From: Streptomyces sp. HUAS CB01
GTDB taxonomy: Bacteria; Actinomycetota; Actinomycetes; Streptomycetales; Streptomycetaceae
Assembly: GCF_030406905.1 (NCBI RefSeq)
Contig: NZ_CP129137.1
Coordinates: 6,293,501 to 6,357,500 of the forward strand
Direction of reading: 5' to 3'
DNA length: 64,000 nt
The notes beneath the pieces were generated by a model, which ran no database searches, had not been told where the DNA came from, and worked only from the letters and a program-made list of their open reading frames with translations. The stretch's first letter is position 1. Every line of letters starts with the position of its first letter. A program made the position numbers and the translations under genes. Positions 1 through 64,000 of this stretch are shown here, piece by piece.

Positions 1-1607
1 TGGTGGGAGCCGGGCTCGCCGGCCTGTCCGCCGCCCTGCACCTCCTCGGCGCCGGGCGCGCCGTCACCGTCGTCGAGCGCGACATGCTGCCCGGTGGCCG
101 GGCGGGCCGGATCGAACGGGGAGGCTACCGCTTCGACACCGGCCCGACCGTCGTCACCATGCCCGAGCTCCTCGCCGACGCCTTCGCGGCGGTCGGCGAC
201 ACGCTTCAGGAGCGGCTGGAACTCGTCCCCCTGCATCCCGCCTACCGGGCCGGGTTCGCCGACGGCAGCGTCCTGGACGTGCACACCCGCCCCGAGGCCA
301 TGGAGGCGGAGATCGAGCGCTTCGCCGGGGCGCGCGAGGCGGTCGGCTACCGGCGCCTGCGCGGCTGGCTGGAGAAGCTGTACCGGGCGCAGATGGGGCG
401 GTTCATCGACGCCAACTTCGACTCGCCGCTGCAACTTCTCACCCCCGACCTCGCCCGTCTCGCCGCGCTCGGCGGCTTCGGCCGGCTCGACGCCGGGATC
501 GGCCGCTTCGTCCACGACGAACGGCTGCGCCGGGTCTTCTCGTTCCAGTCGCTGTACGCCGGCGTCGCCCCGTCCCGGGCCCTCGCCGCCTACGCGGTCA
601 TCGCCTACATGGACACGGTCGCCGGGGTCCATTTCCCGAAGGGCGGAGTGCACGCCGTGCCGCGCGCCATGGCCGCCGCCGCGACCGACGCGGGCGGGAC
701 CCTCCTCTACGGGCGCACCGTCACACGGCTGGAGCGCACCGGCGACCGCGTCACCGCCGTCGTGACCGACCGTGAGCGGCTGCCCTGCGACGCCGTCGTG
801 CTCACCCCCGACCTTCCCGTCACCTACCGGCTCCTCGGGCGCAGCCCGCGGCGGCCACGCGCACTGCGCCACTCGCCGTCCGCCGTCGTCCTGCACACCG
901 GCACCGACCGCACCTGGCCCGGACTGGCGCACCACACCCTCTCGTTCGGCGCCGCCTGGAAGAGCACCTTCCGCGAACTGACGCGCACCGGGCGCCTCAT
1001 GACGGACCCGTCCCTCCTCATCACCCGGCCCACCGCCACCGACCCGGCCCTCGCGCCGCCGGGGCGCCACGTCCACTACATCCTGGCGCCCTGCCCGAAC
1101 ACCGACATCGGTCCGGGGGCGGCGGACTGGCAGGACCTCGCCCCCCGCTACCGGGCCGCCCTGCTCGCCGAGCTCGACCGCCGCGGCCTCACCGGCATCG
1201 CAGCGGCCATCGAGGAGGAGTGCCTGGTCACGCCCGCCGACTGGGCCCGGCAGGGGCATGCGGCCGGCACGCCGTTCTCCGTGGCGCACACCTTCGCCCA
1301 GACCGGCCCGTTCCGGCCGCGCAACCTCGTGAACGGTACGGAGAACGCCGTCATCGCGGGCTGCGGCACCACACCCGGAGTCGGCGTGCCCACCGTCCTG
1401 ATCTCCGGGAAGCTCGCGGCCGCCCGCATCACCGGAGCCCACCGGCCCGCCACGGGAGCCCGTCGGCCCGCCGCCACGGAAGCGCACCGTCCGCACGCGG
1501 CGGCTGACGACGCCCGCCGGGACACCGGTGGCCACGGAGCCGGCCCGTCACGGCCCGGCTCGGCCCCGTCCGACACCCTCCGCACTCCGAAAGGCGGGAC
1601 CGCATGA
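1..1607 (+). CDS. crtI: Phytoene desaturase CrtI (5' end outside the window)
   Basis: FAD-dependent desaturase that converts phytoene stepwise to lycopene in carotenoid synthesis. The visible protein opens inside the dinucleotide-binding motif ([12 protein letters not shown], from base 3), so only a short N-terminal piece is missing. A FAD-contact motif near the end ([19 protein letters not shown]) is typical of the CrtI family. After it comes a tail of about 60 residues rich in Ala, Arg, Pro and His that looks disordered and is longer than in most CrtI proteins. The stop overlaps the crtB start (ATGA), so the two are translationally coupled. A GGPP synthase gene (crtE) would be expected just upstream, outside the window. 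Confidence 0.93.
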
Positions 1608-2620
1608 CGCGCCGGGAACTCGACGCCGCCGGCATCACCGACCCCGCACTGCGCGCCGCCTACACCGCATGCCGCCGGCTCAACGCCCGCCACGGCAGGA
1701 CGTACTTCCTCGCCACCCGGCTGCTCCCCGTCGAGCGGCGCCCCGCGGTCCACGCGCTGTACGGCTTCGCCCGCTGGGCCGACGACATCGTGGACGACCT
1801 CGACAGCGACGCCACCACCGCCGAACGCGCGACCGCGCTGCACCGGCTGTCCGAACGCCTCGACACCGGGCTGCGCCTCGGCCACAGCCCGGAACCCGTC
1901 GTCCACGCCCTCGCGCACACCGCCCGCCGCTACGGCATCGACCACCGCCACTTCACCGACTTCCTCGCGTCGATGCGGAGCGACCTGGAGGTGACGGACT
2001 ACGCCGACTACGGCGAACTGCGCCGCTACATGCACGGTTCCGCCGCCGTGATCGGGCTGCAGATGCTGCCCGTCCTCGGCACCGTCGTCCCCCGTGAGGA
2101 GGCCGCTCCGCACGCAGCCGCACTCGGAGTCGCCTTCCAGCTGACCAACTTCCTGCGGGACGTCGGCGAGGACCTCGACCGCGGACGCGTCTACCTCCCC
2201 GCCGATCTGCTCGCCGCCCACGGCGTGGACCGGGGCCTGCTGCTCTGGAGCCGCGCCACGGGCCGCCCCGACCCCCGCATCACCGAGGCCCTCAGGGCCG
2301 CGGCCCGGCTCACCCGGGGCGTGTACCGGGAGGCCGCGCCCGGACTGGCCATGCTGGACCCGGTGTCGAGGCCGTGCATCCGCACCGCGTTCGTCCTGTA
2401 CGGCGGGATCCTGGAGGCGATCGCCGACGACGGCTACGCGTGCGTGCACCGCCGCGCCGTCGTCCCGCCGGCCCGCCGGGCGGCGGTCGCCCTCGACGGG
2501 TTCGTCAGGGTGGCCGCCGCCCGGCTCGCCGCAGCGCGCCTTCGGGACGCGCCGGCCCGGCCCGAACGGGCCCACCGGCACGGCACGTTCGCACCGACCG
2601 TGGAGGAGACGACCGTATGA
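1604..2620 (+). CDS. crtB: Phytoene synthase CrtB
   Basis: Condenses two geranylgeranyl diphosphates head to head into phytoene, the first committed carotenoid step. The 338-residue protein carries both Asp-rich Mg-diphosphate motifs of the squalene/phytoene synthase family: [12 protein letters not shown] in the N-terminal third and [14 protein letters not shown] in the middle. The start is fixed by the ATGA overlap with crtI, and its stop overlaps the crtV start in the same way, so crtI-crtB-crtV form one coupled operon. The last ~40 residues are basic and poorly conserved in character. Confidence 0.95.
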
Positions 2621-3675
2621 CGCGCCGCACCACGCCCGGCACCGGCCCGGGCCGCGGACGCCGGCTCCTGCGGCTGCGCCGCTCCTCCGTCGCGTGGGAA
2701 CGTCAGCGCCCCACCTGGCGCGACGCCCGGCCGGCCCTGATCGACAGCGCGCTCAAGCGCGCTCTCGCCCGCCCGTCGGGGAATTGGTACGTCCTCGGCG
2801 ACGCCCGCGCCGTCCGCCCGGGCGCCCCCTTCGGCAGGACCGTCGCCGGGGTCGAGGTGGTCGCCTGGAGGGACGCCGCGGGACGGCTCCTCGCCGGGCC
2901 GGGCGCGTGCCCCCACCTCGGTGCGCCCCTGCGCGACAGCCGCGTGCGCTGCGGCACGCTCGTCTGCCACTGGCACGGACTGGCCCTGGAGGGCGTGCCG
3001 TTCGCGGGATGGGAGCCGTTCCCGGCGTACGACGACGGTGTGCTCGCATGGGTCCGGCTGGACGAGGCCGGCGGCGAGGAGCCGCTGGACCGGCCGGTGC
3101 TGCCGGTACGGCCGAGGCCGGCGGCGTCGGTGGCCGCCGTGTACACCGGCACGGGCGTCTGCGAGCCGGAGGACGTGGTGGCGAACCGGCTCGACCCCTG
3201 GCACGGGGCCTGGTTCCACCCGTACTCGTTCGTCGACCTCACGGTCGTCGACGCCCCCGAGACTCCCCCCGAGTCCTCGGGCGGTGCCGACGCCGGCACG
3301 GCGGGTGGGGCCGACGCGTTCACGGTCGAGGTGTCGTTCAAGGTGGCGGGGCGGGTCGTCGTGCCGGTCACCGCCGTCTTCACGGCACCCGAACCCCGCA
3401 CGGTGGTCATGCACATCACCGGCGGTGAAGGGGAGGGATCCGTCGTCGAGACCCATGCGACGCCGCTCGGACCCGACCCCCTCGGCAGGCCGCGCACGGC
3501 GGTCGTCGAGGCGGTGGTGGCCGTCTCCGACCGCCCCGGCTTCGCCGCTGCCCGCGCCGCCGCCCCCGCCCTGCGCCCGCTGATGCGCGCCGCGGCCGCC
3601 CGCCTCTGGCGCGACGACCTGGCCTACGCGGAACGCCGCTGGCACCTGCGGAGCACGGGCCGCTTCCCGGGCTGA
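2617..3675 (+). CDS. crtV: CrtV, Rieske-domain protein of the carotenoid cluster
   Basis: Third gene of crtI-crtB-crtV, started by an ATGA overlap at 2617 (352 residues). Residues 55-125 hold a Rieske [2Fe-2S] site: C98-x-H100 and C117-x2-H120 in the pattern ACPHLGAPL...CHWHG. The rest resembles the DUF5914 family found in Streptomyces crt operons. CrtV has been annotated in other streptomycetes as a methylesterase, but the sequence here argues for an iron-sulfur redox protein, perhaps delivering electrons to, or itself performing, a late carotenoid ring modification. The substrate cannot be read from sequence. The first ~25 residues are very Arg-rich. Confidence 0.85.
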
Positions 3676-3706
3676 GGGACGGGGCCGGGTCGGGTCCGTC
3701 CCGAAA

Positions 3707-3740
3707 GGCCGGCGTGGGGGCGCGGTCCCGCACGCCGGCC
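3707..3740. terminator. Hairpin between convergent crtV and crtU
   Basis: A perfect 10-bp stem (GGCCGGCGTG at 3707-3716, complement at 3731-3740) with a 14-nt loop sits 31 bp after crtV in the spacer it shares with the convergent crtU. There is no U-tract, as is common for actinobacterial terminators. It could serve both operons. Confidence 0.6.
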
Positions 3741-3843
3741 CGCCTCCCACCCGGCCGTCCGCACCTCGCCGTCTCCACTTCGCCGCCCCCACGGCCCCCA
3801 GCCGCGGCCCCCACCCCGCCGTCCCCCGCCTCCACCACGCCGT

Positions 3844-5481
3844 TCAGTCGTGAGCCGCCAGCCTCACCAGCCCCCGCAGCAGCGCCGATCGGCCCTTCGC
3901 CGGGACGGTGCGCAGGGGCTCTCCGCGGACGCCCCAGCGGGCGAGGAGGGCGTTGGCCGCCAGGAAGCCGCTTGTGGCGGCGCGCTCCATCAGGGCGACC
4001 GGAAGATTCGTGCGGACCAGGTCCCCTGCCACCATCAGGGCGGGATCGGGGGTGCGGACGGTCGGGCGGGCCTCATGGCCGCCGACGGGGAACAGCGGGC
4101 AGTCGTCACGCCACTCGTGCCGCTCGTCGACGATCCCGGCTCCGCGGGTCTCCGGGTACACCCGGTGCAGTTGCTCCAGCAGCCGGTCCCGGACGGCCGC
4201 CCGGCCGTCGTCGGTGCGGGCCGCGTAGGCGTGCAGCTCCACCACGGAACCGCCCGTCCGCAGCGTCCACCGGTGCGCCTCCCCCTCCCAGCGGTCGAGC
4301 ACGCTGATGTTGTCCAGGTCGCCGTAGCCGCTCGTACCGAGGAATCCGGGCCGGTCCGCGGCCACGGGCCGGTCCAGCCAGAAGCGGGACACCAGGAACG
4401 GGGGCGCGGTGCGCAGCGCCGCGACGCGCGCCCGCCACTCGGCGGTGCCCAGCCCCGGAGACGCCCCGACCACCTGCTTCAGCCCCGCCGTGTCCAGCGC
4501 GAGCACCACCGCGTCGTGCGTGGCGGTGCCGTCCGTCGCGGTCACCGTGAGCCGCCCGTCGCGCGCGGGTTCGACCGAGTCGACCGGTGTCGCCGTACGG
4601 ATCGTGGCGCCGTGGCGGTGGAGGTACTCCGCCAGCGGCTCCCACAGCGCCTGCGGGAACGGCTCCCGGGGCACGTCGAACAGCAGACCCTCGCTGGAGC
4701 CGAGGAAGTAGATGTGGAACATCAGGGCCAGTTCCGCCGCCGACAGTTCCCGCGGATCGGCGAAGAAGCTGCGGGAGAACACCTCGAAGGCGAGGTGCTG
4801 CGCGGCCTCGGGGAAACGGATCCGCGCCAGGAAGTCCGCCGCGCTCACCGAGTCGAGCCGCTCGTAGACCCGGGGCACGCGCACGTCCAGCAGGGGCAGC
4901 GCGGCTCCGGGGTCCATCCGCAGCAGGCCGCGCCAGTCGAACGACGGGCTGAGCGCGACGAAGCCCAGCGCGCTGAGCGGAGGGGTCCGCGGCACCCGCG
5001 CGAAGCTGTCGAGCATGCCGCCGCTGTGCCGCAGCGGATAGTCCGGCAGCGGGGTGAGCGCGTGCAGTCCCGGGTCAGTCCGCCGCAACAGCGCGCGCAG
5101 GTTGTAGTACTGGCGGAAGAAGGCGTGGAAGCCGCGGCTCATGGTGGCGACGGAACCGTCGGCCAGTTCCACGGGCCAGCCGGCGAGCCGGCCGCCCAGT
5201 CCGTAGTCGCGTTCGTAGAGCGTGACGTCGACGCCCCGCTCCGCCAGGGCGGTTGCCGCCGCGAGACCGGCGATGCCGCCGCCGACGACACCGACGTGCG
5301 GGGCGGGCCCCTCCACCCGCGACCGGCCAGGGCGGGCGGGCAGGACGCATGAGCGCCGGTCCCGGCCGTGGGCGACCGGGCCGCCCGTGCCGTCGTCACC
5401 GCCGGAGCCCGCCCGGGTCCGGCCGTGTCCCCCGCCGTCCACGCGCGCTCCTCGGCCGCCGGGTCCTGCCGTGCTGTTCAT
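3844..5481 (-). CDS. crtU: CrtU, carotenoid desaturase/methyltransferase forming aromatic end groups
   Basis: FAD enzyme (545 residues from ATG 5481) of the beta-carotene desaturase/methyltransferase family, which converts beta-ionone rings to the aromatic phi rings of isorenieratene. About 65 residues of low-complexity Gly/Arg sequence precede the FAD motif (VGVVGGGIAGLAAATALAER). The protein ends in a typical amine-oxidase-type C-terminal FAD segment (MVAGDLVRTNLPVALMERAATSG). It is the last gene of litS-crtY-crtT-crtU. Its start region contains duplicated copies of the crtT end with extra GAGGAG-N5-GTG combinations, so the true start is uncertain; ATG 5481 is chosen because it overlaps the stop of a small coupled frame (ATGA). 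Confidence 0.88.
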   Translation of the reverse strand: MNSTAGPGGRGARVDGGGHGRTRAGSGGDDGTGGPVAHGRDRRSCVLPARPGRSRVEGPAPHVGVVGGGIAGLAAATALAERGVDVTLYERDYGLGGRLAGWPVELADGSVATMSRGFHAFFRQYYNLRALLRRTDPGLHALTPLPDYPLRHSGGMLDSFARVPRTPPLSALGFVALSPSFDWRGLLRMDPGAALPLLDVRVPRVYERLDSVSAADFLARIRFPEAAQHLAFEVFSRSFFADPRELSAAELALMFHIYFLGSSEGLLFDVPREPFPQALWEPLAEYLHRHGATIRTATPVDSVEPARDGRLTVTATDGTATHDAVVLALDTAGLKQVVGASPGLGTAEWRARVAALRTAPPFLVSRFWLDRPVAADRPGFLGTSGYGDLDNISVLDRWEGEAHRWTLRTGGSVVELHAYAARTDDGRAAVRDRLLEQLHRVYPETRGAGIVDERHEWRDDCPLFPVGGHEARPTVRTPDPALMVAGDLVRTNLPVALMERAATSGFLAANALLARWGVRGEPLRTVPAKGRSALLRGLVRLAAHD

Positions 5482-5582
5482 GCGTCCACCCCGTCCGCGG
5501 CCCGCGGTCCTGCCGTGCTGTCCACGCGCGCTCCTCGGCCGCCGGGTCCTGATGCGCCGTTCACGCGCACTCCTCGTCCGCC
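5438..5582 (-). repeat. Short duplications spanning the crtT-crtU junction
   Basis: On the minus strand, the block CGAGGAG-N-GCGCGTG occurs three times. The copy at the crtT stop and the next copy are 39 bp apart, and the second and third are 83 bp apart. A second block, TGrACAGCACGGCAGGACC, occurs twice 44 bp apart with a diverged third copy. Each first block carries a ribosome-site-like GAGGAG five bases before GTG. The copies differ by a few bases, so the duplication is not brand new. Because 83 is not a multiple of three, the copies fall in different frames. Confidence 0.8.
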
Positions 5583-6292
5583 GCGGCCGGTACCCGCGCC
5601 ACGAACGTGTGCGTGATGCCCGTGTGCCAGCCGGGCAGCGGCAGGACCCGGACCCCCTCGAAGCCCGCCCTCTCCATCCGTGCCGCGAACACGTCCGCCG
5701 TGTCGAAGTCGACGACGCTGCGCCACAGGTGCTCGTACAGCGAGCCGTCCCCCGAACGCCGGGCGACGGGCAGGACCAGCCCACGGCACACCGCCGTCCA
5801 GACGGCGCGGTGCGCGGGCCGGCCGCTGAGCGTGTACTCGTGGACGGCGATGCGCCCGCCCGGTGCCAGCAGACCGCGTACCCCGGCCAGCACCTCGTCC
5901 GGGTCGGAGACGTTGCGGAACAGGTAGGCGGCGAGCACGGCGTCGAAGGGCCCCGTCACACCGGCTCCGGCGAGGCCCTCGGCGCTGGCGTGGACGAAGG
6001 AGACGCCCGGGGGCCAGGACTTGCGCCGCGCCCGGGCGAGCATCCCCGCCGACGCGTCCACCGCCGTGATCTCCGCGTACGGGGCGGCCGAGAGCAGCGC
6101 GGCGGTCGACGCCCCCGTACCGCAGCCCAGGTCCAGCAGCCGGCTGCCGAAGCCTCCGTCCGGAAGCCCGAGCCGCCGGGCGGATCGCCGGAGCTGCCGG
6201 TGGTAGCCGGGGTTGGCCGCGACCAGGCGGTCGTAGGACCGTGCGGCGTGATCGAACGCCGCCGACAGATCGGCGTCGTGCAGCAGGGACAT
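5561..6292 (-). CDS. crtT: CrtT, SAM-dependent methyltransferase of the carotenoid cluster
   Basis: Class I methyltransferase of 243 residues. The SAM-binding motif I is LLDLGCGTGASTAALL at about residues 50-65, followed by an acidic motif II (EITAVDAS) and a UbiE-like fold. The start ATG 6292 has GAGGAG six bases upstream. In published Streptomyces crt clusters crtT sits between crtY and crtU, as here. Its exact substrate in isorenieratene or a derivative is not certain from sequence. The gap to crtY is 86 bp, and the stop overlaps an out-of-frame GTG that opens a small frame leading into crtU. Confidence 0.88.
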   Translation of the reverse strand: MSLLHDADLSAAFDHAARSYDRLVAANPGYHRQLRRSARRLGLPDGGFGSRLLDLGCGTGASTAALLSAAPYAEITAVDASAGMLARARRKSWPPGVSFVHASAEGLAGAGVTGPFDAVLAAYLFRNVSDPDEVLAGVRGLLAPGGRIAVHEYTLSGRPAHRAVWTAVCRGLVLPVARRSGDGSLYEHLWRSVVDFDTADVFAARMERAGFEGVRVLPLPGWHTGITHTFVARVPAAADEECA

Positions 6293-6378
6293 GAGCGGCT
6301 CCTCGACGGGCGGACGGCGTACGGCGTACGGGGCAGCGGACGTGCGGGCGGCGAACGGCGGAAACGGGGCGACACGCC

Positions 6379-7602
6379 CTAGCGGTCAGGGCGTCTGCGC
6401 CGATCGGGCACCGGCGGGCGACGGGGGAGCGCGGGCAGCTCGAGCACGGTCCTGAGCATCGGCCCGACAGGGGTGCGCAGCCCGATCAGGACGTCCTCCC
6501 ACCAGCGGGTGCCGCCGTCGAGGAAGCGCAGCAGCCGGTGCGTCGGCACGTCGCGGAACAGCCCGGTGAAGAACGCGGCCCCGTCCACCCGCCCGGCGTC
6601 CAGGGCACGCAGCAGCACCGCGTCCATGAACCGCGAGCGCGTGGGATACGGCGCGGGGACCAGCGGGGTGCGGCCCCGCGCCAGCGCGTCGGCCACGGCC
6701 CGGGTGTGGCGCTGGGCCGCGGCGAAGGTGTAGCCGGTCGAGGGCCGGGTCGCCCCTCCCGCCGCACCGATGGGGAACACCGACCGGCCCGTCCGGCGCG
6801 GAAAGCGCGCGTCGGTCATCGGGATCACGCCCTGCTCGGTGGCGGTGACGCGGAACGGGCCGAGTTCCAGCACGTCCTCGGCGTAGTGGCGCAGGGCCCG
6901 TTCGTACGCGGCGGTGCCGAGGACCGACGGGGAGAACTCCGTGTACTCCACCAGGGCCTCCCTCGGTCCGAGCGGCAGGACGTAGCCGAACGACAGCCCC
7001 CGGCCGGGCTGCGGCGTACGGAAGTCCATGAGGTCCGCGACGCCGGCGTCGAACCGCGGGCGCCCGGTGCGCACGAACCAGCCGCGGAAGTGCTGGAGCA
7101 GAGTGGTCCGGGCGGGTCGCGGCCGCCGCGGCGGCCGCGAGTCGAACGCCCAGCGGGCTCGCAGCCGGAACTCAGCGCCGGTGCCGTCCCGTCCGCGCAC
7201 CTCGGCGCCGCCCCCGGGCAGGTCCCGCAGGCGGTCGACGACGGCCTCGTACCGCAGACAGCCGGACCGGGACAGGAGAGCGCCGGTCCGCTCCTCGAAG
7301 TGCGCCGAGCGGATCATCTTGTAGCGCAGGGGCGCGGGCCGGACCGTCACCGCCGTGCCGTCCGGCGCGGTGACCCGCAGCCGGTCCCAGCTCGCCGCGA
7401 GGACGTCGTCGTACTCGCCGTCGGGCTCCTCCCAGAAGCACCAGGTGCGCGGGGGCGGGCGCAGCGGGCCCGCCGGCGCGTCGACCAGTGCGACGGAGGG
7501 GCGCGGACCGGGTCCCGTCTGCGTCCCGGGTGCGGTGAGCCGGCGGGCCAGGGACAGCCCCGCCGCACCGGCACCGACGATGACGACGTCCACGTCGTGC
7601 AC
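6379..7602 (-). CDS. crtY: Lycopene cyclase CrtY
   Basis: Cyclises the ends of lycopene to beta-carotene rings. The 407-residue product begins directly with the dinucleotide fold VDVVIVGAGAAGLSLARRL and carries the lycopene-cyclase signature FPIGAAGGATRPSTGYTF at about two thirds of its length. GTG 7602 is chosen because GGGAGG lies seven bases upstream and the FAD motif then starts at the usual place; the open frame extends 34 codons further up. It is read in the order litS, crtY, crtT, crtU, opposite to crtI-crtB-crtV. Confidence 0.9.
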   Translation of the reverse strand: MHDVDVVIVGAGAAGLSLARRLTAPGTQTGPGPRPSVALVDAPAGPLRPPPRTWCFWEEPDGEYDDVLAASWDRLRVTAPDGTAVTVRPAPLRYKMIRSAHFEERTGALLSRSGCLRYEAVVDRLRDLPGGGAEVRGRDGTGAEFRLRARWAFDSRPPRRPRPARTTLLQHFRGWFVRTGRPRFDAGVADLMDFRTPQPGRGLSFGYVLPLGPREALVEYTEFSPSVLGTAAYERALRHYAEDVLELGPFRVTATEQGVIPMTDARFPRRTGRSVFPIGAAGGATRPSTGYTFAAAQRHTRAVADALARGRTPLVPAPYPTRSRFMDAVLLRALDAGRVDGAAFFTGLFRDVPTHRLLRFLDGGTRWWEDVLIGLRTPVGPMLRTVLELPALPRRPPVPDRRRRPDR

Positions 7603-7758
7603 GGTGGTCCCTCCCACGGCGGTAACGGCACGGTGGCCGTCCCGGGGGAGGGAAGGCCATGACGCTGATGCTTCCGCGTAAGACCCGCCGGCGGATGCAG
7701 TCACCCGGGGTGTGTCGTGGACCTCCGGCGCGCCGGGGGCGTCGGCCGGGTGCCCGCC

Positions 7759-8463
7759 TCACCCCGTCGTCGCGAGGGAGCGGCGCAGGGTGAGCAGGGC
7801 GCGGCGCATGTGGCTCTTGACGGTGCCGAGGGGGAGTCCGGTCCGTTCGGCGATCTGCGTCTGGGTGAGGTCGGCGTAGAAGGCGAGCCGTACCACGTGC
7901 TGCTGGGCGGAGGGCAGGTCCTGCAGGGCGCGCAGGACGAGCACCCGGTCGACGGCCTGCTCGGGACCGCCGCCGGCGGCGGGCGGCGGCGCGGGGGTGA
8001 GGAAGGACCCCGCGGCGGCGACGAGTTCGGCGCGCCGGCTGCGGGCGGCGAGGGCGTCGGCCACCTTGTGGCGGGTGATGCCGACCAGCCAGCCCGGCAG
8101 GCCACCGCGCCCCGGCCGGTAGCCGCGGCGTCCGCGCCAGGCGGCGAGGAAGACCTGCTGGGTCACGTCCTCGGCCTCGCGTTCGTCCCCCAGGGTCCGC
8201 CGGGCGAGCGTGTACACGAGGGAGCCCCAGCGGCGGTAGACGACCTCGAGCGAACCCTCGTCGCCCGCGACGAAGCCCGCCGCCAGTGCGGCGTCGTCAC
8301 GCGCGTCGCCGGGACCCGGTCCTGGCGCGGGGCGCGGGTCGCCGGGGCGGGTTGTCGCGGGCGGGCGGTGGTCGCCGGGACGGGCTCCCGGCGTGGTGCG
8401 CGGGTCGCGGGGCCCGCCTGCCGCGGGCGGGCGGTGGGGCCTCGCGGATCCGACAAGGACCAT
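7759..8463 (-). CDS. litS: ECF sigma factor, LitS-type, for the carotenoid genes
   Basis: Extracytoplasmic-function sigma factor of 234 residues. Region 2 shows DEREAEDVTQQVFLAAWR, and region 4 has the helix-turn-helix LTQTQIAERTGLPLGTVKSHMRRALLTL. In S. coelicolor and S. griseus a sigma factor of this position (LitS) drives light-dependent crt expression under control of the MerR-type LitR; no litR is visible here. The start ATG 8463 has GGAG eight bases upstream, giving an unusual N-terminal extension of ~55 residues made of two 22-residue repeats (HRPPAAGGPRDPR... and HRPPATTRPGDPR...). A 156-bp gap to crtY may hold a second promoter. Confidence 0.85.
   Translation of the reverse strand: MVLVGSARPHRPPAAGGPRDPRTTPGARPGDHRPPATTRPGDPRPAPGPGPGDARDDAALAAGFVAGDEGSLEVVYRRWGSLVYTLARRTLGDEREAEDVTQQVFLAAWRGRRGYRPGRGGLPGWLVGITRHKVADALAARSRRAELVAAAGSFLTPAPPPAAGGGPEQAVDRVLVLRALQDLPSAQQHVVRLAFYADLTQTQIAERTGLPLGTVKSHMRRALLTLRRSLATTG
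8332..8437 (-). repeat. 66-bp in-frame direct repeat in the 5' part of litS
   Basis: Two copies of a ~40-bp block (GCGCGGGTCGC...GCGGGCGGGCGGTGG) start at 8332 and 8398, 66 bp apart. They encode two 22-residue Pro/Arg-rich repeats at the start of LitS. The unit length keeps the reading frame. Confidence 0.75.
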
Positions 8464-8800
8464 GATCTCGGCTCCTCGTGCCGGGCCGTCGGCCCGGTGC
8501 TGTTCCGGACACGCAGCCCGCTCCCTGGGCCGGAGCGGGCCTGCCGTGCCTGGGCGCCTCGGTGCGCCGCAGCACGGTCAGACTCGTGCCGCGCCGCCGC
8601 CCGGACAACTTGCACCGTTTCTGCGTCGTAAAACGAGCCCCTCCGCGCCCTCCGCCGCGGGGCGTTCCGGCCGCCCCCCTGCCCCCGCCTCCCCGCCCGC
8701 AGGACCCGTCCGGCCCGCATCCGGTCGCCGCCCTCTGCCGGAAACAGTGAGGGGTCATGGACGACCCCGCCGCGTCGAGCCGACAACGACTGGATGTTTC
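8464..8800. other. Spacer upstream of litS
   Basis: Non-coding stretch holding the litS promoter region. A locally AT-richer part (8605-8645, around CGTTTCTGCGTCGTAAAACG) is the likeliest promoter zone for litS. At 8795-8809 the inverted repeat GTTTC-N5-GAAAC surrounds the start of a possible small frame. No clear LitR box could be assigned. Confidence 0.4.
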
Positions 8801-8935
8801 ATGGCGAAACGAAATGAATCCTCCTCTGTGGAGACGCTTGCGCAGCCGCTGGTGCTGCAGCGGCGCGGTGCGGGGAGTACGCCCCGCGCCCCGGGGTGCC
8901 TGCGGCGCACGCGCACGCTGACCGGTGACCGGTGA
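8801..8935 (+). CDS. Possible 44-residue leader frame before the anti-sigma gene
   Basis: A short frame opens at ATG 8801 (MAKRNESSSVETLAQPLVLQ at its start) and ends in a TGA that overlaps the GTG of the following gene (GTGA), a sign of translational coupling. The first half has lower GC than its surroundings. There is no convincing ribosome site and no recognisable family, so this may be chance. If real it is a leader peptide for the anti-sigma gene. Confidence 0.25.
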   Translation: MAKRNESSSVETLAQPLVLQRRGAGSTPRAPGCLRRTRTLTGDR

Positions 8936-9309
8936 CGGGGCATCTGGATCCGGTGGACCTGGCCGAACTCGCCCTGGGAGGCGGCGCGCTCGACGAGGTG
9001 CCCCCGCGCGTGCGGAAGCACCTGCGCGCGTGCGGCGCCTGCCGCAATGAACTCGACTCGCTGCGCCGCCTCGTACGGGCCGTGCGCTCGGCGACCCCGT
9101 CGGATCTGGTCGGACCGCCTCCGCCCGGGGTGTGGACCCGCCTCGCGCGCGAGGCGGGCGTCGGGCGGCGTGCCGTACCGGAAGGCGACGGGCCGGTCCG
9201 CCGGGAACGCCCGCGTCGGCCGGCGCTCCTGCTCGCCGCCGCCGTCCTGGCGGCGGTGGCGTGGGGAGGTGCCGCCGTACGGTGCCGCCGTCGTCGCCGG
9301 GAGCCGTGA
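8932..9309 (+). CDS. Short anti-sigma factor-like membrane protein, probably truncated
   Basis: A 125-residue protein with the zinc-associated anti-sigma signature H-x3-C-x2-C (KHLRACGACRNEL, about residues 29-41). After a linker there is one hydrophobic helix (PALLLAAAVLAAVAW), then only ~15 mostly basic residues. Zinc-finger anti-sigma factors with this N-terminus usually continue with a long extracytoplasmic domain of the RskA type, which is absent. The gene is divergent from the ECF factor litS and may restrain it. The missing domain suggests decay or a minimal form. Starting at GTG 8932 gives a family-like N-terminus. Confidence 0.65.
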   Translation: MTGHLDPVDLAELALGGGALDEVPPRVRKHLRACGACRNELDSLRRLVRAVRSATPSDLVGPPPPGVWTRLAREAGVGRRAVPEGDGPVRRERPRRPALLLAAAVLAAVAWGGAAVRCRRRRREP

Positions 9310-9715
9310 CGAGCCGTGGTCCCCGTGGCGCGGTGAGACAAGGCCCACTCCGTTCCCGGGCATGGACCGCGCGGCGTCGCGGCGGGGCCGGCCCCGGGGG
9401 GTGACCTCCGCCACCTTTCCGGAGCCGTGGCGTCCGCGCCTCCGGGTGGAATCCGGTGCGCTCCTGGCGCCGGACCGCAGGCCGCAGCCGGGACAGGGCC
9501 GCTGCGTCGCCGCACCGCCCCTCCGGCGCAGGGGGCCCGGCAGCGGTCCGCCGCCGCCGTCCTGCGAGGGTGAATGGACAAGATCCACGCGCCGTTTGAC
9601 CTGATGGGGCCGGTACGGTCGAGCAGGAGCCGCGCGAGTGCAATTATTCGCGAGCGGCAAGTATTCTGCTTGCGCCCCACGGCCCGCGTGCGGCCGAGGG
9701 GAGGGGAGGTCGGCT
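9310..9715. other. 406-bp spacer upstream of the PP2C operon
   Basis: No gene or remnant of the missing anti-sigma domain could be recognised. The last ~120 bp are AT-richer and probably hold the promoter of the following three-gene signalling operon, with the repeat pair at 9640-9673. Confidence 0.5.
9640..9673. promoter_or_regulatory. Direct and inverted repeats upstream of the PP2C operon
   Basis: GCAAtTATTC (9640-9649) and GCAAgTATTC (9657-9666) are direct repeats 17 bp apart. The second also forms an inverted repeat, GCAAG-N7-CTTGC (9657-9673). They lie 43 bp before the GTG start in an otherwise very GC-rich region, a good place for an operator. The protein that binds is unknown; the form is compatible with a MarR-type site. 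Confidence 0.45.
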
Positions 9716-10996
9716 GTGAGGAGCCCTGTCGGTGGGCAAGGTCCGGAGGTGCCGGGGCCGAGGGCGTCGGTCACTCAGGTGCCTCTGGCCCGGGTGTCAC
9801 CGGCCGACCTCGCGCCCGGCGGCGATTCCTGCCTGACGGTCCTGCTCGTCGAGGACGACGACGGCGACGCGCTCCTGGTCGAGGAGACCCTCCGGGACAG
9901 CGGCCTGGTGGTCCGGCTCACCCGCGCCCGTTCCCTGGCCGAGGCGCGGCGGGAGCTGAGAGGGGAGCACGGCTCTCCCGCCCAGTGCGTCCTGCTCGAT
10001 CTGCACCTGCCCGACGCCCAGGGCCTGGACGTCGTCGGCCAGGTGCTCGCCGAGTCGCCCCGCGCGGCCGTCGTCGTGCTGACGGGCCTGGCCGAGGAGG
10101 GCGTGGGGCTCTCCGCCGTCGCGGCCGGTGCCCAGGACTACCTGATCAAGGGCGTCTTCGAGCCCACCGTGCTGGCCCGCTCGGTGAGGTACGCCGTACA
10201 GCGCCGTCAGATCGAGCAGGCGGCGATGGCCCTGGAGGCCAGCCGGATGCGCGCCCAGGAGAACGCCAGGCTCGAACGGGGCCTGCTGCCCTCGCCGCTG
10301 CTGCACGGAGCCGGGGTGCAGGTCGTGTCCCGGTACGAACCCAGCAGGTCCCTCGGCCTTCTCAGCGGCGACTTCTACGACGTCGTCGAGGCGGCGGACG
10401 GCACGGTCCACGCCGTCATCGGCGACGTCTCCGGCCACGGCCCCGACGAGGCCGCGCTCGGCGTGTGCCTCCGCGTCGCCTGGCGCTCCTTCACCCTCGC
10501 CGGTGTCACCGGCACCGGTGTGTGCGAGCTCATGCAGAAGGTCCTCGTCGCGGAGCGCACCGGCGCGGAGATCTTCGCCACGGTCACGACCGTCGAACTG
10601 CCCCCCGGCATGACGAAGGCGAAGATCGTCCGCGCCGGTCATCCGCCGCTGCTGCTGCGTGACCCCGGGGGCGTACGGCTCGTGGAGACCGCCGTCGGCC
10701 CGGCGCTCGGTCTGCTGCCCGACGGCCTCTGCCACTGGCGGGAGGACCATCTGGACCTGCCGGCCGCCGGGGGCCTGGCCCTGTTCACCGACGGCCTCTT
10801 CGAAGGGCGCGTCAGCGCCGACGGCCGGCGGCTCGGCGAGGACGGCCTGCTCGCCCTCGCCGCCCGCTACACCGGCCGCCCCGCCGAGGAGTTCGTGACC
10901 GCCGTGATCTCGGAGACGCGGACCCTCTCGGCCGATCACGGGGGCCACAGCGACGACGTCGCCCTCCTCCACCTCGAATGGAACGAGCAGAAGTGA
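9716..10996 (+). CDS. Response-regulator receiver fused to PP2C (RsbU/SpoIIE-type) phosphatase
   Basis: A 426-residue two-domain regulator. Residues ~40-160 form a receiver domain with acidic pocket VEDDDGD, phospho-acceptor D95 (LLDLHLPD) and conserved Lys (DYLIKG). A short coiled linker (QIEQAAMALEASRMRAQENARLERG) leads to a PP2C domain with metal-binding SGDFYDV and GDVSGHGP. Such proteins dephosphorylate STAS anti-anti-sigma factors when activated by a kinase. GTG 9716 is preceded by GGAGGT. The stop overlaps the next gene, a histidine kinase, so signal input and output are co-made. STAS candidates lie at 14453-14827 and 23567-23935. Confidence 0.88.
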   Translation: MRSPVGGQGPEVPGPRASVTQVPLARVSPADLAPGGDSCLTVLLVEDDDGDALLVEETLRDSGLVVRLTRARSLAEARRELRGEHGSPAQCVLLDLHLPDAQGLDVVGQVLAESPRAAVVVLTGLAEEGVGLSAVAAGAQDYLIKGVFEPTVLARSVRYAVQRRQIEQAAMALEASRMRAQENARLERGLLPSPLLHGAGVQVVSRYEPSRSLGLLSGDFYDVVEAADGTVHAVIGDVSGHGPDEAALGVCLRVAWRSFTLAGVTGTGVCELMQKVLVAERTGAEIFATVTTVELPPGMTKAKIVRAGHPPLLLRDPGGVRLVETAVGPALGLLPDGLCHWREDHLDLPAAGGLALFTDGLFEGRVSADGRRLGEDGLLALAARYTGRPAEEFVTAVISETRTLSADHGGHSDDVALLHLEWNEQK

Positions 10997-12705
10997 CCAG
11001 CCACGAAGAACCGGGCGCCCGGACCGGCGCGCCGCCCGCGCAGCCTCGGCGCACCGTGCTGACCGTCCCGATCTGGCTGGGCATCGTCCTGGCCGCCATC
11101 CTGGTCGTGGTGACGGGCTTCGCCGTGGTGGGCGCGCAGTTGCTCGCGCAGACCGCCGCCGAGTCCGACGACCTCGTCGACCGCATCCAGCCCGCCCGTG
11201 TGGACGCCTACCGGCTGCAGAAGGCGCTCCTCGACCAGGAGACCGGGATGCGCGGTTTCGTCCTCAGCCGGGACCCCCGCTGGCTGGAGCCCTACACGCA
11301 GGGCCTGAAGGAGGAGGAGTCCGCCGAACGGGCCCTGCGCGAGGCCCTGGCCGGGGACCCCGCGCTGCTCGCCGCCGTCTCCGGTGCCGAGGAGACGGCC
11401 GAGAGCTGGCGGACCGGCCATGCCGAACCGCTCGTGGAACGGGCCCGCCGGGGAGCCCTGCCCTCGTCCGCGACGACGGAACTGCAGTCGAGCAAGGTCG
11501 CCTTCGACCGGCTGCGTGAGCGGTTCGACGACCTGAACGAGACCCTGACCGCCGAACGGTCCAGAGCCAGGGCGGAGATGCACCGCACCCGCACCGGCCA
11601 CAACTGGTCCCTCACCGGCATGCTGGCCGCCTTCGTGGTGTTCGCCGCGCTGCTGGTGGTCGTGCTCCACCGGGCCGTCGGAAGGCCGCTCGGCGGGCTG
11701 CGCACGGCGGCCCAGCGGGTTGCCGACGGCGACTTCGAGCACCGCATCGAGCCCGGCGGGCCCGCGGAGACCCGTCACCTCGCCGCGGCCGTCGAGGCGA
11801 TGCGCGTCCGTGTCCTCGACGCCCTCAGGGCCTCGCAGCAGCGCGAGGAACTCCTCGCCCAGCGCACAGCGGTCCTCGACGAGCAGGCGCTGGAACTGCG
11901 TCGCTCCAACGCCGAGCTGGAGCAGTTCGCCTACGTCGCCTCGCACGACCTGCAGGAGCCGCTCCGCAAGGTGGCCTCGTTCTGCCAGCTGCTGGAGAAG
12001 CGGTACGGCGACCAGCTCGACGACCGGGCCAAGCAGTACATCGACTTCGCCGTCGACGGCGCCAAGCGCATGCAGGTCCTGATCAACGATCTGCTGACGT
12101 ACTCCCGGGTGGGACGCCTCAACGACGCCCGAGACACCGTCGGCATGGACTCCGCACTGGACGGGGCACTGGCCAATCTCGGCACGTCCGTGGAGGAGGC
12201 GGGTGCCGTCGTCGAGCGCCCCGACGACCTCCCCACCACCACCGGCGACCCGATGCTGCTCACGATGCTGTGGCAGAACCTGATCGGCAACGCGGTGAAG
12301 TTCCGTGCCCCGGACCGCACGCCGGTCATCCGGATCACCGTCGAGCCGGAGACCGACGGCGAGGTTCCGGCCTGGCACTACCGCGTCGACGACAACGGCA
12401 TCGGCATCCCGGAGGAGTTCGCGGAGAAGGTCTTCGTCATCTTCCAGCGGCTCCACGGCCGGGACGTCTACACCGGCACGGGCATAGGCCTGGCCCTCTG
12501 CAAGAAGATCGTGGAACACCACGGCGGCCGGATCTGGATCGACACCGAGCGGACCGAGGGGACCCGGATCCACTTCACCCTGCCCGCCGTCCCCGTGGAG
12601 GAACCCCCGGCGGAGCCCGGGTCCCCGGACACGGGGACGGAGTCCCCCGGAGCCGGTACGTTCCCCGTCGGCCGCGCGCCCCTCACCACTGGAGATCACG
12701 TATGA
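10993..12705 (+). CDS. Membrane sensor histidine kinase with CHASE3 and HAMP domains
   Basis: A 570-residue kinase. Order: TM helix (~24-48), CHASE3-like sensing domain (~55-200, with the family-typical LLDQETGMRGFVLS), second TM (~207-226), HAMP, coiled coil, HisKA with H318 (YVASHDLQEPLRKV), and HATPase (NLIGNAVKF, DNGIGI, GTGIGLALCKKI boxes). The sensing domain lies outside the membrane. GTG 10993 overlaps the upstream stop (GTGA); an in-frame ATG at 10978 is an alternative. The stop overlaps the next receiver gene (ATGA). Likely partners are the receiver-PP2C protein and the single-domain receiver on either side. Confidence 0.88.
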   Translation: MTSHEEPGARTGAPPAQPRRTVLTVPIWLGIVLAAILVVVTGFAVVGAQLLAQTAAESDDLVDRIQPARVDAYRLQKALLDQETGMRGFVLSRDPRWLEPYTQGLKEEESAERALREALAGDPALLAAVSGAEETAESWRTGHAEPLVERARRGALPSSATTELQSSKVAFDRLRERFDDLNETLTAERSRARAEMHRTRTGHNWSLTGMLAAFVVFAALLVVVLHRAVGRPLGGLRTAAQRVADGDFEHRIEPGGPAETRHLAAAVEAMRVRVLDALRASQQREELLAQRTAVLDEQALELRRSNAELEQFAYVASHDLQEPLRKVASFCQLLEKRYGDQLDDRAKQYIDFAVDGAKRMQVLINDLLTYSRVGRLNDARDTVGMDSALDGALANLGTSVEEAGAVVERPDDLPTTTGDPMLLTMLWQNLIGNAVKFRAPDRTPVIRITVEPETDGEVPAWHYRVDDNGIGIPEEFAEKVFVIFQRLHGRDVYTGTGIGLALCKKIVEHHGGRIWIDTERTEGTRIHFTLPAVPVEEPPAEPGSPDTGTESPGAGTFPVGRAPLTTGDHV

Positions 12706-13139
12706 ACGCCACCAAGCCCATCGAGGTCCTCCTCGTCGAGGACGACCCGGGCGACGAGCTGATGACCCGCGAGGCGTTCGAGGACAACAAGATCGGCAAC
12801 ACGCTGCACGTGGTGCGCGACGGCGAGGAGGCCCTGGACTTCCTCTACCGCCGGGGCGCCCACCAGGACGCCCCGCGCCCCGACCTGATCCTCCTCGACC
12901 TCAACCTGCCCAAGTACGACGGACGGCAGGTGCTCGAGCGCATCAAGGCCGACGCGGAGCTCACCCACATCCCCGTGGTGGTCCTGACGACGTCCGCGGC
13001 GGAGGAGGACATCCTGCGCAGCTACCGGCTCCACGCGAGCGCCTACGTCACCAAGCCGGTGGACCTGGAGCAGTTCATCGCCGCGATCCGGAAGATCGAC
13101 GACTTCTTCGTCACCGTCGTGCGGCTGCCCCGCCCCTGA
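12702..13139 (+). CDS. Single-domain response regulator (Rcp1-like)
   Basis: A 145-residue stand-alone receiver with acidic pocket E13-D14-D15, phospho-Asp D66 (LILLDLNLP) and conserved Lys in VTKPVD; there is no output domain. The long insert around LDFLYRRGAHQDAPRPD is typical of Rcp1-type receivers paired with phytochrome-like or CHASE3 kinases. It is the third coupled gene of the operon (ATGA overlap) and probably shuttles phosphate or tunes the kinase. Confidence 0.9.
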   Translation: MNATKPIEVLLVEDDPGDELMTREAFEDNKIGNTLHVVRDGEEALDFLYRRGAHQDAPRPDLILLDLNLPKYDGRQVLERIKADAELTHIPVVVLTTSAAEEDILRSYRLHASAYVTKPVDLEQFIAAIRKIDDFFVTVVRLPRP

Positions 13140-13311
13140 CGGGCGACCGCAGGTCACGCGGTCCCGGGCTCACGGGCCCGGCGGGCTGCGCGGCATTGCA
13201 CGGAAGTCGCGGGCCCGAGGATTCCCCAGGCGAACCGGGGGCAAACGGGTGGCTGGCGAAAGTCACCCGAAAGGTGCGCGACGGTGCGCACCGTGCCGCG
13301 AAGGAGCGCCC

Positions 13312-13818
13312 ATGAACCCCGGACAGTCGACCGCCGACGCAGACCGCACCGAAGGCAGACGGGAGACCGAGGAGGAACGCGCCGACCGCCGCTGGCAGGA
13401 GCTCATCCAGGAGATACGCGTCACCCAGACCGGGGTGCAGATCCTCTTCGGCTTCCTCCTCACGGTGGTCTTCACGCCCCACTTCCAGCGCCTGGGGCAG
13501 ACCGACAAGACGATCTACCTCATCACCGTCGTCCTGGGGGCTCTCGCGACCGGGGCGCTCATCGGGCCCGTCGCCCTGCACCGGATCGTGTCCGGCCGCC
13601 GCATCAAGCCGCAGGCCGTCGTCTGGGCGTCGAGGCTGACGTTCACCGGGATCGTCCTGCTGCTCGCCACGCTCACCTCCGCGCTGTTCCTCATTCTGAG
13701 GGCCGCCACGCACGACGCGTTCGTCCCCTGGGTGGTCTCCGGGGTGCTGGCCTGGTACCTGCTGTGCTGGTTCGCCCTGCCGTTCTGGGCCCGAAGGCGT
13801 CATACGTCCCAGGGCTGA
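13312..13818 (+). CDS. DUF6328 family membrane protein
   Basis: A 168-residue protein: a charged cytoplasmic N-terminus (~45 residues, with RRWQELIQEIRVTQTGVQIL), then four hydrophobic helices. The layout matches the DUF6328 family, which has no known function and is common in actinobacteria near stress genes. ATG 13312 has GGAG six bases upstream. It stands alone between the kinase operon and the HATPase gene. Confidence 0.8.
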   Translation: MNPGQSTADADRTEGRRETEEERADRRWQELIQEIRVTQTGVQILFGFLLTVVFTPHFQRLGQTDKTIYLITVVLGALATGALIGPVALHRIVSGRRIKPQAVVWASRLTFTGIVLLLATLTSALFLILRAATHDAFVPWVVSGVLAWYLLCWFALPFWARRRHTSQG

Positions 13819-13932
13819 CCCGCCGGACGCACCTCCTTGCGTTTTCGGTCCCGCAGGGAGGTGCCGTCGCGCGGATTCGGGGTAGGAGAGCGCCGACCCA
13901 GGGACGGCAGGGACGAACGGGACGACCAGCAG

Positions 13933-14370
13933 ATGAGTTCGAGTGTGATCGGGACGGGCCACGGCGCCGCCGCGGCATGGGCCGGAAACGCGTGGGCGGG
14001 TGCCGTCTACGACGGCGGCCCGGGGAGCATCGCCGAGGCCCGTCGTTTCAGCGCGCAGTTCCTGGTGGACAGGCACGGCTTCGACCCGGCTTCCGAGGCG
14101 GTGGGTGCCGTCCAGCTGATCGTGTCGGAGCTGGTGACCAACGCGTGCAAGTACGCCCACGGGCCGTGCGCCCTCGATCTGGAGCGGATTCCGTCGGGCG
14201 TCGAGATCACCGTGTGGGACAGCAGCACGGCCCTGCCCCTCGCGCGGGCCGCGGACCCGGGCCGCGTGGGCCAGCACGGTCTGGAGATCGTCCTGGCACT
14301 GTGCGAGGGCTTCACCGTCCAGCGCGAGCCGGTCGGCAAGCGCATCACGGTGCGCGTCTCCTGCACCTGA
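13933..14370 (+). CDS. RsbW-like ATP-binding regulatory protein (HATPase)
   Basis: A 145-residue stand-alone GHKL ATPase with N-box (ELVTNACKYA) and G-box (GQHGLEIVLAL) and no kinase dimerisation domain. This family includes anti-sigma kinases such as RsbW that sequester SigB-type sigma factors and phosphorylate STAS partners. ATG 13933 is used, although the upstream frame is open. It is convergent with a STAS gene 82 bp away and lies ~2 kb from the first SigB-like gene, making it a candidate switch kinase. Many such proteins in Streptomyces are orphans, so the pairing is inference. Confidence 0.82.
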   Translation: MSSSVIGTGHGAAAAWAGNAWAGAVYDGGPGSIAEARRFSAQFLVDRHGFDPASEAVGAVQLIVSELVTNACKYAHGPCALDLERIPSGVEITVWDSSTALPLARAADPGRVGQHGLEIVLALCEGFTVQREPVGKRITVRVSCT

Positions 14371-14377
14371 CCGCGTC

Positions 14378-14452
14378 GGCGCCTGGTGTCCGCCGGCTCC
14401 GACCGCTTCGTGCGGTCTCCGCGGTCGCGATCGCCGTTCGGCACCGGGCGCC
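14378..14452. terminator. Branched hairpin between convergent HATPase and STAS genes
   Basis: The outer arms GGCGCCTGGTG (14378-14388) and CACCGGGCGCC (14442-14452) pair over 11 positions with one G-T. Inside is GACCGC-TTCGT-GCGGTC (14401-14417). The element fills the spacer and can act in both directions. Confidence 0.5.
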
Positions 14453-14827
14453 TCAGGGGCGGGGCACCGCGTCCAGGCCGTCCCTGACGTCGAGGACCTG
14501 GTCGGCTCCCGTGATCTCCAGCAGCCGGCGCAGCTGGGGCTGCGGTCTCGCGACGCACAGGTCCGCGTTCTGATGGACGCGCAGCAGCAGGTTGAGAAAG
14601 GCCGAGTCGCCGAAGGTGACACCGGAGACGTCCAGGATCACCTTGGAGTGCTCCGTGGAGGCCGAGGTGAGCGCGTCGTCCAGAGGCGGAAGGCTGGTCA
14701 GGTCCAGATCACCGCGGGCGGCGATCACCCAGGCCCCTCCGGCCGCGTACTGGACGCCCACCGGTCCCTCTCCGTCCTGCCCGCCCCCGCCGTTGATGCG
14801 GGACTGGTCCTCGCTGCTCGCGTCCAT
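14453..14827 (-). CDS. STAS-domain anti-sigma factor antagonist
   Basis: A 124-residue single STAS domain (ARGDLDLTSLPPLDDAL; VILDVSGVTFGDSAFLNLLL) after a Gly-rich N-terminus. The conserved phosphorylatable position is the Ser in FGDSAFLNL. STAS proteins of this size (RsbV/SpoIIAA type) bind RsbW-like kinases in their unphosphorylated form and free the sigma factor. ATG 14827 gives the family N-terminus. It is convergent with the HATPase gene. A second STAS gene is at 23567. Confidence 0.85.
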   Translation of the reverse strand: MDASSEDQSRINGGGGQDGEGPVGVQYAAGGAWVIAARGDLDLTSLPPLDDALTSASTEHSKVILDVSGVTFGDSAFLNLLLRVHQNADLCVARPQPQLRRLLEITGADQVLDVRDGLDAVPRP

Positions 14828-15025
14828 GGGGGCGAGTATGCCCGTCCCCGCACCGCTCCGGTAGTCACGGGCCCGCCGTGCGGGCGGATCCAGCCGGACG
14901 GGTCGCTCCGTTCGGTGGCACGCCGGTCCGGCCGCACCGCCCGTGGAATCCAACCCACGGTGCCCGCACGCTTTTCCGGGCGCCCTCCGGGCAAAAGGAC
15001 CCCTGGAAAAGGGAAATGGCACCTG

Positions 15026-15050
15026 CGTGTGCGGTGAATTCCCGGGTAAG
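15026..15050 (+). promoter_or_regulatory. SigB-type promoter before the 56-residue hydrophobic protein
   Basis: GCGT (15026-15029), a 15-base spacer, then GGGTAA (15045-15050) fits the published Streptomyces SigB consensus GNNT-N14-16-GGGTA(C/T) except for the last base. It lies 24 bp before the start codon, a suitable distance for a short leader. Confidence 0.55.
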
Positions 15051-15073
15051 CGGATTCCGGGAGGTTGACAACA

Positions 15074-15244
15074 ATGGTTCCTTTGCTGCTCGTTCTACTG
15101 CTCGCCCTGCTTCTCTTCGGTGCGGGCTTCGCACTCAAGGCACTCTGGTGGATCGCGGTGATCGTGCTGGTGGTGTGGCTGCTCGGCTTCGTGATCCGCC
15201 CGGCGGCGGCCGGCGGCCGCCGCGGTCGCTGGTACCGCTGGTAG
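15074..15244 (+). CDS. Small hydrophobic membrane protein (56 residues)
   Basis: Starts at ATG 15074 and ends at TAG 15242. Almost the whole chain is two hydrophobic helices (MVPLLLVLLLALLLFGAG and WWIAVIVLVVWLLGFVI) followed by a Gly/Arg/Trp tail (GGRRGRWYRW). Small proteins of this form, annotated only as hydrophobic protein, are widespread in Streptomyces. A SigB-type promoter upstream and a textbook terminator right after the stop support a real stand-alone gene. A role in membrane stress is inference from the promoter. Confidence 0.75.
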   Translation: MVPLLLVLLLALLLFGAGFALKALWWIAVIVLVVWLLGFVIRPAAAGGRRGRWYRW

Positions 15245-15270
15245 CCGTCACGCGCGTCGTACGCGTGAAA

Positions 15271-15310
15271 ATCGGGGCCCCGACGCTCGGTCGGGGCCCC
15301 GATGGCTTTT
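15271..15310 (+). terminator. Strong rho-independent terminator
   Basis: A perfect 13-bp stem (ATCGGGGCCCCGA at 15271-15283, complement at 15291-15303) with a 7-nt loop, followed by GGCTTTT. It stands 26 bp after the hydrophobic-protein gene and is the clearest intrinsic terminator in the window. Confidence 0.9.
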
Positions 15311-15440
15311 CCGTGTGCGACGCGCGGGACCGCGCGCCGTCCCCGGGTCTTCTTTCCGTACCCCTCCCCTTAACGGTCTTGAGCCGGGGAATCCGGAATG
15401 GGCACGGGATTTCCGTGAACGGGAAAAGGGGTGAACGGGC

Positions 15441-15620
15441 ATGGTCGGTAAAGTCGTCGAGTCGTTCCCTGCCGGTGGCCCGCGCGGCTCGTGGCCCGCG
15501 GAGGAATGCGCCGCCCGCCGACGTGAGCAAGGCATGTCCGCCACGGTGGTCATGGACCTGGAAGGCGACGCGTTCCTCGTCGTCGAGCCCCCGGAGCCCC
15601 CGGAGCGCGGCCGGGGCTGA
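15441..15620 (+). CDS. Small hypothetical protein (59 residues)
   Basis: ATG 15441 to TGA 15618, preceded at a short distance by AAAAGGGGTGAA. The C-terminal half (SATVVMDLEGDAFLVVEPPE) is a compact hydrophobic-acidic segment seen in small Streptomyces proteins of unknown function; the N-terminal half is polar. No domain can be named. Lower-GC sequence just upstream (15405-15440) may be its promoter. Confidence 0.5.
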   Translation: MVGKVVESFPAGGPRGSWPAEECAARRREQGMSATVVMDLEGDAFLVVEPPEPPERGRG

Positions 15621-15941
15621 GGGCGGCACGGTCCCGGCGCGGCGGGGTGGGCCGGAGGAGGCCGGGGCACCGCCCGCGCCGGGACGGCACACGCTCCGGG
15701 CGGGGCGGGACTCGGGCGGAGCGGGTGGGCCGGAGAGGCGGGGCACCGCGCGGCACGGTCCGGACGGACTCCGGCGTGGGGCGGCCGCCACCGCACCGGA
15801 CGTCGGTCCGCGTACGGGAGGGACGCGCCCCATCCGCCCGGCGTTCGCCGCTCCCGCACCCACGCCGACGGCGGTGGCCCCCCGCACCCTTGCCGGGCTG
15901 GGGGGCCACCGCCGATCGTGACTCGTGCGGGCGCCGGCGGT
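15621..15941. other. 320-bp spacer with imperfect direct repeat
   Basis: Very GC-rich. A ~30-bp block (GGTGGGCCGGAG...GGGGCACCGC) occurs twice, near 15645 and 15726, with small changes. No gene is seen. The right end carries the hairpin at 15870-15913. Confidence 0.5.
15870..15913. terminator. Perfect 14-bp stem after the first SigB-like gene
   Basis: GGCGGTGGCCCCCC (15870-15883) pairs fully with GGGGGGCCACCGCC (15900-15913) around a 16-nt loop. It lies 28 bp past the stop of the leftward sigma gene and also faces the small gene at 15441. It lacks a U-tract. Confidence 0.65.
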
Positions 15942-16820
15942 TCAGCCGGTGCCGGTTTCCAGCAGGCCGGCGCGGAGCCGCTTGATGATACGGGTCAGCA
16001 GCCGCGAGACATGCATCTGGGAGATGCCCAGTTGCTCGCCGATCTGGGCCTGCGTGAGCTCCTCGACGAAGCGGAGGTGCAGGATCCGGCGGTCGCGGTC
16101 CTCGAGCTCGGCGACCAGGGGAGCGAGGGAGTGGAAGTCCTCGATGAGTTCGAGCGCCGCCTCCTCCTCGCCGATGAAGTCGGCCAGGGCCGCCTCGCTG
16201 TCCTGTGCGGTGTCGCCCGTGAGCGCGGCGTCCAGGGAGGCGGAGTTGTAGGCGTTGGAGGCCTTGCGGGCCTCGATGACGTCCGCCTCCGGCAGGGACA
16301 TCAGCTCGGAGAGCTCCCTCACCGTGGGGGTCCGCCCCAGCCGGCTCCGCAGTTCCTCGGTGGCCTTGGCCAGCTCGACGCGGGCCTCCTGCAGCCGGCG
16401 GGGGACGTGCACGGCCCAGCTGGTGTCCCGGAAGAAGCGCTTGATCTCGCCGACGATGCAGGGCACGGCGAAGGTGGTGAACTCCACCTCGCGGGACAGG
16501 TCGAAGCGGTCGATGGCCTTGATCAGACCGATCGTGCCGACCTGGACGATGTCCTCCATCTCGTCCGCGCCCCGGCTGCGGAAGCGACCCGCCGCGTACC
16601 GGACCAGCGACAGGTTCATCTCGATGAGGGTGTTGCGCACGTACTGGTACTCGTGCGTGCCCTCCTCGAGCTGCTCCAGCCGGGCGAAGAACTGGCGGGA
16701 GAGGTCGCGTGCGTCCTGGGGGGCCACCTTGGACGGGTCCGCGATGGGCGCGATCCCGAGCGCGCCGAGTCCCGAAGTCGTCCCCGGTGCCGCGGTTGTC
16801 ACTGCGGTCACGGCTGCCAT
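15942..16820 (-). CDS. SigB/SigF-family sigma factor (first copy)
   Basis: A 292-residue group 3 sigma factor of the SigB/F/G type, for general stress or development. Region 2 contains RNTLIEMNLSLVRYAAGRF and the -10 recognition helix EDIVQVGTIGLIKAIDRFD; region 3 contains GRTPTVRELSELM; region 4 contains ELTQAQIGEQLGISQMHVSRLL. ATG 16820 with GGGGTGG upstream is preferred; TTG 16850 is an alternative. A GAAT-N15-GGGTAT promoter 49 bp upstream matches the SigB consensus, so the gene probably activates itself. The protein is closely similar in layout to the second copy at 18652. Which HATPase holds it is unknown. Confidence 0.92.
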   Translation of the reverse strand: MAAVTAVTTAAPGTTSGLGALGIAPIADPSKVAPQDARDLSRQFFARLEQLEEGTHEYQYVRNTLIEMNLSLVRYAAGRFRSRGADEMEDIVQVGTIGLIKAIDRFDLSREVEFTTFAVPCIVGEIKRFFRDTSWAVHVPRRLQEARVELAKATEELRSRLGRTPTVRELSELMSLPEADVIEARKASNAYNSASLDAALTGDTAQDSEAALADFIGEEEAALELIEDFHSLAPLVAELEDRDRRILHLRFVEELTQAQIGEQLGISQMHVSRLLTRIIKRLRAGLLETGTG

Positions 16821-16868
16821 GCCATCCACCCCTGTCGTCCGTATCTCCAACCCCCGTGCTCGGTCCGC

Positions 16869-16893
16869 ATACCCGGGATCCCGGAGTGCATTC
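16869..16893 (-). promoter_or_regulatory. SigB-type promoter of the first sigma gene
   Basis: On the minus strand, GAAT (16893-16890), 15 bases, then GGGTAT (16874-16869). This matches GNNT-N14-16-GGGTA(C/T) fully and lies 49 bp before ATG 16820. It suggests autoregulation. Confidence 0.7.
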
Positions 16894-16968
16894 CCCTTTC
16901 TTCGCCGATCGGGCCGGCCGATCCGCGAACGGTGCGCGGCGAGGGCTCGCCTGTGACGTCGGCCCCGT

Positions 16969-17361
16969 TCACACCGGCTCCGTACGGCCGAACAACCCCG
17001 CGTGCCCCGGGGGGAGTTGGGTCAGGATCCGGCGGAGCAGGGCGTCGTCCGCCACTTCGGCGACGATCCCGAGCACGGCCGTGACGGCCCGCCGGGCCTC
17101 ACCGAAGTCCTCGTGGTCGCGGGCCGCCACCGCCTCGACGAAGCCCCGGGGGGTGAGGGGTTCGCTCGCCGGCGGGCCGCCGGTCAGCAGCGGGCCGCAC
17201 TGGTGCGGCAGCAGACGGGCGAGATCGCTGCGGTCGTCGCCCACGAGATGGGCGCCCAGGACGTCCAGGACGCTCTCGACCGCCCGGGCGGCCTCCTGGC
17301 GCCTGACGTACCGGCCCCGTTCCCGCACCTGGTCCAGCAACGCTTCCAATCGGCTCTGCAT
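16969..17361 (-). CDS. DUF2267 domain protein
   Basis: A 130-residue soluble protein with the DUF2267 pattern (VLDVLGAHLVGDDRSDLARLLPHQCGPLL; LTQLPPGHAGLF at the end). Function unknown; members are common in actinobacterial stress regulons. ATG 17361 has AAGGAG six bases upstream. It lies 148 bp upstream of the SigB-like gene on the same strand and has its own SigB-type promoter, so it may be co-expressed with the sigma factor. Confidence 0.8.
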   Translation of the reverse strand: MQSRLEALLDQVRERGRYVRRQEAARAVESVLDVLGAHLVGDDRSDLARLLPHQCGPLLTGGPPASEPLTPRGFVEAVAARDHEDFGEARRAVTAVLGIVAEVADDALLRRILTQLPPGHAGLFGRTEPV

Positions 17362-17715
17362 CACGCGCTCCTTGCCGTGGTCGTTCCGCCGGCCCGCGCC
17401 GGAGCGGCTCGGCCACTGAACGTGATCATCCGGCTACCCGTGATGGCGGACGGTAATCGTCATGGACGGTGCGGTACGACCCGAACGGCCCAGCGGAGGC
17501 CGGCCGCAGGCGGTCCGGGTTCCTCTTCCGGCTCCCCCCGGCTCCGTGCCGGCTCCTCTCCGTCGGTGTCCGGTGCGGGACAGAACGGACGGATCGCACA
17601 TGAGGCCCCCGGGTGCGTGGTAGACGAACGGACGTCCCCGGGCGTCCGGAACGGCCGTCCCGTACGCGCCCGTGGGTGCTGCCCCTCGGCAGCCAGGCCT
17701 GAAGGGAAAGTGAAC
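17362..17715. other. 354-bp divergent spacer
   Basis: Between the leftward DUF2267 gene and the rightward GAF-ANTAR gene. It holds the SigB-type promoter at 17434-17458. No promoter for the rightward gene stands out, and no coding frame is convincing. Confidence 0.5.
17434..17458 (-). promoter_or_regulatory. SigB-type promoter of the DUF2267 gene
   Basis: On the minus strand, GATT (17458-17455), 15 bases, then GGGTAG (17439-17434), 73 bp before ATG 17361. The last base differs from the C/T consensus; the rest and the spacing agree. Confidence 0.6.
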
Positions 17716-18492
17716 ATGCTGGAGGAATCACCGTCGATCGTTCATGACGTCTCGGTCGCCGCGGCGGTCGGCCGCCGGACCCTGCCGCAGCGGCTGTGCG
17801 CCGCCTTCACCCAGTCGCTCGGTGCCCAGCGGGCGGCCCTGTCGTTCCTGCCCCGTATGGAGCACTGGCGGCTGCTCCACGCCACCGACGAACCGGCCCT
17901 GCGCGGCGAGGCCACGCAGTTCACCCTCGGTGACGGCCCGTCGGTCAGTGCGGCCCTGCGCATGCGGCCCGTCCACGTACGGGACATGCGCCGGGCGACG
18001 TGCCGCGCCGGATCACCGCTCCGCGAAGGACTCGCCGACGTCCGCCAGGTGCTGGCGCTCCCGATGTACGTCCAGCACACGCCCGTCGGTGTCATCTGTC
18101 TCTACTACACCGTCCGCGCCGAGGTGACGGACGCTCATGTCGCCGAAGGGCAGCACGCCGCCGGTCTCGCGCTCGACGCGCTGCTGCGCTGGCGTGCCGT
18201 GCACGGCAGCGACGAGTGCGAGTGCCCGGTGTGGACCACCGACACACGGGCGGCGCGCTGGGAGCGGATCCACCAGGCGGCCGGGTACCTCGCGGCCCGT
18301 GAGGACTGCCCGGTCGCCGAGGCGCTGTCGATGCTCCAGGCCGCCGGCGCGCGGGACGGACTCTCCCTGCTCGACGTGTCCGACGCGCTGCTCCAGCCGC
18401 GGGACGCCCTCGCACCCGACGTGCCCGCGGCCCGTGCGGGAGGCCGGGTGGCGGCGGCCCACGGCCCGGGGCCGCACACGGCGCTGCTGTAG
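17716..18492 (+). CDS. GAF-ANTAR signalling protein
   Basis: A 258-residue protein. Residues ~10-165 form a GAF-like sensor domain (FLPRMEHWRLLHATDEPA ... VLALPMYVQHTPVGVICLYY). Residues ~185-235 look like an ANTAR domain, a short helical bundle (RWERIHQAAGYLAAREDCPV then ALSMLQAAGARDGLSLLDVS). ANTAR domains bind paired RNA hairpins and prevent transcription termination. The C-terminus is a disordered Ala/Gly tail. ATG 17716 is used; GTG 17710 in the same frame sits next to GAAGGGAAAG and is possible. The ligand and RNA target are unknown. Confidence 0.78.
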   Translation: MLEESPSIVHDVSVAAAVGRRTLPQRLCAAFTQSLGAQRAALSFLPRMEHWRLLHATDEPALRGEATQFTLGDGPSVSAALRMRPVHVRDMRRATCRAGSPLREGLADVRQVLALPMYVQHTPVGVICLYYTVRAEVTDAHVAEGQHAAGLALDALLRWRAVHGSDECECPVWTTDTRAARWERIHQAAGYLAAREDCPVAEALSMLQAAGARDGLSLLDVSDALLQPRDALAPDVPAARAGGRVAAAHGPGPHTALL

Positions 18493-18595
18493 CGGAGTCC
18501 CGCGCCGCGGGGGGTGTCCGCGGGGATACAGCACCGGGGCCGGCCCGGAGGCCCCGCACACGGCGCTGCGGCCGGGGGCCTTCCCGGCGGGAGGT

Positions 18596-18618
18596 CCGTA
18601 CGGTCGGCGGCCGTACGG
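18596..18618. repeat. Paired CCGTACGG palindromes between convergent genes
   Basis: CCGTACGG occurs at 18596-18603 and 18611-18618, so the segment can fold on itself. It lies between the ends of the GAF-ANTAR gene and the second sigma gene and may contribute to termination. Confidence 0.35.
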
Positions 18619-18651
18619 CGCCGGTGCCTGCGCGGGCCCGGGCGGGCCGGC

Positions 18652-19602
18652 TCAGCCGCGCAGCAGCTCCGTGCGCAGCCTGGCCAGTGAGCGCCGCAGG
18701 AGCCGGGAGACGTGCATCTGCGAGATCCCGAGCTCCGCGCCGATCCGGGACTGGCTCATGTCGTGCACGAACCGCAGGGCGAGGATCGTCCGTTCCCGCT
18801 CCGGGAGCGCCGCGACGAGCGGACCGAGCGCGGTCACGTCCTCCACGCGTTCCAGCTCCCGGTCGTCGAAGCGGACGTGGTCGCCGAGGGCGTCCACCGG
18901 GTCGCCGTCGTCGACGGGCGCGTCGAGCGAGGTGGCCCGGTACCCGTTGGCCGCCCGCAGTCCCTGCTCGACGTCCCCTTCGTCCAGGCCGAGGTGCTCG
19001 GCGAGTTCGCCGCACGTGGGCTCCCGTCCCAGGTCCTGCGCCAGCGCCGATCCGGCGGCCCGCAGGGCGAGCCGGAGCTCCTGCAGCCGGCGCGGCACCC
19101 GTACCGCCCAGACGTGGTCGCGGAAGTAGCGCTTGATCTCACCCGTGATGGTGGGCAGGGCGTACGTGGTGAACTCGACGCCGCGCGAAGGGTCGAAGCG
19201 GTTGATGGCCTTGATGAGCCCCACGGTGCCCACCTGGAGGACGTCCTCCCAGGACTCCCGGCGGACGTGGAGACGCCCGGCGGCATGGCGCACGAGCGTC
19301 AGATTGAGCTCCACCAGTGTGTTGCGGACGTACGAGTACTCGGGCGTGCCCTCCTCCAGCGCGTCCAGCCGTTCGAACAGCGGTGTGGAGAGGGCGCGGG
19401 CGTCGGCAGGCGCGACCTCGGTGAGGTCCGTGACGCCGTCCAGGGCGTCGCCGAGTCCGTCGAGTGCTCCGAGTCCGTCGGGTGCGGACCGCCGGACGGC
19501 GGGGGACGCGGCGCCCGGCCCGGGGTCGGCCGGGCCGGGCGCCGCGTCCATGCGCTGCCCGGGTGAAGAGTTGCGCGGGCTGTCCGTCGTCGGGCTCGTC
19601 AT
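18652..19602 (-). CDS. SigB/SigF-family sigma factor (second copy)
   Basis: A 316-residue paralogue of the sigma factor at 15942. Same order: a ~70-residue low-complexity Pro/Gly/Ala N-terminus, region 2 (RNTLVELNLTLVRHAAGR; EDVLQVGTVGLIKAINRFD), region 3 (REPTCGELAEHL), region 4 (DMSQSRIGAELGISQMHVSRLL). The region 4 recognition helix LGISQMHVSRLL is identical in both copies, so they likely read very similar promoters. ATG 19602 has GGAG at good spacing; ATG 19614 is less well placed. It carries its own SigB-type promoter 60 bp upstream. Confidence 0.92.
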   Translation of the reverse strand: MTSPTTDSPRNSSPGQRMDAAPGPADPGPGAASPAVRRSAPDGLGALDGLGDALDGVTDLTEVAPADARALSTPLFERLDALEEGTPEYSYVRNTLVELNLTLVRHAAGRLHVRRESWEDVLQVGTVGLIKAINRFDPSRGVEFTTYALPTITGEIKRYFRDHVWAVRVPRRLQELRLALRAAGSALAQDLGREPTCGELAEHLGLDEGDVEQGLRAANGYRATSLDAPVDDGDPVDALGDHVRFDDRELERVEDVTALGPLVAALPERERTILALRFVHDMSQSRIGAELGISQMHVSRLLRRSLARLRTELLRG

Positions 19603-19661
19603 CGCACGCTCCATTCCTCACGGGCGCCCGCGGCCGCCACGAGCGCGACATGAAGCCGCCG

Positions 19662-19686
19662 CTACCCGATGTGACGACGACTACAC
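19662..19686 (-). promoter_or_regulatory. SigB-type promoter of the second sigma gene
   Basis: On the minus strand, GTGT (19686-19683), 15 bases, then GGGTAG (19667-19662), 60 bp before ATG 19602. It has the same spacing as the promoters at 16869 and 17434. Confidence 0.62.
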
Positions 19687-19717
19687 GCAGGGTCCCGGGA
19701 ATGGTGTCAGTGCGGGC

Positions 19718-21844
19718 TCAGGTGATGTCCGCCGGCATGCGTGACGGCTTCCCCGCGCTCACCGGTTCCCGGCTCAGCCGCCCGGGCCACCAGGCCGTGC
19801 GGCCGATGTCCCGCACCAGCGCCGGGACGAGCAGGGACCGGACGACGAGGGTGTCGAGCAGCACCCCGAACGCGACGATGAACGCGATCTGGACCAGGAA
19901 CGCCAGGGGGATGACGGCGAGCGCGGCGAAGGTCGCGGCGAGCACGACGCCCGCGGAGGTGATGACCCCGCCGGTCGCGGTGAGACCGCGCAGGACGCCC
20001 TCGCGCGTGCCGTGCAGGAGTGCCTCCTCGCGGACCCGGGACATCAGGAAGATGTTGTAGTCCACGCCGAGGGCCACCAGGAACACGAACCCGTACAGCG
20101 GCACGGACGCGTCGGTGCCCGAGAACCCGAACACGCCCTGGAACACCAGCGCCGAGACGCCCAGCGTCGCGAGGAAGTTGAGGGCGACGGTCGCGACGAG
20201 CAGCAGTGGTACCAGCACGGACCGCAGCAGGGCGACCAGGATGAGCAGGATGACCACGAGCACGACGGGCACGATCAGCAGGCGGTCGCGCTCGGCGGTC
20301 CGCTGGGTGTCGTACTGCTGCGCCGTGTACCCGCCGACGAGGGCGTCCGCGCCGGGCACGGCGTGCACCGCGTCGCGCAGCCGCACCACCGTGTCCTTGG
20401 CGGCGTCGCTGTCGGCGGCGTCCTCCAGGGTGACGTCGATCCGGACCTTGCCGTCGGCCACCAGCGGCTCGCCCGCGCCGGGGCGCCCGGACGCGGTCGC
20501 GGGAGCCGCGGAGTCCACGCCGTCGGTCCCCGCGGCGGCTGCCGTGACCTCGGCGACGCGGCCGGCGTCGGCGATGACGACGGCCGGGTTGCCCGAGCCG
20601 CCGGGGAAGTGCTCGCCGAGAACGGCCTGTGCGGTGACGGACGGGGCGTCGTTCACGAAGATCTCGTCCAGCGGCACGCCCTTCGACACGAGGCCGGGGG
20701 CGAACGCGGCACACGCCAGCAGCCCGGCGAGCGTGGCCGCCCAGACCCTGCGCGGAGCACGGTCCACCAGCGCGGCCACCCGTGACCAGACACCCCGGCC
20801 CGATGTGCCGTCGCCGGCCTGCCGCCGGGGCCGGGCGGGCCAGTAGGCGGCCCGTCCGAGCAGGACCAGCACGGCCGGCAGGAACGTGAGTGCGCTGAGC
20901 ACGGCGCAGACGATGCCGATGGCGCCGACCGGGCCGAGGGCGCGGTTGTTCGTCAGATCGCTGAAGAGGAGCGCGAGGAGGCCGAGGGCGACGGTGGCAG
21001 CGCTCGCCACGACGGGGCCGGTGGACCGGCGCAGCGCCGACCGCATGGCCGCGAACCGGTCCGCGTTCCCGGCCAGTTCCTCCCGGTACCGGGCCGTCAG
21101 CAGCAGGGCGTAGTCCGTGGCGGCGCCGATGACCAGGATGGAGAGGATGCCCTGTACCTGGCCGTCGACGCGCACGACGCCGCGGTCGGCGAGTGCGTAG
21201 ACGACGGCGCACGCGAGACCGAGGGCGAGTACCGCGCCGGCGATCACGACCAGCGGCAGCAGCACGCTGCGGTACACGAGCAGCAGGATCACCAGCACGG
21301 TGACGAGGGCGACGGCGAGCAGCAGTCCGTCGATCCCGGCGAAGGCGTCGGACAGGTCGGCCTGCGTCGCGGCGGGCCCGGCGATGTGGACCGTCGTGCC
21401 GGGCACCCGGTCCGCCGCGTCGCGCACCGCGGCCAGGACGTCGGGGAGTTCCTCGCCGAGGTCGGGCCGCAGTTGGACGACGCCCTGGACGGCCCGGCCG
21501 TCCTCGGCGGGCAGGGCGGGGGACACCGTGCCCGTGGTGCCCGGCGCTCCCTCGAGCGAGGCGAGGGCCTCGGTCGCCGACCGCCGCACGGCCGTGTCCA
21601 CGGTCCCGTCGCCGTCGACGGTCCAGACGACGACCGCGGGGAGGGTCTCGTCCTGCCGGAACGCCTCCCGGGCGTCGACGACCCGTGTGGACTCGGCGCT
21701 GCGCGGCAGGAAGGCCGCCTGGTCGTTGGTGGCGACCTCGCCGAGCTTCCCGGCGTACGGGCCGAGGGCGGCGCCGCAGCCGAGCCAGGCGACCAGCAGG
21801 AGGATCGGTACCAGCCTGCGGGCCAGTCGCGAGGAGGGGGACAT
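19718..21844 (-). CDS. MMPL-family (RND superfamily) membrane transporter
   Basis: A 708-residue exporter with two repeats of an MMPL domain: TM1, a large external loop (~45-185), TM2-6 (~190-350), TM7, a second loop (~400-540) and TM8-12. Signature stretches include VLVILLLVYRSVLLPLVVI, GAATDYALLLTARYREEL and LGVDYNIFLMSRVREEAL; the Asp-Tyr in TM4 and TM10 is the proton path typical of MMPL pumps. ATG 21844 has GGGAG five bases upstream. It lies next to a MarR gene on the same strand with a clear palindrome upstream, so it is probably a regulated drug or lipid exporter. The substrate is unknown. Confidence 0.9.
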   Translation of the reverse strand: MSPSSRLARRLVPILLLVAWLGCGAALGPYAGKLGEVATNDQAAFLPRSAESTRVVDAREAFRQDETLPAVVVWTVDGDGTVDTAVRRSATEALASLEGAPGTTGTVSPALPAEDGRAVQGVVQLRPDLGEELPDVLAAVRDAADRVPGTTVHIAGPAATQADLSDAFAGIDGLLLAVALVTVLVILLLVYRSVLLPLVVIAGAVLALGLACAVVYALADRGVVRVDGQVQGILSILVIGAATDYALLLTARYREELAGNADRFAAMRSALRRSTGPVVASAATVALGLLALLFSDLTNNRALGPVGAIGIVCAVLSALTFLPAVLVLLGRAAYWPARPRRQAGDGTSGRGVWSRVAALVDRAPRRVWAATLAGLLACAAFAPGLVSKGVPLDEIFVNDAPSVTAQAVLGEHFPGGSGNPAVVIADAGRVAEVTAAAAGTDGVDSAAPATASGRPGAGEPLVADGKVRIDVTLEDAADSDAAKDTVVRLRDAVHAVPGADALVGGYTAQQYDTQRTAERDRLLIVPVVLVVILLILVALLRSVLVPLLLVATVALNFLATLGVSALVFQGVFGFSGTDASVPLYGFVFLVALGVDYNIFLMSRVREEALLHGTREGVLRGLTATGGVITSAGVVLAATFAALAVIPLAFLVQIAFIVAFGVLLDTLVVRSLLVPALVRDIGRTAWWPGRLSREPVSAGKPSRMPADIT

Positions 21845-21918
21845 GGCACTCCCGGTTGTGTGCGGTGGTTTCACCCGGTGCTTCGTTCCGGGCGCTCTTA
21901 TTTCACCCATCGACTATC

Positions 21919-21929
21919 TCAATGATTGA
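21919..21929. promoter_or_regulatory. Palindrome TCAATgATTGA upstream of the MMPL gene
   Basis: A perfect 5-1-5 inverted repeat in an AT-rich island (21898-21945), 75 bp before the MMPL start, within the likely promoter. MarR repressors commonly bind such sites near the exporter genes they control, and a MarR gene lies just upstream. That it is this MarR's operator is inference. Confidence 0.6.
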
Positions 21930-22100
21930 AACAGTTTGGCATGTGCCGGTTCCGGATCTCGGGAGGGGGTCCCGGGACGGGCCCTGCGTCGGGTGCGGCC
22001 CGAGGTGACGGAGCGGCACGGTGCCGTGTTCCTCTTCGGGGCACGGGCCGCCGGCGGATGCTCCTCGGGGCGGTGGGTTCCGCGGTGGCCGTAGGCGGGC

Positions 22101-22619
22101 TCAGTCGCGGCCGGAGAGCCGGTCCAGCTCCTGGTTCATCGCGTTCAGAAAGCGCAGCACGACGGCCAGTTCGTCGCCGCTGAAGCCCTCCTGGGCCCGG
22201 GCCGTCGCCTCGGCGAGCGGCAGGAAGTGGGCGCGGGCGGCGGACCTTCCGCGTGCCGCGTAGTGCAGATGGACGACCCGGCGGTCCTTGCTGTCGCGGG
22301 ATCGGCGGATGTGGCCGGCCCGCTCCAGCCGGTCGAGGCACGCGGTCACGGCACCGGACGTCAGGCCGAGGTGGTCCCGCAGCCGCCCCGGGGTCAGGGG
22401 GGTCTCCGAGTCCAGGATCGCGGCGAGCGCCTGGACGTCGGTGGCGTGCAGTCCCTGGTCGGCGGCGAATCCGTGGACCAGCCGATTCATCTCGCCGTTC
22501 ATGCGGCGCAGTTGGACGGCGAACTCCCGCAGATCGCGGCCCGCCGCCCCCGGAGCCGCGCCGGTCCCGGTGGAGGTGGTGGCGGTGTCCGCCGGCCCCG
22601 TCTCGTTCGTACTCGCCAC
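22101..22619 (-). CDS. MarR-family regulator next to the MMPL exporter
   Basis: A 172-residue winged-helix regulator. The DNA-binding core reads LHATDVQALAAILDSETPLTPGRLRDHLGLTSGAVTACLDRLERAGHIRRSRDSKDRRVV, shown here as one region at residues ~60-120, followed by a dimerising helix. The DR/RR wing motif is intact. The start is GTG 22619. A TATAGG hexamer at 22633-22628 lies so close that the transcript may begin at or near the start codon (leaderless). It likely represses the MMPL gene downstream. Confidence 0.88.
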   Translation of the reverse strand: MASTNETGPADTATTSTGTGAAPGAAGRDLREFAVQLRRMNGEMNRLVHGFAADQGLHATDVQALAAILDSETPLTPGRLRDHLGLTSGAVTACLDRLERAGHIRRSRDSKDRRVVHLHYAARGRSAARAHFLPLAEATARAQEGFSGDELAVVLRFLNAMNQELDRLSGRD

Positions 22620-22877
22620 GCGCTCAGCCTATAGAGCCACGGGCCCGCGGTCCGCGCCGCCGGTCACCGGGGCGGCACGGGGCCGGGTGGGTGAGGCGGG
22701 CGGGCCCGCACGGTACCCGCGGCGAACGACGCAGCACCGATGCGACTCGTCCGCCGCAGCGCGGTGGCGCAGTCTGCAGACGGAAGGCCGGTCCGGGAGC
22801 GGAGGAACGCCGGACCGTGACGGAGCGGAACGCGAATCCGGCCGGGCGGAACGGCTCCGGCCGGGGAGGAGGGCCCA

Positions 22878-23450
22878 GTGAAGCTCAGGGACGAACTTCC
22901 CGTCGACCACGCTCTCGCGACCGTCTACCGCGTGGGCGCCGCCCTCTGCGGTGCGGTCCTGCTGGTCTTCGCCTGCCTCGGATTCGCCGACGGACTCGGG
23001 TTCTTCGAGACCGACGGCGCGCGGGTGGCCGGCATGTCCAGCAACGGCCTGCTCAGTCTGATCTCGCTGTGCGTGGGCGTGCTGCTGCTGGGCGGTGCGG
23101 TCGTGGGCGGGAACGCCGCGAGTACGCTCAACATGATCGTGGGTGCGGCGTTCGTGCTCAGCGGTTTCGTGCACCTGTTCCTGCTCGGCCGCCCCGCCAA
23201 CATCCTCGACTTCGGCATGTCCAACGTCGTCTTCAGCTTCGTGATGGGCCTGCTGATCGTCACCTTCGGCATGTACGGGCGGGTCAGCGGCGGACTCCCG
23301 CACGACAACCCCTACTGGCGCAGCCGCCATCCGGAGCAGGCCGGCCGTGTGGCCGGCGCGCCCGGGCGGGTGCTCGAGGGGCCGGCGTCCACCCGCCCCC
23401 GGCACGTCCTCCCCGCCGGCCCGGCCCGAAGGCCCGCGGACCGTCCGTGA
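22878..23450 (+). CDS. DUF4383 membrane protein
   Basis: A 190-residue protein with four TM helices (about residues 18-38, 55-75, 84-105, 115-135) and a conserved start and loop pattern of DUF4383 (VDHALATVYRVGA; NMIVGAAFVLSGFVHLFLLG). The C-terminal ~50 residues are Pro/Arg-rich and probably cytoplasmic and disordered. GTG 22878 follows GGGGAGGAGGG. Function unknown; the family is typical of actinobacteria and often occurs among stress genes. Confidence 0.82.
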   Translation: MKLRDELPVDHALATVYRVGAALCGAVLLVFACLGFADGLGFFETDGARVAGMSSNGLLSLISLCVGVLLLGGAVVGGNAASTLNMIVGAAFVLSGFVHLFLLGRPANILDFGMSNVVFSFVMGLLIVTFGMYGRVSGGLPHDNPYWRSRHPEQAGRVAGAPGRVLEGPASTRPRHVLPAGPARRPADRP

Positions 23451-23566
23451 TGCCGCGACTCCTGCGCACGCCTCACGCCGGACGTACCGCTCCGGCCCGG
23501 CGCCGGAGGAGGTCCGGGCGAGGTGCCGCGTCTCCCGCCGCCGCGCCCGTCAGGGGCGGGCCCGCG

Positions 23567-23935
23567 TCACGACCGGGCCCCCGCCCCCGCGGCGGCGGTC
23601 AGCGCCGACTCGACGTCGGCGTGGACCGCCGTCGTCAGGCTCAGCCCGGTGAGGTCGAAGAGCTTGGCGACGGGCGGCGTCGGCGCCGCGAGGTGCAGGT
23701 CGCCGCCCGTCGCCCGGGTCTCGCGGGTCGCCCGTATCAGTACGTTCAGTCCGGAGGAGTCCATGAAGCCGACGGCGGACAGATCCAGCACGAGGTGCCG
23801 GCGGCCGTGGAGGGCCTGGTTCGCCAGGTGGTGATGGAGGAGCGTCGCCGTGTCGACGTCCAGTTCGCCGCGGATCGTCACCACCGCCGTTCTGGGGTCG
23901 TGGATCTCGACCTCGACGTCCAGGTTCTGTTCCAT
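23567..23935 (-). CDS. STAS-domain anti-sigma factor antagonist (second)
   Basis: A 122-residue STAS protein (TIRGELDVDTATLLHHHL; VLDLSAVGFMDSSGLNVLI). The Ser in MDSSGLNVL is at the phosphorylation site of RsbV/SpoIIAA proteins. The GGAGG upstream sits one base from ATG 23944 and ten from ATG 23935, so 23935 is chosen. Divergent from the PP2C gene at 24228; the PP2C protein may dephosphorylate this STAS protein, completing a partner switch. The divergent spacer carries a 14-bp palindrome. Confidence 0.85.
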   Translation of the reverse strand: MEQNLDVEVEIHDPRTAVVTIRGELDVDTATLLHHHLANQALHGRRHLVLDLSAVGFMDSSGLNVLIRATRETRATGGDLHLAAPTPPVAKLFDLTGLSLTTAVHADVESALTAAAGAGARS

Positions 23936-24089
23936 GGGGGACATGCCTCCGCTTTCGGCTGGTTCGTTCGGCCGGCGCGTCCTTGCGGGCGCCGCGCGGC
24001 GTGGGTCGCACACCCGTGCTGACCGGAGGACGTGTGCCCCGTGTCGCCGCTCGCACACCTCCCCGGGCTGTGTTGTCGCCCGGATATCA

Positions 24090-24103
24090 TTGTCACGTGA
24101 CAA
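24090..24103. promoter_or_regulatory. 14-bp palindrome TTGTCACGTGACAA
   Basis: A perfect palindrome in the AT-rich middle of the spacer between the STAS and PP2C genes, 155 bp and 125 bp from their starts. A second, shorter inverted repeat (GATTC-gta-GAATC, 24115-24127) follows. The site could control both genes; MarR or TetR proteins are possible binders, and two MarR genes lie next to the PP2C gene. Confidence 0.6.
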
Positions 24104-24227
24104 ATGTTGCTTTCGATTCGTAGAATCACGTGCTCGTGCCCGGCGTTCTTGGCCTCGGAGTCTGCGGATGCGTGCACACTGACGGCATGCTGGGCTTGTG
24201 GTCCCGGCACGACGAGAATCGGATGAC

Positions 24228-25424
24228 GTGGACAAGTTCGCTGCCCTCGAGCAGGCCCTGCGCGGTGCCGCTCCCCACACCCTGCTGGATGTGGTGAGTG
24301 CGGCTCTGGACGAGCGGTACGGCACCGCCGGGGTGGAGCTGCGGCTCGCCGACTACGGAATGCACTCCCTGCAGACCGTGGACCCCGGCCCCGGCGAGAC
24401 GGAACCCGTGCCGATCCACGGCAGCCCCCAGGGGCGCGCCTTCGGCTCCCAGGAGCCGTACGTCACCGAGGAAGGCGACGGCCGGGTCGCCGTGCACCTG
24501 CCCGTCACCGTGCGCGGCGACCGGCTCGGCGTGCTGACGGTGCGCCTGGCCTCGGACGCCTTCACCGAGGCCGACCTCCCGGACCTCCGGCTGGCGTGCG
24601 AGGCGCTCGGCCACGAGATGCTCGTCGCGGAGCGCGACACGGACCTGTACGTCCTGGCCCGCCGTGCGGCACGGCTCACCCTCGCCGCCGAGATGCAGTG
24701 GCAGCTGCTTCCGGGCCGCGCCTGCGCACGGGACGAGTTCGCGCTGGGCGCCCAGCTGGAACCCGCCTACGCGATCTTCGGGGACAACTACGACTGGTCG
24801 GTGTCGGCCGGCCATCTCACCATGGCCGTCACCAACGGCATGGGCGACGGCATCGAGGCGGCCCTCCTCTCCAACCTCGCCGTCAACGCACTGCGCAACG
24901 CCCGCCGCGCCGGCCTCGGCCTCGCCGACCAGGCCGCCCTCGCCGACCAGGCCGTCTACGCCCATTACCGGGGCCGCGCCTACGTCTCCGTCCTCCTGCT
25001 GCGCTTCGACTTCGTCACGGGCGAGGTCGAGGCGATCGACGCCGGGTCGCCGAGGCTGTGGCGGCTCCGCGACCGCGAGGTGGAGCCGATTCACTTCGAC
25101 GCCCAACTGCCGCTCGGCATGTTCGAGGAGACGGTGTACGTACCGGAACGGTTCACCGTGCGCCCGGGCGACCGTCTGCTGTTCGGCAGCGACGGCGTCT
25201 ACGAAGCCCTGTCCCCGGCGGGCGAGTCGTACGGGCTGCGGACCCTCGCCCGTACGCTGCTCGCCACGAGCCTCCTGCCGCCCACCCAGGTCCCCGGGGC
25301 CGTGCTGCGCGAACTCGCCGGCCACCGCGGGGCCAAGCCCCTCGACGACGACGCGCTCGTGGTCTGCCTCGACTGGTACGGGCGCGGGGCGGGTTCCCGG
25401 GGCGGCACGGACACCGCGGACTGA
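24228..25424 (+). CDS. SpoIIE/PP2C-type phosphatase with N-terminal GAF-like domain
   Basis: A 398-residue soluble phosphatase. Residues ~1-140 form a GAF-like sensor region; residues ~150-390 form a PP2C domain of the RsbU/SpoIIE type (AAEMQWQLLPGRACARDEF; IFGDNYDWSV; TNGMGDGIEAAL; LLFGSDGVYEAL). In the usual motif the first metal ligand lies in GGDxYD; here it is FGDNYDW, still with its Asp. GTG 24228 was chosen although its ribosome site is weak; GTG 24198 in frame is an alternative. Divergent STAS partner upstream. Confidence 0.85.
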   Translation: MDKFAALEQALRGAAPHTLLDVVSAALDERYGTAGVELRLADYGMHSLQTVDPGPGETEPVPIHGSPQGRAFGSQEPYVTEEGDGRVAVHLPVTVRGDRLGVLTVRLASDAFTEADLPDLRLACEALGHEMLVAERDTDLYVLARRAARLTLAAEMQWQLLPGRACARDEFALGAQLEPAYAIFGDNYDWSVSAGHLTMAVTNGMGDGIEAALLSNLAVNALRNARRAGLGLADQAALADQAVYAHYRGRAYVSVLLLRFDFVTGEVEAIDAGSPRLWRLRDREVEPIHFDAQLPLGMFEETVYVPERFTVRPGDRLLFGSDGVYEALSPAGESYGLRTLARTLLATSLLPPTQVPGAVLRELAGHRGAKPLDDDALVVCLDWYGRGAGSRGGTDTAD

Positions 25425-25470
25425 CCGGAGGGGACGGGCTCCGTCCGGAGAGCGGCGTACCGCGCGGGGG

Positions 25471-25992
25471 TCACGCGGGCCGCGCGGCACCGCCGTCCGG
25501 GCCCGGGCTTCCGTCCCCCTCCGGACCGGCGTTCCGGGCCTCGCCCGTCACCACGGCCTCACGGAAGCCGTGGAGGCCCTCCAGCAGCGCGGTACGGGAC
25601 GCCGGGTCCATCGCCTCGATGGCCGCCAGCAGGACCTCCTCGCGCTGGGAGCGCAGCTCCGAGAGGTACGCCCGGCCGTGGCCGGTCAGGCGGATCGTCA
25701 GCTCCCTGCGGCTGACCGGGCTGGGCGTGCGCTCGACGAGCCCCATGGCCTCCAGCCGGTCGCACAGCCTGCTGACCGACGACGGCGCGGATCCGAGCAC
25801 GTCGCCGAGCGTGCGCAGATTGATCCCGTCGGCACGCTCCAGGCTGTACAGCACGCGAAGCTGGGAGGCGGACACGGCCGAGGCGGTGTCCCGGCCCCGC
25901 TCCCAGAGGATCTCGAGCATCTCGATGACGTCGCACGCCGCCCGGGCCGCATCGGTGGCCCTCCGCGAGTGTGGAGCCGGACTCCTGCTCAT
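25471..25992 (-). CDS. MarR-family regulator (tandem copy A)
   Basis: A 173-residue winged-helix protein. The core is SASQLRVLYSLERADGINL then RTLGDVLGSAPSSVSRLCDRLEAMGLVERTPS, ending with a long helix for dimerising. Convergent with the PP2C gene (46 bp apart). It shares most of its DNA-binding core with the next gene, so the two arose by duplication. ATG 25992 has GGAG nine bases upstream. The targets are unknown; the shared upstream motif at 26143 is a candidate site. Confidence 0.85.
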   Translation of the reverse strand: MSRSPAPHSRRATDAARAACDVIEMLEILWERGRDTASAVSASQLRVLYSLERADGINLRTLGDVLGSAPSSVSRLCDRLEAMGLVERTPSPVSRRELTIRLTGHGRAYLSELRSQREEVLLAAIEAMDPASRTALLEGLHGFREAVVTGEARNAGPEGDGSPGPDGGAARPA

Positions 25993-26142
25993 GCCGTGAC
26001 ACTCCAAATCAGACGTGCTCGCCGATGCCGCGGATCCGGTGCAGCGCCCCCTGTCTCCCGCGCTTCGGCGCCGGGTCGGATCCCCGGGGCCGGGTCTCCG
26101 GTGGGCCGGTGTCGTCGCGCGGGCACGAGGCACGTACGTGGG

Positions 26143-26153
26143 GCAACCATATC
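26143..26153 (-). promoter_or_regulatory. GATATGGTTGC motif upstream of MarR copy A
   Basis: The minus-strand 11-mer GATATGGTTGC lies 151 bp before the copy A start and occurs again, identical, 56 bp before copy B (26862-26872). An exact 11-base match in promoters of two paralogous regulators suggests a common operator or promoter element. Confidence 0.45.
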
Positions 26154-26272
26154 CCTCCTCCGCCTACCCGCCCGGCCGCAGATCCTTGTGCCGGTGGGGG
26201 AGTGATCCGGTGTGGCCGACGTGAAGAACGGGCGGCCGTGGGACGGGCGGGACCGGCCCGCCCCGGGGGAAG

Positions 26273-26806
26273 TCAGGCGGTACGGGCGTCGCCGGCGGGG
26301 CGCAGCCCCGGTGCGCACCCCGTCTCGGCGAGCGCGTCCCGGAACCCCGAGAGGCCCACGAGCAGGGCTTTCGCCGCGGCCGGTGTCATCGCGGCGATCA
26401 CTTCCAGCAGCGAGGCGTCCCGGCGCGCGCGCAGCTCCTGCAGGTACGTCCGGCCGCGACCGGTCAGATGGAGTTCCAGTTCCCGTCTGCTGACCTGGCT
26501 GGGCAGCCGCCGGACGAAGCCGAGTGCCTCGAGCCGGTCGCAGAGCCGGCTGACGGAGGGCGGGGCCGAGCCCAGCAGCTCGCCCAGGGTCCGGAGGTTG
26601 ATGCCCTCGTCGCGGTCGAGGGTGTAGAGCACGCGGAGCTGGGACGCGGAGACCGGCGCGTACGGCACCTCGCGGCCCCGTGTCCACACGGCCTCGAGAA
26701 GCTCGATGAACTCGTGGCCCGCCACCGGGTCCTCGCGCCGCAGAGGCCGGGAAGCAGAGTGGTGAACGTCCATACCTTCCGACACCCCGAATTCGGTCGC
26801 CCTCAT
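26273..26806 (-). CDS. MarR-family regulator (tandem copy B)
   Basis: A 177-residue paralogue of copy A: SASQLRVLYTLDRDEGINL then RTLGELLGSAPPSVSRLCDRLEALGFVRRLPS. The helix meant to read DNA (SVSRLCDRLEA) is identical in both, so they may compete for the same sites or form mixed dimers. The start is uncertain: ATG 26806 is used, ATG 26773 is possible; neither has a strong ribosome site. Same strand as copy A, 280 bp apart. Confidence 0.83.
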   Translation of the reverse strand: MRATEFGVSEGMDVHHSASRPLRREDPVAGHEFIELLEAVWTRGREVPYAPVSASQLRVLYTLDRDEGINLRTLGELLGSAPPSVSRLCDRLEALGFVRRLPSQVSRRELELHLTGRGRTYLQELRARRDASLLEVIAAMTPAAAKALLVGLSGFRDALAETGCAPGLRPAGDARTA

Positions 26807-26861
26807 TTCGCGGGGCCGTGGTACCGCCGCAGATCCAGAGGCAGAGGCCCTCCCCGCCACC

Positions 26862-26872
26862 GCAACCATATC
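26862..26872 (-). promoter_or_regulatory. GATATGGTTGC motif upstream of MarR copy B
   Basis: Second identical copy of the 11-mer described at 26143-26153, here preceded by an A-rich stretch (GTGAAAA). It sits at a usual operator distance from the start at 26806. Confidence 0.45.
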
Positions 26873-27055
26873 TTTTCACCGGCAGCGGACACCCGGGGCC
26901 ACGGCAAACCGCTCGGTCACGGCCGTGCGGGACGGATGGTCCGCCGGGATGCGGGCAGGTGTCCGACGGCCGCCGACCGTGCGGCCGTCACCGGGGCGGC
27001 CGCACGGCCCGCTGTCGACGCGGGCCGCGGCACTCCCCTCGCGACAGGAGACGAC

Positions 27056-28033
27056 ATGCACGGTGACCGGACGCGGACCGGCCGGCCGCCGGCGGACGAC
27101 GCCCGCCCCGGGGCGCTGCCCTCGCGGGACGACCTGTTCTCCGCCCTGCGCCGGACACCGGTGTCCGTCTGGAACGACGACGTCATGGACTGGGCCGCGG
27201 CACTGACGTACTACGCCGTCCTGGCGCTGATCCCGATGCTGCTGGTCACCGTCTCGCTCACCGGGCTGGCCGACGCCTCGGGTACCGGGGCCCTGATCGA
27301 GCGGGCCGCCGCGCTCGTGCCCGCCCAGACCAGGCCGCTGCTGGAGGGGACGCTGCGGGACCTGGCCGGGCGGCAGTCGCAGGCCTGGCTGGTGGCCGTG
27401 ATCGGCTCCGTGGGCTCGCTGTGGTCCGCCTCCAGCTATCTGGCCGTCTTCCGCCGCGCCCTGCACGCCATGCACGGCGTCAAGGACCGGCGGTCCGCCT
27501 GGCGGACCGTGCCCCGTGCGGTCGTCACGGCGTGCGTCCTGCTGGCCGCCCTCGTCTCCAGCGCCCTGGTGCTCACCCTCAGCGGCGAGCTGGCCGTGGC
27601 CCTCGGAGGGGCACTGGGGGTCGACGGGGCGGCGGTCGTCACCTGGAACGTCCTCAAGTGGCCGCTGCTGCTCTGCCTGGCGGCCACGATGGTGCTGGTG
27701 CTGTTCCGCTCCGGACCGGCGCCCGCCCGGGGGAAGCGGAGGCGGGCGCTCGGAGGCGGGCTCGCCGTGCTGCTCTGGCTGGCCGCCTCCGCAGCGTTCA
27801 CGACGTACACCGCCCACGTCGGCACCTACGACCGGCTGTACGGGCCGCTCACCGGGTTCATCGTCTTCCTGGTCTGGCTGTGGGTCTCCAACCTCGCCCT
27901 GCTGACGGGCGCCCAGTTCGAAGCCGAACTCGTCAAGGCGCGGGCGCGGCGGCCGCGTTCACCCCGCACCGGGCCGGTCTCACACCCGGGTGCCGCCGCG
28001 ATACGGGACGGACGGTGGCGGAACGGTCGGTGA
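27056..28033 (+). CDS. YihY/BrkB-family membrane protein
   Basis: A 325-residue inner-membrane protein with six predicted helices and the YihY family marks (WAAALTYYAVLALIPMLLV near the start; YDRLYGPLTGFIVFLVWLWVSNLALLTGAQFEAEL near the end). ATG 27056 has ACAGGAG six bases upstream. The function of the family is unsettled; it was once mis-assigned as RNase BN. Its last 18 codons overlap the end of the opposite PPOX gene by 54 bp. Confidence 0.88.
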   Translation: MHGDRTRTGRPPADDARPGALPSRDDLFSALRRTPVSVWNDDVMDWAAALTYYAVLALIPMLLVTVSLTGLADASGTGALIERAAALVPAQTRPLLEGTLRDLAGRQSQAWLVAVIGSVGSLWSASSYLAVFRRALHAMHGVKDRRSAWRTVPRAVVTACVLLAALVSSALVLTLSGELAVALGGALGVDGAAVVTWNVLKWPLLLCLAATMVLVLFRSGPAPARGKRRRALGGGLAVLLWLAASAAFTTYTAHVGTYDRLYGPLTGFIVFLVWLWVSNLALLTGAQFEAELVKARARRPRSPRTGPVSHPGAAAIRDGRWRNGR

Positions 28034-28663
28034 CGGGGCGTGCGGCACCGGCTCGTGCGCCGGGGCCCCGAGCCCACCGGGCGCGACGAAGTACTCGCCG
28101 TCGCGCGGCCGGTCGGTCCGCTGGCGCGGCCGGGGCGCCGGCTCCAGGTGCGGGATGTGCTTGGAGCAGTGGACGTAGGCCTCGTCCACCGTGATGTGCA
28201 CCCAGAACTCGGGCCGGCGACCGGGTGCGGTGTCCACGGGCAGACCGGGCCAGGCGCGCCGCTGGTCCTCGTCCGCCCGCAGCTGCGCGGCCCCGTTGAC
28301 GTGCAGACCGATGTGGTCGTGGGTGAAGTCGACGAAGAGCAGGCCGACATGGGGGTTCTCGGTGATGTTCCCCGCGCTGGCGAGCACGCCGTTGCCGCGG
28401 TACTCGGGGTAGGTCAGCGTGCGGTCGTCGAGCACGGTGACGAAACCGGGCGGCCCGGCCCGGAAGGTGGTGTCGCAGGCCCCGCCGGCGTCCGCCGTCG
28501 ACAGGAACATCATCGTCTGGCGGGTGATGAAGCCGGCCATCTGCCCGGTGAGGCGGGCCTGCACCTGGCGGTCGTAGAAGTCGCCTGCCTGTTCGGCGGT
28601 GCCGAGGAGTTGCTGGAGACGGCGTTCGCCGACGGAGCCGGAGGACTCGTGGGTGTCGTTCAC
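27980..28663 (-). CDS. Pyridoxamine 5'-phosphate oxidase-fold flavoprotein
   Basis: A 227-residue protein of the PPOX/FMN-binding split-barrel superfamily. Central residues (~50-165) carry the pattern ADAGGACDTTFRAGPPGFV ... LLFVDFTHDHIGLHVNGAAQL ... WVHITVDEAYVHCSKHIP. It probably binds FMN, F420 or heme and acts in redox protection or detoxification; the cofactor cannot be told by eye. The C-terminal ~45 residues are Pro-rich and overlap the YihY gene. GTG 28663 is used; its ribosome site is weak. Confidence 0.8.
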   Translation of the reverse strand: MNDTHESSGSVGERRLQQLLGTAEQAGDFYDRQVQARLTGQMAGFITRQTMMFLSTADAGGACDTTFRAGPPGFVTVLDDRTLTYPEYRGNGVLASAGNITENPHVGLLFVDFTHDHIGLHVNGAAQLRADEDQRRAWPGLPVDTAPGRRPEFWVHITVDEAYVHCSKHIPHLEPAPRPRQRTDRPRDGEYFVAPGGLGAPAHEPVPHAPSPTVPPPSVPYRGGTRV

Positions 28664-28861
28664 GAAGGGCTCAGTCTTCCTGTGGGACGTCCGTTCGAGG
28701 GGTGGGCCCCGGCACTCTAACGCCGCCGGGAACACGGTGTCCCCGGCCGTACGGGCATACGGGCGAGCTTGTGGCGTCGTGTGAGGGACGCCTGAAATGC
28801 CGTGCATGAGGTGGTGATTTCGGGGCACATGGTGAGCACATCTGAAGAAGGAGTGGACGCT

Positions 28862-29158
28862 GTGTTGATGCCGGACCCCAAGGCGCTTCGGAGCCTCCTG
28901 GCGCGTTACGCGGACCTGCGCATTGCCGCACCGACGAACGACGAGAACCGTCGTGCCCTGGACGACGTGACCTACACGTTGTGCGTGATGACGGCCACGA
29001 GCACCATCGAGGACGCGATCGAGCGGGCCGACGCGCTGCTGGAGGGTGCGGCGGCAGCGGTGCCGGTGCCCCCGCCCGCCGGCGGCGGTCCCCTTCCCGG
29101 GCCGTCGCGGGAGACCGCCCCGCCCCGGGACGAGAGCGGCGTCACCCTCGTCGCCTGA
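28862..29158 (+). CDS. DUF5133 family protein
   Basis: A 98-residue protein starting VLMPDPKALRSLLARYADL and with DDVTYTLCVMTATSTIEDAI in the middle, the pattern of the Streptomyces DUF5133 family. The last ~35 residues are Pro/Gly-rich. GTG 28862 has AAGGAG eight bases upstream. Function unknown. Members often lie among stress and light-response genes. Confidence 0.8.
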   Translation: MLMPDPKALRSLLARYADLRIAAPTNDENRRALDDVTYTLCVMTATSTIEDAIERADALLEGAAAAVPVPPPAGGGPLPGPSRETAPPRDESGVTLVA

Positions 29159-29225
29159 CCTCCGCGGCGCCGCGGAGGAGGCCGCCCCGGGGCGAACGGC
29201 GCGATGCCGTTCGCCCCGGGGCGGC
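29159..29225. terminator. Two strong hairpins between DUF5133 and terD
   Basis: Right after the DUF5133 stop comes a perfect 20-bp palindrome (29159-29178). It is followed by a perfect 20-bp stem with a 5-nt loop (29181-29200 and 29206-29225). They end 27 bp before the opposing terD stop and make a bidirectional terminator. Confidence 0.85.
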
Positions 29226-29252
29226 GTTCTGCCGTGCGACGGGGTCCGCGCG

Positions 29253-29828
29253 TCAGACCGCCACGCCGAAGTCGGACACGATGCCGGTGAGCCCCGATGC
29301 GTAACCCTGGCCCACGGCGCGGAACTTCCACTCGTCGCCGTTGCGGTACAGCTCGCCGAACACCATGGCGGTCTCGGTGGAGGCGTCCTCGGAGAGGTCG
29401 TAGCGCGCCAGTTCGGCCCCGCCGGACTGGTTGACGACGCGGATGAAGGCGTTGCGGACCTGGCCGAAGCTCTGGCTGCGCGCCTCGGCGTCGTGGATGG
29501 ACACGGGGAAGACGATCCTGGTGACGTCGGCGGGCACCGCGGCCAGGTCCACCTTGATCTGCTCGTCGTCGCCCTCGCCCTCGCCCGTGAGGTTGTCGCC
29601 GGTGTGCTGGACGGAGCCGTCGGGGCTGGTGAGGTTGTTGTAGAAGACGAAGTGCCCGTTCGAGGCGACCTTGCCCGAGTCGTCCAGGAGCAGCGCACTG
29701 GCGTCGAGGTCGAAGTCGGTGCCGGTGGTCGTGCGGACGTCCCAGCCGAGTCCGACCAGGACCGCGCTCAGTCCCGGCGCCTCCTTGCTCAGTGACACGT
29801 TGCCGCCCTTGGCGAGGCTCACGCCCAT
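29253..29828 (-). CDS. TerD-family stress protein
   Basis: A 191-residue TerD protein: [20 protein letters not shown] at the start, the calcium-binding [30 protein letters not shown] and [24 protein letters not shown]. TerD proteins bind Ca2+ and contribute to tellurite, phage and oxidative stress resistance and to differentiation in Streptomyces. GAGGAG lies seven bases before ATG 29828. It is divergent from blaI, and a BlaI-type operator lies in between, so it may be under BlaI control. Confidence 0.93.
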
Positions 29829-29897
29829 GCCGGTTCTCCTCATCTGTGCGACCGGGCGCAACCGCACCCGGTCGGCGGAACTGCGGACAGGGCAAAA

Positions 29898-29913
29898 TCT
29901 ACAGCAGTGTAGA
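29898..29913. promoter_or_regulatory. BlaI-type operator between terD and blaI
   Basis: TCTACA-gcag-TGTAGA, a perfect 6-bp inverted repeat with the TACA-N4-TGTA core of the BlaI/MecI family. It lies 70 bp before terD and 89 bp before blaI, in their shared promoter region. Similar boxes occur at 32908 and 62572. Confidence 0.75.
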
Positions 29914-30001
29914 AGTTGGCGGCCGGCCGACGCGCCGCGACTCGCCGTGAATCAGTACGATGAGGCCGCGAAGACGCGGACGACGCCGGAGGGAGACGGA
30001 G

Positions 30002-30412
30002 TTGGGCAACCGGGGAACGGCCGGCTCGCTCCCGGCGGGCGGCGGTCGCCGGCGCGGCCAGGGCGAGCTCGAGGCGCAGGTGCTCACCGTACTGAGGACC
30101 GCACCGGGCCCCGTCACGGCGGCCTGGGTGCAGGAGCGACTGCCCGGGGACCTCGCGTACACCACCGTCATGACCATCCTCTCCCGGCTGCAGGCCAAGA
30201 ACGCCGTCACCCGGCAGCGGGAGGGCCGGTCGTTCGCCTGGGAGGCCACCGCCGACCAGGCGGGTCTCGCCGCCCTGCGCATGCGCCGTGTCCTCGACGG
30301 CGAACGGGACCGGGAGGCGGTGCTCACCAGCTTCGTCACCTCCCTGTCCGCCGAGGACGAGCAGGTGCTGCGCGAGTTGCTCGGCCACACGGACGACGAT
30401 CCCGAGGAGTGA
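30002..30412 (+). CDS. BlaI/MecI-family transcriptional repressor
   Basis: A 136-residue winged-helix repressor: GELEAQVLTVLRTAPGPVTA, then WVQERLPGDLAYTTVMTIL, then SRLQAKNAVTRQREGRSFAW, then a dimerisation helix. Repressors of this family are inactivated by a membrane metalloprotease, which is the next gene. TTG 30002 is preferred because GGAGGGA lies seven bases upstream; ATG 29960 would add an Arg-rich start. Likely autoregulated through the box at 29898-29913. Confidence 0.88.
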   Translation: MGNRGTAGSLPAGGGRRRGQGELEAQVLTVLRTAPGPVTAAWVQERLPGDLAYTTVMTILSRLQAKNAVTRQREGRSFAWEATADQAGLAALRMRRVLDGERDREAVLTSFVTSLSAEDEQVLRELLGHTDDDPEE

Positions 30413-30416
30413 CCGG

Positions 30417-31355
30417 GTGGGCGTCTTCGTCTTCCTGCCGCTGGTGCTGCCCCTGACGGCGTGGCCGATCGCGCGCCTGGCCGAACAGCATCTGCATCCC
30501 CGTACGGCCACGCGTCTGCTGGCCGGGGTCAGCGCCTTGATGGCCCTGTGCAGCACCCTCTGCCTCGCGCTCATCATGGTGGTGGGAACAGCGCAACTGC
30601 CGGGCAACCCGCTGCCGGACACCTGGTCCGACCCCGAGGTGCGTGAGGCGGTTCCGTACGACGAGGTCGTCGGCAAGGCGGCGATCCCCGCACTGATCGC
30701 CGTGGCCGCGGCCGCGGTCCGTACGGTGTGGCGGCACCACCGCGTGCGGCGCCGGGCGGCACGCGCCCTGGAGGGACTGCCGGCGTCGCCCGTCGCGGTG
30801 CTGCCCGACGACTCGCCGTACGCCTACGCCCTGCCCGGCGGCCGGGGGGCGGCGCGGGGCCGGATCGTGGTGTCCACCGGCATGCTGGCCCGCCTCGACT
30901 CGCGTGAGCGCCGCGCCCTGTTCGCGCACGAGCGCGCGCATCTGGTCGCGGGGCATCACCGCCACCTCCTCGCGGCCCGGCTGGCGGCCCGCGCGAACCC
31001 GTTCCTGCGGCCCCTGCACACCGCCGTGGTCTACTGCGCGGAACGCTGGGCGGACGAGGAGGCCGCCGGGGCGATCGGCGACCGGCGCGTGATGGCCCGG
31101 GCGGTGGGCAAGGCGGCCCTGGTCACCGGGGGCAGCCCGTTCCCGGTGCCGGCCGGTTTCGCCTCGGGGCCGGTGCCACGGCGCGTCGCCGCTCTGCTGG
31201 GACCCGTTCCGCCCGCCCGGACCTGGCCGCCCGCCTACACCGCGGCGGGCGCGGCGCTCTGGACGGCCGCGGCGGGGGCCGCGGTGTCCGCGCTGTCGTC
31301 GGCGAACTCGGCCGTGGCGCTGTTCCTGGTGCTCAAGGCGGCGACTCCGCTGTAG
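30417..31355 (+). CDS. M56-family membrane zinc metalloprotease (BlaR1/MecR1-like)
   Basis: A 312-residue membrane peptidase starting at GTG 30417, four bases after blaI. TM helices lie near residues 3-20, 35-58, 88-105 and at the C-terminus (~265-310). The zinc site is HERAH in FAHERAHLVAGHH, with ERWADEEA supplying the third ligand. Unlike BlaR1 there is no beta-lactam-binding domain, so the signal is not obviously a beta-lactam. By family analogy it cleaves or inactivates the BlaI protein made from the same operon. Confidence 0.87.
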   Translation: MGVFVFLPLVLPLTAWPIARLAEQHLHPRTATRLLAGVSALMALCSTLCLALIMVVGTAQLPGNPLPDTWSDPEVREAVPYDEVVGKAAIPALIAVAAAAVRTVWRHHRVRRRAARALEGLPASPVAVLPDDSPYAYALPGGRGAARGRIVVSTGMLARLDSRERRALFAHERAHLVAGHHRHLLAARLAARANPFLRPLHTAVVYCAERWADEEAAGAIGDRRVMARAVGKAALVTGGSPFPVPAGFASGPVPRRVAALLGPVPPARTWPPAYTAAGAALWTAAAGAAVSALSSANSAVALFLVLKAATPL

Positions 31356-31766
31356 GAGGGCGGGCCGGCCGCCGCGCGACGCCGCGGGAACGCGGGGCCG
31401 GGCCGCGGTGGCCGTGGTACGGCACCCGGAGCCGGGGTGCACGGCCCGAGGCCGGCTTCGGGGGATCGTCATGCAAGGGCCTTCGGGGCAGTCGCCGTCC
31501 GGCCCTGAGCCGGCGTACGGCGTCGGCGCGTGGGCGCCGACGGCCGGCTGCGGCACTCGGACCCGGGGCGTACGGCCCGGAGGGCGCGCGGCGCGGCCGG
31601 GTGGGTCCCGCTAGTGGTGGTCCGGCACCCGGCACCCGGCGAGACCGTGTCCCGGGCGGGCGGCGCCGGGCGCCCGGCGTCCGCGCTCCCCGGCAGTCGT
31701 ACGGTGCCCGGCGGCCGGGCGTTCCGCGCCGGTGCGGTGCCCGGCCGTGGCCGCGCGTGACCCTCG
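31356..31766. other. 411-bp spacer with diverged repeats
   Basis: No convincing gene. A block like GGCAC-C/T-CGGA...GGGG...ACGGCCCG occurs near 31420 and 31552, and a related GGTCCGGCACCCGG at 31619. It could be debris of an old duplication. Confidence 0.45.
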
Positions 31767-32786
31767 TCAGCCCTCGTCGCCGTCGCTTCCGGCCCCGTCC
31801 TCCTCGAAGGCGTCGCCGATCTCGTCCACGATCTCCGCGCCGACGATGCCCGCGCCCACGCCGACGGCGAGACCGGCCGCACCGGCGGCCACGGCGGCGC
31901 CCGTACCGGGGCCGTGGTGGTGGTGCCCGCCGTGGTGGTCGCCGTGACCGCCCTCGTGGCCCGTCCCGTGGAACAGGTCGTGCGAGGCGTGGCCGCCGTG
32001 CGACCCGTGCGCGACGGGGGAGGAGCGGTGCTCCAGCAGATAGTGCAGCCAGGTGCCGACCCTGGCGTTCCAGTCCGCGTGGCCGGCCTCCTCGTGGGCG
32101 ACGGTGAAGCGGCCGACCGCGTCGTGGCCCCCCGCGAACAGCCCGCCGCGCCCGTCGGCCCGGAGGACCACCTCCATGCCGCCGGGGCCGGCGAGGAACG
32201 TGACCTCGACCTCGTCGACCGCACGGGCGTGCTGCGGGGGAGGGGTGAGCTCGATCTCCTGGTGGAAGGGCAGGGCGCCGCCGAGGTGCCCGTACACGAT
32301 GTCGGCGGACCGGAAGCCGAAGCCGAGCTGCCCGAACGCCTCCAGGACCGCTTCCTGCACCGGGAGCGGACGTACGGCCAGCAGGTCCAGATCGCCCTTG
32401 TCCCGGGCGCCGGCCACGCCCAGTTCGGTACGCACGCCCAGCACGACGCCGAGGGCCTGGCCGTGCAGTTCGGTCACCGGCGTCTCCCAGGGCACGGTCA
32501 TCGCGAAGGGGACGACGTGCCGTGCGCCCCGGTCGAGCCGGAAGCCGCCACCCACCGTGAACCGCTCGAAGGCGACGTCTCCCTCGTGCTCCCCGTGGTC
32601 ACCCTCCGCTTCCACACGGGCGACGAACTCCAGGGTGATGTGCTCGATGTCGTGGGCGGCGTCCCCGCCCTCGAGGCGGACCTCGCCGGTGAGGCTGCCG
32701 CCCGGCGCGACGGCTCCGGGGGTGAGGACCGTGTCCACAGCCGGGCCTCCGACGCCGAGCGAGCCGAACAGTCGTTTGAACACCAT
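31767..32786 (-). CDS. Spo0M (SpoOM)-family protein with His-rich tail
   Basis: A 339-residue arrestin-like beta-sandwich protein of the sporulation-control Spo0M family (MVFKRLFGSLGVGGPAVDTV; LTPGAVAPGGSLTGEVRLEG; HYLLEHRS near the end of the fold). After residue ~275 comes a region with over a dozen His (HGSHGGHASHDLFHGTGHE and HGDHHGGHHHHGPG), then an Ala/Gly hydrophobic stretch and an acidic end. The His segment suggests metal binding. ATG 32786 is used with AAGGAG 11 bases upstream. A BlaI-type box lies 122 bp upstream. Confidence 0.87.
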   Translation of the reverse strand: MVFKRLFGSLGVGGPAVDTVLTPGAVAPGGSLTGEVRLEGGDAAHDIEHITLEFVARVEAEGDHGEHEGDVAFERFTVGGGFRLDRGARHVVPFAMTVPWETPVTELHGQALGVVLGVRTELGVAGARDKGDLDLLAVRPLPVQEAVLEAFGQLGFGFRSADIVYGHLGGALPFHQEIELTPPPQHARAVDEVEVTFLAGPGGMEVVLRADGRGGLFAGGHDAVGRFTVAHEEAGHADWNARVGTWLHYLLEHRSSPVAHGSHGGHASHDLFHGTGHEGGHGDHHGGHHHHGPGTGAAVAAGAAGLAVGVGAGIVGAEIVDEIGDAFEEDGAGSDGDEG

Positions 32787-33129
32787 CGTGGCGTTCACTC
32801 CTTCATGTACGCGTGGGTTCTGCGGGAAGCGGCGGCGCCGCGCGGACGGACCGGGGCCGGGAGCATCGGTGTCCGTCCCGGGAACATCCCGTACCGCCCT
32901 GGCGTTATCTACACGCATGTAGAAGCATAGGAGGGGAGCGCGCGCCGCGGACCGTGCACACGGGCGCCGGTGACGGAACGGCCGAAAACGCCTCACGGAT
33001 GGCCAGTACAAAGGGAATGGCCAGGCGCTTTACCCGTCCTTTACCATGGTGCGGCGGACACTGTCCCGACCATGACCCCAGCAGGGCCGACCCCGGCCCA
33101 TCGAGCAGCGAAGGAGCAGCAGACCCGCA
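32787..33129. other. Divergent promoter region spo0M / CNNM operon
   Basis: Holds the BlaI-type box (32908-32923), a direct repeat GGCCAG 18 bp apart (33001 and 33019), and an AT-richer stretch (33025-33045, CTTTACCCGTCCTTTACC) that may be a promoter. No gene other than the small leader frame at 33130 was seen. Confidence 0.5.
32908..32923. promoter_or_regulatory. BlaI-type operator upstream of spo0M
   Basis: TCTACA-cgca-TGTAGA, a perfect 6-bp inverted repeat, identical in both arms (and in the following AG) to the box at 29898. It lies 122 bp before the spo0M start and 293 bp from the CNNM gene, so spo0M is the likelier target. Confidence 0.72.
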
Positions 33130-33204
33130 ATGGGTGAACCTCCCAGTCCCAGCCGTGCCCCGTCCCGCCCGCCGTTCTCCGAGGGCAGGGAGGTGGCACG
33201 GTGA
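33130..33204 (+). CDS. Possible 24-residue leader peptide before the CNNM operon
   Basis: ATG 33130 to TGA 33202. The stop overlaps the GTG start of the next gene (GTGA), and GAAGGAG lies 13 bases before the ATG. The peptide (starting MGEPPSPSRAPSRPPF) is Pro/Ser/Arg-rich and matches no family. Overlap suggests coupling, but the length makes chance possible. Confidence 0.3.
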   Translation: MGEPPSPSRAPSRPPFSEGREVAR

Positions 33205-34529
33205 CCGAAGTGCTCCTGCTGCTCGTGGCCCTGGCGCTCACGCTGGCCTGCGCCGTGTTCGTCGCGGCCGAGTTCTCCCTCACCACCGTCGAGCGCGGTG
33301 AGCTGGAGCGTGCGGCCCGGTCCGGCGACCGGGGCGCCGAGAGCGCCCTCAAGGCCGTGAAGCGCCTCACCCTCCAGCTGTCCGGTGCCCAGCTGGGCAT
33401 CACCGTGACCTCACTGGTGATCGGCATGCTCGCCGAGCCGTCCGTCTCGGCACTGCTGCGCGGCCCCCTCGAGGCGGCCGGACTGCCCCAGGGCGCCGTG
33501 CCGACCGTGTCGACGCTCCTCGGCGTCGCGATCTCGACCGTCGTCCTGATGGTGGTCGGCGAGCTCGTCCCCAAGAACTGGGCGATCTCGCGCCCGCTCG
33601 CCGTGGCCAGGGTCGTGGCCGGGCCGCAGCGCGGTTTCACCGCCGCCTTCGGACCGCTGATCCACCACCTGAACAACACGGCGAACCGGCTGGTGCGCCG
33701 CTTCGGGCTGGAGCCCGCCGAGGAGCTGGCGTCCGCCCGTACCCCCGAGGAACTGATCGCGCTCGTGCGGCACTCGGCACGCGAAGGCGCCATCGAGGCC
33801 GACTCGGCCGAGCTGTTCGTCCGCACCCTGCACCTGGGCGAGCTCACCGCGGAGAACGTCATGACGCCCCGCGTCGACGTCCGCGCCCTCGAAGTGCACG
33901 CCACGGCGGCCGACGCGGCGAACCTCACCCTCGCCACCGGTCTCTCCCGCTTCCCGGTCTACCGGGACAGCCTCGACGAGGTCATCGGCACCGTGCACAT
34001 CCGCGACGTCCTCGCCCTGGACGAGGACAAGCGTCCCCTGACGCCGATAGCCGACCTGGCGACCGCGCCCCTGCTGGTGCCGCACTCGCTGCCCGTGGAC
34101 AAGCTCCTCGGCCGGCTGCGCAGGGCCCGCACCATGGCCGTGATCATCGACGAGTACGGGGGCACCGCGGGTGTCGCCACCGTCGAGGACATCGTCGAGG
34201 AGGTCGTCGGCGAGGTCCGCGACGAGCACGACCCCCACGAGACGCCCGACCTGGCGCCCGCCGAGCCGGCGCTCGACGGCCGCCCGGTGTGGGACGCCGA
34301 CGGCAGCGTCCGCGTCGACCAGCTCCGGGAGATCGGCTTCGCGGCGCCCGACGGCCCCTACGAGACCCTGGCCGGACTGATCGCCGCCCGGCTGGAGCGC
34401 ATCCCGACCACCGCCGACCGTCTCGACGTCGACGGCTGGCAGCTGGCCGTGCTCCACACCGAGCACCACCGCGCCGACCGCGTCCGCGTCACCGCCCCCG
34501 CGGCCGAGAGCGTGGAGGAGACCCGATGA
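33201..34529 (+). CDS. CNNM/CorC-type membrane protein (HlyC/CorC family), full length
   Basis: A 442-residue transporter-like protein. Order: CNNM transmembrane domain (~1-150, with AAEFSLTTVERGELE, GAQLGITVTSLVIGMLAEP and VVGELVPKNWAISRP), a CBS pair (~200-335, with VMTPRVDVRAL and VIIDEYGGTAGVATVEDIVEEVVGE) and a C-terminal CorC_HlyC domain (~355-435). The family takes part in Mg2+/Co2+ efflux. GTG 33201 has GGGAGG upstream. Coupled by ATGA to a shorter paralogue. Confidence 0.9.
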   Translation: MTEVLLLLVALALTLACAVFVAAEFSLTTVERGELERAARSGDRGAESALKAVKRLTLQLSGAQLGITVTSLVIGMLAEPSVSALLRGPLEAAGLPQGAVPTVSTLLGVAISTVVLMVVGELVPKNWAISRPLAVARVVAGPQRGFTAAFGPLIHHLNNTANRLVRRFGLEPAEELASARTPEELIALVRHSAREGAIEADSAELFVRTLHLGELTAENVMTPRVDVRALEVHATAADAANLTLATGLSRFPVYRDSLDEVIGTVHIRDVLALDEDKRPLTPIADLATAPLLVPHSLPVDKLLGRLRRARTMAVIIDEYGGTAGVATVEDIVEEVVGEVRDEHDPHETPDLAPAEPALDGRPVWDADGSVRVDQLREIGFAAPDGPYETLAGLIAARLERIPTTADRLDVDGWQLAVLHTEHHRADRVRVTAPAAESVEETR

Positions 34530-35551
34530 CCACCCTGCAACTGCTGATCGGTGCGTTCACGCTCGTCACCAACGCCTTCTTCGTCGGCGCCGAGTTCGCC
34601 CTGATCTCCGTGCGCCGCAGCCAGATCGAGCCCGCCGCGGTCAAGGGCAACCGCCGTGCCCGGACCACCCTCTGGGGCATCGAGCACCTGTCCGCGATGA
34701 TGGCCACGGCCCAGCTCGGCATCACCGTGTCGTCGCTGGTGCTCGGCGCCGTCGCCGAACCGGCCATCGCCCATCTGCTGGAGCCTCCGTTCCACGCCAT
34801 CGGCGTGCCCGAGGCGCTGATCCACCCGATCGCGTTCGTCATCGCGCTGACCCTGGCGACGTATCTCCACATGCTCGTCGGCGAGATGGTCCCCAAGAAC
34901 ATCGCCCTCGCCGCCCCGGCGCCGACGGCGCTCCTCCTCGGCCCCCCGCTGGTGGCGCTGACCCGGGCGCTGCGGCCGGTGGTCTTCGGCATCAACGCCT
35001 TCGCCAACACCCTGCTCCGGCTCCTGCGGGTCGAGCCGAAGGACGAGGTGGCCTCGGTCTTCACCGACGACGAGCTGGCCCGTCTGGTCAAGGACTCCAG
35101 CGAGGCCGGGCTCCTCGAACCGGAGGACGGCGAGCGACTCCAGGACGCGCTGGAACTGGGCACCCGGCCGGTCGGCGAGGTGATGGTGCCGCTCAACAAG
35201 ATGCTCACCGTCGACGCCGGCATCACCCCCCAGGGCCTGGAACGGGCGTCCGTCGCCCACCGGTTCTCCCGCCTCCCGGTGGTCGCGGAGGGCGGCGCGA
35301 TCCTGGGCTACCTGCACATCAAGGACGCCCTGGGCGTCGCGGAGCGCACGAAGCCCTTCCCGCGCACAGCACTTCACCCGATCATCAAGGTGGCCATCGA
35401 CACCCCCCTCGACGACACCATGACCGCCATGCGGGGCGCCGGTACCCACCTCGCCGCGGTCACCGGCACCAAGGGCACGGTCATCGGCTTCGTCACCATG
35501 GAGGACGTGCTGGAGGAACTGGTGGGCCCGGCACCCGACGCGGTCGGCTGA
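34526..35551 (+). CDS. CNNM/CBS membrane protein lacking the CorC domain
   Basis: A 341-residue paralogue of the upstream protein: CNNM domain (AEFALISVRRSQIEPAAV; TAQLGITVSSLVLGAVAEP; LVGEMVPKNIALAAP) and a CBS pair (VMVPLNKMLTVD; VIGFVTMEDVLEELVG), ending right after the CBS domains. The long/short pair in one operon is common in actinobacteria and suggests a heteromeric complex, perhaps for Mg2+ or Co2+. The start is fixed by the ATGA overlap. Confidence 0.9.
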   Translation: MTTLQLLIGAFTLVTNAFFVGAEFALISVRRSQIEPAAVKGNRRARTTLWGIEHLSAMMATAQLGITVSSLVLGAVAEPAIAHLLEPPFHAIGVPEALIHPIAFVIALTLATYLHMLVGEMVPKNIALAAPAPTALLLGPPLVALTRALRPVVFGINAFANTLLRLLRVEPKDEVASVFTDDELARLVKDSSEAGLLEPEDGERLQDALELGTRPVGEVMVPLNKMLTVDAGITPQGLERASVAHRFSRLPVVAEGGAILGYLHIKDALGVAERTKPFPRTALHPIIKVAIDTPLDDTMTAMRGAGTHLAAVTGTKGTVIGFVTMEDVLEELVGPAPDAVG

Positions 35552-35554
35552 CCC

Positions 35555-35618
35555 GTCGCCCCGTCGCCCCGTCGCCCCGTCGCCCCGTCGCCCCGTCGCC
35601 CCGTCGCCCCGTCGCCCC
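35555..35618. repeat. Eight perfect tandem copies of GTCGCCCC
   Basis: An 8-bp unit repeated eight times without a mismatch, beginning three bases after the stop of the CNNM operon. Perfect identity suggests recent growth by slippage. It is non-coding. Confidence 0.95.
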
Positions 35619-35632
35619 GCCGACGCGCTGTC

Positions 35633-35711
35633 CCCGCGAACGCAACGACCGCGGGGCGCATCGGAGCCGCCGCACCGCCGTGAGGCGGGGCGGCGGTTTC
35701 GCGTTCGCGGG
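35633..35711. terminator. Nested hairpin after the CNNM operon
   Basis: Outer arms CCCGCGAACGC (35633-35643) and GCGTTCGCGGG (35701-35711) pair perfectly. Inside, a 13-base stem (35667-35679 with 35684-35696, one mismatch) closes on the loop GTGA and is followed by TTT. This is probably the operon terminator. Confidence 0.65.
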
Positions 35712-35822
35712 CACGAGATGCCGAGGGGCTGCGCCCGGACACGGGAGGAACGAGCCAGGACACGGGGACGGGGCACGCCCCGCGCGGACCGGAGGGCTCG
35801 GCGACAGTGCCCCGGTCTGCCG

Positions 35823-36326
35823 TCAGCGCGCGGCCGCCCCACGCCCGGCGGCACGGCCGAGGACGAGACGACCCACGGCCGCGACGGCCGTGGTACCGGT
35901 CACGACCCCCATGGCCGCGACGATCTGAACCGGCTGCTGCGCCCACGCAGCGGTCGCGCAGAGCACGGCCAGGAACGGCCCGAGGAGAAAGAGAACGCTG
36001 CTTCCGCCGGGTGCGAGGACGCGCACGGCCGTGTGGCGCACCAGCGGTACGGTGCCCGCGAGCAGGGCGCCGAGTGCGGCCAGGAGCAGCGGAGGGCGTG
36101 CCGAGGCGGCGATCAGCGCCGACACGCACAGCGTTGCAGCGAGCGCGTATCCGGCGCTCATCGCCCATCGGAAGGCGGGGGATGTGGCGACACCTCCCGG
36201 GGCGGGGCGCAGCCCGAGGACGATCCCGGACGTCCGAAGACCGCGGGCCAGATCGGCCACCAGGTCCTTGACGTCGCCCCCCGCCACGTCGAACGCGGTG
36301 ACGACCAGCGCGAGGGTTCCGTGCAA
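35823..36326 (-). CDS. Hypothetical four-helix membrane protein
   Basis: A 167-residue frame with four hydrophobic helices (about residues 55-75, 78-95, 108-128, 132-155) after a soluble N-terminal stretch (FDVAGGDVKDLVADLARGLR). I do not recognise the family. The only available start at full length is TTG 36326 without a good ribosome site; GTG 36286 would shorten it by about 14 residues. Codon use looks genuine. Confidence 0.5.
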   Translation of the reverse strand: MHGTLALVVTAFDVAGGDVKDLVADLARGLRTSGIVLGLRPAPGGVATSPAFRWAMSAGYALAATLCVSALIAASARPPLLLAALGALLAGTVPLVRHTAVRVLAPGGSSVLFLLGPFLAVLCATAAWAQQPVQIVAAMGVVTGTTAVAAVGRLVLGRAAGRGAAAR

Positions 36327-36583
36327 GGACGGGCAGAAGAAGGATCCGCACAGCTTCGCCCCGGCACGCCCGTGCTGCCGGCCGACGGTACCGCCGAGCC
36401 GATGCCTCCGGCAGCAGCTCCGGAACCATCGCCGTCCCTTCCGGCCGTTCGCTTCCTACCCCCGCCCACTGTGCCGCGTCCCCTCCGCGGCCCGATCCCG
36501 GGGCGGCAAGGACGTGGCGGAGGCCGACCGAGCCCGCAACAGGCGCGAACGGCGGGAGTGGGGCGAGAAGCGGCCGCTCCCCG

Positions 36584-37744
36584 CTACAGCCAGCCCCGCC
36601 GCTTGAAGATGAAGTACAGACTCGTGCACACCGCCGCCATCAGCAGAATCGCGAAGGGGTAGCCGTAGTTCCAGTTCAGCTCCGGCATCGCGTCGAAGTT
36701 CATGCCGTAGATCGTTCCCACCAGAGTGGGTGCAAAGAGAATGGCCGCCCACGCGGAGATCTTCTTGATCTCCTCGTTCTGCTCGAAGCCCGCCTCCGCC
36801 AGCGCCCGCATCTCCGCGTTCTGCTCCTGCGTCACCAGGGTCGCGTTGACCGTCAGGATGTCCGCCAGCGCCTGGCGGAACCCGTCCACGCGCTCGCTGA
36901 TGTGCGTGACGTGGTCGGCGACGTCGCGGAGGTAGCGCTGGAGCTCCTCGTCCGTGCCGTACTTGGCGAAGCCCGCCATCAGACCGTGCAGCATGCCGAC
37001 CAGCGGCCGGGTCGCACGCTGGAACTCGACCATCTCGCGGGAGAGTTCGTAGATGCGGCGGGACACCGCGGGATCGCCGCCGAACACCTCCGTCTCGATC
37101 TCGTCGATGTCGTTCTGCACACCGGCGACGACGGGCGCGTACCCGTCCACGACCGCGTCGAGGATCGCGTAGAGCACCGCCTCGGGGCCGAGGGCGAGCA
37201 GTTCGGGGTCCGCCTCCATGCGGCGGCGGACCGCCGAGAGGTCCGGCGCCGCCCCGTGGCGGACCGTGATCACGAAGTCCGGGCCCACGAAGACGTGCAG
37301 CTCGCCGAAGTCGACCTCCTCCAGGGCGTCGAGGTAGCGGGCGGCGCGCAGGACGACGAAGAGGGTCTCCCCGTACCGCTCCAGCTTGGGGCGCTGATGG
37401 GCCTCCATGGCGTCTTCGACGGCCAGTTCGTGCAGGTCGAACTCCTCCGCCAGCGCCCGCAGTTCCACCTCGGTCGGCCGGTGCAGGCCGATCCAGGCCA
37501 TGCCGTCCGGGTCCTCCCGCAGCAGCCGGAAGGTCTCGGCGAGCGACGACGGCGACGACACCCGGCGCCCGTCGCGGTAGAGAGCGGCCTGGACGACGCT
37601 GCGCCCTTCCTGCTCCTCGCGTGCCCACTCGGACGGCGCCGGCGCCGCGGGCTCGGGCGGCCTGGGCGGGGACGCGGTGGGGGGGACCCGGCGGCGCCAC
37701 GACTGCCGCTTCGAGGCCGGGGCGGAACGGGCTCGTCGGGGCAT
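36584..37744 (-). CDS. corA: CorA-family magnesium/cobalt channel
   Basis: A 386-residue CorA protein: a Pro/Arg-rich N-terminus (~45 residues), a large soluble alpha/beta funnel (~50-310), TM1, the signature YGMNF in the short loop (~350), then TM2 and the basic tail KRRGWL. It forms homopentamers for Mg2+ (and Co2+) passage in the membrane. ATG 37744 follows GGGAGGTGACCCAGG. It lies near the CNNM operon, which the family also links to divalent ions. Confidence 0.92.
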   Translation of the reverse strand: MPRRARSAPASKRQSWRRRVPPTASPPRPPEPAAPAPSEWAREEQEGRSVVQAALYRDGRRVSSPSSLAETFRLLREDPDGMAWIGLHRPTEVELRALAEEFDLHELAVEDAMEAHQRPKLERYGETLFVVLRAARYLDALEEVDFGELHVFVGPDFVITVRHGAAPDLSAVRRRMEADPELLALGPEAVLYAILDAVVDGYAPVVAGVQNDIDEIETEVFGGDPAVSRRIYELSREMVEFQRATRPLVGMLHGLMAGFAKYGTDEELQRYLRDVADHVTHISERVDGFRQALADILTVNATLVTQEQNAEMRALAEAGFEQNEEIKKISAWAAILFAPTLVGTIYGMNFDAMPELNWNYGYPFAILLMAAVCTSLYFIFKRRGWL

Positions 37745-38088
37745 CCTGGGTCACCTCCCGTGCGAGCGAGGCGAGCGCCGCGCTTCTGCGTACACGCCCC
37801 TCTACCCGCGTTCTCGCCGTGTACATGCGTTCCTGACCGGCACGGGCAGGATATCCGGGCTCGTCGGCGGCAGCATGGCGGGACCGCCGGTGGGCCCGCG
37901 CCGGGAGCGGCGGCCACCGCCCGCGGTCATGGCGGACCTGGCCGGGGCCGCCCGGAATCGACCCGTTCGTGGCCGGGCGCGGTTCCGTCCGAAACCGACC
38001 CGCCTCCGCCCGTGACCGACCCGCCCCGCCCGCAACCGGATCGTCATTGCGGACACAAGTCGACCGCAAGGCTGAGTAGCGTCCGGGT
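37745..38088. other. 344-bp divergent spacer
   Basis: Between corA and the winged-helix gene. A 20-bp imperfect tandem repeat (ACCGACCCGCC...CGCCCG, 37994-38035) and an inverted repeat TTGCGG-N11-CCGCAA (38047-38069), 20 bp before ATG 38089, are the only structures seen. Confidence 0.45.
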
Positions 38089-39252
38089 ATGGCCCCGAAG
38101 ACACCACCCGTGCTCGGCCCCCGAGCCCTCGGTCGCGCGACCCTCGCCCGTCAGCTGCTGCTGCGCCGCGACCCGGGGAACCGGATGACCGCCGAAGCGG
38201 CCGTCGAGCATCTGATCGGGCTCCAGGCGCAGAACGTCAGACCCCCGTACCATGCGCTCGCCGCCCGGCTGCACGGCTTCCGCCCGCAGGAGCTGTCGGG
38301 ACCCATGGAGTCCCGCGCGGTGGCGCGCATGGTCACGATGCGTTCCACCATCCACACCCACAGTGCGCACGACTGCCTCACCCTGCGGTCCTTCGCGCAG
38401 CCCGGCGGACCCGAGCGCGAACTGCGGATGTTCACGAAGCGACTCGACGGAATCGATCCGGACCGGCTCGCCGCCGTGGGCCGGGAACTGCTCGAGGAAC
38501 GGCCCCGGCCGGTCGGGGAACTCCGCGCGGCGCTGCTCGAACGGTGGCCGGACGCCGATCCGCTCGCGCTCACCACGGCCGTGCGCTGCATGCTGCCGCT
38601 GGTGCAGACGACGCCCCGGGGACTGTGGGGCAGGAGCGGACAGGTCACGCTCACCACCGCGGAGAAGTGGTTCGGCCGGCCCGTCGGTCCGGCTCCCGAG
38701 CCCGAGGCGGTCGTACGGCGCTATCTCGCCGCCTTCGGGCCGGCCTCGGTCAAGGACATGCAGGCCTGGTCCGGGCTGACGCGGCTCAAGGGGGCGTTCG
38801 AGCGACTGCGCCCCGAGCTCGTGACCTTCCAGGACGACAAGGGCGTCGAGCTCTTCGATCTCCCGGAAGCGCCCCGGCCCGACCCGGACACCCCCGCGCC
38901 GCCGCGTCTGCTCCCCGAGTTCGACAACCTCCTGCTCTCGCACGGGGACCGTTCGCGCTTCGTGCCGCACGCCTTCAAGGACCGTACGTGGAAGGGGAAC
39001 CAGGCCCACTGCGTCCTCCTGGTCGACGGTCGCGTGGCCGGGATCTGGAGGACCGAGGAGCGGAAGGGGAGCGGCGGACGGACGACGGTCCGTGGTGGGG
39101 AGGCGGGCGGTGCCGTGACGCTCACCGTGCAGGGCTTCGTCCGGCTCACGGCGGCGGAGCGCGTGGCCGTGACCGAGGAGGCGGAACGCCTGCTGAGGAT
39201 CGTCGCTCCGGGGGCCGACCACGACGTGCGTTTCGGGGAGTTCACGGACTGA
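38089..39252 (+). CDS. Winged-helix DNA-binding protein of the AlkZ/YcaQ glycosylase family
   Basis: A 387-residue protein of the HTH_42 family. After the start it reads GRATLARQLLLRR then AVEHLIGLQAQNVRPPYHAL. The Q-A-Q in GLQAQ corresponds to the catalytic QxQ motif of AlkZ-type DNA glycosylases, which unhook interstrand crosslinks and confer self-resistance to alkylating antibiotics in Streptomyces. Later segments (TMRSTIHTHSAHDCL; LPEFDNLLLSHGDRSRFVP) are typical. No antibiotic cluster is visible here, so a housekeeping repair role is as likely. ATG 38089 has no clear ribosome site. Confidence 0.82.
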   Translation: MAPKTPPVLGPRALGRATLARQLLLRRDPGNRMTAEAAVEHLIGLQAQNVRPPYHALAARLHGFRPQELSGPMESRAVARMVTMRSTIHTHSAHDCLTLRSFAQPGGPERELRMFTKRLDGIDPDRLAAVGRELLEERPRPVGELRAALLERWPDADPLALTTAVRCMLPLVQTTPRGLWGRSGQVTLTTAEKWFGRPVGPAPEPEAVVRRYLAAFGPASVKDMQAWSGLTRLKGAFERLRPELVTFQDDKGVELFDLPEAPRPDPDTPAPPRLLPEFDNLLLSHGDRSRFVPHAFKDRTWKGNQAHCVLLVDGRVAGIWRTEERKGSGGRTTVRGGEAGGAVTLTVQGFVRLTAAERVAVTEEAERLLRIVAPGADHDVRFGEFTD

Positions 39253-39439
39253 GGCGCGACACCGGAGCCGCCGGGGGAGGCCGCCGCTGCTCCCCTGTGG
39301 CGGCGGCGGGGGAGTGCGTGGGTCCGGGCCGGCGTGGAGGAACACTCTCCTGCGGAGGGGGGCGGGGGAAACCGCCCGGGCCGGCGCGTGGCGGGCGGCA
39401 CGCGGGCACGCCCCTGCGCGGGGGCACACGGAAACGCGC

Positions 39440-39475
39440 GTGGTCCCGGGCCGTTCGGGGCCGGCCCGGGACCAC
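39440..39475. terminator. Perfect 14-bp stem between convergent genes
   Basis: GTGGTCCCGGGCCG (39440-39453) pairs with CGGCCCGGGACCAC (39462-39475) around an 8-nt loop, 24 bp before the lysA stop. Probably serves both the winged-helix gene and lysA. Confidence 0.75.
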
Positions 39476-39498
39476 GACGACGTGGCGTGGCGCCGCCG

Positions 39499-40866
39499 TC
39501 AGAGCCCCACGTCCCGCCGCAGCAGGTCCTCGACGCTCTCACGCCGTACCAGGAGCCGCGAGCGGCCCTCACCTGCCACCGCCACCACCGGGGGACGCCC
39601 GGTCGCGTTGTAGCCGGACGCCATCGACACGTGGTACGCCCCGGACGCCGGTACCGCGAGGACGTCGCCCGGCCGTACGTCCCCGGGCAGCTCCGCCGCC
39701 TCCGCGAGCACGTCGCCCGCCTCGCAGTGCCGTCCGACGACGGTCGCCTCCCGCGTCGGGGCCTGCGTCGCCCGGCCGACGAGCCGCACCGCGTACCGGG
39801 CCCCGTACAGCGCGGGCCTCGGGTTGTCGCTCATGCCGCCGTCGACCGCGACGAAGACCCGCCCGGCGGACCGTTTCACCGACAGCACCCGGTAGAGGGC
39901 CACGCCCGCCGGTGCGACGATCGAGCGGCCGGGTTCGAGAGTCAGTCGCGGCACCGGTACGTCGAACTCGTGGCAGGCCCGCAGCAGTTCGCCGTCGATG
40001 CGGCGGGCGTAGGCGACCGGCGCGGGCGCCGGGTCGCCCGGCCGGTACGCCACCGCGAAACCGCCGCCCAGGTCCAGCTCGCGCAGGGCGATCCCGTACC
40101 GGTCGCGGATTCGGGCCAGGAACGCCACCAACCTGCGCACCGCCCTCGCGTACGGCTCGGGCGTGGTGATCTGCGAGCCCAAGTGGCAGTGGAGGCCCAC
40201 GAGTTCCAGGCGGGACTGACCGAGGATCCGGGAGACGGCGTCCTCCGCGTCGCCCTCCGCGATCGAAAGCCCGAACTTCTGGCCCTCGGCACCCGTCCGG
40301 ATCTTGCGGTGGCCGCCGGCGTCGATGCCCGGCAGCACCCGGATCATCACCTGCTGCGGTCCGGGCCCCTCCACCCGCGCCGCGAGGCCGGCGACCTCGC
40401 TCTCCGAGTCGATGACGATCCGGCCGACGCCGAGCCGCAGCGCGGTGCGCAGATCGTCCGGCGACTTGGCGTTGCCGTGCAGGACGATCCGTTCCGGCGG
40501 GAAGCCCCGGGCCGCGGCGAGTTCGAGCTCACCCGCCGAGCAGACGTCGAGCCCGAGCCCTTCCTCCTCGATCCAGTCGACGACGGCCCGGCACAGGAAC
40601 GCCTTCGCGGCGTAGACGATCTCGGCGTCGGGCAGCGCACGGCGCCAGGCACGCGCCCTGGCCCGGACTTCGTCCTCGTCGAGGACGTACGTGGGCGTCC
40701 CGTACCTCTCCGCGAGGCCGGCCAGGGACACCCCGGCCACCGTGACGTCACCACCGGGGGCGGGGAGGGCGGACCCGGGCCAGACGGACGGGGGCGCGGA
40801 CGCCGCGGCGGGGCCCGGCCCGCCGCCGGGCGGGGGTACGGCACGGTCGACGGGTACTGCGCTCAT
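39499..40866 (-). CDS. lysA: Diaminopimelate decarboxylase
   Basis: A 455-residue PLP enzyme making L-lysine from meso-diaminopimelate. Motifs in order: VYAAKAFLC with the PLP-binding Lys, HCHLGSQIT, GGGFAVAY (phosphate loop), EPGRSIVAPAG, VDGGMSDNPRPALYGA, GRHCEAGDVLAE with the active-site Cys, and ASGAYHVSMAS. A ~50-residue Pro/Ala/Gly-rich N-terminus precedes the barrel. ATG 40866 has GGAGGT upstream, inside the end of the previous gene two bases away. Streptomyces usually has another lysA elsewhere, so this may be a second copy. Confidence 0.92.
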   Translation of the reverse strand: MSAVPVDRAVPPPGGGPGPAAASAPPSVWPGSALPAPGGDVTVAGVSLAGLAERYGTPTYVLDEDEVRARARAWRRALPDAEIVYAAKAFLCRAVVDWIEEEGLGLDVCSAGELELAAARGFPPERIVLHGNAKSPDDLRTALRLGVGRIVIDSESEVAGLAARVEGPGPQQVMIRVLPGIDAGGHRKIRTGAEGQKFGLSIAEGDAEDAVSRILGQSRLELVGLHCHLGSQITTPEPYARAVRRLVAFLARIRDRYGIALRELDLGGGFAVAYRPGDPAPAPVAYARRIDGELLRACHEFDVPVPRLTLEPGRSIVAPAGVALYRVLSVKRSAGRVFVAVDGGMSDNPRPALYGARYAVRLVGRATQAPTREATVVGRHCEAGDVLAEAAELPGDVRPGDVLAVPASGAYHVSMASGYNATGRPPVVAVAGEGRSRLLVRRESVEDLLRRDVGL

Positions 40867-40868
40867 CG

Positions 40869-41333
40869 TCACACCTCCGGGGTTCGGCCGAGGAGCGTGC
40901 CGACGGCCGAGCCGGCGGGCCGCACGACGGGTGCGGCGCCGGTCACCCGCAACGCCCCGGCGGCGTCCGGGTCCCAGGGCCGGGCGACGCGTGCGCATGC
41001 GGCCGGGCCGTGCGCGGCCGGGGCCGTCGGCCGCGACGCGGGAACCGGGGCCGGGGCGGTGAGCTGCGGGTCAACGGTCACCGTGGTCACGCCCAGCGGC
41101 TCCGAGAGCGCCCGCAGCGCCGGCTCCGCGAGCCTGATCCACGTCTGCTGCGCACCGAGGACGCCGGTCAGGCGCCGTTCGCTGGTGAAACCCACGGCGG
41201 TGCGCACGCCGAGCGGCGTGCGCATGTAGCACAACTGGCGTCCCCCGGCAGAGCCGAGCCGAACGGGTACGAACAGCGGCCCTGCCGGCCGGGGTTCGTC
41301 GGGGTCCGCGTCCTCGACGACGAGATGGTCCAT
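40869..41333 (-). CDS. SAV_915-family protein
   Basis: A 154-residue protein of unknown function with FVPVRLGSAGGRQLCYMRTP, LGVRTAVGFTSERRLTGVLG and WIRLAEPALRALSEPLGV, the pattern of the streptomycete SAV_915 family. ATG 41333 has GGAGG five bases upstream. Its stop is two bases before lysA and its end contains the lysA ribosome site, so both are co-translated. The second half is Pro/Ala-rich. Confidence 0.75.
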   Translation of the reverse strand: MDHLVVEDADPDEPRPAGPLFVPVRLGSAGGRQLCYMRTPLGVRTAVGFTSERRLTGVLGAQQTWIRLAEPALRALSEPLGVTTVTVDPQLTAPAPVPASRPTAPAAHGPAACARVARPWDPDAAGALRVTGAAPVVRPAGSAVGTLLGRTPEV

Positions 41334-41788
41334 GGTGCCCTCCGGGGCGGAGTTCCGTTCGCCGTCCGTGTGCGGCGGCGCCTCGAAACAGTGCCCCGGA
41401 ACCGGGCCCGGGCGGCGTACGGCGGTGGATTCCTGACGCGGCGCTGATCCGCGGGAGCCGTTCCCTGACGTACCCCTGACGGACCCGACCCGACCCGGGC
41501 CGGGCCGGACCTGGGCCGGACACATGCCTGTGCTCGCGCCGCAGCCGCGTGCCCGGGCCGCTCCCGGGAACTCCCGCCCGGCTCGCGACGCCCGGTGCGC
41601 GCACCCGCCGCGTCGTCGCAGCCATCCCGGCGCGTCCGGTACGAGGACGGTCCTCCGCCGTGCGGTTGCACGCGCTCGGGCGCCGCGAGCCTGCCCTTCG
41701 GGAGGTCGCCGCCGGTCCCCGAACCCGCCTCAGCGGAGCGAGCGCGGAGAGCCGCCTCCGGCGGAGCCGGAGCGCGCGGGGACGCCCG
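41334..41788. other. 455-bp spacer upstream of the SAV_915-lysA operon
   Basis: The longest gap in this part of the window. Frames here are long only because of base composition. A tandem-like stretch of CGGGCC/CGGACC near 41480-41520 and CTCCGGCGGAG near 41750 were the only structures noticed. Confidence 0.4.
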
Positions 41789-42490
41789 TCAGTCCGAGCG
41801 GCCGGTCGCCGCCACTGTCACCCCGAGCCCGATCATGGCGACGCCGCCGGCGCCGCCGACCAGCGACAGCCGGCGCTCCGAACGGGCGAACCAGTTGCGG
41901 GCCGCCGCCGCGCCGAGCCCCCACAGAGTGTCGGTGACCAGCCCGATCGTGATCGGGACCAGCCCGAGCACCAGCATCTGCGCCGTCACCCCGCCCTGCG
42001 AGTGGTCCACGAACTGGGGGAGCACGGCGGCGAAGAAGACGATGCCCTTGGGATTCGTGACCCCGACGACCGCGCCGTCCACCAGCGTCCGGAGATCACC
42101 ACGCGCCCTGCCGGCCGGCGCATGTCCCTGCCCCGCCCCATCGGAGCCCTCCGCCGGTCCGCCGTCTTCCGCTCCGGCCGCGATCGCCGAGGCCCGCAGC
42201 TCCCCGCGGTGCCGGAAGGCCTGCACGCCGAGATGGACGAGATAGGCCGCGCCGGCGAACTTCACCACCAGGAACACCGTCGCCGACGTCTCGACCAGCG
42301 AGCCGATCCCCAGCGCGACCGCCACGACGAGGACGTACGACCCGACGACGTTGCCCAGCGCCGTCGCCACGGCGGTACGGCGCCCGTGCGCCAGCGCGCG
42401 TCCGATCACGAACAGCACGCTCGGCCCGGGGATCACGATCACCAGCAGCGACATGGCCGCGAAGGCGAGCATCCTGTCCACCGACACCAT
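41789..42490 (-). CDS. LysE/RhtB-family amino-acid exporter
   Basis: A 233-residue membrane protein with six helices. The start (MLAFAAMSLLVIVIPGPSVLFVIGRALAHGRRTAVATALGN as one region, residues ~7-47) is the family signature, and GVTNPKGIVFFAAVLPQFV marks the middle helix. A polar loop of ~35 residues (AGAEDGGPAEGSDGAGQGHA) is longer than usual. ATG 42490 follows GAGAGGGG. The substrate is unknown; lysA nearby makes lysine a possible but unproven choice. Confidence 0.85.
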   Translation of the reverse strand: MVSVDRMLAFAAMSLLVIVIPGPSVLFVIGRALAHGRRTAVATALGNVVGSYVLVVAVALGIGSLVETSATVFLVVKFAGAAYLVHLGVQAFRHRGELRASAIAAGAEDGGPAEGSDGAGQGHAPAGRARGDLRTLVDGAVVGVTNPKGIVFFAAVLPQFVDHSQGGVTAQMLVLGLVPITIGLVTDTLWGLGAAAARNWFARSERRLSLVGGAGGVAMIGLGVTVAATGRSD

Positions 42491-42672
42491 CCGTACCCCT
42501 CTCGGCGCGTCCCGCTTTCGCGTTCCCCGCCCGTCCGTGCCGCCCTCGCCGGGCGTCCCGCCGGCCAGGGCCCGCCGTCCTGCGACGAGTGCCGCCGTCG
42601 GCGCGCCACCCGTGCGACGAACGCCGCCGAACCGGGCCGCCGATCCCGGCCCTCGGGCGACGGGCGCCGCCG

Positions 42673-43530
42673 TCAGGGCAGCAGGCCCGCGCGCCGCGCC
42701 GCCACCACCGCCTCCAGGCGGTTGTGCGTGCCCAGCCTCCGCATCGCCGACCGGAGATAGGCCTTGACCGTCTCCGGGCGCAGACCGAGACGTTCGGCGG
42801 CGGCCGCGTTCGTGGAACCCGTCGCCACGCAGGCAAGCACATCCAGCTCGCGCGGCGCCAGGGCGATGCCCGCGTCGCCCACCGCGGACCCCGGTCCGGC
42901 CGCGGCGGTGAGCCGGTCGCACAGGGAGAGCAACTGTTCACGGAGTCCGGGGTCCGCGACCCCCGGAGCGAGCGCACGGAGCTCCGCGTGGATATCGCGC
43001 ACCTCCTCCCGCACCCGGGCGCGCCCTTCGGGTTCCGGCGCACGCTCCGCCGCCACCAGCCGTTCGACCTCGTCGCGCACGACCAGGTTCTGCTCCACGT
43101 CCCGCGCGGCCGCGACCGCCGCGTCCAGCGTGCGGTCGCCGAGGGCGAGCGGCTGCCGCAGCGCCCCGTACAGCACGCCGCGCACCCTGCGGCGTACGAC
43201 CACGGGTACGGCGAGCACCGAGCGCAGTCCCTCGGCCGCCACGGGTACGTCGTACTCGTGGCTGATGTGCCGGGCCTCGCGGTAGTCCGTGACGGCGCAC
43301 GGGCGGGAGAGGGCGATGGCCTTGCCGCCGAGACCGCTGCCGGACCGGATCGCCAGCCCGCGCAGCGCTCCGGTCACCGCGCCGTTCAGCTCCGCTATCC
43401 GCATCCTGAGCGGCTCCTGGAGCAGCCCGCCGAAGGCCATCTGCAGACCGGTGGAACGGCGGAGCCGCAGCAGAGCGGCCCGTATCTCCACCGCGTCCGC
43501 CGCCGGCGTGGCCGAGCTCGCTGATGTCAT
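42673..43530 (-). CDS. GAF-LuxR transcription regulator
   Basis: A 285-residue regulator: a GAF-like domain (~15-175; GLGGKAIALSRPCAVTDY and LRSVLAVPVVVRRRVRGVLYGALR), a helical linker, and a LuxR helix-turn-helix (~225-280; LAPRELDVLACVATGSTNAA and LRPETVKAYLRSAMRRLGTHNR). ATG 43530 has GGAGG ten bases upstream. It is divergent from two acyl-CoA synthetase genes, with a 16-bp palindrome in between, and is the obvious candidate regulator of them; the ligand may be an acyl-CoA or acid. Confidence 0.87.
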   Translation of the reverse strand: MTSASSATPAADAVEIRAALLRLRRSTGLQMAFGGLLQEPLRMRIAELNGAVTGALRGLAIRSGSGLGGKAIALSRPCAVTDYREARHISHEYDVPVAAEGLRSVLAVPVVVRRRVRGVLYGALRQPLALGDRTLDAAVAAARDVEQNLVVRDEVERLVAAERAPEPEGRARVREEVRDIHAELRALAPGVADPGLREQLLSLCDRLTAAAGPGSAVGDAGIALAPRELDVLACVATGSTNAAAAERLGLRPETVKAYLRSAMRRLGTHNRLEAVVAARRAGLLP

Positions 43531-43579
43531 GGGTTCCGGTCCTCCCGACGGCACACCATCCCCGCGAGGAGGAAGGAGC

Positions 43580-43595
43580 ACCCCCGTACGGGGGT
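43580..43595. promoter_or_regulatory. 16-bp palindrome ACCCCCGTACGGGGGT
   Basis: A perfect palindrome in the 126-bp divergent spacer, 50 bp before the LuxR gene and 61 bp before the first acyl-CoA synthetase. Size and place fit an operator for the GAF-LuxR protein; the assignment is inference. Confidence 0.65.
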
Positions 43596-43656
43596 AGTGA
43601 GACCTGCGTCACTGATTACACGATGCTCGTGAGCGGTCCCGCAACGAGGAGGACAC

Positions 43657-45333
43657 ATGACGTCAGGCGACGAGACGGCGAGGTTCCGGGAGGCCCGGGA
43701 CTTCCTGCTCCGGCACCGGGAGGACTACGCGGCGGCATACGAGGGCTTCGCCTGGCCCCGGTTCGAGCGCTTCAACTGGGCGCTGGACTGGTTCGACGCG
43801 ATCGCCGACGGCAACGACCGCCCGGCGCTGCACATCGCCGAGGAGGACGGGACCTCCACCGTGCTCTCGTTCGACGCGCTGAGGCACCGCTCGGACCGGG
43901 CCGCGAACTGGCTCCGGCAGCAGGGCGTCCGCGCCGGCGACCGCATCCTGGTGATGCTCGGCAACCAGGCCGAGCTGTGGGAGACCGCCCTCGCCGCGAT
44001 GAAGCTCAGGGCGGTCGTCATCCCCGCCACGCCGCTGCTCGGCCCGGTCGACCTGCGGGACCGGATCGAGCGCGGCCGGGTCCGGCACGTGATCGTCCGC
44101 ACCGACGACACGGCGAAGTTCGACGAGGTGCCCGGCGCGTACACCAGGATCGCCGTCGGCGGTGGCGCCACCGGCTGGCTGCCCTACGAGGAGGCCTACG
44201 CGGCGCCGGAGGCCTTCGGGCCCGACGGTCCCACCCGCGCCGGGGACCCGCTGATGCTCTACTTCACCTCCGGCACCACCGCCCGGCCCAAGCTCGTCGA
44301 GCACACGCACGTGTCCTACCCCGTCGGGCATCTGGCCACCATGTACTGGATCGGCCTGAAACCCGGGGACGTCCATCTGAACATCTCCTCGCCCGGCTGG
44401 GCCAAGCACGCCTGGTCCAACCTCTTCGCTCCGTGGAACGCCGAGGCGACGGTCTTCGTCCACAACTACACGCGTTTCGACGCGGCCCGGCTGATGGCGG
44501 AGATGGACCGGTCCGGCGTCACCGCCTTCTGCGCGCCCCCGACGGTGTGGCGCATGCTGATCCAGGCGGACCTGACCCGGCTGCGCACCCCGCCGCGCGA
44601 GGTCGTCGCCGCCGGCGAGCCCCTCAATCCCGAGGTCATCGAGGCCGTGCGGCGGGCCTGGGGCGTGACCATCCGAGACGGCTTCGGCCAGACCGAGACG
44701 GCCGTCCAGGTCTCCAACAGCCCGGGCCAGCTGGTGAAGGCCGGCTCGATGGGCCGCCCCAGCCCCGGGTACCGCGTGGAGCTCCTCGACCCGGTCAGCG
44801 GGAAGCCGGGCGCGGACGAGGGAGAGATCGCGCTCGACCTGGCGGCCGATCCGGTGGGGGTCATGACCGGCTACCACGGCGACCCGGACCGCACGGCCGA
44901 GGTGATGGCGGGCGGTCACTACCGCACCGGCGACATCGGCGCGCGCGACTCCGACGGCTACATCACGTACGTCGGCCGCGCCGACGACGTCTTCAAGGCC
45001 TCGGACTACAAGATCTCGCCGTTCGAGCTGGAGAGCGCGCTCCTGGAGCACGACGCCGTCGCGGAGGCGGCGGTCGTGCCCGCGCCCGACCCGGTGCGGC
45101 TCGCCGTCCCCAAGGCGTACGTGGTGCTCGCGGAGGGCTGGGAGCCGGACGCCGACACCGCCCGCCGGATCTTCGAGCACTCACGGTCGGTCCTCGCGCC
45201 GTACAAGCGCATCCGGCGGCTGGAGTTCGCCGAACTGCCGAAGACCGTCTCCGGGAAGATCCGCAGAATCGAGCTCCGTGAGCGCACCGCTCAGGGCTCC
45301 CCGGCCGAGTACGACGAGGGGGACCTGCGATGA
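43657..45333 (+). CDS. Acyl-CoA synthetase of the acetyl/medium-chain type
   Basis: A 558-residue adenylate-forming enzyme: P-loop-like motif [20 protein letters not shown] at ~200-220, [33 protein letters not shown], and the C-terminal catalytic Lys region [15 protein letters not shown]. The pattern [25 protein letters not shown] is typical of acetyl/medium-chain acyl-CoA synthetases. It activates a carboxylic acid with ATP and CoA. ATG 43657 has GAGGAGGAC upstream. Its stop overlaps the next synthetase (ATGA). In S. coelicolor a similar pair lies near the glyoxylate carboligase gene, as here. Confidence 0.88.
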
Positions 45334-46934
45334 CCCTGTCCTACACGCACGGCACGGGCACCGTCCCGCTCCTGGGCGACACGATCGGCCGCAGTCTGGC
45401 CCGGGTGATCGAGGCGCACCCGGAGCGGGAGGCGCTCGTCGACGTCCCGTCCGGGCGACGCTGGACCTACGCGGAACTCGGCGCGGACGTCGACGAGCTG
45501 GCCCGGGCCCTGCTCGCACGCGGTGTCGCCAAGGGCGACCGGGTCGGCATCTGGGCCGTGAACTGTCCGGAATGGGTGCTCGTCCAGTACGCCACGGCGC
45601 GCATCGGCGCGATCATGGTGAACATCAACCCCGCGTACCGCGCCCACGAGGTGGAGTACGTCCTGAACCAGTCGGGGATCTCCCTGCTGGTCGCCTCGCT
45701 CTCGCACAAGACGAGCGACTACCGCGCGATCGTCGACGAGGTCCGCGGCAACTGCCCGGAGCTGCGGTCGGTGCACTACATCGGCGACGACAGCTGGACC
45801 GCACTGGTGTCGTCGGCGTCCGCCGCCGGGCCGGACGAACTGGACGCCCGTGCGGCGGAGTTGTCCTGCGACGACCCGGTCAACATCCAGTACACCTCGG
45901 GCACCACCGGCTTCCCCAAGGGCGCGACCCTCTCGCACCACAACATCCTCAACAACGGCTATTTCGTGGGCGAGATGATCGCCTACACCGAGGAGGACCG
46001 GGTCTGTCTGCCCGTGCCGTTCTACCACTGCTTCGGCATGGTCATGGGAAACCTCGGCGCCACCTCGCACGGTGCCTGCATCGTCATCCCCGCACCGTCC
46101 TTCGACCCGGCCGCCGCACTCCGCGCGGTGCAGCAGGAGCGCTGCACGTCTCTCTACGGCGTCCCGACGATGTTCATCGCCGAGCTGAACCTCCCGGACT
46201 TCGCGACGTACGACCTGAGTTCGCTGCGCACCGGCATCATGGCGGGCTCCCCGTGCCCGGTGGAGGTGATGAAGCGGGTCGTCTCGGAGATGAACATGGC
46301 GGAGGTGTCCATCTGCTACGGGATGACGGAGACCTCCCCGGTGTCCACCCAGACCCGGCGCGACGACGACCTGGAGCGCCGCACCGGCACCGTCGGCCGG
46401 GTGCTGCCCCACATCGAGGTCAAGGTCGTCGACCCGGTCGACGGGGTGACCGTCCCCCGGGGCGAGGCGGGCGAGCTGTGCACCCGGGGCTACAGCGTGA
46501 TGCTCGGCTACTGGAACGAGCCGGAGAAGACGGCGGAGGCCGTCGACGCCGGACGCTGGATGCACACGGGGGACCTGGCCGTGATCCGCGAGGACGGGTA
46601 CGTCCAGATCGTCGGCAGGATCAAGGACATGATCATCCGCGGTGGGGAGAACGTGTACCCGCGTGAGATCGAGGAGTTCCTGTACGGCCATCCGAAGATC
46701 GCCGACGTCCAGGTGGTCGGCGTCCCCGACGAGAGGTACGGCGAGGAGATCCTGGCCTGTGTCATCCCGCGGGACCCGGCCGACCCGCCGACCCTGGAGG
46801 ACATCACCGCGTTCTGCCGGGAACGGCTGGCCCACTACAAGATCCCCCGCCGGCTGGAGATCCTCGACACCTTCCCGATGACCGTCAGCGGCAAGGTGCG
46901 GAAGGTGGAACTGCGCACGGCGTACGGGCACTGA
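45330..46934 (+). CDS. fadD: AMP-binding acyl-CoA synthetase (FadD-type)
   Basis: A 534-residue fatty acid-CoA ligase: [73 protein letters not shown] and the C-terminal [13 protein letters not shown] with catalytic Lys. The longer-chain FadD type is likely by the [12 protein letters not shown] segment. Fixed start by ATGA overlap with the upstream synthetase. Having two different synthetases in one operon suggests uptake of acids of mixed length under the GAF-LuxR regulator. Confidence 0.88.
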
Positions 46935-46938
46935 GGGC

Positions 46939-46979
46939 CGGCGGCCATCCGCGGGCTCGCGGTCACGGCCCGGCCGCCG
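46939..46979. terminator. Hairpin between fadD and the GNAT gene
   Basis: CGGCGGCC (46939-46946) pairs with GGCCGCCG (46972-46979) in the 51-bp spacer of the convergent genes. Confidence 0.45.
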
Positions 46980-46985
46980 ATCGCG

Positions 46986-47492
46986 TCACAGAGGGCGCCG
47001 CATGCACACGCGGGGCCAGCGGTCCAGCCCGTGCACGGCTTCGGCCTTCCGGATGTTCCTCAGCCCCTCGGTGAGTTCGTCCTCGCCGAGGGTGCGGAAG
47101 CCGAGACGGGTGTAGTAGGGGGCGTTCCACGGCACTTCGGTGAACGTGGTGAGGGTGAGCGCGCACAGTCCGTCGTCCGTCGCCACAGCGGCCAGATGGT
47201 CGATCAGTTCCCGGCCGAGGCCGCGCCGTGCGACGTCCGGGTGGACGGACAGCTGCTCGATGTGTGCGGCGCCGTCCACGGGCTCGGTGAGCAGATACGC
47301 CACGGGCCGGCCGTCCCCCGTCTCGGTCACCCACAGGCCGCCGGACCTCCGGTACCGCTCCAGTTCCCCGAGCGGCGGGGGGTCGTCGTCCGCGACCGCG
47401 GCCATTCCGACGGAGCGGAAGGGCTCGCCGGCGGCCCGCTCGATGTCCTGGAGGAGCGGGAGTTCGCAGGGTTCGGCCGGTCGGATGCGCAT
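46986..47492 (-). CDS. GNAT-family N-acetyltransferase
   Basis: A 168-residue acetyltransferase. It starts MRIRPAEPCELPLLQDIERA; the acetyl-CoA-binding motif is LSVHPDVARRGLGRELIDHL at ~85-105, and the motif B part is WNAPYYTRLGFRTLGEDEL. It transfers an acetyl group from acetyl-CoA to an unknown amine. No ribosome site stands before ATG 47492; a leaderless transcript is possible. Convergent with fadD. Confidence 0.85.
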   Translation of the reverse strand: MRIRPAEPCELPLLQDIERAAGEPFRSVGMAAVADDDPPPLGELERYRRSGGLWVTETGDGRPVAYLLTEPVDGAAHIEQLSVHPDVARRGLGRELIDHLAAVATDDGLCALTLTTFTEVPWNAPYYTRLGFRTLGEDELTEGLRNIRKAEAVHGLDRWPRVCMRRPL

Positions 47493-47857
47493 ACGGGGGA
47501 GTATCGCGCACCGGCCGGGCGTACGGGCCGGGCGCACGGCCGGACCCCCGACTCGGGCGGGCTTCGTCCCGTACGACCTCGGCCGGTGACGGTGTCCGGC
47601 GGCGGTGGACGGGGCGAACGGGGACGGTGCACGGTGCGGGCCGGGACGGTGCACTGCGCGGGTCGTGTTCTGCGCACGGCCGGGTTCGGTCCGCGGCCGC
47701 GGCCTGGTCGGGCCCGGTCCGTAGCCGGTTCCGGTTGCACGGGGCGGGTCCGGGAACGTGCACGGGGTGGGTCCGGGAACGTGCACGGCGCGGAGTCGGC
47801 CGGTCCGTGGACCCGCCGGCCGGTCCGCAGGCGACCGCCGCATCCGGCGCCGGCCGG
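47493..47857. other. 365-bp spacer rich in GTGCAC repeats
   Basis: No gene seen. GTGCACGG-like units recur between 47625 and 47790, including the exact 20-bp repeat at 47745-47787 and diverged copies around 47629, 47648 and 47734. Confidence 0.5.
47745..47787. repeat. Two exact copies of a 20-bp unit (period 23 bp)
   Basis: GGGTCCGGGAACGTGCACGG occurs at 47745-47764 and 47768-47787. A decayed copy (GGTTCCGGTTGCACGG) precedes it. Tandem duplication in a non-coding spacer. Confidence 0.9.
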
Positions 47858-48778
47858 TCAGGCGCCGGAGGAGATCAGGTCCCGCGCAGGGCCGTTCACC
47901 GGCTCGGGGGCGCCCGTGAGATCCATGACGAACAGCGGGACCCCGAGGTCGTCCGCCCGCGCTCGCGCGTCCGCCGAGTAGCCCGCGAGCGAGAAGAGGA
48001 CGCTCCTGGCGGAGGAGTTGAGCCCGTTCAGCCAGAGGCATTCCACGGCCCGCAGGGTGACGGGCCGTGTGGTCGGGTCCACCTGGGCGACCAGTTCCCG
48101 CGCGCGCAGGTCGATCCCGGACGTCGTCCGTTCCTCGGGCTGGACGACCTCCTGGAACCCCAGCCAGCGCAGGTACTGCGCCGCGGCGGTCACCGCGTCG
48201 CGTGCCGTACGGATCGTGACCGGACGGAAGACGGGCCGGGGCAGCGGACCGGTGTGCGTGGGCACGGCCAGGGGGCAGTCCTCCTCCGACGGCCCGTCCG
48301 TGGAGCCGGAGGGCAGCGGGACCCGCGCCGGTGGGGCGAAAGGATCGGCCGGTTCCGCGTCCTGGGAGTCGAAAGCGCCCGGGGCGGGGGTGCCGGTGCC
48401 GCCCGGGCCGCCCGCCCCACCGGTCCCGGGTGCGAAGGGTTCGCCTGCGCCGCCCGACGCGGTGGCCGAGGTCCGGTGCGCCGCGGCCGCGCCCGCGGAC
48501 GGCTCGGGTGTGGCGGTCACCGGCCGTACCGGGATGCGCAGCACCGTGCCGCAGGGGCAGCCGAGCTCCGGCTGCGGCCACTGGTCCTGCCGCGCGCAGG
48601 CCGGACAGCGCACGGTGACCCAGTCGTCGGTCCAGGTGCGGTGGCGGATCGGTTCGGCCGGAGCGCCCTGCAGCAGGGGCGGGGCGAGCGGTGCCCCGCA
48701 GGCGCACGGATAGACGGGTGACGCGAACGTGTGTGCGCGGCGGCACACCGGACAGCGCACCGGTACGTGATCTCCCAT
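47858..48778 (-). CDS. Zinc-ribbon protein with Mrr-like (restriction-endonuclease-fold) C-terminus
   Basis: A 306-residue protein. The N-terminal ~80 residues hold two Cys4 zinc ribbons (CPVC...CACG and CPAC...CPCG). A Pro/Gly/Ala linker (~85-195) follows. The C-terminus (~205-300) resembles an Mrr-type nuclease fold: AAQYLRWLGFQEVV, then SGIDLRARELVAQVDP, then a long helix and LGVPLFVMDLTG. In active Mrr enzymes the second strand reads Q/E-x-K; here it is QVD with no Lys, so catalysis may be lost. ATG 48778 has GGAGG upstream. Divergent from gcl. Function unknown; nucleic-acid binding is the best guess. Confidence 0.65.
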   Translation of the reverse strand: MGDHVPVRCPVCRRAHTFASPVYPCACGAPLAPPLLQGAPAEPIRHRTWTDDWVTVRCPACARQDQWPQPELGCPCGTVLRIPVRPVTATPEPSAGAAAAHRTSATASGGAGEPFAPGTGGAGGPGGTGTPAPGAFDSQDAEPADPFAPPARVPLPSGSTDGPSEEDCPLAVPTHTGPLPRPVFRPVTIRTARDAVTAAAQYLRWLGFQEVVQPEERTTSGIDLRARELVAQVDPTTRPVTLRAVECLWLNGLNSSARSVLFSLAGYSADARARADDLGVPLFVMDLTGAPEPVNGPARDLISSGA

Positions 48779-48930
48779 GTCCGTCCCCCTCCGGCGCTTC
48801 CGGGCACGCCTCCTGGTCCATCGTCCACCAACCGCGACTCCTTGGGGAGGGAGTTCGGCCATCGGCGGTCGGCCCATCCCTTGACGCCGTTCGGCCTGCC
48901 ACCTACATTACTTCCGAATAGTAGAAGATG

Positions 48931-48949
48931 TCTTCCGTATTACGGAAGA
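48931..48949. promoter_or_regulatory. Operator-like palindrome upstream of gcl
   Basis: TCTTCCGTA-t-TACGGAAGA, a perfect 9-bp inverted repeat, 101 bp before gcl in an AT-rich stretch. An overlapping GAAGA-tg-TCTTC (48924-48935) and a half-site ACTTCCGAA (48910-48918) lie next to it. TTCC...GGAA palindromes are the form bound by IclR-family AllR repressors at glyoxylate/allantoin genes; that match is inference. Confidence 0.7.
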
Positions 48950-49050
48950 AGCCGCGAGGCTGCGGAAGACGATCAGGGAACCAGCACGGAATCGACGCTC
49001 TCAGGTGGCGCGACAGAGCCCGATCCGCCAGGCCGAAGCAGGAGCACTCC

Positions 49051-50838
<1,788 letters not shown>

Positions 50839-50904
50839 CGCGCCGTCCTGGGTCCGGACGTCGGGGAGTGGTCCGCCGGCCCCTCCGCCACGTCGTCGAT
50901 CACC

Positions 50905-50927
50905 CGGTCGGGCAGGTTGCCCGACCG
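50905..50927. terminator. Terminator hairpin after gcl
   Basis: CGGTCGGGCA-GGT-TGCCCGACCG, a perfect 10-bp stem with a 3-nt loop, between the convergent ends of gcl and the GT87 gene. Confidence 0.75.
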
Positions 50928-50954
50928 CCCGTCAAGGGGCGTGCGCCGACCGCG

Positions 50955-52376
50955 TCAGGCGCTCCTCCCGGTGTTTCCCGACGGCTCCGCGGGGGCCGGA
51001 CGACCCGGACGCGTCCCGGACGGGCGGCCGCGGGCGGTCCGCCTCCGCAGGGCCCACCCGGCGAGGACCGCGGCCGCCGCCGTCGCGTAGGCGATGGTGC
51101 CCACGGTGTCGGCGTCCCCGGGGAACGCCCGGCCGGTGACGTACCTCGCCGCTCCCGCGACGGCGATGCCCAGCCATTCCCCGCGGCCGTCGAGGGCGAC
51201 CAGGGCGACGACGAGCAGGGCGTACCAGGAATAGCCGGGGGTCAGGAGCAGGAAGGCGGTCCCCGTGACCACCAGCGCGCCGCTCCACGGCTGCTCCGGA
51301 TCCCCGCGGAGGACCACGTACGCCACGACGGCCAGCATCGCCGCGGCCACGACCGGGAACGTCCAGTCGTCCGGCAGGAGCAGGCGCAGAAGCGCGTACC
51401 GGTTCCTGGCGGAGGCGTCGTCGTAGCCCTCCTCCCGGACGTAGCCGCCGAGGAAACCGAGGACCGAGCCCCGCGAGACCAGCACGTACGGCAGGTAGAG
51501 CACGGCGACGACGCAGGCCGCCGGCAGCAGCACGGCCAGGGCGTCCCGGGCGCGCCGCACACCGGACAGCGCGCCCGGAACCAGCACGGCGGGCAGCAGC
51601 TTCGTGGCGACGGCCACCCCCAGCAGGGCCCCGCCCGCCGCCCTGTGCCGGACGACGGCCGCCAGGGCTGCGACGGAGAAGAGCACGCCGAGGACGTCGA
51701 CGTGGGCGTTGTTCACGGCCTCGACGGGCACCGCCGGGCACCAGGCCCAGTAGGCGGCTCTCCACGGCGCACCGCGGCGACGCAGCACCAGCAGCAGCGC
51801 GGCCGCGGTGGCGACCGAGAGCAGTGCCCCTCCGGTCTGCAGCGGCTTGTGCCGCGCGCCCTCGGGCGACAGGGCCTCGACCAGGAGGAAGTAGCCCTCT
51901 GCCACGGGCGGGTAGACGGTGTTCACCCGGGGCCGGTTGATCCGGGTGCACACGCCGTCGCCCACGGGCGCACGGTCGGGCCCGGCGCAGGCGGCACGCC
52001 CCTCGGGGAAGAGCCAGGCGTCCCGCAGCGGGGCGAGCTCGGGAGCCGCGGGGACGTGGTCGTACGGAGAGGTCCCGGCCGCCTGCACCCGGCCGTCCCA
52101 GGCGTACCGGTAGGAGTCGGTGCTGGTGCGCGGCGGTGCGACCAGACCCGTGGCGGCGACGGCGACCGAGCCGGCCATGACCAGCACCACCGCCGTCCGG
52201 GCGGGTGCCTTCCGCAGCGTCCACAGAGCTGCCGCGAAGACCAGCCAGGCGGCCGCGTACCACAGGGACAGCCGCCCGGGGGCGGAGTGGTAGTCGTCCG
52301 CGCGCACGGTGCCGACGAGTACGGCGACGAGGCCGGCGAGGAGCAGGACGGTCACGGCGGTGCGGCGGCTGGTCAT
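50955..52376 (-). CDS. GT87/DUF2029-like polytopic membrane glycosyltransferase
   Basis: A 473-residue membrane protein with about ten or more helices. A periplasmic-type loop follows TM3 (TSTDSYRYAWDGRVQAAGTSPYDHVP), with the Asp-Arg-Tyr pattern of GT-C enzymes; later parts (INRPRVNTVYPPVAEGYFLL; NNAHVDVLGVLFSVAAL; ATKLLPAVLVPGALSG) match polyprenyl-phosphate mannosyltransferases of the DUF2029/GT87 group. These use lipid-linked sugars to extend outer glycans. ATG 52376 is divergent from the molybdopterin gene 106 bp away. The exact sugar is unknown. Confidence 0.82.
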   Translation of the reverse strand: MTSRRTAVTVLLLAGLVAVLVGTVRADDYHSAPGRLSLWYAAAWLVFAAALWTLRKAPARTAVVLVMAGSVAVAATGLVAPPRTSTDSYRYAWDGRVQAAGTSPYDHVPAAPELAPLRDAWLFPEGRAACAGPDRAPVGDGVCTRINRPRVNTVYPPVAEGYFLLVEALSPEGARHKPLQTGGALLSVATAAALLLVLRRRGAPWRAAYWAWCPAVPVEAVNNAHVDVLGVLFSVAALAAVVRHRAAGGALLGVAVATKLLPAVLVPGALSGVRRARDALAVLLPAACVVAVLYLPYVLVSRGSVLGFLGGYVREEGYDDASARNRYALLRLLLPDDWTFPVVAAAMLAVVAYVVLRGDPEQPWSGALVVTGTAFLLLTPGYSWYALLVVALVALDGRGEWLGIAVAGAARYVTGRAFPGDADTVGTIAYATAAAAVLAGWALRRRTARGRPSGTRPGRPAPAEPSGNTGRSA

Positions 52377-52476
52377 GGCGCCCAGCGTGTCAGCGCCGCG
52401 GACGCCGGAACGGTACGCGCGTTGCGCCGTCCGCGTTCCGTAAGGTGTCCGGGCCGCCGTCCGGGGGCGTCGCGGC

Positions 52477-52499
52477 GGTCTCATGGACGGCATGAGACC
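52477..52499. promoter_or_regulatory. Inverted repeat over the start of the molybdopterin gene
   Basis: GGTCTCAT-N7-ATGAGACC, a perfect 8-bp inverted repeat that contains both candidate start codons (52483 and 52492). It could act as an operator or as an mRNA hairpin that hides the start. A GGAAC-N16-CGTC combination (52407-52431) upstream looks like an ECF promoter but is weak evidence. Confidence 0.5.
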
Positions 52500-53625
52500 G
52501 CGACTTCGGCCACCGTCCTTCTCCGGCAGACTCCACGACGCCCGAACGGCCACTGTCCTCGGCCGCTGTCTGGGCTTGGCGATCGCCGTGTGTTTCCTCA
52601 CCGGCCTCGTCAGCCACTACCTGCAGCATCCGCCCGGATGGCTCGCGAACGAGCTGCCGCCGCGGCCGGTGTGGGGCTATCGGCTGACCCAGGGGCTCCA
52701 CGTCGCCTCGGGCCTGGCGGCCGTCCCGCTGCTCCTCGCCAAGCTCTGGGCGGTGTACCCGCGGCTGTGGGTGTGGCCGGCGGTGCGCTCCCTCGGGCAC
52801 GGGCTGGAACGGCTCTCGGTGGGGGTACTGGTCGCGGCGGCCGTGTTCCAGCTGTTCACCGGGCTGTTGAACATCGCCGAGTGGTATCCGTGGCCGTTCT
52901 CGTTCGTACCGGTCCACTTCGCCGTCGCCTGGCTGGTCGCCGGTGCGGTGCTGCTGCACGTGGCCGTCAAGGCGCCGCAGATCAGGGACCACTGGGGGCG
53001 GAGATCGCCCGGCACGCTCGCGCTGCCGCCGGAGGACGCCCCGGACCGCAGGTCGCTGCTCGTGGCCGTCGGCGCGGCGGTGGCCGCCGTGACCGTGACC
53101 ACCGTGGGCCAGGCGTTCACGCCGCTGAAGAGACTCGATCTGCTGGCACCGAGACATCCCGGGATCGGCCCTCAGGGCCTGCCGGTCAATCGGACGGCAG
53201 CCGCCGCGGGCGTCACCGCCGCGATGGTCCGGGACTGGCGCCTGGAGGTGCGGGGACCGCGCCGCTACACGCTGACCCTGGACGAGTTGCGGGCGCTTCC
53301 GCAGACCGAGGCCGTCCTGCCGATCGCCTGTGTCGAGGGATGGAGCGTCTCGGCGCACTGGCGAGGCGTACGCGTCCGCGATCTGTTGGAGCGTGCGGGC
53401 GCCGCCCCTGACGCGGGGCTGCGGGTGGTGTCCATGGAGGCGCGCGGCGCGTACCGCGTGATGGAGATGGGCCGCGAGTACGCCCACGACCCGTCGACCC
53501 TGCTGGCCCTCGCCCTCAACGGCCGGGTGCTGTCGGCCGACCACGGTTTCCCGGCACGGATCATCGCCCCGAACCGCCCCGGTGTCCTGCAGACGAAGTG
53601 GGTCACCCGGCTGGAGGTCCTGTGA
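52492..53625 (+). CDS. Membrane cytochrome b-like / molybdopterin-binding oxidoreductase fusion
   Basis: A 377-residue protein. Residues ~20-160 have four TM helices with His at 42, 70, 142 and 156, the layout of a di-heme cytochrome b561-like domain. After TM5 (~188-205) comes a sulfite-oxidase-type molybdopterin domain (~225-377) with Cys280 in LPIACVEGWSVSAHWRGV as the Mo ligand. It may move electrons between the quinone pool and an external substrate. The Mo domain is short and lacks a separate dimer domain. ATG 52492 is used; ATG 52483 is also possible. Coupled by GTGA to the next gene. Confidence 0.82.
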   Translation: MRPRLRPPSFSGRLHDARTATVLGRCLGLAIAVCFLTGLVSHYLQHPPGWLANELPPRPVWGYRLTQGLHVASGLAAVPLLLAKLWAVYPRLWVWPAVRSLGHGLERLSVGVLVAAAVFQLFTGLLNIAEWYPWPFSFVPVHFAVAWLVAGAVLLHVAVKAPQIRDHWGRRSPGTLALPPEDAPDRRSLLVAVGAAVAAVTVTTVGQAFTPLKRLDLLAPRHPGIGPQGLPVNRTAAAAGVTAAMVRDWRLEVRGPRRYTLTLDELRALPQTEAVLPIACVEGWSVSAHWRGVRVRDLLERAGAAPDAGLRVVSMEARGAYRVMEMGREYAHDPSTLLALALNGRVLSADHGFPARIIAPNRPGVLQTKWVTRLEVL

Positions 53626-54080
53626 GGCCGCCGCGTGGAGGCACCGCGCCGCTCCGGTACGCGGCCGGAGGACTGGGTCTGGTGCTGATGGCCGTGGGTA
53701 CGGCGCTGGTCCTCTCCGCCCGCGACGCCCGGGGGGTGGCGGTGTGGCTGGGCGGAGCGCTCGTCCTGCACGACGCGGTGCTCGCTCCGCTCGTCCTCGG
53801 CGTGGGGATGCTCGTCGCGGGCCTGCCCGCCCGCGGGGTGGTGCGGGGCGCGCTGGTCGTGGGCGGCTCGCTCGTGCTGGTCACGCTGCCGCTGCTGCTC
53901 CGGCCCGGTGCCCCGCCCAACCCGTCCGCGCTGCCACTGCCCTACGGGCGGAACCTGATGATCGTGCTGGGGGCGGTGGCCGGTGCCGCCTGCCTGATCC
54001 TGCTCGTCCGGCGGCTTCGGCGCGGGCTCCGGCACGTGGGGGAGGACGGTCGGCGACAGCGTCAGGTCCCGCGCCGCTGA
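53622..54080 (+). CDS. Small four-helix membrane protein
   Basis: A 152-residue protein with four TM helices (~15-33, 42-65, 72-93, 110-130) and charged ends. It matches no family I can name. GTG 53622 overlaps the stop of the molybdopterin gene, so it is probably an accessory or membrane anchor. Its last 19 bp overlap the end of the opposite methyltransferase gene. Confidence 0.7.
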   Translation: MRPPRGGTAPLRYAAGGLGLVLMAVGTALVLSARDARGVAVWLGGALVLHDAVLAPLVLGVGMLVAGLPARGVVRGALVVGGSLVLVTLPLLLRPGAPPNPSALPLPYGRNLMIVLGAVAGAACLILLVRRLRRGLRHVGEDGRRQRQVPRR

Positions 54081-54727
54081 GCGGGGCCGCGCAGTTCGAC
54101 GAAGCTGCGCCCGGCCGTCGTCCACTGCCGGGCCGCGGTCCAGCCGGCACCGGCCGCGTGCTCGCGCAGGGCGCGGGCCCCGAGGCGCGCCCAGGGGAAC
54201 GGGGCCCCGCGTTCCCCTCTGCCGTTGACGACGGTCACCTCGACGCGTTCGTCGGCGTCCTCGTCCTCGGCGGAGGTCTCGGCTATCAGCACCGCGCCGG
54301 GCGCGGTGACTTCGGCCGCACGCCGCATGAGCGCGGCCGGGTCCCCTCCGATGCCGACGTTGCCGTCGATCAGCAGCGCCGTCTCCCAGCGGCCCTCTTC
54401 GGGCACCGGTTCGAAGACCGAGCGGAGCAGGGCGGTGCCGCCGGCCCGGACCGTACGGGCGACCGCCTCCGGACTGACGTCGATGCCGAGTACGCGTCGC
54501 CCGCGTGCCTCGAGTGCGACGACGAGCCGTCCGGGACCGCAGCCGATGTCCAGCACAGGCCCGTGGCACCGTCCGAGCACGGTCCGGTCGGCGAAGTCCG
54601 GCCCCTCGCACCAGCGTTCCACCTCCAGGGGCAGGAGCCACCCGTCCCGGCGACGCAGGAAGAGCGGACCGCGCCCGGTGCGCAGCGCGTCCGTGTAGGG
54701 GTCGGCCTGCCACGCGGTCGCCGTCAT
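54062..54727 (-). CDS. Class I SAM-dependent methyltransferase
   Basis: A 221-residue methyltransferase: PVLDIGCGPGRLVVALEARG (motif I, ~58-77), VLGIDVSPEAV (motif II), ETALLIDGNVGIGGDPAALM (post-motif), and a C-terminal beta hairpin. Last gene of the epimerase-GT2-DUF2064-methyltransferase operon, coupled to DUF2064 by an ATGA overlap. It may methylate a sugar or lipid carrier made by the same cluster; the substrate is not readable. Confidence 0.85.
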   Translation of the reverse strand: MTATAWQADPYTDALRTGRGPLFLRRRDGWLLPLEVERWCEGPDFADRTVLGRCHGPVLDIGCGPGRLVVALEARGRRVLGIDVSPEAVARTVRAGGTALLRSVFEPVPEEGRWETALLIDGNVGIGGDPAALMRRAAEVTAPGAVLIAETSAEDEDADERVEVTVVNGRGERGAPFPWARLGARALREHAAGAGWTAARQWTTAGRSFVELRGPAQRRGT

Positions 54728-55434
54728 CGAGGACCCGCAGGCGAAGGGCCGTCACCGGGCCGTGCGGCGGATGACCCGGTACGGAACCCGTCCGCGCGGG
54801 CCGGCCCGGGGGCCGCCGGGACCAGCCGTGCGTACACGGCCGCGAACCGGCTTCCCGCCGCCTCCCGGGCCACCAGCCGCGCGTCCTCGGCGGTGTCCAT
54901 GTCGCGCAGGGTCGGCAGGTCGCCCACGCGCAGCCCGGCGTCGACCAGCCGGCGACGCTGTGCGGCTCCGGTCTCCGGCACGGACATGGGTACTCCGCGC
55001 AGCAGTTCCGGATCCGGCGAGGCCAGTCCCAGCGCCCAGAATCCGCCGTCGGCGGCGGGCCCGAACCAGGCGTCGTGCTCGTGCCACGCCCGCGGCGCGA
55101 GCGCAGGAGCGAGGAGGGCCGCCGAGAGTTGCGGGGTGTCCATGCCCACGAGCAGCGCCGGGCCCGCACACAGGGAGAACGCCGCGGCCAGCCGCTCGTC
55201 GAGCGGGCCGGCGCCCTGGGGCACGACGTCGAATCCCGCCGGCAGCCAGTCGCGGGCCGTTCCGTCCAGGACGAGCACACGTCGCTCCGCGGGAAGTCCG
55301 GCGACCACGGCAAGGGTGTCGGCCAGCGCGGCCTCGGCCAGGAGCGCGGCCTGCGCCGGGCTGTACGGAGGACACAGCCGTGTCTTCACCCGGCCCGGTA
55401 CCGGTTCCTTGGCGATGACGAGAAGCGTGGTCAC
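54724..55434 (-). CDS. DUF2064 (TIGR04282-type) nucleotidyl/glycosyl transferase
   Basis: A 236-residue protein of the DUF2064 family, related in fold to CofC/MobA nucleotidyltransferases and annotated in part as arsenosugar-type glycosyltransferase. Signs: VIAKEPVPGRVKTRLCPPYSP at the start, PALLVGMDTPQL, HDAWFGPAADGGFWALGL. Probably loads a nucleotide or sugar onto a phosphate-containing acceptor. It overlaps its neighbours on both sides by 4 bp, so the operon is tightly coupled. Confidence 0.85.
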   Translation of the reverse strand: MTTLLVIAKEPVPGRVKTRLCPPYSPAQAALLAEAALADTLAVVAGLPAERRVLVLDGTARDWLPAGFDVVPQGAGPLDERLAAAFSLCAGPALLVGMDTPQLSAALLAPALAPRAWHEHDAWFGPAADGGFWALGLASPDPELLRGVPMSVPETGAAQRRRLVDAGLRVGDLPTLRDMDTAEDARLVAREAAGSRFAAVYARLVPAAPGPARADGFRTGSSAARPGDGPSPAGPR

Positions 55435-56105
55435 GGTGCACCACCCGCCTCGCCCAGCACCCGGCGCATGTCGTGCACCGCCTGCCAGGTGCCCCGCCAG
55501 GTTCCGGTCACCTTCGACTTGCCGGTCCGGGGCAGGTAGGGCACGTCCTCCTCCCGCACCCGCCAGCCGGCATCAGCGGCGCGCACCACCATCTGCAGCG
55601 GATAGCCGCTGCGACGGTCCGTCAGACCCAGCTCCAGCAGCCCCTCGCGGCGTGCCGCCCGGAGCGGACCCAGATCGTGGAGCCGCAGTCCGGTTCGCCG
55701 GTGCAGCATCCAGGAAAGCGCGAGGTTCCCCGCGCGAGCGTGCGCCGGGAACGCCCCCCGCCCGGCGGGCCGTCGCCGGCCCAGCACCAGGTCGGCCTCG
55801 CCCTCCGCCACGGCACGGACGAAGGGGACGAGGAGTCCGGGATCCAGGGAGGCGTCACAGTCGCAGAAGCACACGATGTCCGCCTCCGCGGCCAGCAGCC
55901 CCGCGTGGCAGGCGGCCCCGAATCCGCGCCGATCCTCATGTACGACGGTCGCCCCCAACTCCCGGGCGATGACGGCGGATCCGTCGGTGGAGCCGTTGTC
56001 GACGACGATGGCACGCCATCCGGCGGGGACGCGTTCGAGGACCCAGGGCAGTGCCCCGGCCTCGTTCAGACAGGGAAGTACGACGTCAGTGGTCACGACT
56101 GTCAC
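55431..56105 (-). CDS. Family 2 glycosyltransferase (dolichol-phosphate mannosyltransferase-like)
   Basis: A 224-residue soluble GT2 enzyme: DVVLPCLNEAGALPWVLERV, AIVVDNGSTDGSAVIA, and a D-x-D motif FCDCDASLDPGLL. RTGKSKVTGTWRGTW near the end is typical of polyprenyl-phosphate sugar transferases. It has no membrane helices. It probably makes a lipid-linked sugar that a GT-C enzyme such as the GT87 at 50955 could use. GTG 56105 has no clear ribosome site; GTG 56096 is possible. Confidence 0.87.
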   Translation of the reverse strand: MTVVTTDVVLPCLNEAGALPWVLERVPAGWRAIVVDNGSTDGSAVIARELGATVVHEDRRGFGAACHAGLLAAEADIVCFCDCDASLDPGLLVPFVRAVAEGEADLVLGRRRPAGRGAFPAHARAGNLALSWMLHRRTGLRLHDLGPLRAARREGLLELGLTDRRSGYPLQMVVRAADAGWRVREEDVPYLPRTGKSKVTGTWRGTWQAVHDMRRVLGEAGGAP

Positions 56106-56159
56106 CGTACGAATCGGCGGCGAACAAAGCGGACATCGACCCCTTACGAATCGCGGACG

Positions 56160-57227
56160 TCATCCTCCGTGAGCGGCGCCCGGTGTGCGCTGGGCCGCAC
56201 GGGCGAACTCGGCCACGCCCTCACGGAATCCGGTGCGCGGCGACCAGCCCAGGTCGTGTCGCAGCCTCCGTGAGTCCGCCGTGATGTGCCGGACGTCCCC
56301 GAGCCGGAACTCACCGGTGACGACAGGGGCGGGACCGCCGCACGCGGCCGCGAGGGCCGCGGCCATCTCGCCGACCGTGTGGGGCTCCCCGCTGCCCGTG
56401 TTGTACGCGGTGAGGGCACCCGCCTCTCGTTCCGCGACCGCCTCCAGCGCCACGACGTTCGCCTCGGCGACGTCCCGGACGTGGACGAAGTCGCGCCGCT
56501 GGGCACCGTCCTCGAACACGCGGGGTGCCTCGCCCCGGGCCAGCGCCGACCGGAAGAAGGAGGCCACTCCCGCGTACGGCGTGTCCCGGGGCATGCCCGG
56601 GCCGTAGACGTTGTGGTAGCGGAGCGACACGGCCCGTCCGTCCGTCGCACGCGCCCAGGCCGCCGTGAGGTGCTCCTGCGCCAGCTTCGTCACGGCGTAC
56701 ACGTTCCGCGGGTCGCACGGGGCATCCTCGTCGACCAGGCCCGGGGTCAGTTCCGCGCCGCACCGCGGGCACGGCGGCTCGAACCGCCCCGCCGCAAGAT
56801 CGGCCGCCGACCTCGGACCGGGACGCACCGCCCCGTGGTCGGGGCATGCGTAACGCCCCTCCCCGTACACGACCATCGAGCCGGCGAGCACGACCTGCCG
56901 TACCCGCGCCTCCGCCGCCGCGGCGAGGAGCGTCGCCGTCCCCAGGTCGTTGCAGGCCACGTAGTCGGGCGCATCGGCGAAGTCCTTGCCGAGCCCCACC
57001 ATCGCCGCCTGGTGACACACCGCGTCCACGCCCCGCAGGACCGTGGCGAGCACCGCCGGGTCGCGGACGTCGCCATGGACGAAGCAGGTCTCCGGCAGGG
57101 CCGGAGGCCCGTGGTGCGCGGTGGGCAACAAGGCGTCCAGGACCACCGGTTCGTGGCCACGCCCGATGAGTGCCGAGACGATGTGTGCGCCGATGAAGCC
57201 GGCGCCTCCCGTGACGAGTACGCGCAT
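56160..57227 (-). CDS. NAD-dependent sugar-nucleotide epimerase/dehydratase with zinc-like Cys motif
   Basis: A 355-residue extended SDR enzyme: VLVTGGAGFIGAHIVSALIG (NAD site), GSMVVYGEGRY, and active-site YAVTKLAQE (YxxxK). Inserted at about residues 128-158 are CPDHG and CPRCG, which may bind Zn, an unusual feature. First gene of the leftward operon with the GT2, DUF2064 and methyltransferase genes. It likely supplies the nucleotide sugar for the pathway. Confidence 0.88.
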   Translation of the reverse strand: MRVLVTGGAGFIGAHIVSALIGRGHEPVVLDALLPTAHHGPPALPETCFVHGDVRDPAVLATVLRGVDAVCHQAAMVGLGKDFADAPDYVACNDLGTATLLAAAAEARVRQVVLAGSMVVYGEGRYACPDHGAVRPGPRSAADLAAGRFEPPCPRCGAELTPGLVDEDAPCDPRNVYAVTKLAQEHLTAAWARATDGRAVSLRYHNVYGPGMPRDTPYAGVASFFRSALARGEAPRVFEDGAQRRDFVHVRDVAEANVVALEAVAEREAGALTAYNTGSGEPHTVGEMAAALAAACGGPAPVVTGEFRLGDVRHITADSRRLRHDLGWSPRTGFREGVAEFARAAQRTPGAAHGG

Positions 57228-57428
57228 GCCGCCGACGCTATGGGCCGCCTCCGCCGCCCGCCTGCTCCCACGCCAGGACGTAAGACTTCCGTCACCACGG
57301 CCCCCGCCGGCCCGGCTCGCGCGGGGACGCAGCCCGAGGGCCGACCGGCCTTCGTCGCCGATGTGTTGAGGTGCGCCTCAGGTGGGCGACACGGCAATGT
57401 ATGGCATGTGCATCCCATTCCTCAGCAG

Positions 57429-59360
57429 ATGCGGCGCCCGGCCGGCCACATGCTCGTCAGCGGTGACGACGCCCTCGCCCATCGGCTCGCCGGCGAACTC
57501 CGCGACGTCTACCGGCAGCAGGTGACGCTGCTCGTGCCGCCCAGCCGCTCGTCCAGGACCCCTCCCGCGGACGCGAACGCTCCCTCGGGCGGCCGGGCCC
57601 TCGCCCTGCTCGGCAGGGTGTCGGCAGGCATCACCCGTACGGGAGGGAGCCGCGCGGCCGTGAACGGCGGGGGCGGTCGTCCGGACGAGATGACCGTCGT
57701 CGAGACCGACGACCTCGACGACCTCGCGCTCCGGGAAGCCGGGGTGGAGACCGCGCAGGCACTCGCCCTGGTGCACGAGGACGACGAGACCAACATCCGT
57801 GCCGCACTCACCGCCCGCCGGCTGAACCCCCGCCTGCGTCTGGTGATCCGCCTCTACAACCGCAAGCTCGGCCAGCACCTGGAGGAACTTCTCGACCAGG
57901 CAGCCGTCCTCGCCGTCCCCGGGATGGCCGCGGACGACATCGACTCCTCCACCACCGTCCTGTCCGACGCCGACACCGCCGCTCCCGCGCTCGCCGCCAC
58001 GGCCGTCACCGGTACCAGCAAGATCGTCCAGGCCGACGGGCTGCTCCTGCGCGCGGCCGAGAGGCCCCCGCCGGGGCGCGGTGAGACGGGGGATCCGGGA
58101 CTGTGCACACTGGCGCTGCTGTCCTCCACGAGCAGCGACCCCGCAGGCGTGGAGGGAGCCGACGGCAGCGGATCCGACGGACCGCTCCTGCTGCCGGACG
58201 ACGGGGCCGTCGCCGCGGCGTCCGGCCGGGGCACGATCGTGCTCGAAGCCGTCACCGGACCGGAAGCCGTGCCCGGGAGCCGGCTGAGCGGTCCCGCCCT
58301 GCCCTTCCGGGAACTCCTCTCGCGCCGAGTGCGCTGGTCGTTCGCCGGTGTCGGCGCGGCCGTCACCGCCCTGGCCGTCGCGTCCTGGCTCACCACGGGC
58401 GACCATCCCCTCCACGCCGCCTACGTCACGCTCCTCGACCTCTTCTCCATCAACGACCCCGCGGTCGGCGAGGACACCGACCGACAGGTCCTCCAGCTGC
58501 TCACCGGGCTCGTGGGCCTGCTCCTGCTGCCCCTGCTCGTCGCCGCGGTGCTGGAAGCGCTCAGCTCCTTCCGCTCGGCGACCGCCCTGCGCCGGCCGCC
58601 GAGAGGGCTGAACGGGCACGTCGTCCTGCTGGGTCTGGGCAAGATCGGCACCCGTGTCCTCGCCCGGTTGCGTGAACTCGGCACGCCCGTCGTCTGTGTC
58701 GAGAACGATCCCGAAGCGCGCGGAGTCGCGCTCGCCCGGAGACTGCGCGTTCCCGTGATCATCGGGGACGTCACGCAGGAGGGTGTGCTCGAGGCGGCCA
58801 GAACCCACCGGGCCCACGCCCTGCTCGCCCTCACGAGCTCCGACACCACCAATCTCGAGGCGGCGCTGTACGCCCGCTCGATCGCCCCCGATCTCCGGGT
58901 GGCGCTGCGGCTGTACGACGACGACTTCGCCACCGCCGTCTACCGGACGCTGCGCGCCGCGCACCCCGGGGCGCTCACCCGCAGCAGGAGCGTGACGTCG
59001 CTCTCCGCGCCCGCCTTCGCCGGTGCCATGATGGGCCGTCAGGTGCTCGGGGCGATCTCCGTCGAGCGCCGGGTCCTGCTCTTCGCCGCGCTCGAGGTGG
59101 CCGACCTGCCGCAGCTGGAGGGCCGCACCATCGCCGAAGCGGTCCGCCCGGGCATGTGGCGGGTGCTGGCCCTGGACATGAAGGCACCGGGCGACCGGCG
59201 TCCGGATCTCTCCGCGGCCCCGCCCGACGACGGGACGGAACACACGACCGATCTGCTCTTCGACCTCCACCCGGGGCATCTGCTGCGTCCCGGCGACCGG
59301 GTGGTCGTCGCCGCCACGCGCCGTGGCCTGGCGGAACTCCTCGGGCACCGGACCCGGTAG
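57429..59360 (+). CDS. RCK/TrkA-N - two-helix - RCK/TrkA-N membrane protein
   Basis: A 643-residue protein: a first NAD-binding RCK-like half (HMLVSGDDALAHRLAGEL; ~8-190), an Ala/Gly/Ser-rich stretch, two hydrophobic helices (~305-323 and ~355-380), then a second RCK half (GHVVLLGLGKIGTRVLARL; VIIGDVTQEGVLEAART; ~400-560) and a C-terminal domain. The order resembles Kch/MthK K+ channels, but the loop between the helices (LLDLFSINDPA) lacks a TVGYG filter. ATG 57429 is used; GTG 57408 is an alternative. It may be a channel relic, a regulator of one, or an atypical transporter. Confidence 0.78.
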   Translation: MRRPAGHMLVSGDDALAHRLAGELRDVYRQQVTLLVPPSRSSRTPPADANAPSGGRALALLGRVSAGITRTGGSRAAVNGGGGRPDEMTVVETDDLDDLALREAGVETAQALALVHEDDETNIRAALTARRLNPRLRLVIRLYNRKLGQHLEELLDQAAVLAVPGMAADDIDSSTTVLSDADTAAPALAATAVTGTSKIVQADGLLLRAAERPPPGRGETGDPGLCTLALLSSTSSDPAGVEGADGSGSDGPLLLPDDGAVAAASGRGTIVLEAVTGPEAVPGSRLSGPALPFRELLSRRVRWSFAGVGAAVTALAVASWLTTGDHPLHAAYVTLLDLFSINDPAVGEDTDRQVLQLLTGLVGLLLLPLLVAAVLEALSSFRSATALRRPPRGLNGHVVLLGLGKIGTRVLARLRELGTPVVCVENDPEARGVALARRLRVPVIIGDVTQEGVLEAARTHRAHALLALTSSDTTNLEAALYARSIAPDLRVALRLYDDDFATAVYRTLRAAHPGALTRSRSVTSLSAPAFAGAMMGRQVLGAISVERRVLLFAALEVADLPQLEGRTIAEAVRPGMWRVLALDMKAPGDRRPDLSAAPPDDGTEHTTDLLFDLHPGHLLRPGDRVVVAATRRGLAELLGHRTR

Positions 59361-59746
59361 TCCGCGTTCCGGGCAGTCGGCGCTGCCGTCGTGCGCTTTG
59401 CTCGTGGGCCTTGCGGGGGTCCGCGTCGTGCCGGTGGGCCCTGGAGTGGTTCGCGTTCCGCTCGTGGGTCCCTGGACGATCCGCGCGGCCGTGGGGCAGG
59501 TCGAGCCGGTGGGGCGGCTATGTGGACGGGCTGGCCCCCGGCTGCGGCGGGGTCCGTAGGCGCGCGTACGGCGCGTCTGTGGTGGACTCGTCCTGTCGGC
59601 AGGGGCACCGCCCGCCCCGGCCGCCCGATCCGCCGCAGGCAGTACCGGAACCGACGGACAGGGGGGATGGTGAGGCGGACGGGATGCGGCGGCCGCCGGT
59701 GGGACGGTGCCGCCCCCGCCGTCCTCGAGCGCATCGGAGGGACACC
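59361..59746. other. 386-bp spacer
   Basis: No convincing gene. It holds the promoter for the small membrane gene at 59747; no strong repeat or hairpin was seen. Confidence 0.45.
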
Positions 59747-60016
59747 GTGAACGGCTCCGCCTCGCTTCTGACCGTCGCCCTCGTGGCCGCCGCACTCGTG
59801 ATCAGGACGGCCGTCGCGGAGCTGCGCAACCCCGGAAGCGCCCGTGCGCGGTGGGCCGTCGCCTCCCGCACCCGGGCCGTCACCGCGGGGGCGGTGACGG
59901 CGGCCGTGCTCGGAGTCGTCGGCTGGCGGTACGCGGGCCACGGCGCGGTGGCCTGGGCCGTTCTCGCGGGAGCGCTGGTCGTGGTCGTCGTGGACCGCCG
60001 CCCGCCCCCGGAGTGA
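59747..60016 (+). CDS. Small membrane protein (89 residues)
   Basis: GTG 59747 has GGAGG at good spacing. Three hydrophobic stretches (LLTVALVAAALVIRTAV; AVTAGAVTAAVLGVVGW; AVAWAVLAGALVVVVV) separated by an Arg-rich loop. No family recognised. It ends 313 bp before the opposing flotillin gene, and a terminator-like hairpin follows. Confidence 0.6.
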   Translation: MNGSASLLTVALVAAALVIRTAVAELRNPGSARARWAVASRTRAVTAGAVTAAVLGVVGWRYAGHGAVAWAVLAGALVVVVVDRRPPPE

Positions 60017-60329
60017 ACGCCCGCTGCCGCACCACCCGAGGACCGCAACGGCGCTGCCCGGCGGAGGCGCGCGCCACCCAGCCACACGACGCGCCCTCCA
60101 CGAGGTGCGCGCTCAGGGGCGGTCGGGTCCACGGCGGGCCGGCCCCCCCGGCCTGCGCGGGGGCGGGGCCGGCCCGCGCCGGGTCGGGTTCTCCGCCCGC
60201 GTGTTCCTTCCCGGTCGCGTCGGGCGGGCTTTCCCGGAGGCTGCCGGGCCTGCCTTCCCGGCGGGCGCCGGGTGGTCCCGGAGCCGGCCGGGCGGGCCGT
60301 CGCCCCGGTCGACCGCCCGACGCCCCCCG
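60017..60329. other. 313-bp spacer after convergent genes
   Basis: Apart from the hairpin at 60134-60177 it is a very GC-rich stretch with no visible gene. Confidence 0.5.
60134..60177. terminator. Perfect 13-bp stem before the flotillin gene end
   Basis: GCGGGCCGGCCCC (60134-60146) pairs fully with GGGGCCGGCCCGC (60165-60177) around an 18-nt loop. It likely ends the small membrane gene and may end the flotillin gene, whose stop is 153 bp away. Confidence 0.6.
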
Positions 60330-61754
60330 TCAGCCGGTGATCTCGACCGCGCCGTTCTCCGCGGACTTGCCGCGCTCCCGCTTCGGGCCCTTCTGCGTGA
60401 TGCCCCGCAGCAGCTCGGCGAGGTCGACCCCCGTGGTGGAACCCAGGAGTTCCAGACCCTGGGCGACGTTGTCCGCCACGGCGCGCGGCAGCTTGCCGGC
60501 TCCGTCGGTGGAGATGACGGTCATCTTGTCGATCGCGCCGAGCGGTTCGGCCGCCTTGCCGACCACCTGAGGCAGCACCTCGACGAGCATCTGCAGCACC
60601 GCGGCGTCGCCGTACCGGTCGAAGGCGTCGGCCTTCTTCTGCATGGCCTCCGCCTCGGCGGATCCCCTCGCGGCGATGGCGGCTGCCTCCGCCTCGCCCT
60701 CGATACGGACCGCGTCGGCGAGCGCCGCGCGGTGCGCCTTCTCGCCCTCACCGGTCAGGCGGGCCCGCTGCGCATCGGCCTCGGCCTGCTTCACCAGGGC
60801 GACACGACGCGCCTCGGCCTCCTGCTCGGCCTGGTAGCGGGCCGCGTCGGCCGGCTTGCGGACCTGGGTGTCGAGCTCCCTGTCCGTCAGCGCCGCCCGG
60901 CGCTCCGCGACCTTCTCCTGCTGGCTGAGGATCTCCTGCTGCCGGTCGGCCTCGGCGAGCGGTCCCGCCGCCGCGGCCTTCGCGGCGGCCTCGTCCGTCT
61001 CCGCCTTGATCTCGGCCTGCTTGAGCGCGAACGTCCGCTGCGCGACGGCGATCTCCTCCTCGGCCTTCAGCCGCGCCTGCTCCGAGGCCCGCCGGGCCAC
61101 GGCCTCGGCGATGTCGGCCTCCTGCTTGGCCCGCGCCGCTTCCGGGCGCCCGAGGTCCTCGAGGTAGGAACCCTCGGTGGTGATGTCCTGGATCTGGAAC
61201 GCGTCCAGCACCAGGCCCTGGCCCGAGAGACTGGCCTCGGCCTCCTCCGCGACCTGGCCGGCGAAGGCGGCCCGGTCCCGGATGATGTCCTCCACCGACA
61301 TCCGGCCGACGATGGAGCGCAGCGCTCCGGAGAGCACTTCCTGGGTGAAGCCGACGATGCCGTTCTGCTGGACGAGGAAGCGCTGGGCGGCGGCCCGGAT
61401 GGAGTCCTCGGACCCGCCCACCTTGACGATCGCCACGCCCTCCAGATTGGCCTTGATGCCGCGCAGCGTGACCGCGCCGCGCACGGCGACGGGGATGTGC
61501 CTGCTGGAGAGGTCGAGGGTGAACCTCTGCTGCACGAACGGGACGACGAAGACGCCGCCGCCGACGACGACCTTCTGGCCGCTGTTGTCGGTGAAGACCC
61601 GTCCGGTCTCGGGATCGGTGGACTTCTTGCCGCGCCGGCCCGTGATGATGAACGCCTCACTGGGGCCGGCGACCTTGTACCGCGTGACCACGACGAGGGC
61701 CAGCAGTACGAGGAGTACGGCGACTCCCACCACGGCGATGACGACTGGATTCAT
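60330..61754 (-). CDS. Flotillin-family (SPFH) membrane-microdomain protein
   Basis: A 474-residue protein: N-terminal TM helix (~4-26), SPFH/PHB domain (~28-185; RYKVAGPSEAFIITGRRGKK, VVGGGVFVVPFVQQRF, GSEDSIRAAAQRFL), then a long Ala/Glu-rich coiled coil (~185-380) and a C-terminal region (PQVVGKAAEPLGAIDKMTVI). Flotillins scaffold membrane microdomains and help assemble signalling and cell-wall complexes. ATG 61754 has GGGGGGAG five bases upstream. The NfeD-like gene precedes it on the same strand. Confidence 0.92.
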   Translation of the reverse strand: MNPVVIAVVGVAVLLVLLALVVVTRYKVAGPSEAFIITGRRGKKSTDPETGRVFTDNSGQKVVVGGGVFVVPFVQQRFTLDLSSRHIPVAVRGAVTLRGIKANLEGVAIVKVGGSEDSIRAAAQRFLVQQNGIVGFTQEVLSGALRSIVGRMSVEDIIRDRAAFAGQVAEEAEASLSGQGLVLDAFQIQDITTEGSYLEDLGRPEAARAKQEADIAEAVARRASEQARLKAEEEIAVAQRTFALKQAEIKAETDEAAAKAAAAGPLAEADRQQEILSQQEKVAERRAALTDRELDTQVRKPADAARYQAEQEAEARRVALVKQAEADAQRARLTGEGEKAHRAALADAVRIEGEAEAAAIAARGSAEAEAMQKKADAFDRYGDAAVLQMLVEVLPQVVGKAAEPLGAIDKMTVISTDGAGKLPRAVADNVAQGLELLGSTTGVDLAELLRGITQKGPKRERGKSAENGAVEITG

Positions 61755-61823
61755 GGTGCTCCCCCCTGCCTCCCTGGGGCGGCAGATCACGTGGGTCGAA
61801 TGGACGGGCGCCGGGGTGGATCG

Positions 61824-62333
61824 TCAGCGCTCGACGGGGCGGACGAGGACGGACGTGGCCGACAGGGCGGCCTCCACCCACACCTCCGCGCCCCGCCGGA
61901 CAGGCGTGGCGGACCTGGCGGCGTACTTCACGGGCTGCCCGGCCACCAGCAGCAGCACCTCGCCGTAGCCGTCGGCCGGGATGGCGGTCACCACGGATCC
62001 TCCGGTGCCGAGGAGGTCCTCCCCCCGGGGAGCGGCCGCGGTCCGGTCCGCCATGAGTGCGCTGCTGAGCCGCCAGGTCAGCCTGGCCGCGAGCAGGCCG
62101 GCGAGCACTCCCGCCACCGTGGCGGCGGTCGTACCGAGACCCGTCGTGCCCAGCACGATCGCGCCGGTGAAGCCGAGCATCGAGACGAACCCGGCGATCG
62201 CAGGAAGCGACAGCCAGCCGTCGAACATGCCGCCCAGCGCCCCGTCGAGGACACCTTCCAGCACCCCGTCGAGGACGAGCGAGAGCGCCAGGAGGACGAT
62301 CCCCGCGATGCCGAGGCCGAGAAACAAACCCAT
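61824..62333 (-). CDS. NfeD-like partner of flotillin
   Basis: A 169-residue protein with three hydrophobic helices (~2-22, 45-68, 72-92) and a small beta-barrel-like C-terminus (~105-165; GTGGSVVTAIPADGYGEVLLLV and ARSATPVRRGAEVWVEAAL), the OB-fold of NfeD short forms. NfeD and flotillin genes are paired across bacteria. ATG 62333 follows GGGGGGTG. 69 bp separate it from the flotillin gene. Confidence 0.78.
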   Translation of the reverse strand: MGLFLGLGIAGIVLLALSLVLDGVLEGVLDGALGGMFDGWLSLPAIAGFVSMLGFTGAIVLGTTGLGTTAATVAGVLAGLLAARLTWRLSSALMADRTAAAPRGEDLLGTGGSVVTAIPADGYGEVLLLVAGQPVKYAARSATPVRRGAEVWVEAALSATSVLVRPVER

Positions 62334-62672
62334 ACCAGTACACCCCCCTGACCACCGGTCACCCCGCCGGCCGCATGGTCTCACGCACAACGAGCCGATC
62401 TCATTGCCGTGTTACGGCAGTCTTGACGACTTCTTGATGCCGTCCTCTCCGCGGCGCCGGGTCCCATCGGTGAGGCTCCCCCTCCGGGCGGCGGAGCGGG
62501 CGGCCGGCAGTCCGCCGAACCCGCACTCCACACGCCTTCCCCTGCCCGGGTGTCGCCGCGGCCCGATGCCTTCTACACGGAAGTAGAGTGCTGGGACCTT
62601 GCCGTGCCGCCGAGAGCGCGTACCGACGACGGGCGGGCGCCGACCCGTCCGGGGCAGTGGAGGGACGTCGAC
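62334..62672. other. Divergent spacer before the LCP gene
   Basis: Between the leftward NfeD-like gene and the rightward LCP gene. AT-richer parts lie at 62385-62440 (TTGCCGTGTTACGG...TTGACGACTTCTTGATG). Near 62572-62587 stands an imperfect BlaI-type box. No gene is seen. Confidence 0.5.
62572..62587. promoter_or_regulatory. Imperfect BlaI-type operator before the LCP gene
   Basis: TCTACA-cgga-AGTAGA, matching the boxes at 29898 and 32908 at all but one arm position (A for T). It lies 86 bp before the LCP start. It may place this wall enzyme under BlaI. Confidence 0.5.
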
Positions 62673-64000
62673 GTGAGTGATGCGCCCGGGCAGCACCCGG
62701 CGAAGACCCGAACGACCCCGACGGCGGCTCCGGTCCGCGGTCCCTCCCGCCCTCGTACCCGGCGCGGCCGGAGGGTGTCGTGGGCCGTGTCGGCGCTGGC
62801 CGCGCTGCTCGCCGTCACCGCGGCCGCCGGTGTCTGGGTCTACCGCGACCTGCAGGGCAACATCCACTCCGCGGACGTGGACAACAAGATCGGCGACGAC
62901 CGGCCGCCCAACATGAGTCCCGGCTCCAAGAACATCCTCGTGGTGGGCTCCGACTCCCGGGCGGGAGCCAACGCCCAGTACGGCAGGGGCCTGTCCACCA
63001 TGCAGTCCGACACGCTGCTGGTCCTTCACCTCGCCGCGAACCGGAAATGGGCGACCGTGGTGTCCTTCCCCCGGGACTCATGGGTGAAGGTGCCGGCGTG
63101 CGACCGCGGTGACGGCAGCACCTCCGGACCCCACCACGCCAAGATCAACGAGGCGTTCGCCATCGGGGGCGCCGGGGGCGAGGTCGCCGGAGCCGCCGCC
63201 TGCGCGATCAAGACGGTCGAGCAGAACACGGGACTGCGCATCGACCACTTCATGTCGGTCGACTTCCAGGGGTTCAAGGGCATGGTCAACGCCCTCGACG
63301 GGATGGAGGTCTGTCCCACGGCCGCGATCCGCGACAGGAAGGCCCGCCTCGACATCCCCGCCGGCTGTCAGACCGTGAGGGACGAGGAGGCCCTGGGCTA
63401 CGTCCGTGCGCGGTACGGCGTCGGCGACGGCTCCGACCTCGGCCGCATCGGCCGGCAGCAGGAGTTCATGCGCGCCCTCGCCGACCGGGCCCAGGAGAAG
63501 CTGACCAGCCCCGGCGCGATGTACGGGCTGCTGGAGTCCGCCACGAAGTCGCTCACCACGGACAAGGGACTCGCGGGAATCCAGCCCCTGTACGGTCTCG
63601 CCTCCCGGCTCAAGGCGATCCCGCCCGGCCGGCTGACGTTCGTGACCGTGCCCAACTACCCCCGCAGCATGGACGTGCCGTCCGACACGGCGAACGTCGT
63701 CTGGCAGTACCCGGAGGCCGCCGACCTGTTCACGGCGCTCGCCCGGGACGAGGAAGTCCGCAAGGAGGCGTTCGCGGACGCCCGGGCGAACCCCCTGTAC
63801 GCGAGCGCCGTCCGGGTACGGGTGCTCAACGGCACCGGCACTCCGGGCCTCGCCGGCGAGGTCGCCCGGTCGCTGCGCCGGGCCGGATTCACCATCACCG
63901 GAACCGGCAACGCTCCCTCGCCGTCGGCCCGGACGTCGGTCACCCACCCGGCCGGACTCGGGCAGCAGGCCCGCGCGCTGGCCTCCCGGCTGCCCGGGGC
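62673..64000 (+). CDS. LytR-CpsA-Psr (LCP) family protein (3' end outside the window)
   Basis: At least 442 residues, cut by the window edge. N-terminal cytoplasmic basic region (~1-40), one TM helix (~40-60), then the LCP domain (~85-280): NILVVGSDSRAG, SFPRDSWVKVP, INEAFAIGG, VDFQGFKGMVNALDGM, and VRARYGVGDGSDLGRIGRQQ with conserved Arg and Asp. A LytR_C domain begins at about residue 385 (VRVRVLNGTGTPGLAGEVAR). LCP enzymes transfer teichoic acid or arabinogalactan-like polymers from lipid carriers to peptidoglycan. GTG 62673 has GGAGG nine bases upstream. Confidence 0.92.
   Translation, partial: MSDAPGQHPAKTRTTPTAAPVRGPSRPRTRRGRRVSWAVSALAALLAVTAAAGVWVYRDLQGNIHSADVDNKIGDDRPPNMSPGSKNILVVGSDSRAGANAQYGRGLSTMQSDTLLVLHLAANRKWATVVSFPRDSWVKVPACDRGDGSTSGPHHAKINEAFAIGGAGGEVAGAAACAIKTVEQNTGLRIDHFMSVDFQGFKGMVNALDGMEVCPTAAIRDRKARLDIPAGCQTVRDEEALGYVRARYGVGDGSDLGRIGRQQEFMRALADRAQEKLTSPGAMYGLLESATKSLTTDKGLAGIQPLYGLASRLKAIPPGRLTFVTVPNYPRSMDVPSDTANVVWQYPEAADLFTALARDEEVRKEAFADARANPLYASAVRVRVLNGTGTPGLAGEVARSLRRAGFTITGTGNAPSPSARTSVTHPAGLGQQARALASRLPG

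Follow-up and report, generated by a model that had tools for sequence, protein, structure and literature searches.

The closest described systems are BlaI-BlaR1 and MecI-MecR1 of Staphylococcus and Bacillus, in which a BlaI-family repressor stands beside a membrane zinc protease with an extracellular beta-lactam sensor domain, and in which TACA/TGTA half-sites are separated by two bases (TACAnnTGTA). A second pair of this type is Rv1846c-Rv1845c of Mycobacterium tuberculosis; the regulon of Rv1846c was reportedly determined genome-wide by Sala et al. in 2009, and its targets are said to include ATP synthase and others, unlike the Streptomyces set described below. The copper repressors CopY/CopR are relatives of BlaI that also use TACAnnTGTA (PMC7253601). 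In Clostridium thermocellum, BlaI_0696 and BlaI_1845 have few, very strict sites and regulate themselves, and their dyad consists of GTCTAT repeats five nucleotides apart, with very small regulons (PMC8457756). A different kind of regulator, sigma-W of Bacillus subtilis, has spo0M and flotillin in the core of its regulon and yceC-H as secondary members, and its switch is controlled by proteolysis (PMC3498285).

We searched Streptomyces DNA for the box TCTACA-N4-TGTAGA, with the reversed pattern as control. In the 64-kb window, by which we mean the whole stretch analysed here, three boxes occur at up to two mismatches where 0.14 were expected, a number that 0 of 100 shuffles reached. They lie where the preliminary description had placed them (Table 1), two being exact and the one before the LCP gene differing at one base. 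The whole-genome scan that it had called for returned exactly these three at up to one mismatch in 8.1 Mb, and none of the control. At two mismatches the genome holds 31 boxes versus 24 for the control, which is background, and boxes of this quality were rejected as additional targets in this strain.

Table 1. Candidate operators and neighbouring genes in the window
Feature	Position	Strand	Description
terD	29253..29828	-	191 aa; Pfam TerD 1.5e-87
Operator 1	29898-29913	.	exact TCTACA-N4-TGTAGA; common to terD and blaI
blaI-type repressor	30002..30412	+	136 aa; Pfam Penicillinase_R 1e-23; likely TTG start
BlaR1/M56-like membrane metalloprotease	30417..31355	+	312 aa; without sensor domain
spo0M, long form	31767..32786	-	339 aa; Pfam Spo0M 1e-68
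Operator 2	32908-32923	.	exact; in the gap separating spo0M from the CNNM pair
CNNM/CBS/CorC_HlyC membrane protein 1	33201..34529	+	Pfam CNNM 5.3e-36; faced by operator 2
CNNM/CBS membrane protein 2	34526..35551	+	Pfam CNNM 2.4e-42; overlaps the gene of membrane protein 1
Flotillin	60330..61754	-	Pfam Band_7 3.5e-26, Flot 8.2e-11; neighbour only
169-aa protein beside flotillin	61824..62333	-	no family match; possible but unsupported operator 3 target
Operator 3	62572-62587	.	upstream of the LCP gene; exact apart from a T to A change at position 11
LCP-family glycopolymer transferase	62673..63998	+	Pfam LytR_cpsA_psr 7e-43 and LytR_C 2.6e-15

Operator 1 is 69 nt from the start of terD and 88 nt from the likely start of blaI, while operator 2, which is kept in the nearest relatives, is 121 nt from spo0M and 277 nt from the first CNNM gene. 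Operator 3 is 85 nt from the LCP gene on one side and is flanked on the other by the 169-aa and flotillin genes. An ATG further upstream, at 29960, is a possible alternative start for blaI, and the LCP reading frame extends past the end of the window. The boxes also appear to coincide with core promoter elements. Towards terD, the right half of operator 1 runs on as the -10-like TAGATT, a word that 48 of 55 terD-facing boxes carry over their right half-site, and operator 3 runs into TAGAGT, which likewise reads as a -10 element. No TTGAC-type word was enriched as a -35 element at a fixed distance from the box.

The repressor belongs to the BlaI family by its Penicillinase_R score (84.3 bits against a cut-off of 22.6) and falls far under the CopY cut-off (25.9 versus 121.95 bits). 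Its only sequence match in the PDB is 2g9w (E 2e-8), which we take to be Rv1846c and with which it has the stretch DLAYTTVM in common. The partner gene follows after a 4-nt gap, and in most of 80 loci that we picked by BlaI alone a homologue of the protease lies at most 5 kb away from BlaI. The zinc ligands H171, E172, H175 and E209 (HExxH plus a downstream Glu) are invariant in 42 sequences and, together with four hydrophobic segments, identify a membrane zinc protease. The preliminary description had assigned it to the M56 type, an assignment on which the evidence is divided: the zinc ligands and a BlaR1-like model agree with it, whereas sequence profiles favour M48/HtpX (Pfam E 1.2e-14; 3cqb E 3.5e-8). 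For the model, a Foldseek search by itself produced no match better than E 0.39; in a second-look fold comparison the model was nearest to the membrane-protease part of BlaR1, aligning to residues 3-291 only. The C-terminal beta-lactam sensor domain is absent, as had been claimed, since the alignment ends at residue 291 and the 312 residues contain no further Pfam domain.

The lack of a recognised sensor domain and the M48/HtpX-like sequence leave room for a regulon that is real but in which BlaI is inactivated by a ligand, a metal or a redox change, the protease having another substrate. CopY, itself a BlaI-family member, is metal-responsive (PMC7253601). We consider such a route unlikely given the adjacency of the two genes here, the proximity of their homologues elsewhere, and BlaR1 as the best second-look match. 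Release of BlaI by its neighbouring protease is the reading that we prefer.

Among the 80 BlaI-selected loci we identified 89 exact boxes, all with a spacer of four, while other spacings from 0 to 10 gave none; overall, the spacer is four in 168/168 boxes. None of the 89 lies inside a called gene. The box stands before 34 of 40 TerD genes, 32 of 34 terB genes, 12 of 13 spo0M genes and 12 of 15 first CNNM genes, against 23 of 780 other genes and 0 of 74 protease genes. A lack of any excess of boxes upstream of genes over expectation would have counted against the preliminary description; this possibility was examined and does not hold for these targets. The same site precedes the same genes in many species, consistent with a coherent regulon, and comparison gives good support to the proposal of a BlaI-linked operator uniting terD, spo0M and the LCP gene. 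Its stated extent was too narrow, having missed the CNNM pair that faces operator 2 as well as TerB, a core target in relatives. In the present genome, two matches to TerB were found; the better one (7799537) is 62% identical to a box-bearing TerB, and its locus has no site under four mismatches. At spo0M, 16 of 24 long-form orthologues read have the box versus 0 of 6 short Spo0M genes, and in four genomes that have a close BlaI the boxes occur elsewhere but not there. Flotillin and the 169-aa neighbour were rejected as direct targets, with a box in 0/6 and 0/5 relatives, respectively, in the BlaI-selected loci.

The mismatch in operator 3 raises the question of whether the LCP gene lies outside the regulon in this strain, with only operators 1 and 2 at work. 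In S. wuyuanensis the matching place carries two mismatches and an exact box is found further upstream, at terB. Against this, a site is kept at 8 of 9 orthologous LCP promoters read, three of them exact within 116 nt, and at 0 of 21 paralogues. Moreover, of 40 one-mismatch sites, none of which lies inside a called gene, the two commonest changes are at position 6 (A to G) and position 11 (T to A), the latter being that of operator 3. Exclusion of the LCP gene is improbable in our view, and we retain it as a predicted target. One genome, G032, keeps the LCP site and has no close BlaI.

We then compared the box with BlaI across 150 Streptomyces genomes, of which 98 have a close BlaI, 21 an intermediate one and 31 none better than E 1e-20. 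We counted 250 exact boxes, spread over 96 of the 150 genomes (control, 4); the box is present in 85/98, 10/21 and 1/31 genomes of these grades, although the genomes share kinship and p-values for the co-occurrence are not true probabilities. By comparison, the predicted operator is thus a real, rare and conserved site, with fixed spacing and promoter placement, a link to BlaI and a recurrent set of candidate targets. The support for BlaI as its owner consists of co-occurrence and position, and the box is absent from 13 of the 98 close-BlaI genomes and present in 11 genomes without a close BlaI. Another conserved regulator or an alternative-sigma promoter might own the boxes, blaI being merely one target; two studies propose other regulators for genes of this kind, namely the aconitase AcnA for tellurium-resistance proteins in S. 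viridochromogenes (PMC3912134) and, in S. avermitilis, the sigma factor SAVERM_3117 (PMC8780764). We give this explanation little weight, because a strict dyad of fixed spacing suits a dimeric repressor, because TACA/TGTA half-sites are reported for BlaI, MecI and CopY (PMC7253601), and because genomes that lack BlaI hardly ever have the box. Two BlaI-protease pairs of only 40-45% identity, from other families, also adjoin it.

We consider it likely, from the genomic comparison, that BlaI governs a regulon of envelope-stress genes that is released by a sensor-less BlaR1-like protease. The repressor would bind the dyad TCTAC(A/G)-N4-TGTAGA, which overlaps core promoters both at its own operon and at the stress genes, and so repress them. 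In this strain the stress genes would be terD, spo0M together with the divergently oriented CNNM pair, and the LCP glycopolymer transferase gene; relatives would add terB and, in some cases, tatA-like, PAP2 or acyltransferase genes. We infer that a disturbance of membrane or wall leads the co-encoded protease, as the preliminary description had envisaged, to sense an envelope signal and to cleave or inactivate BlaI, whereupon the whole target set would be derepressed together. Removal of the repressor by a membrane protease would probably let Streptomyces switch on a conserved set of envelope and tellurite-type stress genes at once.

This arrangement resembles BlaI-BlaR1 and MecI-MecR1 in its gene pair and half-sites, but differs in the missing sensor domain, in its N4 rather than two-base spacer, and in its targets, which are of envelope and Ter type, with no beta-lactamase or penicillin-binding protein gene among those named. 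CopY/CopR likewise differ in their N2 spacer, their response to metal and their control of copper export genes. The few strict sites and predicted self-regulation recall C. thermocellum, whose dyad is different and whose regulons are very small. The predicted targets also partly overlap the Bacillus sigma-W regulon, which includes spo0M and the yceC-H genes, presumably members of the Ter family, and has a proteolysis-controlled switch of the kind proposed here. In Bacillus, however, an ECF sigma factor and anti-sigma factor take the place of a repressor, and the flotillin operon that is core there is not supported as a target here, with a box at 0 of 6 flotillin genes in the BlaI-selected loci. 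It is conceivable, though we would stop short of calling it likely, that a sensor-less BlaI-protease pair replaces the ECF sigma factor in Streptomyces, governing a set of envelope-defence genes that matches the sigma-W regulon in part and has LCP and CNNM proteins in addition, and that the membrane part of the protease senses bilayer or wall damage and releases all targets at once.

No title among the literature matches listed for BlaI, TerD, TerB and Spo0M in Streptomyces, mostly open literature, describes this regulon. Ter proteins and Spo0M are widespread and their control is poorly known, and a strict, genome-predictable operator offers a testable regulator for them. BlaI, associated with antibiotic resistance, would gain a role in general envelope defence, raising the question of what a BlaR1-like protease detects when it has no sensor domain. 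The genus makes many wall-active compounds, and the response could therefore serve self-protection or interference.

The box precedes 46 of 78 BlaI genes in the BlaI-selected loci, and 32 of 80 BlaI promoters have none with up to one mismatch within 420 nt. A change in the recognition helix was rejected as the explanation for BlaI genes that lack a box, as the core LAYTTV is common to the groups with and without a box. The best alternative dyad in a no-box clade of 16 was shared by at most 5/16 and was likewise rejected, since it looks like a piece of the coding sequence upstream. The tree requires at least 14 gains or losses of the box at the blaI promoter.

Rarity of the box TCTACA-N4-TGTAGA in its own genome is the first strong fact. 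The boxes that the preliminary description placed before terD/blaI, spo0M and the LCP gene are present in the sequence as claimed, and they are the only sites with at most one mismatch in the 8.1 Mb genome, all within 33 kb. The reversed pattern, used as a control, gave none in the same genome at that tolerance. With two mismatches, the whole genome holds 31 sites against 24 for the control, so these looser matches mean little. Only two Penicillinase_R genes were found in the genome. The second of these BlaI-type genes (C1, about 4430705) lies between a small gene and what we take, from the translations, to be an Lsr2-like gene, with a presumably ClpC-like gene near, and no protease partner was called in the stretch read around it (L093).

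Beyond this genome, the exact box occurs 250 times in 96 of 150 Streptomyces genomes, as against 4 occurrences in 4 genomes for the control. When the same 150 genomes were searched with this BlaI, boxes were present in 85 of the 98 that have a close BlaI (E ≤ 1e-37; 233 boxes, 13 genomes without), in 10 of 21 with an intermediate one (16 boxes) and in 1 of the 31 where no hit was better than 1e-20 (a single box), the class cut-offs having been picked after the E-values were seen. Fisher's test of the first against the last of these classes gives p of about 5e-18, which is not a true probability given that the genomes are related. In a class-wide sample outside the genus, 11 of 181 genomes carried an exact box versus 3 for the control. 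Two of the 11 loci read there lie next to a BlaI-protease pair with 40-45% identity; the remainder do not. Cross-talk among BlaI paralogues is possible. The same exact box adjoins BlaI-protease pairs of only 40-46% identity at L320, L322 and L327, and at L322 a PAP2 phosphatase gene is near.

Since selecting loci by the pattern would be circular, 80 named loci were fetched by BlaI alone (the best 80 of 298, some species being represented more than once). These contain 89 exact boxes at spacer 4, spread over 56 loci, and contain no dyads with spacers of 0-3 or 5-10, no control matches and no exact box within a called gene. With pattern-fetched loci included, 154 sources yielded 168 distinct exact boxes (sites with less than 60 nt of flank dropped), of which 162 have a gene start within 350 nt and none lies in a called gene, called genes being 82% of this DNA. 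Recurrent targets absent from the window were named by Pfam as TerB, TatA, acyltransferase, PAP2 and ion channel; two recurrent small box-linked proteins had no Pfam match. Eight of the 168 boxes are followed by a small protein of roughly 73 aa that has no Pfam match (L072 and relatives), and all 3 of its genes in the BlaI-selected loci are boxed.

Box (up to one mismatch) in the 350 nt upstream of genes in the 80 BlaI-selected loci. Genes starting less than 350 nt from a locus edge were dropped; starts are from a simple purpose-made gene caller, and labels were assigned by blastp to a small set of named proteins.
Gene	Box upstream
BlaI	46/78
TerD	34/40
TerB	32/34
Spo0M	12/13
First CNNM gene	12/15
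Second CNNM gene	1/15
LCP	3/15
TatA-like	1/15
Flotillin	0/6
Protease gene	0/74
All other genes	23/780

A Spo0M search in 61 genomes, with 30 loci read and at least 4 further long-form matches outside these, found the box at 16 of 24 long-form orthologues and at none of 6 short paralogues. Long-form genes without it occur in two genomes lacking a close BlaI (G047, G051), in two lacking any exact box (G020, G033) and, despite a close BlaI and boxes elsewhere, in G010, G014, G037 and G056. This box also faces the CNNM pair, which has boxes in further species. Streptomyces sp. I6 and S. pacificus keep it beside a BlaI of 90-94% identity; neither terD nor a box was found at blaI in these two.

Taken alone, the LCP site is the weakest of the three. 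For LCP, 41 genomes were searched and 30 loci read: a site with up to two mismatches within 600 nt was present at 8 of 9 orthologues (at least 62% identity; a tenth match of 62%, in G028, is outside this count) and at 0 of the 21 paralogues (40-47% identity); one paralogue had only 38 nt of upstream sequence. The sole orthologue without a site is in G013, which also lacks a close BlaI, and G032 has a one-mismatch site though it too has no close BlaI. The change in the window's LCP box, T to A at position 11, is, with A to G at position 6, one of the two most frequent changes in the 40 one-mismatch sites, all of which lie outside called genes. In S. wuyuanensis, the closest relative, flotillin is followed by a 169-aa gene, terB, an exact box, a two-mismatch box and LCP; terB is absent from the matching place in the window.

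At 48 of 55 terD-facing boxes the right half-site runs on as TAGATT, a -10-like hexamer, whose extra TT has no mirror on the left and therefore reads as promoter, not operator. For terB, 24 of 46 sites have a TANNNT word beginning 5 nt ahead of the box. Such placement would fit steric repression; no -35 word was found near the boxes. Most likely, BlaI would repress its own operon plus an envelope set, and the protease would lift this repression upon a membrane or wall signal. Placed on a tree with 121 BlaI rows, the blaI-promoter box shows clustering, yet with no fewer than 14 changes, so sites at the target genes look steadier than the one at blaI. One supported clade of 16 BlaI genes (L227-L230, L232, L235-L237, L166, L168, L175, L179, L183, L190, L195, L198) has promoters without the box, mostly in a different neighbourhood.

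No earlier description of a BlaI box regulon in Streptomyces was found in the literature searched. Published sources report TACA/TGTA operators for BlaI and MecI and TACAnnTGTA for CopY (PMC7253601), the latter differing from the spacer of 4 here; describe BlaR1 as protease plus beta-lactam sensor (PMC7593790); and tie Streptomyces tellurium-resistance proteins to aconitase (PMC3912134) and a sigma factor (PMC8780764). The core of the sigma-W regulon in B. subtilis includes spo0M and the floT operon, and the yce genes are secondary members (PMC3498285). The overlap of this regulon with the box targets comprises Spo0M and Ter proteins, whereas the flotillin parallel so far fails in the Streptomyces set.

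Coordinates of features.
Feature	Stretch	Positions
Box, terD/blaI	window	29898-29913
Box, spo0M/CNNM pair	window	32908-32923
Box, LCP gene	window	62572-62587
DUF5133 gene (Pfam 2.7e-22), immediately downstream of terD, opposite strand	window	28862-29158
Second BlaI-type gene	L093	5030-5467
Small protein of about 73 aa	L072	9540-9761
Second blaI-protease pair region, S. wuyuanensis (G034 C15)	L222	1-18000

In S. wuyuanensis, a second blaI-protease pair is surrounded by three exact boxes and by further Spo0M, TerB, TerD, TatA-like and CNNM genes, an arrangement that resembles a duplicated regulon.
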